Shown here: positions 1-64,000 of the stretch, piece by piece
How the letters are laid out: the number at the start of each line of letters is the position of its first letter
How positions within the stretch are numbered: the stretch's first letter is position 1
NCBI GenBank assembly: GCA_903813345.2
Contig: CAIIXF020000007.1
Location: 36,238,538-36,302,537 of the forward strand
DNA: 64,000 bases
DNA from: Owenia fusiformis
Taxonomy: Eukaryota; Annelida; Polychaeta; Sabellida; Oweniidae
Reading direction: 5' to 3'
Made by a program: the position numbers and the translations under genes
The notes under the pieces: model-generated
What the model saw: the letters and a program-made list of their open reading frames with translations, nothing else
What the model was told of the DNA's origin: nothing
Databases searched by the model: none

Positions 1-76
1 TTGTAGACAACAACACAAAATTCAACTAAAATGCACTTTAGCAGGGGATGCACGGCTTTAAACCTAGGATAACACC

Positions 77-185
77 ATGAAGGAAATGGTCGGAGGTTGT
101 TGCGTCTGCTCAGACGAACGTGGGTGGAATGAAAACCCTTTAGTTTACTGTGATGGACATGGCTGTAATGTAGCCGTGCACCAAG
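77..185 (+). CDS. MLLT10: MLLT10 exon 1: start and first half of PHD finger
   Basis: Codes residues 1-36 plus one base. Zinc ligands CCVCSD and CDGHGC are visible. Donor GTAAAA at 186, phase 1. Confidence 0.93.
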
Positions 186-3100
186 GTAAAAAAATTCAAA
201 AAGTGTGCCAAAATCCAGTTAATTTTACTCATAAATTACATCAAATTGTATGTGTAATTCTGGTTCCTCATTTGCAGCTTGTTACGGTATTGTCCAGGTA
301 CCCCCGGGACCATGGTTTTGTCGGAAGTGTGAGTCGCAAGAACGGGCTGCTCGGGTGGTGAGTTTATTGAAATTCTGACCTGGCTTGGTGCCAATAAGTT
401 ACCTTGACCATGATAAGCTATGTGTATAACGCATATGTATATATCACTACATAAACAGAGTGTCATATTCATTCTATTCATTTTTATTATGCCATACGGA
501 ATATTGTTCTAACATATTTTATTAACTTATTACGATTATTTAAAACGGAACTGTGACCTATTGGCCTTACTACATACATATGTTGTTAAGCTATCTCTAC
601 TTGGTCTCGAAGAATTGAAAAGCATATGCCAAGATGATCAAGTTTTGCCAATTTATAGATAATAATGTTTCACTTCCTTATTTGACTTTTCATTTTCCAT
701 GAACAATATCATTCAAGTAATTTTTTAGGATAATAACAAAACGGGGTCAAGAGTACAGGATATATATGAAGGCTACGTGTTCTATCAGCTCAATATCATA
801 TTTAGTAGATGCTGAAGTATAAAAGTTTCATAATTATTTCAGAAATGTGAACTTTGCCCTCAGCGAGATGGAGCTCTGAAAAGGACAGATTCTGGAGGTA
901 GGTACAAATGTCTCCTATCGATTTCAAAATGAAACATCCACTTTTATGTGTATATTATAGATTTCATTTTGCTTTTACGGATTACTGTTTATTCAAATCA
1001 TATGAAACCACAAACCAGCATAGTGGAAATTGATATTTTACATAGAAACAGTATTTGCATTCTTGAAAACATCAGGCGTTATTTGTTAAGTACAACCAAG
1101 AAAAAACTCTTATTTGGTAGTTTTTCCTCATCTACCAATACACTCATCATGTTTCCAGTATATTTTGAAAACATTCAATTGTTATAAATTAACAGCCACC
1201 CATCTAGTTTTTCTAGAATGTGGGGTTTACAAAGGAGATATTTTGATTTTGAACAAAAATTCTGTAGTGAACCCCACATTATTGAAAAACTAGAGTTTTG
1301 GTATCAATTTGTAACAATTGAATGTTTCTCCAATGTACTGGGAATGAAATTAGCGTATTTTCAGGGAGGAAAATGCAGTGATCTCCCCAGCAGTAAAGCA
1401 AGTGGGCGCAGCACCCACCTGAGATTTTAAAAACAGACTTGCACCCACCTGAAAATCTATATGCAGAAAATGAGGAAAACAAGAAAAATAGGCATATTTT
1501 GACCAAATTTGGTCTGAAGTTTGAAAATGAAAATTTTGCACCCACTTGAGCAAAAATTCCCGTGGAGATCACTGAAATACCTAAAAACATTCACAAACGA
1601 CAAAATAAAACAACATTTACATGTACCTTATTATGTTGAACAGTGGTTTTTGTAATGTATTTCCATTTTGTAACATATTTCCTGTTGACTCTGTTTATTA
1701 GTGTTCATCGTCACAGACAGGATTTCAAAAATATGAAAAATAAAATAGTCTGTGACAATGAACACTAATAATAAACGGAACTAATTATTAACAGACTATG
1801 AACTTAATTAATATATTTCCTGTTGAATATATAAGCACAAATGCCAAAGGGAAGGGTGACTAAAAACTTTAAAGAAACCCAACAAGAAAAGCAAACTGTA
1901 AGTGTAAATCTGTCATAAGAAAAGTAGACCCTATATATCCCAAAACCATAATCTAATGTGAAAAGAAACAATGTCTAACATCCCCCTCCCCCCTCCAATC
2001 GAGAACCAATATCACAATCCAGGACCAGAACACCAAGGGACATTTCATTCATACTGAAGTCATTACTAGACAAAAATTCTCAATGCGTTTCCGAACCATG
2101 TATGCAAAGTAATATTCGTTGTCTTAGTTGTCATGGTGACATTTGTGTTTTCTAACAGGTTGGGGTCATGTGATCTGTGCACTGTTTATTCCGGAAGTTA
2201 TGTTTGGGAACACGGGAACTATGGAACCAATCTGTATACGGAATGTGCCCCATGACAGATATAATAAGGTAGGGCTGATGAATTAAAATGTCTAAATCCA
2301 AGTGTGATATAGTTTAAATCTTGTACAAGGTTGTACTGTTTAGAATGGAGGGTTGGCTCCCAGCATTCTTTTGTGAAATTCAGTTGCCTGGCATAGAACA
2401 ATTTGGTTGTAATATTCTCCAGATCAAGTATTTAGTCAGGTGATGAATACATTATGGTAATATGATGAACAGATCGGTCCATGCAGGTAAAAAGCTTGTG
2501 AATGCTGTGAGCCAGGCCTCCATTCCTGCCTTCTATATGCACTTTTCATTCTTCCAAAAGTAATGGGCAATGTTTGAAAAAACATATGAGCATGTATTTA
2601 AATGGTTATGTCACTATGTGGTGAAATATGCTTGAGTTCCGCAAATTTAGGCCGGCCTTGGGAGGCCCTATATTTGGGCAGAAATGAAGGTGTGACATCA
2701 TAATATTGTCATGGCAGTAAATAAGCCTAATTTTCCAATAAAAATGCTTTGGTAGGTATGTAATGTAAACTGTTGAAACTATCATTTATGTCATAGAAAT
2801 ACAGGCTTTAAAAACACAACCTTTAAAATGCCCATGTAAAAACATTTCCTTTTTTCATGTATCATCTTTCTATTGAAACTTGAAGAAATTGAATGTTTTG
2901 ATTTTATTCTATATTTCAGTCATGTTATGTATGCGAGGAGCAAGGCCGGGAAAGTAAGGCCACAACAGGGGCATGTATGCAGTGTAATAAACCTGGCTGC
3001 AAACAGTATTTCCACGTCACATGGTATGCACATCTTTTGTGTTCATAAGTCTAATAGTCTGGATGTAGAGCCAATAGAGGTGGAAATGCTTATTATATGA

Positions 3101-6100
3101 ACTTTTTTTGCATTTTCTGTTAAAACATGATATCCATATTCAGAAACTGTCGGATGCCCAATGGGCATCCTTGAGGAATTTTTTTGGCGGCCATTTTTTC
3201 AAATTCTGTTGGAGTTTTCTCAACTTCAGTCATGTCTGCATTGACATCTCCCAAGTTAGCGAGTGAGTATCTATTTAACACCTTCAGGACTGTTAGCTTG
3301 CCAATTCCATGCATGCAAGATGTCGTATCACTGCCAGAGAGACCATGCGCAGCTAACAAGTTTGGGATTTTTAATTTGTGTTCATTTACGGTTGCATTAA
3401 TGTTAATGTTTGCTCGGCCAGATGATGTTCCCTCCATTATCACTATTTGATGAAAATGGAGAAATTAATATCACAACTTCAAAATCAACACTGAAACAAA
3501 AGTTACAGATTGAGGTGACCTCAAGAGGAAACAATTGCAATGTACGTGTCGTTGATGGGTATGCCATCCTTTGGATCATAACATGGCCGATGGCTGGCAA
3601 AATTGAAAACTTCTGTATTGCTTTCACTAAGTACATCCTGAGACTCCTAACCGAATCAGATGTATACCTTATCTTTGACAGATATAAAGACAATAGCATA
3701 AAGAACAGCACCAGGTCATTTCAAGCTCAATCAGCCAGTAGAGTGTATAAGTTCAGCTCTGACACACCTCTCCCTGCACAGAATGTTGTTCTGAATGTGA
3801 CTGAGAACAAGGTCCAGTTGATAAAGTGTGTCATCGACCATCCAACACCTGTACAAATTCACAAAGGCAATATTGACCAACGTGATGACTTAGGAACACT
3901 CAAGAAGAAGCAGATGTTGTTATCGTACACCAGGTTCTGCATGCTGCCAGTAAAGGCCAACAGAATATCAGTGTACTCAGTGATGATACTGATGTTTTCC
4001 TTCTACTTCTTCATCACTGTCTCAAGCACAAATTAATGGAAAATAGCATCATAATGGAGGGAACGTCATCTGGCTGAGCAAACATTAACATTAATGCAAC
4101 CGTAAATGAACACAAATTAAAAATCCCAAACTTGTTAGCTGCGTATGGTCTCTCTGGCAGTGATACGACATCTTGCATGCATGGAATTGGCAAGCTAACA
4201 GTCCTGAAGGTGTTAAATAGATACTCACTCGCTAACTTGGGAGATGTCAATGCAGACATGACTGAAGTTGAGAAAACTCCAACAGAATTTGTTTCTAGAT
4301 GTTATGGAATTACACCTAAAGTCACAGACAAAATGTCTGATGTGAGATATGCTGTATGGGCAAAGAAAATGCTGCAAAACACATTACAAATGCATCAAAG
4401 CTAAAATCCCTCCCAACAACAACATAAGCATTTTCCCAGCATGTGAAGCGAGCTCATTTCCAAGTAACTATATGGAAAAATGCTGATATGCCTGACCCCC
4501 CACTTATCCTTCCAACAGATTATGGTTGGGAAATTAACAGCATGGGCTCACTTGTCCCAACAACAATGCCCACGGATACACCCTGTGCCCCTGAAGGAAT
4601 TCTCCAGCTCATTAAGTGCACATGTGCATCAGAGGGCAATGTATGTAGAACTGGGCGATGTTCATGCTCCAAGGCATCTTTATCATGTACATTGTTCTGT
4701 GTTTGCAAGGGTAATGAATGCAATAACCAACATACAAAGACAGTAACTGAACAGGAATTGGAAGAAACTGATGGGGATTTATTGAGGGAAATCCTTGATG
4801 AAATCTTAGTAAAAGAAGATAATTCATAAATTTAAGATATATATAGCACCAAGAAATGACCCTTGTGGAACATCATTATTATTATGTAGGTTACTTTTTA
4901 CTCATTTCAGATATTTTATATGTGAGAAAGAGATCATAATCAGATGTATTTAGTATTATTTATTGATAATTTTGTAGGAAACACTAATATCAATTTGATA
5001 TTATCACAGAATGAGACATTTCATAAATTGTAAGGTTGGCGGCCATCTTGATTTTTTTTTATTTTTGTCAAGAAACATTTCTGGAACCTAACATATTGGT
5101 ATACATCATATTAAAACTCTATTATGGACAAAAACAGCAAGATTTGTTTATGTGTATGCTAGTTTTCTGTTCTAATATGCTGGCTAAAATACATAAAACA
5201 CGTGAAAATTCAAAATGGCCGCCCAAATAATTCCTCAAGGATGCCCGTTGGGCATCCGACAGTTTCTGAATATGGATATCATGTTTAAACAGAAAATGCA
5301 AAAAAAGTTCATATAATAAGCATTTCCACCTTCACTTAAAATATGGCACTTCACATCCGGACTATAAATCAGTTGTTTTATTCAATACTCAACTTAATAA
5401 TTCACATTGATGACGCCAAAGGGAGTGTATTGTGACCCATATAGGAAATCTTATAAATTTGAACCCAATGTTTTATGTTAGTGTTATAAAAGAAAAAAAC
5501 TAAATAAGTAATGATTATTGTTGATTGTATTTGAAACGTGAAATATTGTATGTTGTATTTTATGTTATATTGTACATTGTATTGTATGTTCTAGTGTCCA
5601 GGCCCAAGGTTTGCTGTGTGAGGAGGCAGGGGCGTACATGGACAATGTGAAATATTGTATGTTGTATTTTACATTATATTATACATTTTATTGTATGTTC
5701 TAGTGCCCAGGCCCAAGGTTTACTATGTGAGGAGGCAGAGGCGTACATGGACAATATGAAATATTGTATGTTGTATTTTATGTTATATTGTACATTGTAT
5801 TGTATGTTCTAGTGCCCAGGCCCAAGGTTTGCTATGTGAGGAGGCAAATGCGTACATGGACAATATGAAATATTGTATGTTGTATTTTATGTTATATTGT
5901 ACATTGTATTGTATGTTCTAGTGCCCAGGCCCAAGGTTTACTATGTGAGGAGGCAGGGGCGTACATGGACAATGTAAAATATTGTGGATATTGTTCACTT
6001 CATTATAAAAAACTGGTAAGAACATGAATTTCTTCTTTTATACAATTCATAAACATTTAACAGGGGTTTCATTAGCACTGCATCAGGCAACAGGTGATTT

Positions 6101-9100
6101 TCACCTGTTGTTTTCACGAAATCGCCTGTTGTTTTTAGAGACTTTTTCAAATTTTCCATGTTAAATTCATGATTTCCATTAATTTATTTATAAGCCTGTT
6201 GTGAGAAGTTCTAGTGAAACCCCTGTTTAAGTAACTATACTTGTCCACACTTGGAATTCGAAGTCAAGGTCCAAAAGTCTTCTGACTAAAAACTGTCATA
6301 TTACTAGTCTATACTGTTCAAACTATATTCATCATTCCAAATTCTCCAATACAGCAGACTGTATGTGCAAATACATTTTAAATCTGTTGCGAAATATTAT
6401 TTCATTGCTTCATTGTCTGGAAAACCCTGATTCAATAAGTTCACTAGGTTATATTAAAATGAAACGTAAATTATGTAATAGTTCAATCTGTTATGTTTTT
6501 TTAGTCATAAATACTATTTATTTCAAAGATTATAGATATAATTCCATCATAATCTAGGTGTAATCGCCCAAATGGGCATTTCTACTGCTGCTTTGAAGTC
6601 TGATTCTTGTCTGTATTATTCCAGAGAAAGGATCACCATAATATAAAGGTGATTCCCCCATTCAAGCCCATTCCTTCACAGTCCCCAGATGCTACTCCTG
6701 AAAAAACTGGCCCCATTACAAAGGCAGAGTCCAAACAGAAGCCTCAAGCAAAGGTCAAGGTAATTTATAGTCCATTTAAATTGGCCAGCATAATCATTAA
6801 AGCATAAATTATAAGCATAATCATTCTTATAAATGTTAATGTAATGCATCCTTGGAATAATTATAGATAGACATATTTTCGGTTTGTGACCCTCGAGATT
6901 ATCTAACATGAATTCTTCAACACTTTATAATAATTACATCCTCAGTAACTAAATACCGTTCTCAATAAACTCACAAGAGAAATTGTTAATTTATGGTTAA
7001 ATAAAGAGATTGTGTCCAATTATGAACAACTGTGGAAGAACGAAATTAGGGTAGGGCAAATTATGATTTCATTAAGCGAAAAGTGTTGATTATGATGTGA
7101 CGACTTTTAGACCAATTTTAATGCAAGGAGTTTTTTATTTTTATTTTATTTTCATATTAGAATCATAACAAGGACCTTTGATTCTATGCTTTATGGCAAA
7201 AATGTCACCTAAAATTTTGTTCTACCATTGCCAAAGACCTGAATTAACTGCTTTTCATTTTCATTTTTCAATCTTTTTTCTTAACATGGTCAGGAAAATC
7301 ATCGGTCATATATTGCCCATAAATCCTCGTAGCATCTCAGTTATTATTCATTATTCCTCAAATATAGAATTTATAAAACTTTTTCAGGGTAAAGAGAGAA
7401 CAGAGCGATCAGAGAGATCAACTAGGTTACAAAACCCGACAGCCACCTCTTCAACAGTAGCTGAATCAACAGTAACTGAATCAACAGCAACCGAATCTAG
7501 CAGCTCTGCATCCAAGATAAGCGCATCAGAATTAGGGTCAAAGTTCACAACGGCTAATTTTACAGAGACTGTAATTACGCCCCAGACCCCACCAACGATC
7601 ACTCCTAAAGAGGAGCCGATGGATGAGGATGATGAAGACGAAGAGGAAGAAGGCCCAGCTGCCAAAGATGAAGCTCCGAAGTTGGAGAAATCAGAAATAG
7701 AGAGACCCCCTAGTAGAGATTCTAATGTTGATGTTGAATCTATTGAGACCCCTGAGAAAAAGCCAAATGATAATAAATCAGCCGTTGAAGAGACTGCAGT
7801 GGCTAGTAGTGTATCAGAATTGGCAAAAGAAAAACTGTTTGATTCTAAACCAACAGAATCTGTAACCAAGGCAACAACAGAGGGAGTAACCATAGCAACG
7901 ACTAGTAATAGTAGTACAACAAAGTCTGAATCTAAAGAGGTTACAACTTCCACTGTGACGACCACTTTCTCTTCTAATTATGAAAACTTTTTAAAATCCT
8001 ATGATAAAAGCCAAGCCTCATCGACGCCTCCCACGACAACAACGACAACAGATACCTCATCCACAGCATCGAGTGTTCCTATGGCAAATAGTTCTTCCAT
8101 AATGGACACAATAGACAGTGTAGCCAAGGGTGCTGGGACAGCCTCTCTGAAAAGATCCAAGTGAGTTTTCATATTTTTGCACTTTAAAGATGAAGCTCTC
8201 TTTTAAGAAGTGAAGTCAAACAAATGCAAAGGGTGATCCTCCCATGTTTGCATGTATTTTTAAGGGTCTATTTCACTTGAAATTTTAGGTATTTTAATTT
8301 TGTGTATCTAAATGCTTAGAATTTCCCCTTTTCAGAATTAGGACATCATTTTTAATTTTGAGTATTTTGCTTAATTTCTCATCAGAAATTGATCAAAATT
8401 TCTCACAATTTTCTATTTTTAAGTGGATGTAGATGGGTTTTCAAGTGGATGTATTTTAAAAATCAATGTGTAGGACTATTTGTTATGAATCTTTATTTAC
8501 AGTAGTGATGAGGTTTCACTCGAGGACAATGCCGAGAAGAAGTTTAAGAAACACAAGGTGTCGCCGCAACATCAACTATCCCCTCATTTACAAGGTCTCC
8601 CCACAGCAGTTAAAGATCCCATGGGTTTAATGGCTGGAAGTCGTGCCAAAACTGTCAAAGATTTATTAGCTACAGGTGTTGTTCCAGTCTCGCCACCTAT
8701 AAGTCCACCGATTAGCCAAACTAAGAAATTACGGAAGAGAAAAGATAGTACCTCTTCAATGGGGAGGTAGGATATTTCGATTTTCGATTTGACAACTGAG
8801 TTTAAAGAGAGAATCAGATCTAGCGAGCAGCCTAACAAAAGATTGTTTCAATTTAAGAATATTTCTGGCTTATGTCATTTTTTTCATGTCTATTTTCTAA
8901 AAATCCCCAAAGTGCACACTTTATATCAGGAAAAGATTTTTAAAATGATGTGTTTTTTTCTATAAGAATGGTTACCATTCTTATTATTTGGGAGGATTTA
9001 AATATTTTCCACCCTTTTTTGCACTTTGAATCCATTATAACTTCACTAATTTATAACATATCGTGAATCTTTTGGGAGATATTGTATTTGAGATTGTAAG

Positions 9101-12100
9101 GAGTAGATTGGGTGGTCAATTGTACATGTTGCTTGTAATTTTGTCACCCCCATAGATCTGATTCTGCCTTTAAGTATATGAAAAATTATGCTTGATTAAA
9201 AGATGTCACCCTGAACAGTATTTCTCATTCGGGTTATTATGTTACCATCACAGCGGTGCTGGGACAGCCCCCCTGAAACGTTTGTGTTTGGTGTCTGTAA
9301 CAATTGGCAGGTAGTGCCATTTCGCATGTTAATGCCCTGTTCTGTTTGATATAGTGTGGCGATCGCTCGTCTCCTAGGACTAAAAAAGTTTTTGCTTTGA
9401 TTAAAAGATCTCCTATGAGTAGCAATTTTCAAACAGTTTCATCAAATGAGTAAAAATGACATTGTTTCTTCATTTAAGCAATGTCTATATGAAGCTGTTT
9501 TATTTAAGCAACCAATCAATGCATTATTTCAGCAATATGTCTCAGGGGTTTGGAGCGACACAGAGCCAGACATTGTTTGGAGTTAGTCCTGGCAATCAGA
9601 GAGGTAAGTAGAGAATTTTTATGTTATAATTTTATACAGGAGTCAATGTAATATTTGTCTTGAAGTGGTGTTCACTAAACACAGGTGTTCACTTGAGAGA
9701 GGTGTTCGCGTAAAACCTGCCGAATCTGAACATCATTGGGATAGACAAAGAGTGTATAAACTGGCAGGTATGTTGAGGCTGAGAAGTGTTCAGATATGAG
9801 AGGTGTTCAGTTATGTGGGTTTTATCGCACATGCAGTGACACCTGTCTAAGTGAACATCTCTCTCAAGTGAATACCTGTGTTTAGTGAACACCACTTCAA
9901 GATACATTTTACATTGACTCCTGTATAAAATCCCCTCTCTGTAGTGAACTCCTACCTACAGTGAATACTTTTTTGTGGCTGCTTTGGTGTTCAATATAAC
10001 ATTCAGGTTTATTGCATATACATGTGCTAAGTGCTTGGTAGTGCCTAACCCCTGTGTGGATCATGGCATGTCATTCAGGATTCAGATTTGGGAAAGGCTT
10101 GACATTGGCCAGTTTCAATAGATCATATTTGTCTCATTACAATTTTTTGGGACACCCTTTATTATAAGTATGTGTGAAAGATATTTCTAATGCTTTCAGC
10201 ATTCACTGCACCTTGTTTAATTGGTATTTGTATTGGTATTGCTTGCACATTTACAATTATATTAGCTTCACAGCTTAAAGGGAATGCGAAGTTTCATGTT
10301 CTAATTTACACACTGGCTACTTATAACCATCATCTATCACTTCAGCTCACTCATGGGACATATCGTGTTTGAACTAACATATAATTCAAGTTCAAAGTAC
10401 CCATATCTGGATCGCTACGGATGCCGCCATTGTTATGTATCAATGACGTCATTGATGCCTTAAAATTGATGCCTGGAAAATGTCGCTATATAATCACGTC
10501 ATACTCGGATCGCAGAAATAGAACACATTTCACTGATATTTTATAACTATTTCTGTCCGCTTAACATTGTTGCTGCATGTTCATGTCCATATCATATCAT
10601 ATATTTGGAAAAGTTGTTTCAATTTATTCTTCATAGAAATTGAATTGTTGCAATGTATTTTTTCAAATTTTTGTATTTATTTTCTCCAATGTGATATAGT
10701 ATAGGCTAGGTAGAAAAATCACTAAACTTATGAGATATCGGCTGCGCGATTCGGAAGTCATCCCTATATTCCACTTGAAAAATATCCACTAGAATTATTT
10801 TATATAATGATAATTCACTGGGTCAAAAAGGATAAATCTGTTCAAATCCTGTAAATGCTTTCTTGTATATTTAACCAATAAATGAGGTAAATGCATTAAA
10901 ATATACAAAATGGCATTTACACATAAATGCATTACTGTACATCAATGGGTTATTTAACTAAGATTAACGTGACTAATGTGTTGGCGTATTTGTGGTGAAA
11001 ATAAGTAAGTTATATCATCGGCTGAACGCATTCAACAAATAGTTGCATTTACCATATTTATGTAAATACACGACATACCATTTAAAATATCAAAATCTAT
11101 GCCAATGTTCATTAATGCGCTGATGAGCAGTTACGGCACATCATTATTAACCTTAAGGTATACGTCGGCAAATAGGCATACTGCCGCAATTGCTTTCTTA
11201 CCTAATCATAAATGGTAGATTTCTTCAATCTGTAGTATTCTATTCAAATATGTATAGGTGCATGAATAGGTGCATATTGGAGAATGAAAGAAATAAAACA
11301 AAAAGTAGTAATCCAATGAAACAGTAACTCCCTAAAGTGTTTAGCCATTTAAATTCTGATGAAAAACGCAAACAAAAAAACGAAAAATCTATGTCGTCTA
11401 AATGATACGTATGTAAATGTCAATCTCCTAAATATTAAGATTGGCATGCGCAATAGCTTTACAAGGACATGCCACTGTCATATTTTCAAAGAATAATACG
11501 TAATGTTTAATTTTTCTCAGTTTGTTAAACGACCAATTTCAATCATCATATCACCGTAGCGACATTCGATATGACAAAAAAAGCTTTTCAAAATTCAATG
11601 GTATTTCACCTTGGATCATGACAAGAGAAGGCTCAAAACATTCAGTGATGCGGGGAGACGATGGGGTCGATTGTAGTATGATATTTCATTTCAACGACGA
11701 TAAGGCAATTGCCGTATTGATAGTACGCCAATAGTTTAATATTTATTTTATTATATATATATATTTTTGTTAAAAACAATTCCTGATTTCGAGCTCGAAT
11801 TTAATTATATAACAAACGTGGTAAGTACAGTTCTACAGTATTTTCGAAATAATGATTTTCAATTGAATGGCATACAACCTTTTGTTTTTCTATATCGGAA
11901 AATAAGTGGAACTTTAAAAGCTTCAGTCACACTTGTTCAATGCGACCACACGTCGATCGTATTTCCCTGAAATCAGTAAATTTCTGCGGCATACATAGGA
12001 AAACTACAGTCGACTTAAGGTCACCCTGCTGTCTACGTACATGACATATCCAGTTTTTACAAGGCGTAGAGTCGGAGTTAAAACTTTTTCTTTCCCGTGG

Positions 12101-15100
12101 TCACCATAGATATCAACACGCAGCAGCCAAACCGTAGGTCTCACGACGACCGTACATCGGGTTCACGGATTTCATAGGTTACAATTGACTTTTCCGAACC
12201 ATAGAACCCCTTCTGGATGCATTCAGAAAAAACTACACACGTCGTAGGGCCGCCCTACGCTGATCGTGCGTCATCATTTATCAGCCGTACGGGAATCGTA
12301 GTTTTTCCTCATAATCAAGATACGCCGTACGGCTATCTTAGCAAATGTGACTGCTAAATTATCTGACTGCAGAAATACTTAGGCAACCGTAGAAATCCTA
12401 CTCACCACAGAAATGATAGACCGTACGGTGACGTGAGGCTAAGAATCCATGATAGTAATTGAATACGGTTTTAAATTTAATTTCAAAATTTTAATTTCTT
12501 TGAATACCTGTGTTAAAGATAAACATAAATGCAATGAATCTTAAAGTACGAACACGTATTTTTGTAATGAGACTAGCAAATTAAACCATTGCATTCTTGG
12601 AAATTCAAGATGGGTTGGTTGAATTAATCTTATTATGTTTTATTCAAATAGTTTGCATTCGCCTGATAGAATTAGCATTCTCTGTTCGCATTTAGCGCTA
12701 GACCTAATAAAAGTTAAGAAGTCACGAATCCCAGATTGTTTCAAGTGTAAATAAAGAATAAATCTAACCTGCATTCCATGTCTAGATAGGTAAAAAGCAA
12801 TTCCGAAAATGCCGGCGTTAATATTCTATTAATATCGCTCTTTATTATGGGTGGTATATACGTATTGTTTTAGTTCATTTGAAATGATTTCTTTGGGTTT
12901 GGAATGGCAACAACTCGGCATTCATTTTTTGATTCAAAAATGGCGCCACAAAACTTTTGGAATGCCAAGGCATCAATCTAGCATCAATGACGTCATAACA
13001 ATGTCGTAAAGAACCACTTTACGGTTGAAATGGCAGCTCCGTGGTCCAGTTCATATGCAAAACCCGGGGCTCAATAACAATTAAAAGGATAATGATAGAA
13101 CAATAAAACTAAGTTGGATTGAAAGATATATCTTTATTCTAACTTATTATCAAGTTTAAGGGACAAAACTTCGCATTCCCTTTAAAGAAAATAGGATATA
13201 GGCATGGTGGCCAGGTCCCTAGAACATGCAGGAGAATCATGGTTGTCACATTTTAAAATGCAGAAATGAGCATGAGGTAGATTCTACAACAGCCAAGACT
13301 GCACAAATTGATAGAATAGTCAGAAAATGCAAAAATGATTAAGGGGGTGGAAAAATTCTTCAACAGCCAAGACTGCATAATTGATAGAACAGGGAAATCT
13401 GCAGTACTTATTTGAGTTGAAATGATCAGCAAAAGGCATGACTCGGGTGTTCTATTTAGATTAGATTGAAATTAATGTTGGCACTCTGACAGGGCTCTCT
13501 CTCTGAGTTGCCTTTAGTTCTCCTCTTGACACACTTTTCAAGCTTTTTCCTTTCAAATCTTAGTGAAAAGTCTGAGGGTTTTGGCAATTCTGTACCATTT
13601 ATTGTCTTGGCAACATGCCTGTATACATTATTTCTTGCTAATTTTATTCTTTTCTGCTCAGTTTTGCATTTTAAATAATTATCACTTATGCTTCATATTT
13701 CTTTTGAGTATGGCTTTATTGTTTCACCACGCGGTCCTAACTTTGACCGTTAATTTGAATTTTTGACCTACCAGGTGCTTGAAAATCAAGGATTGTGAGT
13801 CTCATACTGCACTGTTCTTCTTCAAACTTATACCATTAAAAGCAAACAAAATTGCCTTTCTATTGGTGCATTACTTTATTGTAAAGAGTCACTCGTTCTT
13901 GCAGCGTTTTGTTCCCCAGCTGTTAGAAGGCCTCCTTACAGCTGGGGACCAAAATGCCGCTGGAAGTAGGGACTCTGTTGGAAAGAATAATGAACCATCA
14001 GGAAGGGATTTTTGTTTTGTTATGCTTTGAATGGAACAAGTTTGAAGAAAAACGGTGCAGTTTGAGACTCGTAATCCTTGATTTTCAAACATCCAGTAGG
14101 TCAAAAATTCAAATTAACGGTCGAAGTTAGGACCGCGTGTTCACGCTTTGCTTCATATACGTTTCCATTTAGGCATTGAGAATGGCCAGCTTACTATCGC
14201 AACATCTACTGCATCAGTGGCATCATCACATGCTAGGCAAACTGTGGCCGACACTATATCAGTTACATCATCTGCTTTAATAGGCTCAGGTATAGATCAA
14301 ACAAAATAAGAAATTAGAAAAACATTCATGAATATGTCTATTTAGTTGATCTGACATACGTTTTTCAGAAACATTTTACATGTGTCTTCTACTAACTGAT
14401 ACAGTTCTATGACTGTAGTACATACAAGATTATCTTAAAAATGCCTGTTATAGATGAACATTTGGTAGAATATGAATTCTACCAAACAGATGTACGTTCA
14501 CATTCACACCAGTGTTGTTTTTAAACTGTGACCCGTTCTTTTATACATATGTTTATATTGTAGGCTGGCTGGATCCTAAATCAGAGGTGTTAAGCAATGG
14601 TCCTATTGGAGCATTAATGGGGCCAATTAAACCCAAGGCCCTCTCGATGGCTTCTAAAGGTTCAAGCTTCGGAGATTCTTTAGGGTCAGTATGTTTATTA
14701 AAAAAATCAAGATTACATGTGTTCATTGTCACGATTATTTATTTAATCTTGGAGTTAAAAAATTATGCTTAAGTTGAATTTAAACAAACTGAAAAGAAAC
14801 TTAAATGAGGAAATCTGAGAAAATACTTAGATATTCCATAATATTTACCAACAAAATTTTTATTATTCAATTTGTCTAATTTTTTCATTTATTTTGTTGT
14901 TTAATGAGCCAGGAAACTTAACTGACCATTATGAAGTTTGCTAAAGTTTAAAATTTAAATTTAAGTTTAAAATTTTATTCTGTCCATTGTATTTGCATTT
15001 TTGAAATTTAGTGGTCATTAATACTAGATTATATATCATTTGTTCTAGTCATTTGTCCTACTTATCGTGATGTCACATGTCATATTAGAAAGTATTATTT

Positions 15101-18100
15101 GATATTATTATGAGAATTAAATTAAGCTTTGTGTTCTCTCCATGAATATCCGACTTTCTCATGATATGTAATCTAATTTTGTAATCCCTCATTTTAATTA
15201 AGATTTTTACCTATCAACCAGATTTTACTAGTCATGGGGTTACAATAGAACAATATGCAAAGGAATGACTCATTTTCTCTGGCATATATTGGTTGAAAAC
15301 ATGAAATATGAACACCTGCCAATTCAAACACTTTTGGGAGTCCTTGTGGTGATTGGACTGGACAAGTTATATTGTACAGTATATGACCTAATGTAATTGT
15401 TGATTATTTTGCAGAGATATGGGTGGGTTCAGGGTCCCCCAGAGCATGGAACAGCTACTGGAGAGACAATGGGAACAAGGATCACAGTTCCTCATGGAAC
15501 AGGGTCAACATTTTGACAGTAAGTGCCAAAATCCAAAAGCCCCTTATACTGCCAATTATGTAATGAATGGTGATGACTTATGTAGTATGGTTCCCTATTC
15601 ATTAATGTCAATTAATGATCTTATTCTAACGCTTCAGAGGAGCAAAATGGGCCAAAACCCCCTGGAGACAAAAATCGCCGAGGATCAGTCTTCAGATTGA
15701 TTTACCACTCCTTTTATAGTAGTTTATACTCAGTCAGAGCAGAGATTGTTTTGTATAGAAGGGGACCAGGGAGACCACAACAATTTGCAGAGTGATTAAA
15801 ATCCCAGGTTGAGTGGACTTATCAACTGAGTTGATATCAACTTGTTGACTGCCATCCAAAAATTAGATAACAATCCTAAATATTAGATAACAATTTGCAG
15901 AGTGATTAAAAACCCAGCTTGAGTGGACTTATCAACTGAGTTGATATCAACTTGTTGACTGCCATCCAAAAATTAGATAACAATCCTAAATATTAGATAA
16001 CAATTTGCAGAGTGATTAAAAACCCAGCTTGAGTGGACTTATCAACTGAGTTGATATCAACTTGTTGACTGCCATCCAAAAATTAGATAACAATCCTAAA
16101 TATTAGATAACAATTTGCAGAGTGATTAAAAACCCAGCTTGAGTGGACTTATCAACTGAGTTGATATCAACTTGTTGACTGCCATCCAAAAATTAGATAA
16201 CAATCCTAAATATTAGATAACAATTTGCAGAGTGATTAAAAACCCAGGTTGAGTGGACTTATCAACTGAGTTGATATCAACTTGTTGACTGCCATCCAAA
16301 AATTAGATAACAATCCTAAATATTAGATAACAATTTGCAGAGTGATTAAAAACCCAGCTTGAGTGCGCTCCTCAATTGAGTTGAGCTCTCCATGATTGCT
16401 AAAGCTGATAAGATCTGACTGCAAACTAATTGCTTCTTCTATGAATGTTCATCTCTCTGGTAGTAATGTACTATTAACGAAGTTGTTGATTTTCTTTCTC
16501 AGAGATATTTATTTTTATTTTGACGTTTCGTAGGATATCCATCCTGATTCTTCAGAAATAGAATTAGATTTGAATCAAACTGAAATAATTAATTATTACA
16601 TAACAATGAGACAAATAGCAACCGTTACTATAGAAAACTTCAATGATGTTACAATTAAAAAATTATTGAGACAAATAGCAACCATTACCATAAAAAACTT
16701 CAATGATGTAATTTAGAATTAAAAACGTTACTTATTGCTTCTTGTCGTAATTTTACATGTATGAGTCATATTAATTTTGCAAAATGTTATATAGTCAAAT
16801 TCCAAGGTGATGGGGCTATACAGAGTGCAACATAAGTGTTAGCGTGTGGTCCAGAACTCACTTTAAACCAGTCTGAAATCTTTATAGTAGGAAACACACT
16901 TCATCTGACCAAGCCTAAATTGACCAAACCAGCCCCTGATTAGCCTGTACTATTTTTTTGTGAAGTTGACCCTAGCCATTGGATTAGATTGATATACAGG
17001 GTGGGCCAAAGAACATAATTTGCATAATGTACCTGAACTGATACGGTCTGATGACCACCCAGTTAATAGTCCTGATGCAAACCCCAGTGGTTATAGGGTA
17101 TGGGGATTTCTCTATGAGATTTCATCTAGGCACCCAATCTCAAATATTGACCAACTAAAGCTGGCAACATTTAGATAAGTTGAACGAAACTTAGCCAACA
17201 TTTCATCGATACATTGTACTGCCATTTCAGTATGGTGACTTAGACTTAAAGGCTTACAGGGTGGTGGACAAATTTAAATCCTTTTTTAGATCAAATACAA
17301 TCCAAGTTGAAAGGACTTTTTACATTATTTTACTACTTGGGATCGGGACCTCTGGCAAAAGGTGTATGTAAGTTGGGAAATAAAAAAGTTTTTTAAAAAG
17401 GTGACGTTTTTTGGCCCACCCTGTAGTATATATGTATGCATTTTTATTTTTCGTATTGTTTCAGTTGCTTCATTGTTGAACTGCCTCCACCAACTCAGGG
17501 CAGAAAACCACCGTTTGGAGGAGCATATTCAATCCCTGATGACCCGTCGGGATCACCTGCTAGCTGTAAATGCCCGACTATCAATACCTCTCACCCCAAT
17601 CAACAACCAACGAGAGAGAGATGGCAGCACCAGTCAGGGAACATCCCCAGAAGCGGGAAGTGTAAGCGCGATCAGGAATCAGCGAGTGAATAATTTTGTA
17701 TCCCCAGAGAGCAGAGCGGAGACTACCCAGTCTGGGTCTAGTTCACACCAGGTTAGAACAGCTGTTGATATATATGTTTTCAAATGACGCAGTTTTGAAA
17801 ATTTTGAGAACAGATTAGAAAATAGAAATTTGAAATGGGCCAGATCTTAATCCAGGATGGTCAACCCCTGAAATGGGGGTTAAAATATTCTCATTGTCAA
17901 AGTAGCCCCATGACGAAGTAACAACATATGTTGAAGTTAGATGGAGGCCATCTATTTGTAGTGATAATATACCATATTTTATGAAAGAAGCATTATATCA
18001 AAATGTATGGGAGAGCTGACTTTACATTCTTTTGCAAAAAACAACAAGTCATATATACTGAATTTGTTCTTGATAAAGATCACTGATTGTATAAGACTAT

Positions 18101-21100
18101 GATATAGTAACATGTAAATGGGCCTTGTATGAAAAATGTAAGAAAAAATCAACAGTTTACAATTTGGCTTTTAGTCGTTAATTATACATTAACCCAATTA
18201 GAACCAATTTAATTGCTTTTGTTTTTTAACGATTTTTTCCAAAAATTTCAATTGTAGAGAACAATAGAGGTAAATATTTCAATGAATTGAAAATGTAAAA
18301 AGGGCAACATTTGATATTTCTAGGAGTCAAGTTATAGCCGTGGTCAAATAAAAGCTCCAGCATCCAACAGAGAGAACAGAGTTCAAGGTCACAGGGATAC
18401 AGGTCAAGGTCATGGTCAGAGTCCTGCACAGAACCACGTGGGACACAACAGCACAGGAGGCCAAGGACAAAGTCCACACAGTATGTCATGTATATTAACA
18501 AAGTAATTTTTACCACGTTCCAGCATTAAAGAGGGGAGGTGTATAAAACTCAGGTTTTGTTTCAAATAACATTGAAAATAAAGTGGGCACTGTTTCAGCA
18601 TAAAGTTTAACTATCGGGGGGAAGGACTGAGCCTTTGTTCAATTTGTCTTGTAAAAAAATTCAATATTGATATTGAAATATAAAATTTAGTCTCTTGTAA
18701 TGGTTATTTTTTGTCACCACAGGGAATTCATCTTTTTTTGAGACAGGCATTCAGCATCTGAGTTTGGTTGCTATCAAATACACAATTTCAACTGGGTGGT
18801 GACATTTTATTAATACCTTATTTTATTATCATACAATACTGCATTGATTGCTTATTTAAGCAAAAATCAATCTGAAATGTGATTTCAGCTAAAACAGTTC
18901 TTTACCCCATTTTAGGTAACCAACAGGGACTTAGTAGTCCTCATGCAGCCTCTAACAGGACAAGAACACCAGAGTCAAGGTCAACTGGTCAAGGTCAACC
19001 ACAGGCCCCAGGTCAAGGTCATCCAGGTCAACAACCACAGGGCCCAGGTCAAGGCCACCCAGGTCAACAACCTCAAGCCCAAGGTCAAACGGCTGCTATA
19101 GAGCAGCAACGATTAATGTTCCAGCAACATCAACACATGATGAATCAAGCCCAGGCTCTTAGTGCAGTAAGTATAGATTAATAGCCTATTTTGTAAAAAT
19201 ATAAAGTAATAGGGAGGTTAGTAGAACTTAAGTTAAGTAAGTGAGCATATTTGAGCATAAGTGAGTAATAGTGCAGTGAGCAGTATATAAAACAATAGGC
19301 TATTAGGCTAATGGGCTATTTCAGGCCATAATGCAATAGTAATGGGGAGGTAAAGCAACACATTTTTATGAGAACTTGTACATGAACATGCAGTATGATG
19401 ACCCCTAGGGATTACTGTCGCTTTCTTGATTTGATTTACAAGGGACTTAATTGCAACTATTTTACTTTACATTTATACGCATTTGGGTAAGTAAATTTTA
19501 AAGAAGGGAGAACCAGTCACTAGGGGACTATAATTCTACATGTTGACATACAAGTTTTTTTTTTTTATTAAATCTATATTTTCACATATTATTTTACAGG
19601 TTATTAACATTGTTTACTGTAGAAGGAGAGAGAGAGAGGAAGATTGATGATTTTTGTCACTTTGTATGATGATATTAATGCATGTTCTTGAAAAAATGTG
19701 TCGCTTGACCTCCCCATTTACAAAAGAGATTCATTCAAATGAAACCATCTTTGATGGAGCTGTTTCCATGTAAATTGCAGTTTACACATTTGTCTCTTGA
19801 ATATTTCAAATTCATATATATTCATGATAACCTTGACGACATGTATTAAAAGCAATAAAGAACGTAAATTCTAAATTGCTGTGATAAGGATCTAGTTGTC
19901 ATTGCCATTAAACACTTTGCTTCTCTTTTACACCTCGTTAAAATGTTAACGTTGAACATTTACACATCGGGTGTTTTTGTAGACAGATAAAGTGACAGAA
20001 AGCATTTATTGTGTCACCACAAGAAGTCTTTAGAATTCTCCTTGCACTTTGTAATTTGAATTACTGTACTCCCACTTATATTTGACGCTATTATATTTCG
20101 CGTTTTGAAATCTAGCGACTTTTATATTTCGCGTTTTGAAATTTTTTGAAATTTCGCGGCTATTAATTTCCGGGAATTTGTCATACAGGATCACTCTTCC
20201 AAATTTGATATCAGCCATGGTTGTTCCTTCACCCAATGATTTTGGCTTCTAATTTCTCTTTTTCAAAACTCAAAATGCCACGTTTTTTTAAACGATTTTA
20301 AATCGGGAGGAATTTCGCGGCTATTATATTTCTCGAATTTTCCAAAACTCGCGAAAAGCGCGAAATATAGTAGCGCGCGAAAATTACAGGGAGTACAGTA
20401 TCTCATAATGGAGAATTTTAGAGACACACAATGCATTCATTAAGAGAGAATATTATTTTATTAATTTGAATAGTATGCTTTTGAAGCAGGAGGCAGTTTT
20501 ATCGTTATTAACGAATCGTTAATAGCGAATCGTGGATTCGTTTCTATGGACACCCCATCGTTAATGGAATAATGAGACCCCTATCCATACTTGTAAAATC
20601 AATCATGGAAAACGAATAAATCGTTAAAAATCATGACGTCTTCGCGAATCGTTTACTTTTGAGATAACGGAAAACTCGTTATTAATAATTGAATTAACGA
20701 TTCGTTAATAACGAAACTTTGGAGAAATAGCCTCCAGGTGCACACCTGTAAAATGCATCCATATAAGCCTTTAAATATTGAAAATATTTAATACATTTAG
20801 TGTGAAGGTATTAAAATAATTGCACTACTAAAGTAATGCTTTTGAAAAACATTTACTGATGTTGTCAAAAGTACATCCAATATCATGTCTTATTAAGATT
20901 TCTAGGCCTTTCCCCAATTACCATTACAACTGCTCCATGAGAGGGTCTATGGTAGTTATTGCAACAATAGATACATATAATATTGACATCATTATTACGT
21001 ATATGGTATTTGTAGAATAGTAATGCAATTAAAAGTTCTCACATTTTGAGGTTAACAAAGAATCAACTCATTGTAATACAGATCGGAGCCGCCAGTTTTT

Positions 21101-24100
21101 GTTCAGAAAAAGTAAATGACAGAATCATTATTAATTTTTACCAAATCATTACTAATTTTTACCAAAAGCCTAAAAAATTGGCATTTTGGCCTCATTTCTA
21201 AGAGAATGAGCATTTGGGAAAACTGGCCTCAATTTTTACAGTGGGTGGAAATTTAAAAACAGTGCTCAAAATTTCATAGAAGTAAACAAAGTGTTTCCGC
21301 TCAAGCGCAGGATGTAAATTAGTGGCCTTCATATTTATATGAAAAAGTTGAAAACAATTCATGCAACCATTTAGGCAATGTACTTACCTTTGTATTTAGA
21401 TTTCAAATATGATATCACCTCGACTGAAACATTAATAATGAACCATAAAAATCATCATTATTTCTTTAATTGCAAATGAGTTTCTAAGAAATTGGCTTAC
21501 AAACTTATACCTACAAAATTCATAACCTCAGCAGTAGCGTCATCATCGTTGTCATTGTCATCCTGGTTATGGCCATGGCCACTGTCATTGTCTTGGTTGT
21601 CGTCGTCATTTTTGTCGTCGTCAGGAGCAGGCAGTTCTATTCGATAAAACCTTTTCTTTCTTTATCACTACAATTTTGGTATGATATTGTCATTAGGTTT
21701 GCATATAAGCAGGCAGTGTCCACATCTCACTTTTGTTGCCTTCACATTTCCAAACAAATCTTTTGATAGATTGATTTGATTATTTTAGGGATGTTGCTTG
21801 ATGTAAAATCTGGAACTGACATTTGCATTATTATATATATTATATATATAAGGAAGGCTAGTGTGAAACCTGTCTATTTCGAGATAAAGTTAATTAATCA
21901 AGCACAAGCTCTCCCAATTCACTTATTTTTCCAGTTTCATAATCATTTCACTTTATACTGTTGAAGAGTATTAGTGATGTAACATCCTGACTTTCTTACA
22001 TTCGTCACTGTAGTGTAAATAGAGTTGCACCATGCCATGAAGGCATCCAGAGATTCAGTAAAGTACAGTGTACTTTCAAAAATGTGCAGAAGTAGTTGCT
22101 TGCTAATGATGCAATATTCTAAATGAGATGATTTTCAGTTTTGTTAATGCAATTGCAATTTGTCTGTTTATGCAACAAAACAAAGCTGATATTATTCACA
22201 TCATATTCATAATATTTAACAAAACAAATCTGATATTATATACATCATATTCGTAATATTTAAGACATTCTTACAAGATTAGCATTCAAAGCAGCATAAT
22301 CAATCTCACAACATTAATATATTTTTTACATTTCATTCGTATTACATTTTAACTATACTTAGGTCCTCATTAGTCCTCTTGAAGTACACTTAGGTTCTCA
22401 TTAAGTCCTATTCACATCATATTCATAATATTTAACACATTTTTACAATCTCACAACATTAATATTTTTTAAAATTTTTTTACATTTCATCTGAGATACT
22501 ATTAAGTCCTATTGCAGTATATTTAGGCCCTCATTGGGTCCTGTTACATTATACTTAGGTTCTCATTAGGTCCTGTTGTTATATTCTCAGGCAAGTTAGG
22601 TCCTGTTGTAAGTCTTCATTTGGTCGATGTTGTTATGTATGGACAGTACGGCCATGTCATTGCTGTTTTTATCTCCATTGAGACAGATTCATCTCATCTG
22701 AATAACATTACATCTTCGAGCATTCAACTCTTTCTTCGACATCTAGAGCAACCATGTTATCATGCACTTATGAGACTGATTCACCTTATCTGAATAATAT
22801 TACGTCTTTGAGCATTCAACTCTTTCTTCGACATCTAGAGCAACCATGTTATCATGTACTTATGAGACGGATTCACCTTATCTGAATAACACTACATCTT
22901 CGAGCATTCAACTCTTTCTTCAAGATCTAGAGCAACCATGTTATCATGTATTGATATTGCAGCCATGTCCGTCCCATGGACAGTAGGATTATCTACAGTA
23001 TTATTCCTGTGTTCTTCTTCCTTGAAATTACAAGACATCACCCTTTTCATGGCTGTTTTTATCTCCTTGTGTCGCCAGGCATATATCCAAGGATTTATCA
23101 CTGAATTCCCACGGGCAACACTACCAGAAACTGCCATCACCATATATGAAAGTAAAGGTCCATCCTGTCCAATTTTTAAGACAGTTGAAATTAACAGGAA
23201 TTGAATCCAGCTTATCCAGAAAAATGCCATAATTGTACATGTTGTCATGGTGATGACTCTGTCTTTTTTTAATGTTGTCATCCTTTGGTTGTCTAACACC
23301 CCAGCCGTTTGGCCGATATCAACAATTAAATTTACTTTCCTTATATAGTATGCCATGGCTATGAAGAGACCAATGTTGATTATGAGCGCAACACCGATTT
23401 GAACTTTCAGTATTGTTAGGAATGTCTCATCAAATACAGCTGCACTTCGACATATGTCATATGGTTTCCTTATGAAGGCACCCATAAACATCGGCAGGCA
23501 TACAATAAAGAGCTCGGAAATCCACACCACGATAATTATCACACAGATTGTTTTAAATGTGATATACCTAGCATGCCAGTTGGGGTATACAGTCCTCAAA
23601 TAGCGCTCTATCATCATCAGTGTTAAATGCATTAGAGACATTAACATAGATGTTGTAACCACAAGGATCTTTAAAAAGCACAATAAGCCATCGATCTTAT
23701 CTTCTATGCGGATGATGAATGGCAGATAGTTTGTGATTGCGTGAAGGAAACACATCGTCAGACCTGCTATGAAGTCAACAATCGAGAGAGACACTATGAG
23801 GGTGTTGGTCACAGTCCTTAGATTGCGAAACTTGGCGTAAATCATGAAAACGAGCCCATTGCTGAAACAAATCAGTATCCCCAGAATCATCTCCAGGATC
23901 ATTAGAGTTATGGCCAGTGGTACTGGAATCCACTTAAACATTATTTCTGTGCCATTGATTGTACCATTATTTATTGTGCCATAGATTGTACCATTGTTTA
24001 GTGAGCTGTTGATTGTACCATTGTTTAGCGAGCTGTTGATTGTACCATAATTGTTGTTCATTGTACTATTGGCCATTGTATCCATTGCTTTGTTCATTGT

Positions 24101-27100
24101 ATCCGTTGTTATGTTCATGGTATCCATTGATGTGTTCATTGTATCCATTGATCTGTTCATTGTATCTATTGATCTACTTATCTTATCACTGAGCAATATT
24201 CCATTTGTTAATTCAAGCTAAAAAGTTTACTTTACTTTCAACGCTTTTAGCCTATGTTGTGTACTGCCTATTGCCTATTGTTGCACCTTGCCCTCAATTT
24301 CTATGACTGAACTAATCCTCTTCTCCACTTCTAATTAATATCTGCTCTAATCTGCTCAACTACATCATCTCATGTCTTTATTATTCCACCGCATGAAGTT
24401 TGAGTGGGGTATAGAGAAGCTGTCGGTCCATCTGTCCGTCCGTCCATTCGTTCTTTTGTTCATTTGTTGGTCTTTTCGATGCTGAAGAAGACATACTGTA
24501 TTTTAAAATGGCTGCCATTTTCATAAAAAATGTAAAATGTAAATAATAACTGAAATACCAGTGGAAAGATTTGATTCAAATTTTATATGCTAATGTCTTG
24601 AGTCAAAGGTGCTCTGCTCAAGAAGACATTTTCAAGTTGGCCACTGAATATCAAAATGGGCAACATTTTTCTCAAATGCCACTTGACAGATTTGGTTCAA
24701 ATTATATAAGATGATACCTAGGGACTAGAGGTGTAACTCCTGAGTCAGTAACTCGAGTACAGCTCGTCAGAGCTGCCTATACATTGCCTCGAGTTGTCCT
24801 CTAGAAACTCGCAATCTATTTCAACTCGCGAGCTAGCTATAACTCGAGTCAACTCGCGAGTTTTGCCTATCTTGTAAGCATGTAAAATGAATTCGTGTCC
24901 CAGAGATCGTGCAACATAACTTCATTAGTGGAATAAATATACCAACGATCGCCATATTTAGCGCCCGTCACCTAAAAAACACTCTAAAAGCTTCACAAAG
25001 TTCAACAAATATCGTGGAATGACAAGTTACACCAAAAATATCAGAAAAAGATCAACTATCGAAGGAACTCAAGCGGGCGATAATAGAGAAGTCACTAAAA
25101 TTGAATAAAAATGGTCCCCTTATTCTCACGTTGTTTACACGACTTTTACATAATGAAGATGATCTATCATTAAATTAAGATCATAAGTCTTAACTTTAGA
25201 TCGATAACCAGCAGTCTTTAGTATAAATAATGAAGATAATCCGGGAAAACCATTCATTCATTTGAGGGGCCCTTCTGGGTTTTCTAAAATATTGTTTGGT
25301 TAGATTCTAGCGATCTCTCGTCCTTACCGTATGCGGCGACGTCTATACCAGATCGTTTTTGATTGAAATATGAGATAACTGCAATGAATACCACACTTTC
25401 ATATGTCCCCAACGTGTTAAACAGCTTTTAGATGTGACTAAACCAGAGAAACTTGCGCCGCTAGAAGCTATAGTAATTTTGTATACCCGGGTTTACAACA
25501 TGTACTGGACGAAATGAATGAAAAAGTTTTGGAAATATTTGGCAAGTTGAACTTGAGTTGGATTTTTCTTGTGAGTTACACCTCTACTAGGGACAAAGAA
25601 GCTTTGTTCAAGCTCTGCTCTGTTCTCTGTTATCCAATACGAGCTCAAGAATTCTGAATAATACAATATATAGGGGTCATAGATTTTCCCTTATGGAATT
25701 AACTTTGTTAATCATCAATATAATATATAGGGGTCATAGATTTTCCCTTATGGAATTAACTTTGTTAATCATCAATACAATATATAGGGGTCATAGATTT
25801 TCCCTTATGGAATTAACTTTGTTAATCATCAATACAATATATAGGGGTCATAGCTTTTCCCTTATGGAATTAACTTTGTTAATCATCAATACAATATATA
25901 GGGGTCACACCTTTTCCCTTATGGAATTAACTTTGTTAATCATCAATACAATATATAGGGGTCATAGATTTTCCCTTATGGAATTAACTTTGTTAATCAT
26001 CAATACAATATATAGGGGTCATACCTTTTCCCTTATGGAATTAACTTTGTTAATCATCAATACAATATATAGGGGTCATAGCTTTTCCCTTATGGAATTA
26101 ACTTTGTTAATCATCAATACAATATATAGGGGTCATACCTTTTCCCTAATGGAATTAACTTTGTTAATCATCAATACAATATATAGGGGTCATAGATTTT
26201 CCCTTATGGAATTAACTTTGTTAATCATCAATACAATATATAGGGGCCATAGCTTTTCCCTTATGGAATTAACTTTGTTAATCATCAATACAATATATAG
26301 GGGTCATACCTTTTCCCTTATGGAATTAACTTTGTTAATCATCAATACAATATATAGGGGTCATAGATTTTCCCTTATGGAATTAACTTTGTTAATCATC
26401 AATACAATATATAGGGGTCATAGCTTTTCCCTTATGGAATTAACTTTGTTAATCATCAATACAATATATAGGGGTCATAGATTTTCCCTTATGGAATTAA
26501 CTTTGTTAATCATCAATACAATATATAGGGGTCATAGCTTTTCCCTTATGGAATTAACTTTGTTAATCATCAATACAATATATAGGGGTCATACCTTTTC
26601 CCTTATGGAATTAACTTTGTTAATCATCAATACAATATATAGGGGTCATAGATTTTCCCTTATGGAATTAACTTTGTAATTCCACAATTGTTGGTAATTT
26701 GACACCGTCCCTCCCTAACAAGTGTTATACTGTTATCCAATATCACCGAGTGTGCCGCAAATCTCTCCGGGGATTCAGTGCCTAATGGTAGATGCAATGT
26801 TATCATCATATTGGAATTTATCATAAATGATGTAACAATGTATTGTAAGATGTATTATCATACCCCCAATGTCCATTCAAGACATTTCCCCATCAACACA
26901 TGAATAAGCACATCCACCATGCAGTTAAGTCTGGGTACAACATTGACAATTAGAACAGTAGACTGATATTGTCTCCCCTTATGGTTCAGACACTACATCT
27001 GGATTCCATGGTAAATTAAAAACAACAGCATGGAAACATTGGATTACTTATCCGAGTTGACAAATGCATTTAAAACTTTGACTGAAGATACAAATAAGTT

Positions 27101-30100
27101 AGCCAAAGTTATGCCAATTATTAAACGTTTTGTTATGATTTTATACAATAGAGACAACAATGAAACAACTGTAAATGCTGCAAGACAAGAAATGTTCACT
27201 AGGAAAACAACTCAAACTGAGAACATCCCACAAACGTAGGTTGTATGCGTTACAACAGCATATCAAACATGTTCTATTCCAGGCAGTATATGTGCAAGGC
27301 CAGACAATTATACCTATGTCAGTCCTCCCCTCACCCTCATAATTGGGTTGGGAATCCACTACCACAAAGATTGGGGAAATAAGAGTCAGTATAGAGTATA
27401 TGATAAAACAAATAGTGACTGGCTTATTTCAAGCAATAGTGTAAATGATTTCCCCTTGGGAATATCCTCTTTAATGTACTATTTCCTCAGCCTGCGGCTT
27501 CGGGAATAGTTCATTTTAGAGGATATTTCCTCGGGGAAATAAATATAGGTTATTTACTGGGAGGGATTGAATATAGGTTTTATTCCGAGGGACAATATGA
27601 TATTGACCGAAGGGTAATATGATATTGCCCAAGGGAGCTTAGCGACCGAGTGTCAATATGATATTGCCCAAGGTCAATATCATATTTTCCAAGGAATAAA
27701 ACCCATATTCAATCCCGACCAGAAATAACCTATTTATTCCATAATACATCCCTCGAAAATGTTTCATTTTGATAATGCAAACATTATATTAATAAATGCA
27801 CATTGTTTGTTCAAATCTGACTTCAGATTTGACATTTGACCTTCAATGACCTTCTCAAGGTCAAAAAGGTCTGTTTTCAACTTGCTTCAAATTGACTAAA
27901 TTTTTTTTTTTCAAAATCATCTACGTGTTCTCAGAAATTCAAATCTGACTTTAGATTTGACTTAAGATTTGACATTTGACCTTCAATGACCTTCTCAAAG
28001 TCAAAAAAGGTCAAAAAGGTCTTTTTTCAACTTGCTTCAAATTGACTAAATCTTTTTTTCAAAATCATCTACATGTTCTCAGAAATTCAAATCTAACTTT
28101 AGATTTGACATTTGACCTTCAATGACCTTCTCAATGTAAAAAAAGGTCAAAAAGGTATTTTTTCATCTTGCTTCAAATTGACTAAATATTTTTTTCAAAA
28201 TCATCTACATGTTCTCAGAAATTGAAATCTGACTTTAGATTTGACTTAAGATTTGACATTTGACATTCAATGACCTTCTCAAAGTCAAAAAAGGTCAAAA
28301 AGGTCTTTTTTCAACTTGCTTCAAATTGACTAAATTTTTTTTTCAAAATCATCTACATGTTCTCAGAAATTCAAATCTAACTTTAGATTTGACATTTGAC
28401 CTTCAATGACCTTCTCAATGTCAAAAAAGGTCAAAAAAGTATTTTTTCATCTTGCTTCAAATTGACTAAATTTTTTTTCAAAATCATCTACATGTTCTCA
28501 GAAATTCAAATATGACTTTAGATTTGACATTTGACCTTCAATGACCTTCTCAAGGTCAAAAAAGGTCAAAAAGGTCTTTTTTCAACTTGCTTCAAATTGA
28601 CTAATTTTTTTTTTCAAAATCATCTACATGTTCTCAGAAATTCAAATCTGACTTAAGATTTGACATTTCACCTTTAATGACCTTCTCAAGGTCAAAAAAG
28701 GTCAAAAAGGTCAAAAAGGTCTGTTTTCAACTTGCTTCAAATTGACCAAAATTTTTTTTCAAAATCATCTACATCTTTTCAGAAGTTCAAATTTGACTTT
28801 ACAAGTTCTCAGAAGTTCAAATCTGACTTTAGATTTGACCTTTGACCTTCAATGACCTTCTCAAGGTCAAAAAGGTCTTTTTTCAACTTGCTTCAAATTT
28901 ACTTAAATTCTTTTTCAAAATCATCTACATGTTCTCAGAAGTTCAAATCTGACTTTACATTTGACAATTGACCTTCAATGACCTTCTCAATGTCAAAAAA
29001 AAGTCAAAGAGGTATTTTTTCAACTTGCTTCAAATTGACGAATTTTTTTTCAAAATCATCTACATGTTCTAAGAAGTTCAAATGAAACGTTCTTAAGGTC
29101 AAAAGGTATTTTCCAACTTGCTTTAAATTGACCAAATTGTTTTAGGTGGTGACATTTTGTCATGTTAATGCCTTGTTCCTTCATATTTCCCTGGGAAAAC
29201 AGTAGTATTATGGAATAATTTATTTACACTATTGCCCTCAATTGCAGTCACTATTTGAATAATGTTATGCTCATTATTTCTTCAGTACAAAATTTTTTTT
29301 ATTGCCAACACGGCTAATTTTTTCTTGGTATTCTGTTCTAATGAGCAGGTGCTTAATAAAGCCTTCGTATTACATACGTATATGTTATTGTTGTGTAATG
29401 TCAATGCCTTGTGAACACATTCACTCTCAGTCAAAGGTGACATCTATCACATATTGTATCATTGGGATATAGAACTGTAATGGATGGCACCAAGTCATTA
29501 AGTACAGTGTACTTTCAAAAATGTGCAAAAGTAGTTGTTTGTTAATGATGCAATATTCAAAATGAAATGATTTTTGGTTCTGTTAATGAAATGGTGATTT
29601 ATCTGTTTATTCAACAAAACAAAACAAACCTGATATTAATTAATATCATATTCATAATATTTAAGAAAACAAAGCTGATATTATTCACATCATATTCATA
29701 ATATTTAAGAAAACAAAGCTGATATTATTCACATCATATTCATAATATTTAAGAAAACAAAGCTGATATTATTCACATCATATTTATAATATTTAACACA
29801 TTTTTACAAGATTAGCATTCAAAGCAGCATAATCAATCTCACAACATTATTTTTTTTTCATTTCATCCATATTTCATCGTAACTGTACTAGTGTACTTAG
29901 GTCCTCTTGAAATACACTTGGAATACAGGTTCTCATTAAGTCCTATAGCAAAACACTTTGGTTCTCAGTAGGTCCTGTTGCAACAACCCAGGTCCACATT
30001 AGGTCCTATAGCAAAACACTTTGGTCCTCAGTAGGTTCACATTAGGTCCTATAGCAAAACACTTTGGTTCTCAGTAGGTCCTATTGCAACAACCCAGGTT

Positions 30101-33100
30101 CACATTAGATCCTGTAGCAAAACACTTTGGTTCTCAGTAGGTCCTGTTGCAACAACCCAGGTCCACATTAGGTCCTATAGCAAAACACTTTGGTCCTCAG
30201 TAGGTTCACATTAGGTCCCATAGCAAAACAATTTGGTTCTCAGTAGGTCCTATTGCAACAACCCAGGTTAACATTAGGTCCTACAGCAAAACACTTTGGT
30301 CCTCAGTAGGTTCACATTGGGTCCTATAGCAAAACACTTAAGTCCTCAGTAGATTCTGTTGTAATGCAGCTAGATCCACGTTAGGTGTAATTGCAATACA
30401 CTTAAAGGTCCTCCATTGAGACGGATTCATCTAGTCTGAATCACATCACATCTTCGAGCATTCATTAGGTGTAATTGAGATTCACCTCATCTGAATAATA
30501 TTACGTCTTTCAGCATTCAACTCTTTCTTTGACATCTAGAGCAACCATGTTATCATGTACTTATGAGACGGATTCACCTTATCTGAATAATATTACGTCT
30601 TTGAGCATTCAACTCTTTCTTCGACATCTAGAGCAACCATGTTATCATGTACTTATGAGACGGATTCACCTTATCTGAATAATATTACGTCTTTGAGCAT
30701 TCAACTCTTTCTTTGACATCTAGAGCAACCATGTTATCATGTACTTATGAGACGGATTCACCTTATCTGAATAATATTACGTCTTTGAGCATTCAACTCT
30801 TTCTTTGACATCTAGAGCAACCATGTTATCATGTACTTATGAGACGGATTCACCTATCTGAATAATATTACGTCTTTGAGCATTCAACTCTTTCTTCGAC
30901 ATCTAGAGCAACCATGTTATCATGTACTTATGAGACGGATTCACCTTATCTGAATAATATTACGTCTTTGAGCATTCAACTCTTTCTTCGACATCTAGAG
31001 CAACCATGTTATCATGTACTTATGAGACGGATTCACCTTATCTGAATAATATTACGTCTTTGAGCATTCAACTCTTTCTTCGACATCTAGAGCAACCATG
31101 TTATCATGTACTTATGAGACGGATTCACCTTATCTGAATAATATTACGTCTTTGAGCATTCAACTCTTTCTTCGACATCTAGAGCAACCATGTTATCATG
31201 TACTTATGAGACGGATTCACCTTATCTGAATAATATTACGTCTTTGAGCATTCAACTCTTTCTTCGACATCTAGAGCAACCATGTTATCATGTACTTATG
31301 AGACGGATTCACCTTATCTGAATAACACTACATCTTCGAGCATTCAACTCTTTCTTCAATATCTAGAGCAACTATGTTATCATGTACTTATGAGACGGAT
31401 TCACCTTATCTGAATAACACTACATCTTCGAGCATTCAACTCTTTCTTCAAGATCTAGAGCAACCATGTTATCATGTATTGACATTGCAGCCATGTCAGT
31501 TCCATGGACAGTAGGATTATCTACAGTATTATTCCTGTGTTCATCTTCCTTCAGATTACAAGTCATCACCTTTTTCATGGCTGTTTTTATCTCCTTGTGT
31601 CGCCAGGCATATATCCAAGGATTTGCCATTGAATTCCCAAGGGCCACATTACTAGAAACTGCCATTACCAAATATGAAAGTAAGGGCCCATCCTGTCCAA
31701 TATCTAAGAGAGTTGAGATAAACAGGTATTGGGCCCAACTGATCCAGAACAATGCCATAATTGTACATGTTGTCATGGTGATGACTCTGTCTTTTTTTAA
31801 TGTAGTTAAAGTTAAGCTGTTCTCAGCTCCAGCCGTTTGGCCGATATCAACAATTAAGTTCACTTTCCTTATATAGTATGCCATTGCTATGAATAGACCA
31901 ATGTTAATTGCGAGCATAACACCAACTTGAATTTTCAGTATTGTTAGGAATGTCTCATCAAATACAGCTGCACTTCGACATATGTCATATGGTTTCCTTA
32001 TGAAGGCACCCATAAACATCGGCAGGCATACAATAAAGAGCTCGGAAATCCACACCACGATAATTATCACACAGATTGTTTTAAATGTGATATACCTAGC
32101 ATGCCAGTTGGGGTATACAGTCCTCAAATAGCGCTCTATCATCATCAGTGTTAAATGCATTAGAGACATTAACATGGATGTTGTAACCACAAGGATCTTT
32201 AAAAAGCACAATAAGCCATCGATCTTATCTTCTATGTGGATGATGAATGGCAGATAGTTTGTGATTGCGTGAAGGAAACACACAGTCAGACCTGTTATGA
32301 AGTCAACAATTGAGAGTGTTACTATGAGGGTGTTGGTCACAGTCCTTAGATTGCGAAACTTGGCGTAAATCATGAAAACGAGCCCATTGCTGAAACAAAT
32401 CAGTATCCCCAGAATCATCTCCAGGATCATTAGAGTTATGGCAAGTGGTACTGGAATCCACTTAAACATTATTTCTGTGTCATTGATTGTACCACTATTT
32501 ATTGTGTCATTGATTGAACCATTGCTTAGTGAGCTGTTGATTGTACCATAACTGTTGTTCATTGGGCTCTTGGGTATTGTATCCATTGATGTGTTTATTA
32601 TATCCATTGGTCCATTCATTTTATCTATTGATCTGTTCGGTGTATCCATTAATCTGTTCATTGATCTATTCATTGTATCCATTGATCTGATCATTGTATC
32701 ATTAATTTGTTCATTGTGTCCATTGATCTGTTCATTGTATCCATTAATTAATTGATTAATTAATTAATTAATCTGTTCATTGAATTTATTGATCATTATA
32801 TCATTATATTGATCATGTTATCATTGAGCAATTTTTCATTTGTACTTTCAATGCTTTTAGCTTATATTCTTTTGCTACACATAACTCTCGATTTCTATAA
32901 CTGAAGTAATTCTCTACTGGAATACTTGTTAGTGTCTGCTCTTAAGCGCTTAAGCTCAAGTGCTCATCCCATTTCTTTATTTACACTATGTATGTGCTAC
33001 ATGCAATGTGACTTCTGATTGTTTTCTGCTATGAGACACTTGATTAATCGCCAGCCAATTCTGAGAAAATGAAGTTGTGCTGTTCCTTTTATGGCATCCT

Positions 33101-35995
33101 GTAACTCAATTTCATAACTAAGGGATGCTGTCTAATTATCAACTGTCGTGGAAAAATGAGGCTTATTTTGTTATTGTTTGTTATTATTGTTTGTTATGGT
33201 TTGACTCCCTCGCCCTAATAAAATTTAAGAATGTTAAGTTGACGTTCACTTGAATATTTAGAAAGTAAACACTCTTTAATTGCAAAATTATCCCTCAACT
33301 AGATTTTATTCCATCTTATTTTGATAAGACACGATCCATAATAAGTCTGTTATTCTGTTATCCGATATCGCATAATCATTTTTCCCTCCCTTACTGTATG
33401 ATTAATATCTTCATTTTATTTTCGTTGACTCTAAAATTGATGAACAAGTATGTGCTACAATGTTCAGGTTGTTTTGCATGTATGCTGTAATTTTGTGTCA
33501 TTTACAGCTTGTTGAAGAATACGCTTACTTAATAGGGAACATCTCAAAATATTGACTCAGTATAAGAAATAACTATAGCAAAACTTGTGTAGTTGTGTAT
33601 AGTGAACATTTTTGCCAACAAAATCATTCAATGTTGGTAGGTGTTCACTACAGGAAGGAATTGATTTTGCGGCATTTTGACGTACATATAGAGAGACCAG
33701 TTATTAGACAAGGCTAAAAGAGAAAAGGAATGATCGACTTAATTTGTATTTTCTACCCATGACACTCGAGCGATTAAGTTTTTGTTTTGTTGTAGTGTCA
33801 TATAAACTGACTTATTTAAGACTGACTGTCATCTGAATGGTTCATCCTTTTATTGTCAAATTTTAGTCTCTTCTTCTTTATAATCTCATCAAGCTGATCC
33901 TTTAAATAGTGGAATCATTGACACATTTGAATCAGTTAAAGGACTTTATTATCCCAATGACCAAAGTTTGGTAGGGATATAGTGAAGCCCTCCGTCCATC
34001 CATCCATCCATCTGGATGATAATTCGAATATTAGAAGAGGGATTTTGTTCATATTTGGTGGACAGATGTAAATTGGTTAATAGTTGTACGCAACAAAAAA
34101 AAATTCCAAGATGGCCGCTGCTTTAAAAATGGCAGGAATTTCTCATGAAAATATTAAGTTATTCATTTTGAACCAAAGTAATAAATATTATTGTTTGAAA
34201 ATTTGATAGTATATTCACAACATCTATCCATTTCATATATATTCCAAGATTTTCACCATGAGCCCCAGGGGCCATGTATGGGGGATCGGGAATACAGTAA
34301 TTTGCGTTCATTTTGAGATCTTTCTGTAGTATAGCTTTATTATACTCAAATGAAAGGCAATTTAGAGTAGATTGCAAATATTGTATCGTTTTTGTAATTT
34401 GGGCCTCGTAAAGTTCAAAATGGCTGCCTTATGTGAGATTTCGCATTAATTTTCTGATCTCTTCAAAGTATGGCTATATTATACTCAAATTGAAGAAAGT
34501 TTAGGGTAGATCATTATTATGGTATTGTTTTTCTGATTTGTGCCTCAGAAAATTCAAAATGGCTGCCAACGGAAGTTTGCGTTAATTTTGAGATCTTTCT
34601 GAAGTATAACTTTATTATACTCAAATGAAAGGCATTTTGCTACTCTGTGGAGTTGCCGTTTTAGTTGGATTAATTGAATGACATCATATAGTCCATCAAG
34701 GGTGATTTTGATTTTAAACCTATCTGTTTTTTAAATTGATGGGGAAGAGAAAAAGATTAAGTTTGGACTTAGCAGATAGAGGTAGTAATAGTTAGCCAAA
34801 TTATCTCCAAAGCTGTATGTTTATTGTATCACTGTTATGTTCCCCACTCTCTCATTGGTCTACACATTACATTCGACATGAAAATAAGATATATTCAATG
34901 GCCATGCTTATAACGAAAAAAGGCGTTTTCAAGAGGCATATTCACTGTGTGTATCGTTTCATCCAGTGTATACATTTAAACTAAATTCATTTTAATTCAT
35001 AATGATTTGTTCATGTCATTTGGTTTTATAAAGTACATATTTGTAGTAATTAAAAATATTTAAGAGTTATTTAAGATCTAAATTTCATGCATTGGCCCTT
35101 AAGTGACCAATATCTCATTATCAGGGGTCGGAAAGACGGATGAATCAGAAATGAAATTAATACATTGGTTTCTTGTTTGTCAGTTTTCCATTACCCATGA
35201 GGATCAGCACCAGCAGATGATGTTATATCACATGCAGTAGTACAGCATCCCATTACAGTCCACCCATGTAGCTCAGCGGTAGCACAGGTACCTCTCACGC
35301 AAAAGGTCCCGGATTCGATCCCCGGTTCAGGCAAGACTAAATTTTCTTGTTTGCGTGAAGTACTTCAGGGTGTTTGACTGAGTGGTCCACAACTCGTACA
35401 AAAGGCTGTGGTGTGTACTTGTATGTCTATGTATAAGTGCACATAAAAGAACACAGTGCTTCTTCAAGGAGGGGTTTCTGGGTTTATCTTCCATGTTAAT
35501 TACGTAAATTACGACCGTATATATATGGGACATACCCAAGAGGTATTGCTCACCTTCATTGGTGGTAAACAAAATACAATGCAATTACCCATAATCAATC
35601 TAACCAATCAAATGTTTTATATTACAGGATCAGCACCAGCAGATGATGTTCCATCTTATGAAGTAGTACAGCATCCCATTACCCATAATCAATCTAACCA
35701 ATCAAATGTTTTATATTACAGGATCAGCACCAGCAGATGATGTTACATCTCATGCAGTAGTACAGCATCCCATTACCCATAATCAATCTAACCAATCAAA
35801 TGTTTTATATTACAGGATCAGCACCAGCAGATGATGTTCCATCTCATGCAGCAGCATCAAGTCCAACAACAAGGTGGATTCAGCCCTGCCCATCCTGGAG
35901 TCCCTAACGTGCCACGCCCTACAGTTCCCGGGGCCCCACCCCACCCCCAAGCGAACAGGAACATGCCATCTGAAAAACTGAAGGAGAAAAGCTGA
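77..35995 (+). CDS. MLLT10: AF10/AF17 (MLLT10) orthologue, 17 coding exons, complete CDS
   Basis: Chromatin reader that, in animals studied, binds the histone methyltransferase DOT1L and promotes H3K79 methylation in the nucleus. Exons: 77-185, 278-357, 843-897, 2159-2268, 2920-3023, 5922-6015, 6625-6759, 7388-8160, 8503-8766, 9533-9603, 14173-14289, 14564-14684, 15415-15518, 17465-17751, 18324-18480, 18916-19166, 35816-35995. All junctions are GT-AG with matching phases; the sum is 3012 nt, 1003 residues plus stop (human AF10 is about 1070). PHD finger ~8-57, extended PHD ~64-184, acidic and Ser/Thr-rich middle, basic stretches, octapeptide EQLLERQW at 690-697, leucine zipper with heptad Leu 716-751, Gln-rich tail. 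The start is the Met of MKEMVGG, as in AF17; an in-frame TAG at 65-67 lies just upstream. A possible acceptor AG at 43-44 suggests a further 5'UTR exon. The last intron carries two antisense GPCR genes. Confidence 0.95.
278..357 (+). CDS. MLLT10: MLLT10 exon 2: second half of PHD finger
   Basis: Codes residues 37-63, including CYGIVQVPPGPWFCRKCES, almost identical to vertebrate AF10. Acceptor TTTGCAG, donor GTGAGT. Confidence 0.93.
843..897 (+). CDS. MLLT10: MLLT10 exon 3: start of extended PHD
   Basis: Codes KCELCPQRDGALKRTDSG (residues 64-81), the pre-PHD zinc knuckle of the extended PHD module. Acceptor TATTTCAG, donor GTAGGT, phase 1. Confidence 0.93.
1376..1574. mobile_element. Small MITE, ends CAGTGATCTCC
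   Basis: CAGTGATCTCC at 1376 and GGAGATCACTG ending 1574 are inverted; interior has repeated GCACCCACCTGA. Target duplication unclear. Confidence 0.6.
1689..1778. repeat. Short inverted repeat
   Basis: GTTTATTAGTGTTCAT...GTCACAGAC is mirrored by GTCTGTGAC...ATGAACACTAATAATAAAC with a ~35-base loop, in MLLT10 intron 3. Confidence 0.7.
2159..2268 (+). CDS. MLLT10: MLLT10 exon 4: extended PHD
   Basis: Codes residues 82-118, including GWGHVICALFIPEV and the conserved VPHDRYNK at its end. Acceptor CTAACAG, donor GTAGGG. Confidence 0.93.
2920..3023 (+). CDS. MLLT10: MLLT10 exon 5: extended PHD
   Basis: Codes residues 119-152 (SCYVCEEQGRESKATTGAC and following zinc ligands CNKPGC). Donor GTATGC, phase 2. 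A DNA transposon begins only about 25 bases downstream of this donor. Confidence 0.93.
3410..4404 (+). pseudogene. Transposon gene remnant, LSGSDTTS region
   Basis: ORF 3410-4036 carries DVYLIFDRYKDNSIKNSTRS; the conserved continuation (SVYSDDTDVFLLLLHH) is in another frame near 3960-4030, followed by an in-frame TGA and then LLAAYGLSGSDTTSC in 4132-4404. So at least one frameshift and one stop. Function of the family unknown to me. Confidence 0.75.
4443..4829 (+). pseudogene. Transposon gene remnant, CXC cysteine-rich C-terminus
   Basis: 128-residue frame: a GWEINSMGSLVP segment, then 10 Cys in about 45 residues ending CVCKGNECNN, like tesmin/TSO1 CXC motifs that end this family. It is open but cut off from the upstream part. 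Confidence 0.7.
5538..5978 (+). repeat. 109-bp array: acceptor plus start of MLLT10 exon 6, 4 copies
   Basis: The first exon base after TTCTAG falls at 5595, 5704, 5813 and 5922, exactly 109 apart. Each unit has the intron end and the first ~60 exon bases (GCCCAGGCCCAAGGTTT); only the fourth continues into the full exon. Confidence 0.96.
5922..6015 (+). CDS. MLLT10: MLLT10 exon 6: end of extended PHD
   Basis: Codes residues 153-184: CAQAQGLLCEEAGAYMDN then VKYCGYCSLHYKKL. This is the only full copy; three truncated copies with their own acceptor lie upstream at 109-base spacing. Only this copy reads into YCGYC and a GTAAG donor at 6016. Confidence 0.92.
6061..6225. mobile_element. 165-bp MITE, ends CAGGGGTTTCA, TSD TTTAA
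   Basis: CAGGGGTTTCATTAG and CTAGTGAAACCCCTG are inverted; TTTAA flanks both sides (6056-6060, 6226-6230). The interior folds on ACAGGTGATTTTCACCTGT. hAT-like ends but short duplication. Confidence 0.7.
6625..6759 (+). CDS. MLLT10: MLLT10 exon 7
   Basis: Codes residues 185-229, a Lys/Pro-rich linker after the zinc modules. Acceptor TATTCCAG, donor GTAATT, phase 0 at both ends, so skipping would keep frame. Confidence 0.85.
7388..8160 (+). CDS. MLLT10: MLLT10 exon 8: long Ser/Thr-rich exon
   Basis: Codes residues 230-486. The opening frame after the TTTTTCAG acceptor starts GKERTERSERS. It is low complexity, Ser/Thr-rich, with an acidic run EPMDEDDEDEEEEG. Likely disordered. Donor GTGAGT at 8161, phase 2. 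Confidence 0.9.
8503..8766 (+). CDS. MLLT10: MLLT10 exon 9: basic region
   Basis: Codes residues 487-574. Contains the basic clusters KKFKKHK and KKLRKRK, candidate nuclear localisation signals, and PPISPPIS. Acceptor ATTTACAG, donor GTAGGA, phase 2. Confidence 0.88.
9533..9603 (+). CDS. MLLT10: MLLT10 exon 10
   Basis: Short exon, residues 575-598 (SNMSQGFGATQSQTLFG and on). Too short to stand out as an ORF; supported by ATTTCAG acceptor, GTAAGT donor and matching phases on both sides. Confidence 0.82.
9630..9930. mobile_element. Foldback MITE of the GTGTTCAC family
   Basis: About 80-base inverted arms: TTTTATACAGGAGTCAATGT left and ACATTGACTCCTGTATAAAA right. Related sequence occurs at 40250-40460 and 52055-52205. 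Confidence 0.8.
10274..13188. mobile_element. 2.9-kb TTAA-TSD DNA element, non-autonomous
   Basis: TTAA + AGGGAATGCGAAGTTT at the left and AACTTCGCATTCCCT + TTAA at the right. TTAA duplication is the mark of piggyBac or Kolobok types. No transposase-like frame seen; the largest frames (11522-11734, 11767-11970) are short and unrecognised. Interior has a CpG-rich block at 12000-12440. Confidence 0.75.
13728..14139. mobile_element. 412-bp palindromic MITE, CAC ends, TSD TTCAC (copy 1)
   Basis: Ends CACGCGGTCCTAACTT and its inverse; TTCAC at 13723-13727 and 14140-14144. Inner hairpin CCCCAGCTGT...ACAGCTGGGG. Second copy at 58460. Confidence 0.85.
14173..14289 (+). CDS. MLLT10: MLLT10 exon 11
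   Basis: Residues 599-637, Ser/Thr/Ala-rich (ATSTASVASSHA). Acceptor ATTTAG, donor GTATAG, phase 1 to phase 1. It lies just downstream of the CAC-ended MITE at 13728-14139. Confidence 0.8.
14564..14684 (+). CDS. MLLT10: MLLT10 exon 12
   Basis: Residues 638-677 (GWLDPKSEVLSNGPIGALMG and following). Acceptor ATTGTAG, donor GTCAGT, phase 2. Confidence 0.82.
15415..15518 (+). CDS. MLLT10: MLLT10 exon 13: octapeptide motif
   Basis: Residues 678-712. SMEQLLERQWEQGSQFLMEQ matches the octapeptide region of AF10, which together with the zipper contacts DOT1L. Acceptor TTTGCAG, donor GTAAGT, phase 1. Confidence 0.93.
15781..16370. repeat. 110-bp minisatellite, 5 units plus a partial
   Basis: CAATTTGCAGAGTGATTAAA recurs at 15781, 15891, 16001, 16111, 16221 and 16331. 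Contains the palindrome TATCAACTGAGTTGATA. Nearly identical units, so young. In MLLT10 intron 13. Confidence 0.95.
16997..17423 (+). mobile_element. Internally deleted mariner-family relic
   Basis: CAGGGTGGGCCAAA ends with TA duplication (16995-16996, 17424-17425). 17065-17230 reads NSPDANPSGYRVWGFLYEI, then a decayed stretch with a stop: this matches the C-terminal SPD-NP--Y-VW block of mariner transposases, including the third catalytic Asp. The N-terminal half is absent. Confidence 0.82.
17465..17751 (+). CDS. MLLT10: MLLT10 exon 14: leucine zipper
   Basis: Residues 713-808. LNCLHQLRAENHRLEEHIQ continues with Leu at 716, 723, 730, 737, 744 and 751 in perfect heptads: the OM-LZ coiled coil. 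Acceptor TGTTTCAG, donor GTTAGA. A mariner relic ends about 40 bases before the acceptor. Confidence 0.94.
18324..18480 (+). CDS. MLLT10: MLLT10 exon 15
   Basis: Residues 809-860, rich in Gly-Gln-Gly-His (GHRDTGQGHGQSP). Acceptor ATTTCTAG, donor GTATGT, phase 1. Confidence 0.82.
18916..19166 (+). CDS. MLLT10: MLLT10 exon 16: Gly/Gln/Pro repeats and Gln-rich helix
   Basis: Residues 861-944. Imperfect GQGHPGQQPQ peptide repeats precede AAIEQQRLMFQQHQHMMNQ, comparable to the Gln-rich C-terminal region of AF10. Acceptor TTTTAG, donor GTAAGT, phase 0. The following intron is about 16.6 kb. Confidence 0.88.
19170..20060. other. Intron sequence, no feature seen
   Basis: Start of the 16.6-kb MLLT10 intron 16. 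AT-rich, no ORF, repeat or splice evidence noted. Confidence 0.6.
20064..20398. mobile_element. TA-TSD MITE, CG-rich
   Basis: CTGTACTCCC and GGGAGTACAG flanked by TA. Interior repeats TTTCGCG motifs (ATTATATTTCGCGTTTTGAA). Confidence 0.7.
20489..20735. mobile_element. Foldback MITE with TTATTAACGAATCG arms
   Basis: GTTATTAACGAATCGTTAAT near 20504 is inverted as ATTAACGATTCGTTAATAAC near 20692; GGAGG/CCTCC outermost. Confidence 0.7.
20740..22010. other. Intron sequence, only simple repeats
   Basis: Contains a CATTGTC/GTCGTCGTC-rich simple stretch at 21535-21630, which creates a small open frame. Nothing else identified. Confidence 0.6.
22680..22940 (-). repeat. 92-bp array carrying GPCR copy 1 coding end, about 3 units
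   Basis: Units start (as GAGACNGATTCA on +) at about 22680, 22772 and 22864. Each contains the reverse complement of the last ~45 coding bases plus about 45 bases of 3'UTR; the innermost carries the real stop. Confidence 0.9.
22892..24160 (-). CDS. Class A (rhodopsin-like) GPCR, copy 1, intronless, nested in MLLT10 intron
   Basis: About 422 residues. Seven hydrophobic helices follow a ~75-residue extracellular N-terminus made of DTMN and NNGTINSS repeats rich in N-glycosylation sequons. Class A landmarks: N in SNGLVF (TM1), D in SIVDFIAG (TM2), Cys in LLCFLK and the ERY triplet (TM3), W in TM4, FFWISW (TM6), NPWIY (TM7), then a basic helix 8. TM5 lacks the usual Pro. The open frame extends 36 bases upstream only with a TTG, so I start at the first ATG. 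Ligand unknown; invertebrate orphan or amine/adenosine-like receptor is a guess. The stop-codon region is repeated downstream in 92-base units. Antisense to the host intron. Confidence 0.9.
   Translation of the reverse strand: MNRSMDTMNTSMDTMNITTDTMNKAMDTMANSTMNNNYGTINSSLNNGTINSSLNNGTIYGTINNGTINGTEIMFKWIPVPLAITLMILEMILGILICFSNGLVFMIYAKFRNLRTVTNTLIVSLSIVDFIAGLTMCFLHAITNYLPFIIRIEDKIDGLLCFLKILVVTTSMLMSLMHLTLMMIERYLRTVYPNWHARYITFKTICVIIIVVWISELFIVCLPMFMGAFIRKPYDICRSAAVFDETFLTILKVQIGVALIINIGLFIAMAYYIRKVNLIVDIGQTAGVLDNQRMTTLKKDRVITMTTCTIMAFFWISWIQFLLISTVLKIGQDGPLLSYMVMAVSGSVARGNSVINPWIYAWRHKEIKTAMKRVMSCNFKEEEHRNNTVDNPTVHGTDMAAISIHDNMVALDLEERVECSKM
24385..25640 (-). mobile_element. Pearl/Helentron-like element, split by an hAT-type insertion
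   Basis: On - the 3' end is a GTCCGTCC-type (ACGG) microsatellite followed by a hairpin (plus strand TTATTCCACCGCATGAAGTT then GTGGGGTATA at 24385-24420). Degenerate core repeats (AAATGGCTGCCATTTT, GATTTGGTTCAAATT) follow and continue past 25594. Pearl elements of bivalves have this layout; family assignment is inference. Confidence 0.6.
24726..25586. mobile_element. 861-bp hAT-type MITE with 8-bp TSD
   Basis: TAGAGGTGTAACTC at 24726 and GAGTTACACCTCTA ending 25586, flanked by CTAGGGAC at 24718-24725 and 25587-25594. An 8-bp duplication with TAGAGGTG ends fits hAT. No transposase frame. Confidence 0.9.
25680..26680. repeat. 57-bp minisatellite, about 17.5 units
   Basis: Unit contains GGAATTAACTTTGTTAATCA and ATATATAGGGGTCATA. 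Units differ mainly at one spot (AGA, AGC or ACC before TTTTCCC). 57 is 3 x 19, so the frame stays open for 328 residues by periodicity. Confidence 0.97.
27030..27385 (+). pseudogene. Second fragment of the CXC-family transposon gene
   Basis: FVMILYNRDNNETTVNAARQ then EMFTRKTTQTENIPQT, and, after the TAG, LYALQQHIKHVLFQAVYVQG and LGWESTTTKI in the same order as this family shows just before the CXC part. Internal stops; no CXC tail seen. Confidence 0.65.
27409..29257. mobile_element. 1.85-kb foldback element with CAAATAGTGACTG ends enclosing a minisatellite
   Basis: CAAATAGTGACTG...CAATAGTGTAAAT at 27409 is inverted as ATTTACACTATTG...CAGTCACTATTTG ending 29257. 27440-27745 is a complex hairpin (GAATATCCTCT against AGAGGATATTTC; GATTGAATATAGGTTTTATTCC inverted near 27690). 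A related single end lies at 62451-62580. Confidence 0.7.
27790..29110. repeat. ~140-bp degenerate minisatellite rich in AGGTCA half-sites
   Basis: About 9-10 units sharing CATCTACATGTTCTCAGAA, TTTGACCTTCAATGACCTTC and AAGGTCAAAAAGGTC. Many AGGTCA/TGACCT words at spacings of 3-4 bases; TCAAGGTCA occurs at 27855 and near 28550, 28686 and 28859. Confidence 0.9.
30473..31460 (-). repeat. 92-bp array carrying GPCR copy 2 coding end, about 11 units
   Basis: GAGACGGATTCACC recurs at 30565, 30657, 30749, 30841, 30932, 31024, 31116, 31208, 31300 and 31392, with a diverged unit before. Same unit as downstream of copy 1. The period is not a multiple of 3. Confidence 0.93.
31420..32694 (-). CDS. Class A GPCR, copy 2, intronless, nested in MLLT10 intron
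   Basis: 424 residues, tandem duplicate of the receptor at 22892-24160, same orientation. ERY, NPWIY, the TM3 Cys and the TM2 Asp are all kept, so it looks functional. TM3 to TM5 is identical to the other copy, while the N-terminus (MIRSMDTMNRSMNRL type repeats), the third intracellular loop and TM6-TM7 differ. The ATTGATCTGTTCATTGTATCC-type DNA repeat coding the N-terminus continues upstream of the chosen ATG to about 32760, so the start could shift by repeat slippage. About eleven 92-base copies of the coding end follow the stop. Confidence 0.9.
   Translation of the reverse strand: MIRSMDTMNRSMNRLMDTPNRSIDKMNGPMDIINTSMDTIPKSPMNNSYGTINSSLSNGSINDTINSGTINDTEIMFKWIPVPLAITLMILEMILGILICFSNGLVFMIYAKFRNLRTVTNTLIVTLSIVDFITGLTVCFLHAITNYLPFIIHIEDKIDGLLCFLKILVVTTSMLMSLMHLTLMMIERYLRTVYPNWHARYITFKTICVIIIVVWISELFIVCLPMFMGAFIRKPYDICRSAAVFDETFLTILKIQVGVMLAINIGLFIAMAYYIRKVNLIVDIGQTAGAENSLTLTTLKKDRVITMTTCTIMALFWISWAQYLFISTLLDIGQDGPLLSYLVMAVSSNVALGNSMANPWIYAWRHKEIKTAMKKVMTCNLKEDEHRNNTVDNPTVHGTDMAAMSIHDNMVALDLEERVECSKM
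32990..33945. other. Intron sequence upstream of GPCR copy 2, nothing identified
   Basis: AT-rich; a short GTTCACTACAGGAAGG stretch near 33640 resembles the GTGTTCAC repeats. No clear promoter of the GPCR recognised. Confidence 0.5.
33946..34660 (-). mobile_element. Pearl/Helentron-like element, second copy
   Basis: Same - strand signature: TTATCCCAATGACCAAAG then TTTGGTAGGGATATA hairpin, CCGTCCATCCATCCATC microsatellite, and three ~170-base core repeats with AAAATGGCTGCC and TACTCAAATGAAAGGCA. Confidence 0.6.
35202..35845 (+). repeat. 94-bp array: acceptor plus start of MLLT10 last exon, 3 copies plus a diverged one
   Basis: GATCAGCACCAGCAGATGATG starts after ATTACAG at 35628, 35722 and 35816 (94-base steps), with an older copy at 35202 separated by a SINE. 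Upstream copies carry ATG(A/C)AG-TAG where the real exon has ATGCAGCAG. Confidence 0.95.
35257..35583 (+). mobile_element. tRNA-derived SINE
   Basis: A box TAGCTCAGCGGT at 35269-35280, B box-like GGATTCGATCCC at 35311, then a ~250-base non-tRNA body. Flanked by ATTAC (35252-35256, 35584-35588). It sits inside the acceptor array of MLLT10 exon 17. The acceptor stem does not pair, so not a working tRNA. Confidence 0.75.
35816..35995 (+). CDS. MLLT10: MLLT10 exon 17: C-terminus
   Basis: Residues 945-1003 and TGA at 35993-35995. DQHQQMMFHLMQQHQVQQQ leads to a Pro-rich stretch and the ending SEKLKEKS, close to the EKS end of human AF10. This is the last of a tandem series of acceptor-plus-exon-start copies. 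Confidence 0.9.
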   Translation, partial: DQHQQMMFHLMQQHQVQQQGGFSPAHPGVPNVPRPTVPGAPPHPQANRNMPSEKLKEKS

Positions 35996-36189
35996 TAATT
36001 TTGAGAAACAGAATTCAGAAAATTAGTTATGTCTGAAATTATTGTTGTAATTTCAAAAATACATTGATTTGCAACAATTACTGATTTTTGAATATATTTA
36101 TTATAATCAATCATAAGTCGATTTGAAGAATATTTTACATGCATTATAACTTTTGGAAATATGTCAAAATACAATTCAAAACATTGTCT

Positions 36190-36500
36190 TCGGTTCTGTG
36201 GTGTAAAGGTTATCACACTCAACTCCCGATGCCAAAGTCCTTGGTTCAATCCCAGCCTGCAGCGACAGGATCCAGCTTATGCTAACTAGTACACAAGAGA
36301 AGTTGATTACTAGAGTGATACTAACTCGATAAAAGGCCTGTGCTGGCTTGAACTGTCTATGGTTCTAGCCAGGATAAAGAAACCAGTTCCTGTCAGATTA
36401 ATAAGGGAAGCTGTTTCTACCTTAGGATATCAATTTACATTATCCTACCACATCCTGCCCTATGGTGTCTGTGTGAGATATGTAAATCAAAAGAATAATG
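36190..36500 (+). mobile_element. Second tRNA-derived SINE, in MLLT10 3'UTR region
   Basis: A box-like GTGGTGTAAAGGTTATC at ~36199 and B box GGTTCAATCC at 36243-36252, followed by an unrelated body to about 36500. Different head from the 35257 SINE. Confidence 0.65.
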
Positions 36501-36756
36501 AATAACATAAACTGCCTGTCAATAAGCAAGATGCAAAAATATAAGAAACATTCTTGTTCATGTGAATGCATCGCACGTTGCAGAAGTTGCGTAAGTACAC
36601 TCTCAGAAAATTAAATCCATATTTCTTTCTATTGTCGTTTCATTAATGGATTAACTTTAATCTAAACAGATAAAATGAGATTGATTTAACATGCTATGTT
36701 TATTAGCCTTATGTCAGAAAAATTAGTCTTGACACATTTTTTATGTAAGAAAAATA

Positions 36757-37291
36757 CACTGTTGCTCATAAATATGGAATATTGGGCATTTCACAAAAGT
36801 CAGTAATTGTCTTTATTATAAAAATTACAAAAGTTTCAATTGAATGAAAGTATTCAACAATGATTATTCTAAAATTTCTGGTTAGAAAACTTATTCCAGG
36901 AAACTTTTATCAGAATTAATTCCTGGGAAATGAAAAATGTTACAAGTGTGTTTCTTTAATTTTCCCTGACCCGTCTCACATTTAAATTGTTATAAATCAA
37001 AAATATCATAGCTTATTTCACAGCTCCCTCAATTATTGGATGTAAAAGACATATTGTCCGGCGTATTTCAATACCTGGGCAATACCTGTTGCACTTTCAA
37101 TGATTTTTGCAGCATGTATTTCCCTCAGCCACAGGCTGTAGGCAATTCAAACTGCAAAAATCATGAACAGTTATTGTCCTCCGTAGAATGAAATATTTGC
37201 TTAATATTCCATTCATTAAATTTGAGAAGGCATTGAAAATGAGGAAATCAATGGTAAATTGGAAAATTTTCCATATTTATGAGCAACGGTG
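36757..37291. mobile_element. 535-bp mariner-type MITE, TA TSD
   Basis: CACTGTTGCTCATAAATATG at 36757 and its inverse (CATATTTATGAGCAACGGTG) ending 37291, both next to TA. No coding remnant seen. Confidence 0.85.
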
Positions 37292-37751
37292 TATGTCAAA
37301 CTGGATGTGATGCTATTATAATATTGAATTTAAGAAAAGAAATGTAGGCAAGACAACATTTGGAAGAAATTAATGTAAAAATCATTATTTGAGCATTAAG
37401 AGTTGATTGCCAGGGGTCGTTTTTGTAGAGAAGCAGGCCGCAACAGAAATAATTGAAATTTAAAAGTACATTGTTGATGAAACGTCTAGTTTCAGAAAAA
37501 TTAATTATATTTTATTTTTTCGATGTGTTTCTTTCTCAGTGCATTTTATTGTCTTCATTACATTGTAAAAGTACATACAATATAAGATGACATACAAAGT
37601 AGTTTGTCAGCTGGTTGTTTATGAGAGATCTTACTATGTAAGCCTACGATTACTATAAAACATGCTTATTTCACTCTCTTGTTTTTGCTAAAAATCATTG
37701 TTTACAGTAACTCATTTATTTTAAGTATTAATATCAATGGATATAATTCTG

Positions 37752-38042
37752 AATAAATGAATTCATCATTTTGCAAAAGACTAATAAATTCAGAATTTTT
37801 GATAAATAATATGATCCATTTATGAAATGGGCATGTTTTATAGTAGTATGTGTGTGTGTACCATATTTTAAGCTGTCGTAATCAGATTATGAAAGGGGTG
37901 TGTGTGTGTGTGTGTGTGTGTGTGGGGGGGGGGGGTAATGTCAACTAATGGGGTAAATTAACTTGACGATGCAGTAATTTTGATACTCAGACTTATAAGT
38001 TATTAGATCATTGATTTGGTATCATATTTTAGATCAAATAAA
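37752..38042 (+). terminator. Candidate MLLT10 polyadenylation signals
   Basis: The first canonical AATAAA downstream of the stop that I find is at 37752-37757, and another is at 38037-38042 with a T-rich stretch after it. They would give a 3'UTR of 1.8-2.0 kb containing a SINE and a mariner-type MITE. No transcript evidence; further AATAAA near 39.5 kb is possible. Confidence 0.25.
37850..37935. repeat. (TG)n microsatellite and G run
   Basis: GTGTGTGT to 37922 then a run of about 11 G. Confidence 0.95.
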
Positions 38043-38177
38043 ATCATGCAAGATCCCATCAGTTGACAAAAAACATGGTTTGTTTTTATTAAAACTTCGT
38101 TTTCCACCCCGTCCAATTGTGAAATGAATAAATATCTCCATCCTTGCAAGAAAAAGTCTTCCCTTAGATAAGAAACA

Positions 38178-38410
38178 ACAAGTTCAAGTTACCCTGTATG
38201 TTGAAGTTACCCTGTATGTTGAAGTTATCCTGTATGTTGAAGTTACCCTGTATGTTGAAGTTACCCTGTATGTTGAAGTTACCCTGTATGTTGAAGTTAC
38301 CCTGTATGTTGAAGTTACCCTGTATGTTGAAGTTACCCTGTATGTTGAAGTTACCCTGTATGTTGAAGTTACCCTGTATGTTGGACTTGGCATGCGTGTT
38401 AAAGTTACCC
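38178..38410. repeat. 18-bp minisatellite, about 12 units
   Basis: Unit TTACCCTGTATGTTGAAG. Period divisible by 3, hence open frames on both strands. Confidence 0.97.
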
Positions 38411-38818
38411 CAAAATGAAACAAAATAGTGTCGGAAGTTATACCTCCAATCCTAAGAATGACGTCATTACACGTCAGATAATACTATTTATCTATTCTAT
38501 ATGTATTTCAGCGATATATTTAGCACTGCACCATGTATTAATAAAAATTGTAAATATGAGCATTTATATAAGTATTGTAAATATTATTTTATTTCGCCAA
38601 TAGTAGAAATCAATAGTAGAAATTATATGTTATCATGTTTGTTCATTTTGAGTTGTTCAGCTTGCGGAAATCATACACGTGAAGCAGTTATTCCTTGACG
38701 ACTCATTATATGTCCAGGTGTTTTGCAATGAACATGTAATTGCCGTTTTCTTATTGGCCTTGTAACTTGATAATAACATCATGTTTTTTGTAACTATTCT
38801 AATTGCTTCAAGCCTAAA

Positions 38819-39223
38819 GCACACATACTAGTTTTCTGCATTGGAAAAATGCAAATTCTGCATGAAATCCCAAATTCCGCAATAAATTCTGCAAGCAACG
38901 GCTTCATATGAACTATCATGAAATTGCAGGGAATTCAAATTTCATAACATATTAGATGTAATCTTTTAAGTGCAAAAGGCAGAAGTTTGAGAATTTTGAA
39001 ACAATATTTCACATTTCTCCTTGGAAATCCTCTAGTTTTTCATAACAACTCACTGTTTAAGGTGTTAAGATGAGTGACAAATATGAGATGAGGTGGTTGA
39101 CGGGAAAAATTGAATTTTCCAAGAAATTCTGTGCAAAAAAATCAAATTCTGCAAAAATTTTGAAAACCCAAATTCTGCATTTTTTCTGCGGCGACGTGGA
39201 ATCACAGAATTCTAGTATGTGTG
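38819..39223. mobile_element. ~405-bp MITE with CACACATACTAG ends
   Basis: GCACACATACTAGTTTTCTG left, CTAGTATGTGTG right; interior repeats CAAATTCTGC(A). A partial relative is at 48563-48650. Confidence 0.7.
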
Positions 39224-40249
39224 TATAGGTGGTCTTAAGGAAGGCCTATTGTTGATAATATTTTCATGTTAAGTCAGTACACCCTTGCTGAAATCCTCAT
39301 TTTCTCAAAAAGTTGATTGAGTCTCAACAAGTAGATTCATTTGGGAGTGTAGGCTATTGGTAGAATCCACTTTGAATAGGCAGTAGTAAGAATAAAACTT
39401 TTTATTGGTTCTCGAAGTAAAACTTTGTATGTATTATATTACATGTACTATACATTTTTGTGGAAATATTAATGTACCATTGTAAAGCTAATTTTTTACC
39501 ATAATTTGAAATTGTAAAATAAAAAATAATATTAGGTCTATAAAATAAATTTTGTTGTTGTATAATATTTGTATAAGTGTTTCATTCTCCTAAGGTGAAT
39601 ACCCGTACAGCTTTTGTCTACCATTCCCAGTCAAAATCATTTGATTCATCCCGGTCAGCTTGTTGTACTTGCAATACAAGGTTCATCCCTAAACTGGTAC
39701 AAGGTACACCCCAAAACTCATGTTTTCAAATGGATCAACACTGGCCACGTTGAGTCTGCGTGGATTCCATGAGTAATCTACACGTGTATTCTTGTCGTAT
39801 GGATTTCACTTGGGTGATGAACTGATGAAAGGATGTAACAACCTGTGATTATCTTTTGTATCACATTGCAGTCTTGCACGTTCATTAACACCTTGGAGAC
39901 TACATTCATATTGTTAATTAACAGGTGTAAATATACCTTTTCAATAAACCCTAACACGTTTTGGTGCATTAAAGAAGCTATGATATATTGGCTAGATTGC
40001 TGAGGCCATCGCGAAAGGCAGCAAGTTCACGGCCGGTGATCGTACAAAATGGATGGAGGGGGATTAGGCAATTTCTGCAAGAAAACTCAACAAATTTGGA
40101 AGATTTATTTTTTCAAGAGACAATTTGTTCAATTGAAAATTTGTTCAATTTGAAAATTCAATCTAGTCATGTTGGAAAGTCCTATTGTAATCAAGACCAT
40201 TTAAGTTTTTTCCCAAAGTTTTGATATCATAACAATACTTGAGCAATGT

Positions 40250-40460
40250 CATATGATAGATGTGAAATTTTTTGAAAAGTGTTCAGATTAGACAGGGTAA
40301 TTTTTCAAATATGACTGTTCACTGTTCGAATTGAGAGGTGTTCACATTTCAAGTTTTTTTAACATGGGAGTCAATGGGATGAAAAAATGGGACCGAAAAA
40401 AAGTGTTCAGATTTGGAGGTGTTCGGATTAGTCAGGTGTTCAGATATACAGGTTCTACTG
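40250..40460. repeat. Dispersed GTGTTCAGAT repeat, intergenic copy
   Basis: AAGTGTTCAGATTTGGAGGT and CAGGTGTTCAGATATACAGG recur in the 52055-52205 sequence into which the LINE inserted, and resemble the arms of the 9630 MITE. Confidence 0.7.
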
Positions 40461-41115
40461 TAATGAGTTGTCTTGGAGACGAGTTGTCCTGGTGATCAAT
40501 TGACGAGGAAGCTCAAAATCACATGTTTGTTATCTAATTGATTTGAAAGAACCTTAGGACATGACAGTTTGCAATATCGCACCTAAGACTAATTGAAAGT
40601 TAACCAGATCATCAGTTATTTGCATTTAGTATCGTACCTGCCATAGGCAATTACATGTATATTGTACAATACCTAGATAGGGCAAAACCATGGCATAGTG
40701 AATATCAAATCGAACATCCTGTCAACAAGACAATCGCTAGTTAACTCTGGCAGCCATTTTTAAGAATCACTCCATTACTAACTTTACAACTTTTCAAAAT
40801 GGCTGCCATATCAGATTGTTTGGCTTGTATTACATTTTGTTTACTACCAATGAAAATAAGCAGTTCCTCTTACATAGGGATATATTCTATATTGTATTGT
40901 TGTAATTTAATGTGTGTTACGATTTAAAGACAGTTCAATAAGAAAATAAATAGTTATTGATAATGTGATCGAAACAGCGCCTAAAGGACGACTATAGTAT
41001 TATACAAGTAATAAATAACAAAATTCTCATGAAAAGTTGAAAGTTGAACCACTTCCCGATTACTTATCATTCAAGATAATAAAAGAATGCTGATTGGTCA
41101 ATGTAATGTTCTCAC

Positions 41116-41129
41116 TTTATTCATTTATT
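41116..41129 (-). terminator. Candidate RAB3GAP1 polyadenylation signals
   Basis: On the - strand two AATAAA motifs (plus-strand TTTATT at 41116-41121 and 41124-41129) lie about 390 bases past the stop. This would put the repeats at 41290-41510 in the 3'UTR. No transcript data. Confidence 0.4.
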
Positions 41130-41289
41130 ATTTCTTCCTCTATGGTAGCATGGTACCAACAGCATCTAGAATTTCGTCAAAATTACATTTACATGTAATG
41201 TTGGCAGTCAATTTCCAATTCCATATTGCACTTACTCTTAATATGTTCTACTTCAATTGAAATGTAATTAAAAACTCATTAATAGGTCA

Positions 41290-41535
41290 CATCCTCCATG
41301 AAAGATTTTATCCTTAATCAAAAGTTACATTCTCTACTTCATGAAAGTTTGTATCCTCCAAAAAGGCTGTATCCTCCATGTAAAAATAACCTAATATGGA
41401 GGACTATTCCACCTCATTTAAAGGTGGTATGCTCAATCAAAAGTTGTATCCTCCATGAGAGTTTGTATCTTCCAAAAAAGGTTTATCCTCCATGTAAAAC
41501 TGATCTATCCTCATTGAAAGGTTGTATCCTCCGTG
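41290..41535 (-). repeat. Decayed ~25-45-bp repeats derived from RAB3GAP1 stop-codon region
   Basis: On - the coding end GGAGGATACAACCTTTCAATGA is followed by about nine diverged versions (GGAGGATACAAACTCTCATG, GAGGATACAGCCTTTTTGG and others) across the 3'UTR. Confidence 0.7.
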
Positions 41536-41732
41536 AAAGCTCCAGCGAGTCTAAACTCATTGTTCAACAATGTACAATGAAGTCTCTGGGGGGAAGGCTT
41601 GGAGTAGGGAGCAGGGCGAGGCACTTCTGTACGCAGAATATACTCCCTGCCAGCAGGTTTAGGGAAATCTCCACCTGAGGGAGGTTGATTTTCTAAGCTT
41701 GGGGCTACATCAACATCTAAGTCATTGGAGGC
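41511..41732 (-). CDS. RAB3GAP1: RAB3GAP1 exon p: C-terminus
   Basis: Codes ASNDLDVDV to PAGREYILRTEVPRPAPYSK and FRLAGAFTEDTTFQ, TGA at 41511-41513. The end matches the human C-terminus closely. Confidence 0.95.
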   Translation of the reverse strand, partial: ASNDLDVDVAPSLENQPPSGGDFPKPAGREYILRTEVPRPAPYSKPSPQRLHCTLLNNEFRLAGAFTEDTTFQ

Positions 41733-44700
41733 CTGAAAAATATAGTTAAATAAATAGAAAGACATTTGAACATATAATGAATTACTGAAAAAGACATTGG
41801 AACAATAGAAAGGCATTGGAATATGTAGAAAGATACTGGAATATAGTGTGTCTCAAAAAAACGCAACAAACAAAAACATTGCAAATCACAAAACCAGTGA
41901 CACCTTCATTGGTTCCGATTAGTGATCATGAAGCCACATGTCTCTTCTTTCTAATGATATATCATTTATTCAAATGTGGCCACAGACCAACAAATAATCA
42001 TACAAGTGTTCAGTTTTGACAATTTTGGTCCAAAAATGGCCACAATGAATTAAAAAATGCTCAGAATGGTGAAAACCATTAAGTGAAAACATTTTTTCTT
42101 GGTAGAACTAAGTATGAAATGTATGTCATGTAAGTCTTGTGACCAAAACTTAATTCTCAGCTACAATTACATAATGATTTACCCAATTGCATAATAAGGA
42201 TCAGTTGAATTAGTATGTTTCAAACTTGGCACAAGGGCATTTTCACCCATGTGCGAAGAAATAATGATTATTCAGAGGTCCATAATCGTATATAGACATA
42301 TCATTGGAAGGAAGAGACATGTGGCTTTACTTTAAATTAAATTAAATTAATGTAATTATCACTGGATTTGTGGTATTACAATGTTTTTGTTTGTTGCGTT
42401 TTTTTTGAGACGCACTGTAAATTATAGAATACATTTTACCAAGTGACATAAAAAATTCCACCAACACAAATAATGCGTTGCATAGTTTTTTTTGTCTGCA
42501 TAAATTCTGCTTTATTCTGTGACATAGCAAAACTTGACCCCATGTAAAAACTCTACAAGAAGTCTCAGATGAACTTGAAAAACAGCAACTCCACGGAGTA
42601 GCAAATCCCATCGAACAAAACATATTATGCTTATTATAGCTAGTGTAAATGTTGAAATGTTTGTGCACTTTGTGATAGAAGCATGAAATTTGGCACAAAG
42701 TTAGTTTATACCATTGTGAACTAGGCATCATCATATAAAATTTGAACCAAATCCGTTCACTGGTATATGAGTTATCAAAGATTACGTTTTTTACGAAAAT
42801 TGGCCGCCATCTTGAAATTCAGCCGCCATGTTGAAAATTATTTCTTGAACAGAGCTACTGTGTCCCTAGGCATAATCATATTAAATTTCAACCAAATCTG
42901 TTCACTGGTATTTGAGTTATCAAAGATTACGTTTTTTACGAAAAATTGCCGCCATTTTGAAATTAAGTGGCCATCTTGAAAAATTTTTGTCGAACATAGC
43001 TACTGTGTCCCTAAGCATCATCATATAAAATTTGAACCAAATCTGTTCACTGGTATTTGAGTTATCAAAGATTACATCTTTTTACGAAAATGGCCGCCAT
43101 TTTGAAATCAAACGGCCATCTTGAAAATCTCTTTTTGAGCGAAACTCCTTTGTCCCTAGGCATCAGCATATAAAATTTGAACCAAATCCGTCAACTTGTA
43201 TTTGAGTTATCAACAATTACATTTTTTACAAAAAATGGCGGCCATTTTGAATTGAGCGGCCATATTGAAAATTCCTTCTCGAGCAGAGGTCCTACACTCA
43301 TAAGGCATAAGCTTATAAAATTTGAACCAAATCCGTCAACCGGTATTGGAGTTATCGCCCGGACACACGGACAAACAGACGGACGAAAGGACGGACGGCT
43401 TCTTTATATCCCCCACGAACTTCGTTCAGTGGGATAATGAACAGAAATCAGGTTTAACTCTACACTATGCATAACAAATGTAAGATCACGTTCCTTTGTC
43501 TGTGAAACACAGTCATGAAGAATAGAGGCATTATAACAAGTAATACTTATTGGCCTCATTTGAACTTATTCTTACCTTCTCTGCCTCTGCGAATAGTTTA
43601 TGAATAATCTTTCCCTCTGGTCCTCTGGCTGCACCTGCATTACAAAGATAATTGCTCGTGAAATCTTTTAATAGTTAGTCAATGACCCCAATATGGGAAT
43701 TAATGACCCATTTACACAGAATCACAGATCTCCCTAATTACCTTAGCCTTGCCCAAGTCAGTATTTTTTTACTTATCCTGATCTTGAATGGTCATAATAG
43801 AAATCAAGTTAAGTAAAAGAGACTGACTTGGGCAAAGCTATAATTACCTAGATTATTTAGATATTTTTATGTTATCTTAATTTATATTATTCACATTTAT
43901 TACAAAACAGTATCAATATGTACATGAGTACGATATTATACATTTAGATTTATGAAATACAAGCCTTGAAGGCTTACATGACATTTTTTGGCTCGTGTAT
44001 AATGTGGAGTATACAAGCCTGAAGGGTTACATGACATTTTTTGGCTCGTGTATAATGTGGAGTATACAAGCCTGAAGGCTTACATGACATTTTTGGCTCG
44101 TGTATAATGTGGAGTATACAAGCCTGAAGGCTTACATGACATTTTTGGCTCGTGTATAATGTGGAGTATGCAAGCCTGAAGGCTTACATGAAATTTTTGG
44201 CTCGTGTATAATGTGGAGTATACAAGCCTGAAGGCTTACATGACATTTTGGGCTTGTGTATAATGGGGAGTATACAAGCCTGAAGGCTTACATGACATTT
44301 TGGGCTTGTGTATAATGGGGAGTATACAAGCCTGAAGGCTTACATGACATTTTTAGGCTTGTGTATAATGTGGAATATACAAGCCTGAAGGCTTACATGA
44401 CATTTTGGGCTTGTGTATAATGTGGAGTATACAAGCCTGAAGGCTTACATGACATTTTTAGCTCGTGTATAATGTGGAGTATACAAGCCTGAAGGCTTAC
44501 ATGACATTTTGGGCTTGTGTATAATGGGGAGTATACAAGCCTGAAGGCCACTGGCATTTTTTGGGCTTGTGTTTAACGGGGAGTATACAAGCCTGAAGGC
44601 TTACATGACATTTTTTGGCTTGTGGATAATGGGGAGTATACAAGCCTGAAGGCTTACATGACATTTTGGGCTTGTGCATAATGGGGAGTATACAAGCCTG

Positions 44701-47700
44701 AAGGCTTACATGACATTTTTGGCTCGTGTATAATAATGTGACAAAGTCATAGCTGACCTCGTTGGTCAGTCTACTTTATTCACTTCACATCAGTTGATGT
44801 CATAATGATCTTTTGTTACTCATGTTTATAATTATTGCGTTATTTTGATTAGTTTATATTTGTGTTATAACAGTTTTTAGTGATCTTTGAACCCAGTGTG
44901 ATATTTCACAATATCAACAGTTTAATTTCCAATGTTTTATCATCATATTAGAGCAATTTTAGGCATGAACTATTTCTAGAGCCAATCAAATGAAAGGATT
45001 GTTCTTGAGATATGAGTGACAGACAATGATATATGAAGTCAACTGATGTGAAATTTTGTAATGTTTAGTTCAGATCTTTATAAGTTTCGATAGTTTTTGG
45101 CATCATCTTGAATCCTGCAAATTTCGGGTAAACAACATAAAAAGCGATAAAATTTAAAGTCCTGGAGTACAACTGACCAAAACACCAATACTGCTGTATA
45201 TGCTTTGCAAATGTTTATACCTTTATATCTACATCACACTTTACGAATAATTGTATACTTTTTAGGGGGAAAATTTACTTATAAATATGTGTTTTGGACA
45301 TAAATTAGATAATGAATTAAATTAGATAATTAAATTATACATCCAGAGTTCATGAGACGAGGCTCAGAGGTTTTGTCTAGACATTCCTTTCCCACCAAAA
45401 TCTTCCAAATTCTCAGATTCTCAGTAAACATTCAAGCTGTGTGGGCAGAAAATCATCACTATTTCTTATTGACATTTTATAAAATTAAACATTTATTTTT
45501 AGGCCTTTTTTAGTTAATGTGATTTCCTAATATTTTATTGGATAAGACCTCATATTTTGGCTCTGCCCACCTCAAAATTAAGATATAAAAGAGGCGTTTT
45601 TGGCATTGAAACCTCAGAACCTCGTTGCGTGAACTCAGGACAAACCAAAAACTGTAAGTAGCCGATTGAAATGATATTTTTAAACTTTAACTTTTTTTTA
45701 ATAAATTAATGAATTTCCTGTCTGAGAAACCTTTTATATGTTATTTACATTCTTGCTGAAAAACACATAATAATTGCTCTCAGTTTATAATCCAATGGTT
45801 CTTTTTTGGAACGATATATAAGAAATAATTCTGAAAAAACACTGCTTTTTAAATGAGCAATGCAATGTGACTAAATCATACATACATTTCCAAAAATTAA
45901 TGCCCTGTCAAGATATGAACAATATTTAGAGGTGACTATTTAGAACTGACACGACACATACCCGAGTTTTGCCAATACAGATACATGTATACAGGCTGAC
46001 ATTGAGGGGGGGGTCCTGTATTAGGGGGAGCTGGGCATTTAACAGGTTACTTGTTAAAAAATAAAGATACTTAAAGGGGCAACAAGGACTGTAGAGAGAA
46101 AATTAGATTTTTTTTATTTTTTCTGAGCTATCATTTGGCTTAACATCTTCTTTAACATACCTATTTTCTTAAAATGTATGGATAAACTCTCAATTTCAGC
46201 ATTAAGAAGTGTAAATTCAGTTCAATACTTTTATAAAGGGAGTCCCACTTATAGATTTTTAAGATTCACCACGTTTCAAGAGGAATATCAGCTTAAATAA
46301 TGTTCATCCAGGGGGTTTCTTTGTAGATAATAAAAATATATGTTAGTCTTGATGAAATATCCAAACTTAAATATATTTTGACGCTGGTCCATGATTGTTG
46401 AATGGCCCCTCTGCACTAATTGTTGCACCTTTAACATACCTGATATTTTTTGGATGTTGTGAGTAAATTTCATTAAAAAATATCAAGTTTTTTAAATGCG
46501 AGTATTTTTCTGCGAACTTATTGAATGACCTGGTATTTTTATTTCAGTGCCTAATCTTCTCAAATTTGAGCAAAATTCTATCTCGACTGACTGATTCAGT
46601 ACAAGGGAGAAAACTGCAATATCATTGTTTGGGATGTTGGTGTTTGTTCTTCTGATGTCTGGTTGTACTTCATTTATGTTACATTGTCAAGTATTGATTC
46701 AAAGTGGTTAAATTAGACAACCAGGTTTACTACTAAATATAGACATGATGCTTCAGGAAATATAGGCACCGTACTTCAAGACATGCAACTGAATACATAA
46801 CACCATTCTATATTAGAATGAATGTAAAGCCCACAGCTTGTACTCCTGATTGCATTCTTTGTGATAATGTATACATGCACCAATTGTTTCAAAGCTTCAG
46901 CGCTCGGATTTCTAATTACATGTACTGCAAAGGTCACTTCATTATTGTTATAGTGAAACATATGTTTTCTTTTCCTCTTATCTTACTAAACTAATGGATT
47001 CCTATTTGTACATATCTGAAACCAGGGGATGTTACAAAACAGTTGAGCTCAGGTCATTTGGAAAATCTCCCAAGCGGCATGTTTTGTTACGACCCTGACT
47101 CTCACATATTCTTCGACTGATTCAAATATAATGCCATTGCAAGGTATGTAAATGACGCTACAGTGAACCTACCTATAACAGGAACTTCTGGAAGCTCTAA
47201 CAGACTACGTATAAATTTTTCTCGGGTTGTTTGTATCTCCGAGCTCTCTGATGATGTCACTTCCTGTTTGAACTTGCAACGTATCGACTCACCGCGAGCA
47301 ACGAAAGTCTCAGCGAGAGAAATATGCTGTACAACCTCCTGAAAATAAACAGATTGTGTATTTAATGGAAACTACCTAAGTTGCAACAATTACTGTCTGA
47401 TGTATTATACTTTAACAATAATTCATAATTTCAAATTGATTCAGGATGCCTTTAATAAAAATTAATCATTGCATTTAAAACACCTTATTCAATAATATGA
47501 GGTTATATAATGGTTGATTCTGTATATCGTGTTTATACTTAAGTGAGTATATGATATATTCACGAGTGACGCTATCCAGGAGTTGTATATCGTTCTCTAG
47601 AGTTGTATACGATGGGTGGTGGATTTATATTGCAGTTATACAATGCTATTATACAATCATATAAAGCACTTAGGGTGGGATAATATAAGGTATATATATA

Positions 47701-50700
47701 CTTTTGAAATTTTTTCAAAACTTAACACGTTAAAGATTTCAAAATTCCTAAGCCAGTATGCAATGGTCATTACCTCGTAAGACCTGAGTGAGCTGGAAGA
47801 ATCGCGCGTGATTCTGGCTGCTTTGGTTGTCGCCTGGGTGAGGATTTTCACCAGGGAGGGGGTGGGGATTTCGTCTGTCTTGCAGAGACGAAGAATAGCA
47901 GCATGCATCAACATTGGCAGCAGGTGAATCGCAGCATCAGCAGGTTTCAACGCAGCTAAGAAGTGTAGCACCTGGAAAGAGATTATACTTAGATTCAACA
48001 AGCCTATTAATATATTATACATAAAAGTAACAGTAAAATTTGGTAGAAATAGGCTATTGTTTTTTGACCCCCATGTCACATAATTGATTATATTTCTATA
48101 TGGGGTTGTTGAAAATGGTGCTATTATATATCACTTTGTTGCAAATTAAATTATCTTTAATATGATATATCATTGTTAGTGTGATTGTTAAAAAAAATAT
48201 TGATCAGGAATATTGGCTAGGGGGGGGGGGTTTGGCCCACCTTGTATATATAAATTAGAGGTGCGAATTAAAAATATAAATTAATAGGATTCTTAATACT
48301 CAATTAATTCTCAAAAAGTTAATCTTCAATATCTCACGTGTATGTGCTTACGTGACGTCATTGACTGATTGAGCACTAAACAGGTTTACTTTACCTTTTC
48401 AGCCTCTTTGGTGTCATCAAAGAGTCTTTTCTGCCTATGGGCTGGTATGGGTTTGGCACTGGCCCATACTTCCAGCCACATATTGTTGGCAATCTGCATC
48501 CTGGCACTCAGCTGTCCTGCAAATATGGATAGACTCTTTTATGTTATGACATAATATATGTTTTCCACACATCCTAGTTTTCTGCATGAGAAAAATGCAA
48601 ATTCTGCGCAGAAATTCTGCATGAAAAAGTTGAACTCTGTGCCAAATTCATTTATTCCAGATACTGACCACTTAACAATTGAATGCAGGACAACAACCAT
48701 CAAACACCATCCACAAAAAAGTTTGAGGCTATGTCACCAATTGTTGTGGTGACATAATAATGAAAATTCTTGCTATAAATCTTTTTACCTATAATTATAA
48801 TTGATCCATCAGTTTGGGTCTCTTTTTCTTCTATCCAGTCCCTAGGAGAATACCAGCGAACAAAGTCCTTCAAAGTACAACCAGGATTGGCAGCCTGGAA
48901 TGTAATTTAATTAATTCATAATGTAAAGTTAATACACTCGATGGGTACAAGGTATGAGGACTTTTTATGATAAAGGGAACAAAAACACACAAAATGATGA
49001 ATATCGTACTTTGAAGAGAAAAATGGCCACCAAATTAGTCATGTCATTTACCCAACCCAATCAGATCATTACATAAGTCTGTTATTGTGTCTGTAAAAAT
49101 TTATTTTTTGTGAAATTTTACAAACAAGATTTATGTGGCTGCTCACACATGACTAGCAGCAGGGAAGATGACAATAAAAGTGCAATATTTATTTGTTTAT
49201 TTTTTCAAACACTCGCAAGATCCAGTATGTATGGTTTATCTAAGTTAAACCCCACATTGACTCTTATGAAAGGTAAATGGTCCATGTCCAATTTTTGAAA
49301 AATTTGATTTCTTTTATATTGACTATGAAGTATGTGTGTTGAAAAGTGAGTGGGTGTTTTTGAAATGGAACTGTCGATATCATTATATTGTCATCCATAA
49401 ATTTCATGTACCTGAAAATTTAGGGAAATTAATACAACTTGGGAGATTTTATAGAAACAACCTGTGAGTTTCTGTTTTTTTTGTTTGCCTGTTATTTATA
49501 GCATAATATTTTTGTTGTTTGAATCCTTCATTGAATATTGTGTCCTTGTTGCCTACTCATTGATCAAAAAATATGTGCTAATTCATTTATTGCAAACTGA
49601 TGTAACATAAAAAGGTCACAAGCTCTTGTTGACTTCACATTGATCAAAAAAATATGTGCTAATAAGTGTAATGATGTTTTTCGACAAATGAATTATGACA
49701 TTTTTCAAAATAACAATTGTGTTCTCCTGGTGGGAGTATACTAATTGATTTACATTGGCTCGTAGACATCCAATGACCAATGAGCTACTGCATATTGTTG
49801 GCTAGGCACATTGCCAGCTGACCCTGTGAAAAAGTGAGTGACTTGGATCTTAAAGTGCCCAACTGCTAAACTAGGAAGTGCTTAATTCATTCCATTGGCT
49901 AGAGAGTGTCAAAGTTTTTTATATTGATGACCAACAAATTATTGCGTCATAAATGTTACACTTTGTATTAAAATGGCTGCCATGTATTAGGAAAGTGCAA
50001 TTAAAAGGGGATTCTCGAATTAAAACTGTTGATTCAAGATAAGAACATCCCCATTTTTATGTACTCAATGTAGATTCCAGCACACTTGATAAAGTATTTC
50101 CTAAATATTGTGTTACATTTTTTGGGTATCACCCTGTAGCACAGAACCTTGCAAACACTCACCTTGAACGACTCCATATCAGAAAGTAAACAAGTACTTT
50201 GCATTTTGGCCCGTAAATGTGAGCCCTCCGAGGTAGAGCCAAGTTTTGTGAGCACCTCTGCATGTTGTTCCAACATATCTTCCGTCATAGGGGCAGGTTC
50301 TTGGGTCACAGGTATATATAACGGTATTTCTGTATCCAGTATAAGCAGATCTCCACACTGCCTTAACCTTCCATCTGGTTTAATAGGACTTATGGGGGTT
50401 TTAGTTGGCGGAATTTGACTAGATGGATTTGAAGATTCTGATATTTTCTCAGGTATGTCAGATTCTGAAGCAGCATCTGAATCCGAGTTTTTATTTTGAG
50501 ATGTCGAACTTTCATTTATTGTTTTAAAATCTGACTGTTTTGATTGGTTCGATTTTGTCGATGTTTCACTTGAATTTTCATTGCATTCAAAGAATTCTTC
50601 ATCATCTGTTGAGCTTTCAGCATCTGATTGCACTGCAGTTTCCATGGTAATATTGTCCGTTTCCATGGCAACATTGTTTGTCTCCTCGGTAACATTGCTC

Positions 50701-53700
50701 GTTTCTATGTAGTCCATATCTCCAGGTTTGCCAGTGTTAATGCTACTAGTGCTAGCTGAAGCATGTAATATACCGCTATTAACTTCTGCTAATTTGGCCT
50801 CTCGTTTGACTTTTCTCTCGATGCAACAGTTCAGCATTTGGAGTTTTTGGTGAATTAGGCTACACCCCATGTTTGGTATACTTTTATCTAACCTGAAATT
50901 ACAATAAAAAACAGTAATCACACGAAAATAGTAAACACAGCTCCTGTACTAAATATATGTAGAAACTATCTGATACACGAACAAAAGTTTTTCAATGACT
51001 GAGAACTTGGAAAATGGTGATGATTGATGACAGGTCAGAAAGACAAAACAAAATGACTGTGCAAACCACCATCATTTTTTAATTTTGATATAAGATGGGC
51101 TAAATCCCCATTGAAACGATGTTAAATAAAATATCTAAAATATGTTAAATCACAATCTGCATGTCATAAGATCATATAGTTGCTTGCTAAAGGCATTTTA
51201 CATATTTGGAAATATTTTACAAATCAAATATAATAGACTTTTGTGAGTTTTATTTCATTGAGCATGCTGGTATATACATGTACATGTAGTCTAAGCAATA
51301 CAAGTACTGCCATCTATTCATGTGTATAGCAATTAGTTAAATGCAAACTATTTCTCTTCAAAGTACAACAAAGTTTATACTTTTACATGTACTCACAATG
51401 GAATGTAGTAATTATTTTCCCATCTGTATCTCATCTCAAGCACAAACTCCTGCCACAGATGTGCTACTGCCTTAAGCCCTCCATAGCTATGGTGCACTAG
51501 ACACATACAAACTGCCAATTTGTGGGTAACACTTTCAACAGGGGCAGATTTCAGTTGGTGTAGAAGATGCTAAAAAAACAGTGGCGTATCAGACACATAC
51601 AAACTGCCCATTTGTGGGTAATACTTTCAACAGGGGCAGATTTCAGTTGGTGTAGAAAATGCTACAATACAACAGTGGTGTATCAGACACATACAAACTG
51701 CCAATTAGTGGGTAATACTTTCAACAGGGGCAGACTTCAGTTGGTGTAGAAGATGCTAAAATACAACAGTGGTGTATCAGACACATACAAACAGCCAATT
51801 TGTGGGTAATACTTTCAACGGGGGCAGACTTCAGTTGGTGTAGAAGATGCTAAAATACAACAGTGGTGTATCAGACATATACAAACAGCCAAATTGTGGG
51901 TAATACTTTCAACGGGGGCAGACTTCAGTTGGTGTAGAAGATGCTTAAATACAACAGTGGTGTATCAGACATATACAAACAGCCAAATTGTGGTATAATA
52001 CTTTCAAAAGGGGCAAATTTCAGTTGCGATAGATGCTAAAATACAACAGAACGTCACCCGAACATCACTTGGACGTGCCAACAAAAATTGTTCAGATTGC
52101 CAGGCATACACATTTCAAAGTTTTAAATATGGTAATTTATGGCCAATTAGAAACTGGGACCTAAAAGTGTTCACTTAAAGAGGTGTTCAGAATAAAGAGG
52201 TGTTCAGATATTTTTTTTTTTTTTTTTGTATTTGTCAAATTTATTAAAGTGTCCTGGGCATATATTAATACAAACATGTAGCTAAAATACAAATGGTAAT
52301 AAAATTCAAACGTATTAAAAGCATTCAATATTCTTACCCCAGGCCGTGTTCGGCCTATAAGACACTATGTATAAAACGATATTCATCAAAATTAACTGTA
52401 CAGTTTATGTTCTCTTTTTTTAAACATTTGGCCACAGGCCTTTGCCACATAAACAGCAATCTCATGATTTGACATCAAGATATAGAACTTCTCATCGTCA
52501 GTAAGTCTTTGAAAGTTTGTAATTTTATTCTGAACCTTGGAAAATAAATCATTTCTGATACTAGAATAAAACGGACATTTTAACAAGAAATGGTGTTCAT
52601 TTTCAATGGCATTAACATCACAAAAATAACACAGTCTCTCTGGAACTGACAGTCGTTCGTAACGCCCCGTTTCCAAACGTAGCGGAGCAACGCCACATCT
52701 CAAAGAGGCTAATGCTTTCCGGTCGCGAATGGAAATATGAGATGCTAGGTAGAATTCCGGTTGTAAATCCAGCTTGAAAGTTCTGTATGTTCTTAACTTA
52801 TTTCCTTGGCCTGCTGGGCGGTTTCCGTCGTTCCAAATGGTTTGTTGCCAGCTTTGGAAGACAATAGCCTCTAGTTCGGCAGATACGTGGCCAAGTGGAG
52901 AATCAAACGGAAGTGAGAGATATACAGGTTTTAATGCATACCTTTATCTCTGTCTCTATAGCAGTATTTTTGTTTTCTTCGCCCTCTGCAACTGGTACAA
53001 CCAGAGGGAGGTCAGCAGTCTCCACCTGGGCATCAGGGAATAAAAACTGAAAACAAAATAACATGTTTATAGCAAAATCTAAAACATACTTGATTAAACA
53101 GCCATCTTGCAAAAGGCAATTACAAAACCTCATAAAATCCTAAGAAGTAAAAGGTTTGACCTGGGAGGTATTGGTGGCCCAACTGAGCAGAGGCTAGCTT
53201 ACAATTAATTCACAAGGCCCCATAGAGTGAATATTTTACGAGGAAACTCACCAAAAGGATCTTATTGAGCAGCTCCCCTCTTATGGGTGCCTCCTCAGTG
53301 GTTTGGTGCTTAAGTCGTGTGCTGGCTTTAGACACTGCATTGGAAATGGATGTCATGGAGGACAACTTGTAACCCATGGCAGGCTTGGTTAGTTTGTCTA
53401 GGGCTTGTGTAGCTGGCAACTCTATGTAAAAGATATAACACTGGATAGAAAACTTGTATACAACGCAGGCTTAAAATTTTGATGTATTGATGAACAACCC
53501 AATTTTCAAAAAGTTGAAAAATGTGTTCACGATCATTTCTGAGCACTTACCAGACCTCAACAAACTGCATTGAGCTGAACATACCCCTGGGTTCACTTAA
53601 ATACATAAACCTTGTGCAATGTGCCTTAGCTACGATACAAAATAATCATGGAATCACAGGGTCTGCTTAGTACCTGGGCATTTAAATTCTGAAAACTTAA

Positions 53701-56700
53701 CGTATTGTCGGAATCTACCCACACCCCTTGCCCATATTTGGTTAAATGTACCTGTCTCTGAGTCGTCCAATGAGAAGTTTGGAAGCAACTGATCAAGGCT
53801 CTCTTTGCGTCGACATAATCTCAGGAAGTCACGTAAATACTCTCCTAAAATGTAAAAAACAAAAGCTCAGATTGCATCAAAGAATAGAATAAATATCAGG
53901 GGAATGCTCCCATCCCTTTATAGTTAGTTGACACATGTTAACTAAAAATACTGACCAACATCAATGACTTTCTTGTACAATATTCTGTTAATTAACAATT
54001 ACTTAGTAGCCTGGCCAGAACAAATCATGCCTCTCTATTTTCTCAATAACTTTCTCAATTTTGAATATTTTTTCATGAAGTTTTCACAGAATAAACTTTA
54101 AAGAATTCCTAACATACAAATTTTTTTATATGGTAAATGCCTCATTAATTTCATTGTTACAACCTTTTAAAAAATAATGTCATATTCTGTTGATGGGTCA
54201 TTTTTGTCGCCATTTGAAAGCATATTTTATCTCCATCAAGTATGACAATAAGCGAGTAGTAATGCCTTTTATGGGACGAGCAGTATAGAGGCTTGAGATC
54301 ATGAGGTCTTGAAATAGTATGGTGGATTTAGAACACTAAAAAAGATAAATGATCCCCTATCAAAGACTGCAATCAAATTTGTAGACCATATTAGGACAAA
54401 GCATAATTCAGATTTTTCGTATCTTTTTAGAAAAAATGGCGACAAAAATGACAAAAATATATATACGAAGTAAAACTTACCCATAAGGCACTGTGGATCA
54501 TCCGTGAGTTTGAGGCGCACAGACCACACAGGTGCTTGAAGCGGGTCAAGGTCACTGTAGTTCGCATTGTCAACCACCATTTCCTCTGATATACTAGGCC
54601 AGGTGGCAGCCAGGTGTAGCTCACTGTATTAGAGAATAAATCAAAATCAACATATACAGTATAGAGAGGTCATTGATTGTATAACATAAAATGTAATGAG
54701 TAAATTCAAATAGGTGAGGCAAATGTATATAGGCAAGGCAGTAGGCAAATGTGAATAGGTGAGGCAAGTGTAAATAGGTGAGGCAAATGTAAATAAGTGA
54801 GGCAAATTTAAAAAGGTGAGGCAAATGCAAATAGGTGAGGCAAGTGTAAAGAGATAAGGCAAATGCCAATAGGTGAGACAAATTCAAATAGTTGAGGCAA
54901 ATGTAAATAGGCAAATATAAATATGTGAGGCAAATGTAAATAGATGAGACAAGTGTAAAGAAGTGAGGCAAATATAAAAAGGTGAGGCAAATGCAAATAG
55001 GTGAGGCAAGTGTAAAGAGATAAGGCGAATGTATATAGTTGAGGCAAATGTATATAGTTGAGGCAAATGTACATATGTGAGGCAAATATAAATAGGTGAG
55101 GCAAGTGTAAATAGGTGAGGCAAATGTAAATAGATGAGGCAAATGCCAATAGGTGAGGCAAATGCCAATAGTTGAGGCAAATGTAAATAGGCAAGGCAAA
55201 TGTGAATAGGTGAGGCAAATGTAAATAGGTAAGGCAAATGAGAATAGGTGAGGCAAATCTAAATAGGCGAGGCAAATGTTAATAGGTGAGGCAAATCTTA
55301 ATAGCTGAGGCAAATCTAAATAGGTGAGGCAAATGCAAATAGGTGAGGCAAATGTAAATAGGTGAGGCAAATGTGAATAGGTGAGGCAAATCTAAATAGG
55401 TAAGGCAAAATCAAATAGGTGAGGCAAATCTAAATAGGTAAGGCAAATTCAAATAGGTTAGGTGAAGAAAATTTAGGTTAAATATTACATAATACTACAG
55501 TACTACAATTGAACAACCTTCTGGTTAAAAAATGTTTGAACAATATGTTTTCACAAAAATCACTTTCCTCGGAAGCCTAATGGCCAAGAGATTCTATTCT
55601 TTCATTCAACTATACAGGGGTGAAAAGGTGAACTGTGATAAAATCCAATTTCATAAGAAATCCCAACACACGACTTCAACTTATATAAGAACGAATATAC
55701 ATGAGACATATCACGCATAAGAAGAATTTATGTAAGCATGAGGGTTCAAGAAGTAAAACTATGAATATAGTTCAAGAAGTAAAACTATGAATATGAGCAC
55801 CTTTTTCCTTTTTGCGTCACTGAAAACACTTCAACAATCTATTAATAAGAGCTTATTCCCTAGAAGAGGTTCAGGTTTCTCTCACTTGTTTTCAACTTTG
55901 TTTCAACTTTGCTTCAGGTTGTAACAGATCTAGTCATCCTGGAGTTTATTAGTTTTTGGAAATTATTATTACTCTCTGGTTATAAGAAATTTTTTATTGC
56001 TTATAATGTTTGCATTCATATTCAACTATGACAAGAATATATCTCCATGTTTTAAAAATACATTTTACTGAAGCCAGAATTTAAATCTCCATGACGACAG
56101 AAGCATTCAAATGGAGGCTGGGTCAGCGAAACTGTGGTTCAAATGAACAAAACTCATTCCCTTTATTGTAAACCAGCAGTATCATTTTTTATTGTATGAT
56201 CTGTAAAATGAAGCCTTCTGATTGGTCAGTTTTTGTGCTGTACCAATCTGTATTGCTACTGAGATTGTCCCCGTTGATCATCTCCGTCGCAATACAGAAA
56301 ATATTGATACAGAGGGGACAATCTCAGTAGCAATACAGAACATCACACAATAAAAACATTATTGAATGAAATGATTCTGTATTGGCACTCGACTTTGTCT
56401 CGTTCCAATACAGAATTTCTCGAGCAGAATATATCCTGTATTGCACTTCAAATCATTCAATGACTTATAATATTGTTTCTGCAGTAAATCTGATTTAAAT
56501 AGTGTATCATAAATATTGGAGTGGGGATCAGATGACAGACTTTTTGGGTCACGGTTACTGCAGAAAAAATAAACAAACTTTTGTGTTGGGTTTTAGAGTC
56601 TATACTATATGCACTAGTGGGTTTAAAATCTGTACTGTACTCTATGGTGGGTTTTAGAGTCTATACTATATTCACTAGCGGATTTAAAATCTGTACTATG

Positions 56701-59700
56701 GTGGATTTTAGTCGAGTCTATACTATATTCACTAGTAGATTTAAAATCTGTACTGTACTCTATGGTGGGTCTTTGAGTCTATACTATTAGTCCACGGTAT
56801 GAAATTTCTAGGACGTCTAATTAAGGAGTTGGTGGCACCATATCTGCATAATGATATTTGAGCTTATATTTAGATACCTACATGTGTCCCGCGTTTTATT
56901 TTTGTATAGCCGTGATAAATACGGCGGGCTTTTAGGCCGAATAATGCATGTCATTATCAGAGGTCAAAAAACGTGTAAAAAGTTTTTCGTATTTTTTTCA
57001 TAATTTAAAGTACAAACATTAAAAGAAAATCACATGAAAATATTTTTAATATATACATCAAGTTTCTTGGCTATAATTTTGCGGTATGTGTTCCTTGAAA
57101 TACCTTATATATAAAAAATCAAGGTTTCAACATTTTATGTCGTTTTGGAGATATTGGTGAAGCAATCAATATATTGGCACCTTTATTACCTGTGAATAAC
57201 ATATGGTTATAATATGTCAGTTTTTTACTAAATTAGTTGTAATACATTTTGAGATATGGACAGCCGTATTCAGGGGTCAATTGCCAATAAAGGGAGACCC
57301 ATTGATCTTCCTTGTGTGATACCGTCTGCGATTGAAAATTGTTGCATATGGTTGAACATGAATTGGTTGCTTATATAAGAACCATATCTTCAACATTTGA
57401 CTACATGGATCTTTGAGAAATGTCGGCAATAATGTAAAGATGAATCGATGTAATGCATCGCAGTGACAAATATAATTGTTGTTATATTATACTGTTTGTT
57501 ACACATTAATAAAAAATCAGAATTCTGAAGTAACAAAACATGAACGCACAAGTGGAAATGGAAAAGGCACAGCAACAAATGGAATGTGTTCAAGAGTATA
57601 CTAATATAAAACATGCAAAATGCCAACGCATATTCGTTACATACACCGAACGCCGAATATGTACTGTCAATGGACTTTATGTTGGAAACTATAACAATAT
57701 GTCATACCATTCTTGGTGGTGACATAAGAAACACTAGCAATCCCAAAGTCAAACGTCTATCAACCCCTCCCGACCCACGAGCTAAGTATAAACATCATTC
57801 CCAGACCATTACACCAAGTAGCACATCATTATACTCGAGTCATTACAACACAAATTGAATAAAAATACAAATTGTGAGCCAATACTCATAAGAATACTAA
57901 TAGTATATTAGATATACAATATTTAGAATTTGGTCTTAATGCTTTGAGATAGATATTATAATTCGTTTAACGTTTAAAAATGTCAGCATCCCACTGCAAA
58001 CCTAAAGCCTTCAGTTTTAGCAATTTAATTGACAATGCCTAAAATAATCCCCACATCCTTCAGCATCTCGAGTACATAAACTTAAACGGTCGCAAAATCC
58101 AGAAACTATTCTACAAAAAGGAACACTGTTCATTAAACAAAACAGAATACCTCAAATAAAAATCAGTGACTATAGCATTTGGATTCACTCGCATAAACCA
58201 ATCCTCTCATGAAAGCTCTTATATAGAACTAATAATTCGTTTATAAATCACAGGTAATATTGCCTAACATAATGCATTCGCAAAAAAGTAACATCTCACA
58301 TGAAAAATCAAAAACATAATAGCCTCATGAATATACTCACAAACACGAATACCTCACATATTAATCGTAACTGATATAACAACTTCTTCAGTATAGTATA
58401 TTCCTCGCTTATTATGTGGTACTGTATAAAATGCACTCAAAAAACCTGATACTCCACATCACGCGGTACTAACTTCGACCGTTAATTTGAATTTTTGACC
58501 TACCAGGTGCTTGAAAATCAAGGATTGCGAGTCTCATACTGCACCGTTTTTCTTCAAACTTATACCATTAAAAGCAAAACAAAATTGCCTTTCTGTCGGT
58601 ACATTACTTGATTGTAAAGAGTCCCTCGTTCACGCAGCGTTTTGGTCCCCAGCTGTCGGAAGGCCTTCTTACAGCTGGGGACCAAAATGCCGCTGGAAGT
58701 AGGGTCTCTTATTAAGAGAATAATGTACCATCAGAAAGGGATTTTTGTTATGCTTTGAATGGAACAAGTTTGAAGAAAAACGGTGCAGAATGAGACTCAT
58801 AATCCTTGATTTTCAAACATCCGGTAGGTCAAAAATTCAAATTAACGGTCGAAGTTAGGATCGTGTGCACATAAAAACTTGGATTAATCAAACGTTATAG
58901 GATGCGCCTCACATAAAAAAAACAATATAGCATCACAGAGTGCATTATTTGAAAGGAATACCTTTTATAAAATTGCAAATATTATCACTACTACCCACCT
59001 AGTTACACAGACGTATCGTCAGTGTATCATGGCTGAACTACTTCCGGGATTTGAATTTGGTAAGATATTTTTATTTCTCGATTTACATCTACTTATAAGT
59101 CACGATGTGGATTATAATTTGGCTCGAAGTTATGGGAGATAATCTAGTTTGAGAATGTGTCGATGGTTTTAGGTTTGGTATGTTAACGAAGACGCATTTC
59201 ACATATTTAGTCCCTCGCTTTTGTTACACTGACGACCGGCATTAATATTGCCAATATTACACTGATATTGGTCGTTCGTCAGTGTAACAAAAGCGAGGGA
59301 CTAAATACCTGAATTGTGCCTTTGTTAACATATAAAACCTAAAACCATCGACACATTCTCAAACAAGACTATCTTCCTTAACTTCGAGGCAAATTATTAT
59401 CCACAACGTGACTTATAAGTAGGTGTAAATCGGGAAATAAAAAAATCTTACCGAAACCTAGTCCCGGAAGTAGTTCCGCCATGATACACTGACGATACGT
59501 CTGTGTAACTAGGTGGGTAGCAGTGATTATACAGAATATAGAATGAAGTTAAAAGAAACTTGTACTCCCCTAAAATAAAGTGTATGAATAGTACTCACAA
59601 TTAGCAACGACCCAGGGACAATGACTACCACTCCACATAAAACATTAACAATGATATTGAACTTCTTCACTACTTCTTCAGCATAGAATTTACTCAGAAA

Positions 59701-62700
59701 TGAGTAATACATGTTATTCAAGTATAAATTAAATTACCTCCTTCATATGTGACATATAATTTCACCCAGAAACTAGTTTTTCTAGCAATACCCGATATAA
59801 AGACAAAAGAGATATAGCCTGGGAGTAGCCATTTTGTCACAAATTCTATCCAAAATGTCATGAATATGTACGCACGAGTGCCAAATGCGAAAGACCAAAA
59901 ATGACAAAACATAGCAGGAAAATGAAATGGCTAAGATCTCATTGCCAAATGGAAAGAAAATCCAACTATCTCAAATCAATATACAACGTGAAAGGAAAAT
60001 GTATCTTACAACACTCACAACAATTCGTAAAAGTGCAATTCGCATGGCTTTGGCGACATAGAGTTTGTGCACAAATGAATAATGCCTGATTTGATAAAAA
60101 GTCACAAATTATAAAATGAAGTATGGCTTCCTAAAACTCGAATGGAAAGATCGGAAACGAGAGATGTTGGTTTGCTGAAAAAATTGAGAGAACCGGTCTT
60201 ACAAAAAATTATTCGATGTCGTCTTTAAATATCGGAGGCTCGTCTGAAAGATTGGATTTGTGCAACATTATAAATTTCTCCCAATTCCAATCGGGACTTT
60301 GCACGCGATGGGTGAGTTGATATGATTGATAGGGTCACACCTTGGAACAACGATACATATCGTGAACACAGATGATAAAATATAGATAGTCAATGAAATA
60401 AAATATAAATGAGTACCTTTAATTTAGTATAATTCACAATCTCGCCCTGCTGAATGAAATCGTCTCTAACGGTGTCACTCATCCATCACGAAGGTTGGTT
60501 TCTGGTTCTTATTAATGACAGTATGGCTCTCACTTATAAATTTACATTTAGAATAGAACGAACATTTGTCAAGTTATGATCGAAACAAAAACTAAATCTT
60601 GTCTTCGCAAGGGACAGTTCAAAAAACTAAATTACTATCTTGAATTTCACAAATCTTGCTCTACTGCATCAAATCGTCCTGAATATAGTCACTCGTCAAC
60701 CACGAAAGTTGATTTCCGGTTTCTTAATAAATCATTCTAGCGTTCTCATTTATAAAACAATCGATAATTAAAACTGAAATATATTATAATGCATTCAATG
60801 TTTACTTTCTTACAACATTCCATGGTTATTTTATTGTGGGAGCACAGCATTGTGACACTATGATATTTGCGACGCATTTGACTGCGCCTTCTTTATTCCT
60901 CGATGCAAATCATCTAGTTTAAAAATGTAAACATTCCAATACCAAAATTAGATTAATTATTTAATTGATACATCCTTTATATTTTTATTTGATTACGTTT
61001 TGAATATCATTAACAATAATCCGTTGTTTGACCCTTGAAAACGCAAGAAATATTTCCGTGAATATATTGTTTCTATAAGTACAAAACTAATATGTTACTA
61101 ATTATAGATTTTCTGAATATTTCGCATAATTTGGTCACATCTGCTCTGTCTTATTTTTTTCTAAATAATAAAACGTTGAAAAGTACCCTAGTGCAATGCA
61201 CTAATTGAAAAATGACATTTACGTTAAAATAGTATTATATTTCTATGTAATCCTAATCCTTTAAATTATATATAAGTTTCGATTTACAATTTGAGTCTCA
61301 TAAAATGCACTAAAATGCTCATGAAAAGTTTCACGTTTTTTGACCTCTTGTGATGACAGACATAATGCGACCCGAAAGCCTTAATATTTTTTACCAAATG
61401 GCATTTTAAAAGCATAAGGACATATGCCCCTCCCTAAATATCGGTTCAAATGTCGTTATGCATATATGGTGCCACGGGTTTGTAATATCTATGAGCCATA
61501 CCATGGACTATATATTCACTAGCGGATTTAAAATCTGTACTATGGTGGATTTTAGTCGAGTCTATACTATATTCACTAGTAGATTTAAAATCTGTACTGT
61601 ACTCTATGGTGGGTCTTTGAGTCTATACTATATTCACTAGCGGATTTAAAATCTGTACTATGGTGGATTTTAGTCGAGTCTATACTATATTCACTAGTAG
61701 ATTTAAAATCTGTACTGTACTCTATGGTGGGTCTTTGAGTCTATACTATATTCACTAGTAGATTTAAAATCTGTACTGTACTCTTTGGAGGGTTTTAGAG
61801 TCTATACTATATTCACTAGTGGATTTAAAATCTGTACTGTACTCTATGGTGGGTTTTAGAGTCTATACTATATTCACTAGTGGATTTAAAATCTGTACTG
61901 TACTCTTTGGAGGGTTTTAGAGTCTATACTATATTCACTAGTGGATTTAAAATCTGTACTGTACTCTATGGTGGGTCTAAGAGTCTATTCTATATTCACT
62001 AGTGGATTTAAAATCTGTACTGTACTCTATGGTGGGTCTTAGAGTCTATACTATATTAGATAGTGAGTTTTAGACAATAATCTATGGTGGGCTTTAGATA
62101 TACACTGTATTCAATAGTGAGTTTTAGACTATATTCTATGGTGGGTTTTAGAGTCTATACTACATACACTCTAGTCATTATTAACAATTAGAGAGACATC
62201 TATTGGCACTTACCTTACAGGGTCCTGGCACGCCCCAAATGGCAATGTCTCCAAGTCTGTCATCCCAACGTTTGTACCACTCCCAGCATCAAAATCTGAA
62301 AACATTTTATAGCTTTTAAATCTCCAAGACTACTCCATAATGTTTCCAAACCAATTTCCAACTTGCAGAGTTGCAGAGACAACTTTCACAAACCCATGGG
62401 GTCGGTATTTTTTCCGCCGTTTACCGTTTGGTATAATACATTATTAGTATACAAATAGTGACTGCCATTGAGGGCAATAGTGTAAATTATTTCCCTGAGG
62501 GAATATCCTCTAAAATGTACTATTCCCGAAGCCGCAGAGGGAATATAACTATCGAAGGGAAATAGTAAATCTATTTTGGGACACATGACTAGGTATTGAC
62601 CAATCAGGATTAGTGTTACATATTGCGTATATAATAATATTAGTCTTGCAGTTTATAGAACTTTCATGTAAAAGACCTCAGTGCAAGTATGCAATTAAAT

Positions 62701-64000
62701 AATCAAACCTATGAGGCTAACATGTAGTAAACATGTATGAGTCTTGCATGCATGAGACTGATGCATGTATGATGCTTGCATATACAACCATTCATGTCTG
62801 AGACTTGTATGTAAAATACTTGCATGTAAGACCTGATTTATGTAAGTTACTTGTAACTAAGAGACTTGTATGTATCAGTCCTACCTGGAGGCACTTGTGT
62901 CCAAGAATAATGTGGCCAATCTTGCAGGACAAATGTAAACCTTATGGACACTTGTACTGGTGAGGAGGCTGACAAGGAAGAGCAATTCTGAAAAAGTTAT
63001 AAAATTATAAAAGTTATTAAAAAGTTATAAAATCATCATTGTCTAAAATGCAGAAAACTTGATTGCATTTGTGTACAAGCTTTTCATTTACTTTTCATTT
63101 GCCTTGGAAATAATATACTGTATAAAACATGGCCCTTTCTTTGAAAATTTTGAGGCATGTTATAGAATGTTTGTAGCTATTGTTAAAGGATTGAGGCTAT
63201 TTGTAGCTATTGTTTCAAAAACTGAAGCTATTTTTAGTCATTGTTTCAAAAATTGAGGCTATTTTTAGACCGTTCTCTTGGCCTCAATATCAATAGATTT
63301 TGTCAATTATTTCTGAACGCCGAGGAGAGTGCGTTTCTCCAGACTACCAACTTCACTTTGTATGTATGGTGCTGGATTGAAACATACAGTATTCTTACCA
63401 GCTTAGCTTTGAACATATCAATCAGTCCTGATAAATGATTGTAGGCTGGAGGAATATGCTTCAAGTGTACCATCTCAAAGTTGGTGCGCAGTCCAGGGTA
63501 TTCACTCAGTCCGAAGTACAATCTGCGCCATTTTTCGTGCACTTGGACAAATAATGGAATATGACTGAAAATTAAATAAATTGTAGGAATTTTGTTGGGA
63601 TTAATATGAATATAAAACCATAAATGCACTCAATTTATAAAAAGCAATATGATCTTTATTGAATTGCATTTTTTGACTTTTTAAGAGAATGGGAGAATTA
63701 TCTGTTTTTTGGTTCTATACACCAAATTGGTTAACATTATTCATTGATTATCAAACCAAACAAAATTTTCAATTGGACCAGGACTCACCTTTTTGAAATA
63801 AAATGAGCAAAATTGTAATAAGCAAAACGGTAAAGATTATCGCATATTTTCAAACATTATCGCATATTTTCACGTATCATCACATACTTACCATCCTGTA
63901 TTGTTCAGTGCAATTGCGATAGAGCTAAGGACAAGATTGCTCCTGCTTTCCGCCATAATAGCCTCATTCTGGGCAGCGGGACTCATGATCACAAAATCAC
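41511..64000 (-). CDS. RAB3GAP1: RAB3GAP1, Rab3 GTPase-activating protein catalytic subunit, 16 exons, 5' end outside window
   Basis: Catalytic subunit of the cytosolic/ER Rab3GAP complex, which with RAB3GAP2 acts on Rab3 (GAP) and Rab18 (exchange) in metazoans. Exons in coding order: 63892-64000 (partial), 63399-63564, 62885-62987, 62214-62295, 54481-54623, 53752-53844, 53252-53421, 52942-53046, 51397-51569, 50163-50892, 48789-48894, 48395-48516, 47774-47971, 47173-47338, 43576-43634, 41511-41732. All GT-AG, phases consistent, about 914 residues; the human protein is ~980, so roughly 130 N-terminal residues are missing to the right. Diagnostic blocks: FEMVHLKHIPPAYNHLSGL, SIRFTFVLQDW, LHQKLQMLNCCIERK, PLYIPVTQEPAPMTEDMLEQ, ending RPAPYSKPSPQR and FRLAGAFTEDTTF. 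It converges on MLLT10 with about 5 kb between stops. Confidence 0.95.
41844..42417. mobile_element. 574-bp mariner-type MITE, TA TSD
   Basis: AGTGTGTCTCAAAAAAACGC left and its inverse GTTTTTTTTGAGACGCACTG right, ~36-base TIRs, TA on both sides. Inner inverted GAAGCCACATGTCTCTTC. Confidence 0.85.
42690..43437 (+). mobile_element. Pearl/Helentron-like element, third copy
   Basis: Five ~145-base core repeats (AAATTTGAACCAAATCCGT, AATGGCCGCCATTTTGAA), then ACGGACAAACAGACGGACG microsatellite and terminal hairpin ATCCCCCACGAAC-TTC-GTTCAGTGGGAT ending near 43435. Confidence 0.7.
43576..43634 (-). CDS. RAB3GAP1: RAB3GAP1 exon o (59 bases)
   Basis: Codes GAARGPEGKIIHKLFAEAEK (human GRGHAGRIIHKLFVNAQ). 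Found by homology and splice sites only. Confidence 0.92.
43955..44735. repeat. ~53-bp minisatellite, about 15 units
   Basis: Unit TATACAAGCCTGAAGGCTTA + CATGACATTTTTGGCTCGTG + TATAATGTGGAG. Contains the near-palindrome AAGCCTGAAGGCTT. Variants alternate GGCTCGTG and GGCTTGTG. Confidence 0.97.
44740..47170. other. RAB3GAP1 intron, mostly unique AT-rich DNA
   Basis: Between exons n and o. Besides the promoter-like element at 45346-45654 and a TTAAAGGGGCAACAAGGACT word near 46071 that looks like a single transposon end, nothing identified. Confidence 0.5.
45346..45654 (+). promoter_or_regulatory. Short inverted-repeat element with promoter-like box order
   Basis: GAGTTCATGAGACGAGGCTC (45346) is imperfectly inverted at 45609-45636. 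Inside, ATTGG (~45537), CTCTGCCCACC (~45561) and TATAAAAG (45584-45591) precede a GTAAGT donor-like site at 45654. Looks like core promoter plus a noncoding first exon on +, but no downstream exon was identified. Confidence 0.35.
47173..47338 (-). CDS. RAB3GAP1: RAB3GAP1 exon n
   Basis: Codes EVVQHISLAETFVARGESIR to LLELPEVPVI, matching the human LLEQPEVLV block. Phase 1 exit. Confidence 0.92.
47774..47971 (-). CDS. RAB3GAP1: RAB3GAP1 exon m
   Basis: Codes VLHFLAALKPADAAIHLLPM and onward to SSLRSYE. Phase 0 both ends. Confidence 0.94.
48395..48516 (-). CDS. RAB3GAP1: RAB3GAP1 exon l
   Basis: Codes GQLSARMQIANNMWLEVWAS then RQKRLFDDTKEAEK, the catalytic-domain core of the family. Acceptor TTTGCAG. 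Confidence 0.94.
48789..48894 (-). CDS. RAB3GAP1: RAB3GAP1 exon k
   Basis: Codes AANPGCTLKDFVRWYSPRDW followed by an acidic turn. Phase 1 exit, donor GTAAAA. Confidence 0.94.
48900..50160. other. RAB3GAP1 intron, nothing identified
   Basis: Only a twice-used phrase, TTGATCAAAAAATATGTGCT, at about 49560 and 49641. Confidence 0.5.
50163..50892 (-). CDS. RAB3GAP1: RAB3GAP1 exon j (long)
   Basis: 730 bases. Starts LDKSIPNMGCSLIHQKLQML, then a long Ser/Thr/Glu-rich linker including STDDEEFFEC, then PLYIPVTQEPAPMTEDMLEQ and ACLLSDMESFK-like CLLSDMESFK. Acceptor TTTCAG, donor GTGAGT, phase 0. Confidence 0.94.
51397..51569 (-). CDS. RAB3GAP1: RAB3GAP1 exon i
   Basis: Codes HLLHQLKSAPVESVTHKLAV then GGLKAVAHLWQEFVLEMRYR. 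Acceptor after a T-rich run at 51570-51571, donor GTGAGT, phase 2. Five truncated copies with their own AG lie upstream (51571-52045); only this one reaches the conserved WQEFVLEMR block. Confidence 0.93.
51552..52045 (-). repeat. ~94-bp array: acceptor plus start of RAB3GAP1 exon i, 6 copies
   Basis: Exon-start equivalents on - at 51569 (real), 51661, 51755, 51849, 51943 and 52035. Units hold the T-rich intron end, AG, and about 60 bases of exon (CACCAACTGAARTCTGCC); the oldest, 52035, is most degenerate. Confidence 0.95.
52209..52917 (-). mobile_element. 5'-truncated LINE, 3' end with poly(A)
   Basis: On - the frame is open from the truncation to a TAA at ~52389 (about 175 residues): QTIWNDGNRPAGQGNKLRTY, RCGVAPLRLETGRYERL and CYFCDVN...ENEHHFLLKCPFY, the post-RT region with CCHC-like knuckle of non-LTR elements. 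Then a 3'UTR with GGCCGAACACGGCC hairpin, AATAAA and an A run (plus T run 52211-52228). AGATAT repeats at both ends suggest the target duplication. Confidence 0.85.
52942..53046 (-). CDS. RAB3GAP1: RAB3GAP1 exon h
   Basis: Opens with FLFPDAQVE (human LFLFPDA), then an acidic linker. Phase 0 at both ends. A LINE remnant sits directly downstream in the intron. Confidence 0.9.
53252..53421 (-). CDS. RAB3GAP1: RAB3GAP1 exon g
   Basis: Codes ELPATQALDKLTKPAMGYKL through LNKILL. Acceptor TACATAG, donor GTGAGT, phase 0. Confidence 0.92.
53752..53844 (-). CDS. RAB3GAP1: RAB3GAP1 exon f
   Basis: Codes GEYLRDFLRLCRRKESLDQL and NFSLDDSET. Acceptor ATTTTAG, donor GTACAT, phase 1. Confidence 0.91.
54481..54623 (-). 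CDS. RAB3GAP1: RAB3GAP1 exon e
   Basis: Codes ELHLAATWPSISEEMVVDNA then YSDLDPLQAPVWSVRLK. Acceptor AATACAG, donor GTAAGT, phase 1. An 18-bp minisatellite starts about 40 bases upstream of the acceptor. Confidence 0.94.
54655..55465. repeat. 18-19-bp minisatellite, over 40 degenerate units
   Basis: Unit AGGTGAGGCAAATGTAAAT. Point variation within most units, so old or diversifying. Gives false open frames of up to 249 residues on -. Confidence 0.97.
56195..56465. mobile_element. Foldback element with CAATACAGAA words
   Basis: GTATTGCTACTGAGATTGTC and GACAATCTCAGTAGCAATAC are inverted around 56290; a second pair (TTCTGTATTG / CAATACAGAA) lies to the right. Confidence 0.65.
58460..58867. mobile_element. 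408-bp palindromic MITE, CAC ends, TSD CACAT (copy 2)
   Basis: Same element as 13728-14139, about 90% alike; CACAT at 58455-58459 and 58868-58872. It lies inside the 4.7-kb element at 56788-61510. Confidence 0.85.
58983..59528. repeat. ~545-bp near-perfect palindrome
   Basis: CTACCCACCTAGTTACACAG at 58991 is inverted ending 59520, and pairing continues through GTCCCTCGCTTTTGTTACAC to a short centre near 59255. Each arm contains an ATGGC(T/G)GAACTACTTCCGG stretch followed by GGTAAGAT. Confidence 0.92.
59580..59912 (-). other. Unrecognised hydrophobic exon-like frames in the 4.7-kb element
   Basis: 59718-59912 codes TRAYIFMTFWIEFVTKWLLP and GYISFVFISGIARKTSFW, with an AG before GGCTATATC and a GTAATT after GAAGGAG. 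59580-59720 codes VVKKFNIIVNVLCGVVVIVP then a GTGAGT. They could be exons of a captured membrane-protein gene or chance; I do not recognise a family. Confidence 0.25.
62214..62295 (-). CDS. RAB3GAP1: RAB3GAP1 exon d
   Basis: Codes the LETLPFGACQDPV block. Acceptor GTTTTCAG, donor GTAAGT, phase 2. The next intron is 7.6 kb and holds the 4.7-kb element. Confidence 0.92.
62451..62580. mobile_element. Single end of the CAAATAGTGACTG foldback family
   Basis: ACAAATAGTGACTGCCATTG then GGGAATATCCTCTAAAATGT, matching 27409-27530 and the inverse of 29220-29257. Confidence 0.7.
62885..62987 (-). CDS. RAB3GAP1: RAB3GAP1 exon c
   Basis: Codes VQVSIRFTFVLQDWPHYSW. Acceptor TTTTTCAG, donor GTAGGA, phase 1. 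Confidence 0.93.
63399..63564 (-). CDS. RAB3GAP1: RAB3GAP1 exon b
   Basis: Codes HIPLFVQVHEKWRRLYFG through GLRTNFEMVHLKHIPPAYNH to FKAKL. Acceptor ATTTTCAG, donor GTAAGA, phase 0. Confidence 0.94.
63892..64000 (-). CDS. RAB3GAP1: RAB3GAP1 exon a (runs off the window)
   Basis: Frame GAT TTT GTG gives DFVIMSPAAQNEAIMAESRS then NLVLSSIAIALNNTG. Donor GTAAGT, phase 2. Confidence 0.92.

Follow-up and report, generated by a model that had tools for sequence, protein, structure and literature searches.

The window examined here, a 64-kb stretch of Owenia fusiformis DNA, contains five tandem arrays whose units straddle the edge of an exon or of a coding sequence. Three lie at acceptor edges and two at coding ends, across four genes, and their units measure 92, 92, 94, 94 and 109 bp; the number of genes and the prevalence of 92-109-bp units agree with a preliminary description of this DNA. 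That description had counted six arrays, of which five are present, and a search of the window revealed no further array carrying part of an exon. Candidates for the sixth are an outlying 57-bp copy and an in-frame 36-bp repeat, both described below.

Two acceptor arrays belong to a single AF10/MLLT10-like gene. Array a (5538..5985, forward strand) comprises 4.1 copies of a 109-bp unit, made up of 45 bp of intron end and 64 bp of exon start, and presents four TTCTAG acceptors. The last of these feeds an intact exon (5922..6015, forward strand) that encodes the extended PHD (ePHD) end and matches the AF-10 chains 7mju and 5dag. Array b (35584..35851, forward strand; 94 bp, 2.9 copies) covers the acceptor of the last coding exon and has three TTACAG motifs; this exon is intact through its stop codon (35816..35995, forward strand), is assigned from its open frame and context, and gave no database match. 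An outlying decoy of the array b unit, a 57-bp copy that lacks the TTACAG acceptor, lies at 35200..35256 on the same strand. Between it and the array is a spacer of 327 bp (35257..35583), which we read as an insert. Motifs resembling those of tRNAs were noticed in the spacer by eye only; no tRNA was called in it, and no match was found within the 334 kb compared. The in-frame repeat (18996..19088, forward strand; 36 bp, 2.6 copies) lies inside an open frame given to the AF10-like gene by context. The third acceptor array is in a RAB3GAP1-like gene (51499..52049, reverse strand; 94 bp, 5.9 copies), with TTTTAG acceptors that vary to TTTAAG in one copy and TTGTAG in another. Its last acceptor feeds an intact exon that matches 8vyb (51397..51569, reverse strand). 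In the 334 kb compared, matches to the AF10 and RAB3GAP1 units are no better than chance, save for the outlying copy at 35200; the units are thus specific to their loci. For comparison we used a 110-bp array of 5.5 copies, away from known edges and taken as intronic (15779..16384).

The two coding-end arrays belong to genes with intronless 7tm_1 reading frames, GPCR1 (22892..24217, stop to stop) and its paralog GPCR2 (31420..32763, stop to stop), both on the reverse strand. These are tandem paralogs, 90.4% identical across 1283 aligned bases. The GPCR1 array (22679..22950, reverse strand; 92 bp, 3.0 copies) has a unit made of the coding end, the stop codon and the start of the 3′ region, and the homologous GPCR2 array (30479..31478, reverse strand) has 10.9 copies of 92 bp. 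Because unit, start point and decoy variants are common to both arrays and the genes are paralogous, we counted them as one event, and judging from these shared sequences they look like a single inherited one. Copy number differs, 3 versus 11, a comparison between paralogs within a single assembly.

As a genome sample we used eleven domain-family searches, which gave 1259 matches, or 1235 once array copies (24) had been merged. Family matches were inspected by eye instead of by script, which may have let arrays with two or three copies escape notice. Eight candidate places were fetched, and four were counted, so that the 1235 merged matches listed include at least four edge arrays; this is a lower bound, because family searches score the best candidates only and lose short stumps. 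All four lie outside the window: a kinesin-4 array (159 bp, 18 copies; L020) and a RecQ4-like array (88 bp, 7 copies; L022) at acceptors, and a TAF5-like array (94 bp, 6 copies; L019) and a phosphatase array (109 bp, 2 copies; L036) at donors. A 2OG-oxygenase-like donor array (150 bp, 4 copies) adjoins TAF5 and is extra to the four.

Several other places were left out of the count. A kinase locus (L021) has two whole exons, diverged and separated by 178 bp, which are perhaps mutually exclusive; a helicase-like match (C4, L023) has 2.0 copies of 181 bp within an open frame, where an edge is not definable; an RRM match (C1, L024) has only a 23-bp repeat; and a Ras match (C7, L037) has ordinary exons without a tandem copy. 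A 91-bp array (L028) starts just inside the intron past a kinesin donor without straddling it, and its unit is a dispersed repeat. An 80-bp array (L006), also left out, has a motif resembling a donor. Mean GC content of the genome is 34.8% (16 random loci), and 12 contigs make up 96% of the assembly, values that speak against a lancelet.

Window, sample and the array beside TAF5 together hold eight splice-edge arrays, each with tandem units across an intron-exon boundary. Both 5′ and 3′ exon borders are affected, with five arrays at acceptors and three at donors (two and three, respectively, outside the window), and AG or GT signals are kept in many units, according to boundary lists from which false extra boundaries were left out. 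Each unit contains one edge, and the intact copy is always the innermost, being last in the five acceptor arrays and first in the three donor arrays. The arrays are probably further instances of a phenomenon that already has a name, ‘mirages’ (PMC3087553; PMC3902484, as described in excerpts of both), where the preliminary description had known of no named one.

The kinesin-4 acceptor CCATAG is identical in all 17 surplus copies, every listed surplus acceptor keeps an AG, and the TAF5 surplus donors retain GTAAGT. Predicted use of a surplus site led to an early stop in each of the 41 cases examined, 12-44 codons beyond a surplus acceptor or 18 codons beyond the true donor, presuming that all sequence from the surplus site to the intact exon is retained; for one RecQ4 site the stop falls inside the true exon, which is then translated in another frame. 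Since an automatic finder gave false boundaries in AF10a, RAB3GAP1, KIF4 and RECQ4, surplus sites were located by fixed motifs instead, and one RAB3GAP1 decoy was missed. That one intact exon remains, and that the surplus sites examined would lead to stops, fits the earlier proposal that selection spares duplications including only one edge.

The intact signals, together with the stops that follow from their use, could also mean that the surplus sites are functional, either as poison sites that divert a fraction of transcripts to nonsense-mediated decay or as a stock of alternative edges. We consider this improbable. High identity among copies accounts for intact sites without selection, the acceptor is gone from the outlying AF10b copy, and excerpts of PMC3087553 and PMC3902484 report that lancelet mirages do not disturb splicing. 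Differences per site among decoys, given as exon part/intron part, are 0.073/0.059 in AF10a, 0.027/0.037 in RecQ4, 0.101/0.174 in RAB3GAP1, 0.083/0.138 in AF10b and 0.018/0.087 in kinesin-4. The exon part is thus less variable in four of the five acceptor arrays, but this deficit is not a clear sign of constraint because the intron parts, besides being short or rich in T, take in bases from the junctions.

Some junctions have short homology (AF10a, 11/12 bases; RecQ4, 2), and others have bases that match neither flank (14 in AF10b, 52 in 2OG, 18 in kinesin-4, 4 and 12 in the GPCRs). The method is unreliable for RAB3GAP1, owing to indels, and understates TAF5, which has a further partial copy in its 3′ flank; the phosphatase was left out. 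The foreign bases speak against a neutral origin, though the intronic 110-bp array is similar, with 54 junction bases likewise foreign to both flanks. All arrays were read from a single assembly, in which copies might have been collapsed or expanded. Such an artefact is very unlikely: individual copies are set apart by point changes and small indels, the outlying copy of one array lies beyond 327 bp of other sequence, and array variants are common to paralogs. Comparable lancelet structures have moreover been reported, one of them supported by re-sequencing, according to an excerpt of PMC3902484.

The preliminary description had further suggested a mutational bias towards such duplications, with an excess at acceptors as its mark. 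A directed process favouring duplications of ~90-110 bp at acceptor borders, linked, for example, to breaks during transcription or splicing, would account for acceptor arrays of 94, 94 and 109 bp inside one 64-kb window, where they are denser than outside. The eight periods (88, 94, 94, 94, 109, 109, 150 and 159 bp) include 94 bp exactly three times and 109 bp twice, which may hint at a preferred size and would count against neutrality. On the other hand, the periods span 88-159 bp rather than ~90-110 bp, and no array of 85-115 bp occurs in 160 kb of random sequence. Nor is an acceptor bias apparent: five acceptors versus three donors gives a binomial P of 0.73, and outside the window donors (three) are as common as acceptors (two).

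The frequency of edge arrays, which had been thought to call for a special process, also appears unremarkable. If local arrays fell at random, roughly 4-10 would be expected to hit an edge, compared with four seen: 9-10 on the premise that each match represents its own exon and that all 10 local arrays of the 270 kb count, and 3.6-5.5 when the arrays are restricted to 6 and the exons number 800-1235. For four of these 10 ‘local’ arrays (L025 twice, L030 twice) one other locus holds a relative. The 1235 matches still include multi-domain exons, intronless genes, pseudogenes and mobile elements, and exons with two edges number fewer than 1235 because array copies alone were merged; the rate per exon is a minimum. 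Roughly speaking, then, there is no excess per match over random placement, in a crude test with which a few-fold excess remains compatible. The edge check of arrays at random loci is partial, since the codon-usage exon finder is too weak in this AT-rich genome.

Local density within the window does speak against a neutral reading. A tandem copy touching the exon match within 1 kb was found at none of 26 exons in a gene-centred sample, compared with edge arrays at 3 of the 15 scanned window exons of spliced genes (Fisher P 0.04), where the window came to notice for its density, the 26 were drawn from matches not already showing arrays, and several of the 15 exon limits are open-frame readings. 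The scan recovers 9 of 10 known arrays; kinesin-4 was missed because its repeat extends to the limit of the stretch scanned, where identity is 0.98. On a rough count of 25 window exons, the three edge arrays compare with 0.19 expected from the density outside (P 0.0009), 0.47 expected from six window arrays (P 0.012) and 0.70 expected from nine local window arrays (P 0.035). Even so, because donor arrays surfaced in other genes and the rate was not above random, we dropped an acceptor-directed process as the main reading and regard it as unlikely. Small as the numbers are, the lack of a clear acceptor bias and the lack of excess over random placement both lean against a special process.

We think it probable that the edge arrays are instead near-neutral tandem duplications, filtered by splicing and expanded in the manner of minisatellites. 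In its favour also stand the locus-specific units, the gene-centred sample with no tandem copy at any of its 26 matches, the unequal copy numbers of the two GPCR paralogs and the short homology at some junctions. In a local duplication of ~90-160 bp, the two breakpoints would by chance fall in an exon and in its neighbouring intron, or on opposite sides of a stop codon. One copy would remain attached to the rest of the exon, and the others would consist of a splice site and a stump without useful translation. If splicing keeps choosing the site beside the intact exon, by exon definition, and presumably, by analogy with lancelets, ignores the surplus sites, the change would be nearly neutral and could persist, whereas duplications within exons would mostly be purged. 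The array might then enlarge and homogenise as any minisatellite does, via unequal exchange or slippage. A special mechanism targeted to edges would quite likely be unnecessary.

If the arrays are neutral, they would provide natural tests of splice-site choice among up to 18 near-identical sites, and each might be an initial step towards intron gain. Their presence in unrelated genes of a non-lancelet genome would widen a phenomenon that we found described for few lancelet genes only, and the rough rate offers a benchmark for other genomes. More tentatively, and with considerable doubt, mirages in another animal lineage than lancelets may make up a standing class, spread genome-wide over hundreds to a few thousand loci and favouring units of about 94-109 bp, that would steadily supply surplus splice sites and exon stumps for introns, alternative exons or poison sites.

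In intron gain by tandem duplication, as partial accounts describe it, duplication across an intron-exon border likewise copies splicing signals, but the duplicate there yields a newly spliced intron, whereas here only duplicated DNA is read. Human genes in segmental duplications have internal tandem repeats at exon-intron boundaries (PMC2812944, in excerpt); these border minisatellites differ between paralogs, as in our GPCR pair, but their units average 30 bp, compared with 88-159 bp here, and they can alter splicing or make introns. The closest likeness is to mirages, boundary-spanning repeats in the lancelet Adh3, globin, TnC and PGBD5 genes (excerpts of PMC3087553 and PMC3902484, the latter describing TnC and PGBD5). 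In what these excerpts cover, tandem units likewise lie over one exon border, at acceptors and donors, with AG or GT kept in many, and unit sizes (10-72, 60, 108 and 150-160 bp) overlap with ours. In contrast, the present arrays occur in other genes of another animal group and are known from DNA alone, one has 18 copies, one event lies over a coding end (GPCR), and a rough genome-wide rate is provided.

The window lies on contig 7 (36.24-36.30 Mb) of the assembly studied, a 498-Mb animal genome with a mean GC of 0.348 and 96% of its sequence in 12 contigs, both of which differ from lancelet genomes. Tandem Repeats Finder recovered the arrays of 92-109-bp units at the places named in the preliminary description. 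By translation and homology, three of these arrays are located at splice acceptors. In the AF10/MLLT10-like gene, array AF10a (5538-5985, 4.1 units of 109 bp) stands at an exon (5922-6015) that matches AF-10 chains 7mju and 5dag (E about 2e-8), and array AF10b (35584-35851, 2.9 units of 94 bp) stands at the last coding exon (from 35816), which was assigned from its open frame and context and has no Pfam match. The third array (51499-52049, minus strand, 5.9 units of 94 bp) belongs to a RAB3GAP1 exon (51397-51569; 8vyb, E 2e-22). Two further arrays (22679-22950 and 30479-31478, 92-bp units) lie across the point where the coding sequence ends in two intronless GPCR frames (7tm_1). Five of the six arrays initially proposed to straddle an edge were thus located; the sixth was looked for in the window and not found.

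The first copy of the unit has the same sequence in both GPCR genes, and their decoys (surplus copies) have diagnostic variants in common, with 3 copies in one gene versus 11 in the other. From these sequences, we take the two arrays to be one inherited event whose length changed later. The N-terminal end of both frames also carries short repeats (23939-24187 and 32576-32748; periods 21, 27 and others), which putatively code for a segment with abundant Met, Asn, Asp, Ser and Thr. In the AF10-like gene, an apparent insert of 327 bp (35257-35583) stands between AF10b and an isolated unit copy (35200-35256). This segment has tRNA-like motifs by eye, but no tRNA was called, and it had no match in 334 kb of compared sequence. 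An AF10-like intron also contains an element (3078-5331) that looks like a DNA transposon, in which two inverted repeats of 120 nt, with 97% complementarity and a distance of 2.0 kb between them, flank open frames and enclose a second, 241-nt inverted pair.

Eleven domain-family searches of the same genome gave exon-level matches, and these were inspected visually for evenly spaced tandem matches. Merging array copies reduced 1259 matches to 1235, not every one a separate exon, and an edge array was read in fetched sequence at four of them (0.32%, interval 0.09-0.83%): at donors in a TAF5-like gene (6.4 units of 94 bp) and a tyrosine phosphatase gene (2.1 of 109 bp), and at acceptors in a kinesin-4-like gene (17.9 of 159 bp) and a RecQ4-like helicase gene (7.0 of 88 bp). 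A 2OG-oxygenase-like first exon with a donor array (3.7 of 150 bp) is a chance neighbour of TAF5 and falls outside the 4/1235. The names TAF5, kinesin-4, RecQ4 and 2OG are presumed from the family hit or from a reading of the translation. Four more fetched candidates were left out of the count. Acceptors and donors number 5 versus 3 overall (binomial P 0.73) and 2 versus 3 outside the window, which does not bear out an acceptor-side excess.

Other repeated structures were seen outside the window. An array at L006 (5052-5316, minus strand, 3.3 units of 80 bp) repeats a motif like an exon end plus donor, and may be another edge array. Locus L017 (5063-8218) holds a tandemly duplicated segment of 1577 bp whose two copies are 99% identical. 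At L021 (700-1110), two diverged tandem exons, 178 bp apart, encode one kinase segment (HRDIKPQN) and are probably mutually exclusive. In a myosin heavy chain gene (G000:C9:37986009-37994334), 12 irregularly spaced matches to one domain stretch (about positions 18-84) are probably a large alternative-exon set.

The number of edge arrays expected by chance was derived from the density of local arrays. Random sequence (160 kb) and gene-centred sequence (110 kb) together contained 10 arrays of 60-200 bp that were classed as local (95% interval 4.8-18.4), four of which had a relative in one other locus. Ten arrays predict chance straddling of 0.7-0.8% of exons, or 9-10 of 1235, versus 4 observed; with 800-1235 exons the expectation is 5.9-9.1 for 10 arrays and 3.6-5.5 for 6. 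The observed 4 is a lower bound, because short stumps escape family searches. The excess that had been proposed is therefore not seen (4 versus 3.6-10), a few-fold excess still being compatible. A special process is not needed to account for the arrays. A direct scan of the gene-centred sample, which detected 9/10 known arrays, found no tandem copy touching a match within 1 kb at 26 matches drawn from those without an array already apparent. In the window, 3/15 scanned exons of spliced genes have an edge array (Fisher versus 0/26, P 0.04), and the density test gives P 0.0009, 0.012 or 0.035, depending on the array density used; we give this density limited weight, because the window was reported for being dense.

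All eight arrays at splice sites (three in the window, five outside) have one edge per unit. Acceptor units consist of intron end plus exon start, with the intact exon continuing from the last copy, and donor units of exon end plus intron start, the first copy being intact. Junctions vary among arrays. They share 12 bases (11 matching) in AF10a, 2 in RecQ4 and 6 (an understated value) in TAF5, which would fit slippage or microhomology-based joining. Unit bases unlike either flank number 14 in AF10b, 52 in 2OG, 18 in kinesin-4, 4 and 12 in the GPCRs and 54 in an intronic 110-bp array, and would fit filler added on joining, or divergence afterwards, as the founding steps; the method was unreliable for RAB3GAP1.

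Translation from every surplus acceptor, and through to every surplus donor, met an early stop at 41/41 sites examined (one RAB3GAP1 copy was left out), 12-44 codons past the acceptor or 18 past the true donor. As predicted from these frames, the genes could only function if the splice site next to the intact exon is the one mainly used, or if aberrant transcripts are degraded. Per site, decoys differ less in the exon part than in the intron part in four of five acceptor arrays (AF10b, 0.083 and 0.138; RAB3GAP1, 0.101 and 0.174; kinesin-4, 0.018 and 0.087; RecQ4, 0.027 and 0.037; the exception is AF10a, 0.073 and 0.059). This pattern can be accounted for by junction bases and by intron parts that are short and T-rich; there may also be weak constraint on the exon part.

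The arrays are real, and structural features testable without RNA place them in a known kind. Contrary to the initial statement that no named description was known, boundary-spanning arrays have been named mirages in lancelets (PMC3087553, PMC3902484). For mirages outside lancelets under that name, no report was found in literature listings, preprints being outside their scope. Three points are worth keeping: mirages appear to extend to another animal group, a rough rate of edge arrays across the genome is available, and the 18-copy kinesin-4 array could serve to test how splice sites are chosen. In lancelets, RT-PCR and Adh3 data suggest that splicing is undisturbed, and mirages have been proposed as an origin of new introns (PMC3087553); further mirage genes there are TnC and PGBD5, with 60 and 108 bp (PMC3902484). 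Boundary repeats in human (PMC2812944) and intron gain in potato (PMC4974935) are related phenomena.
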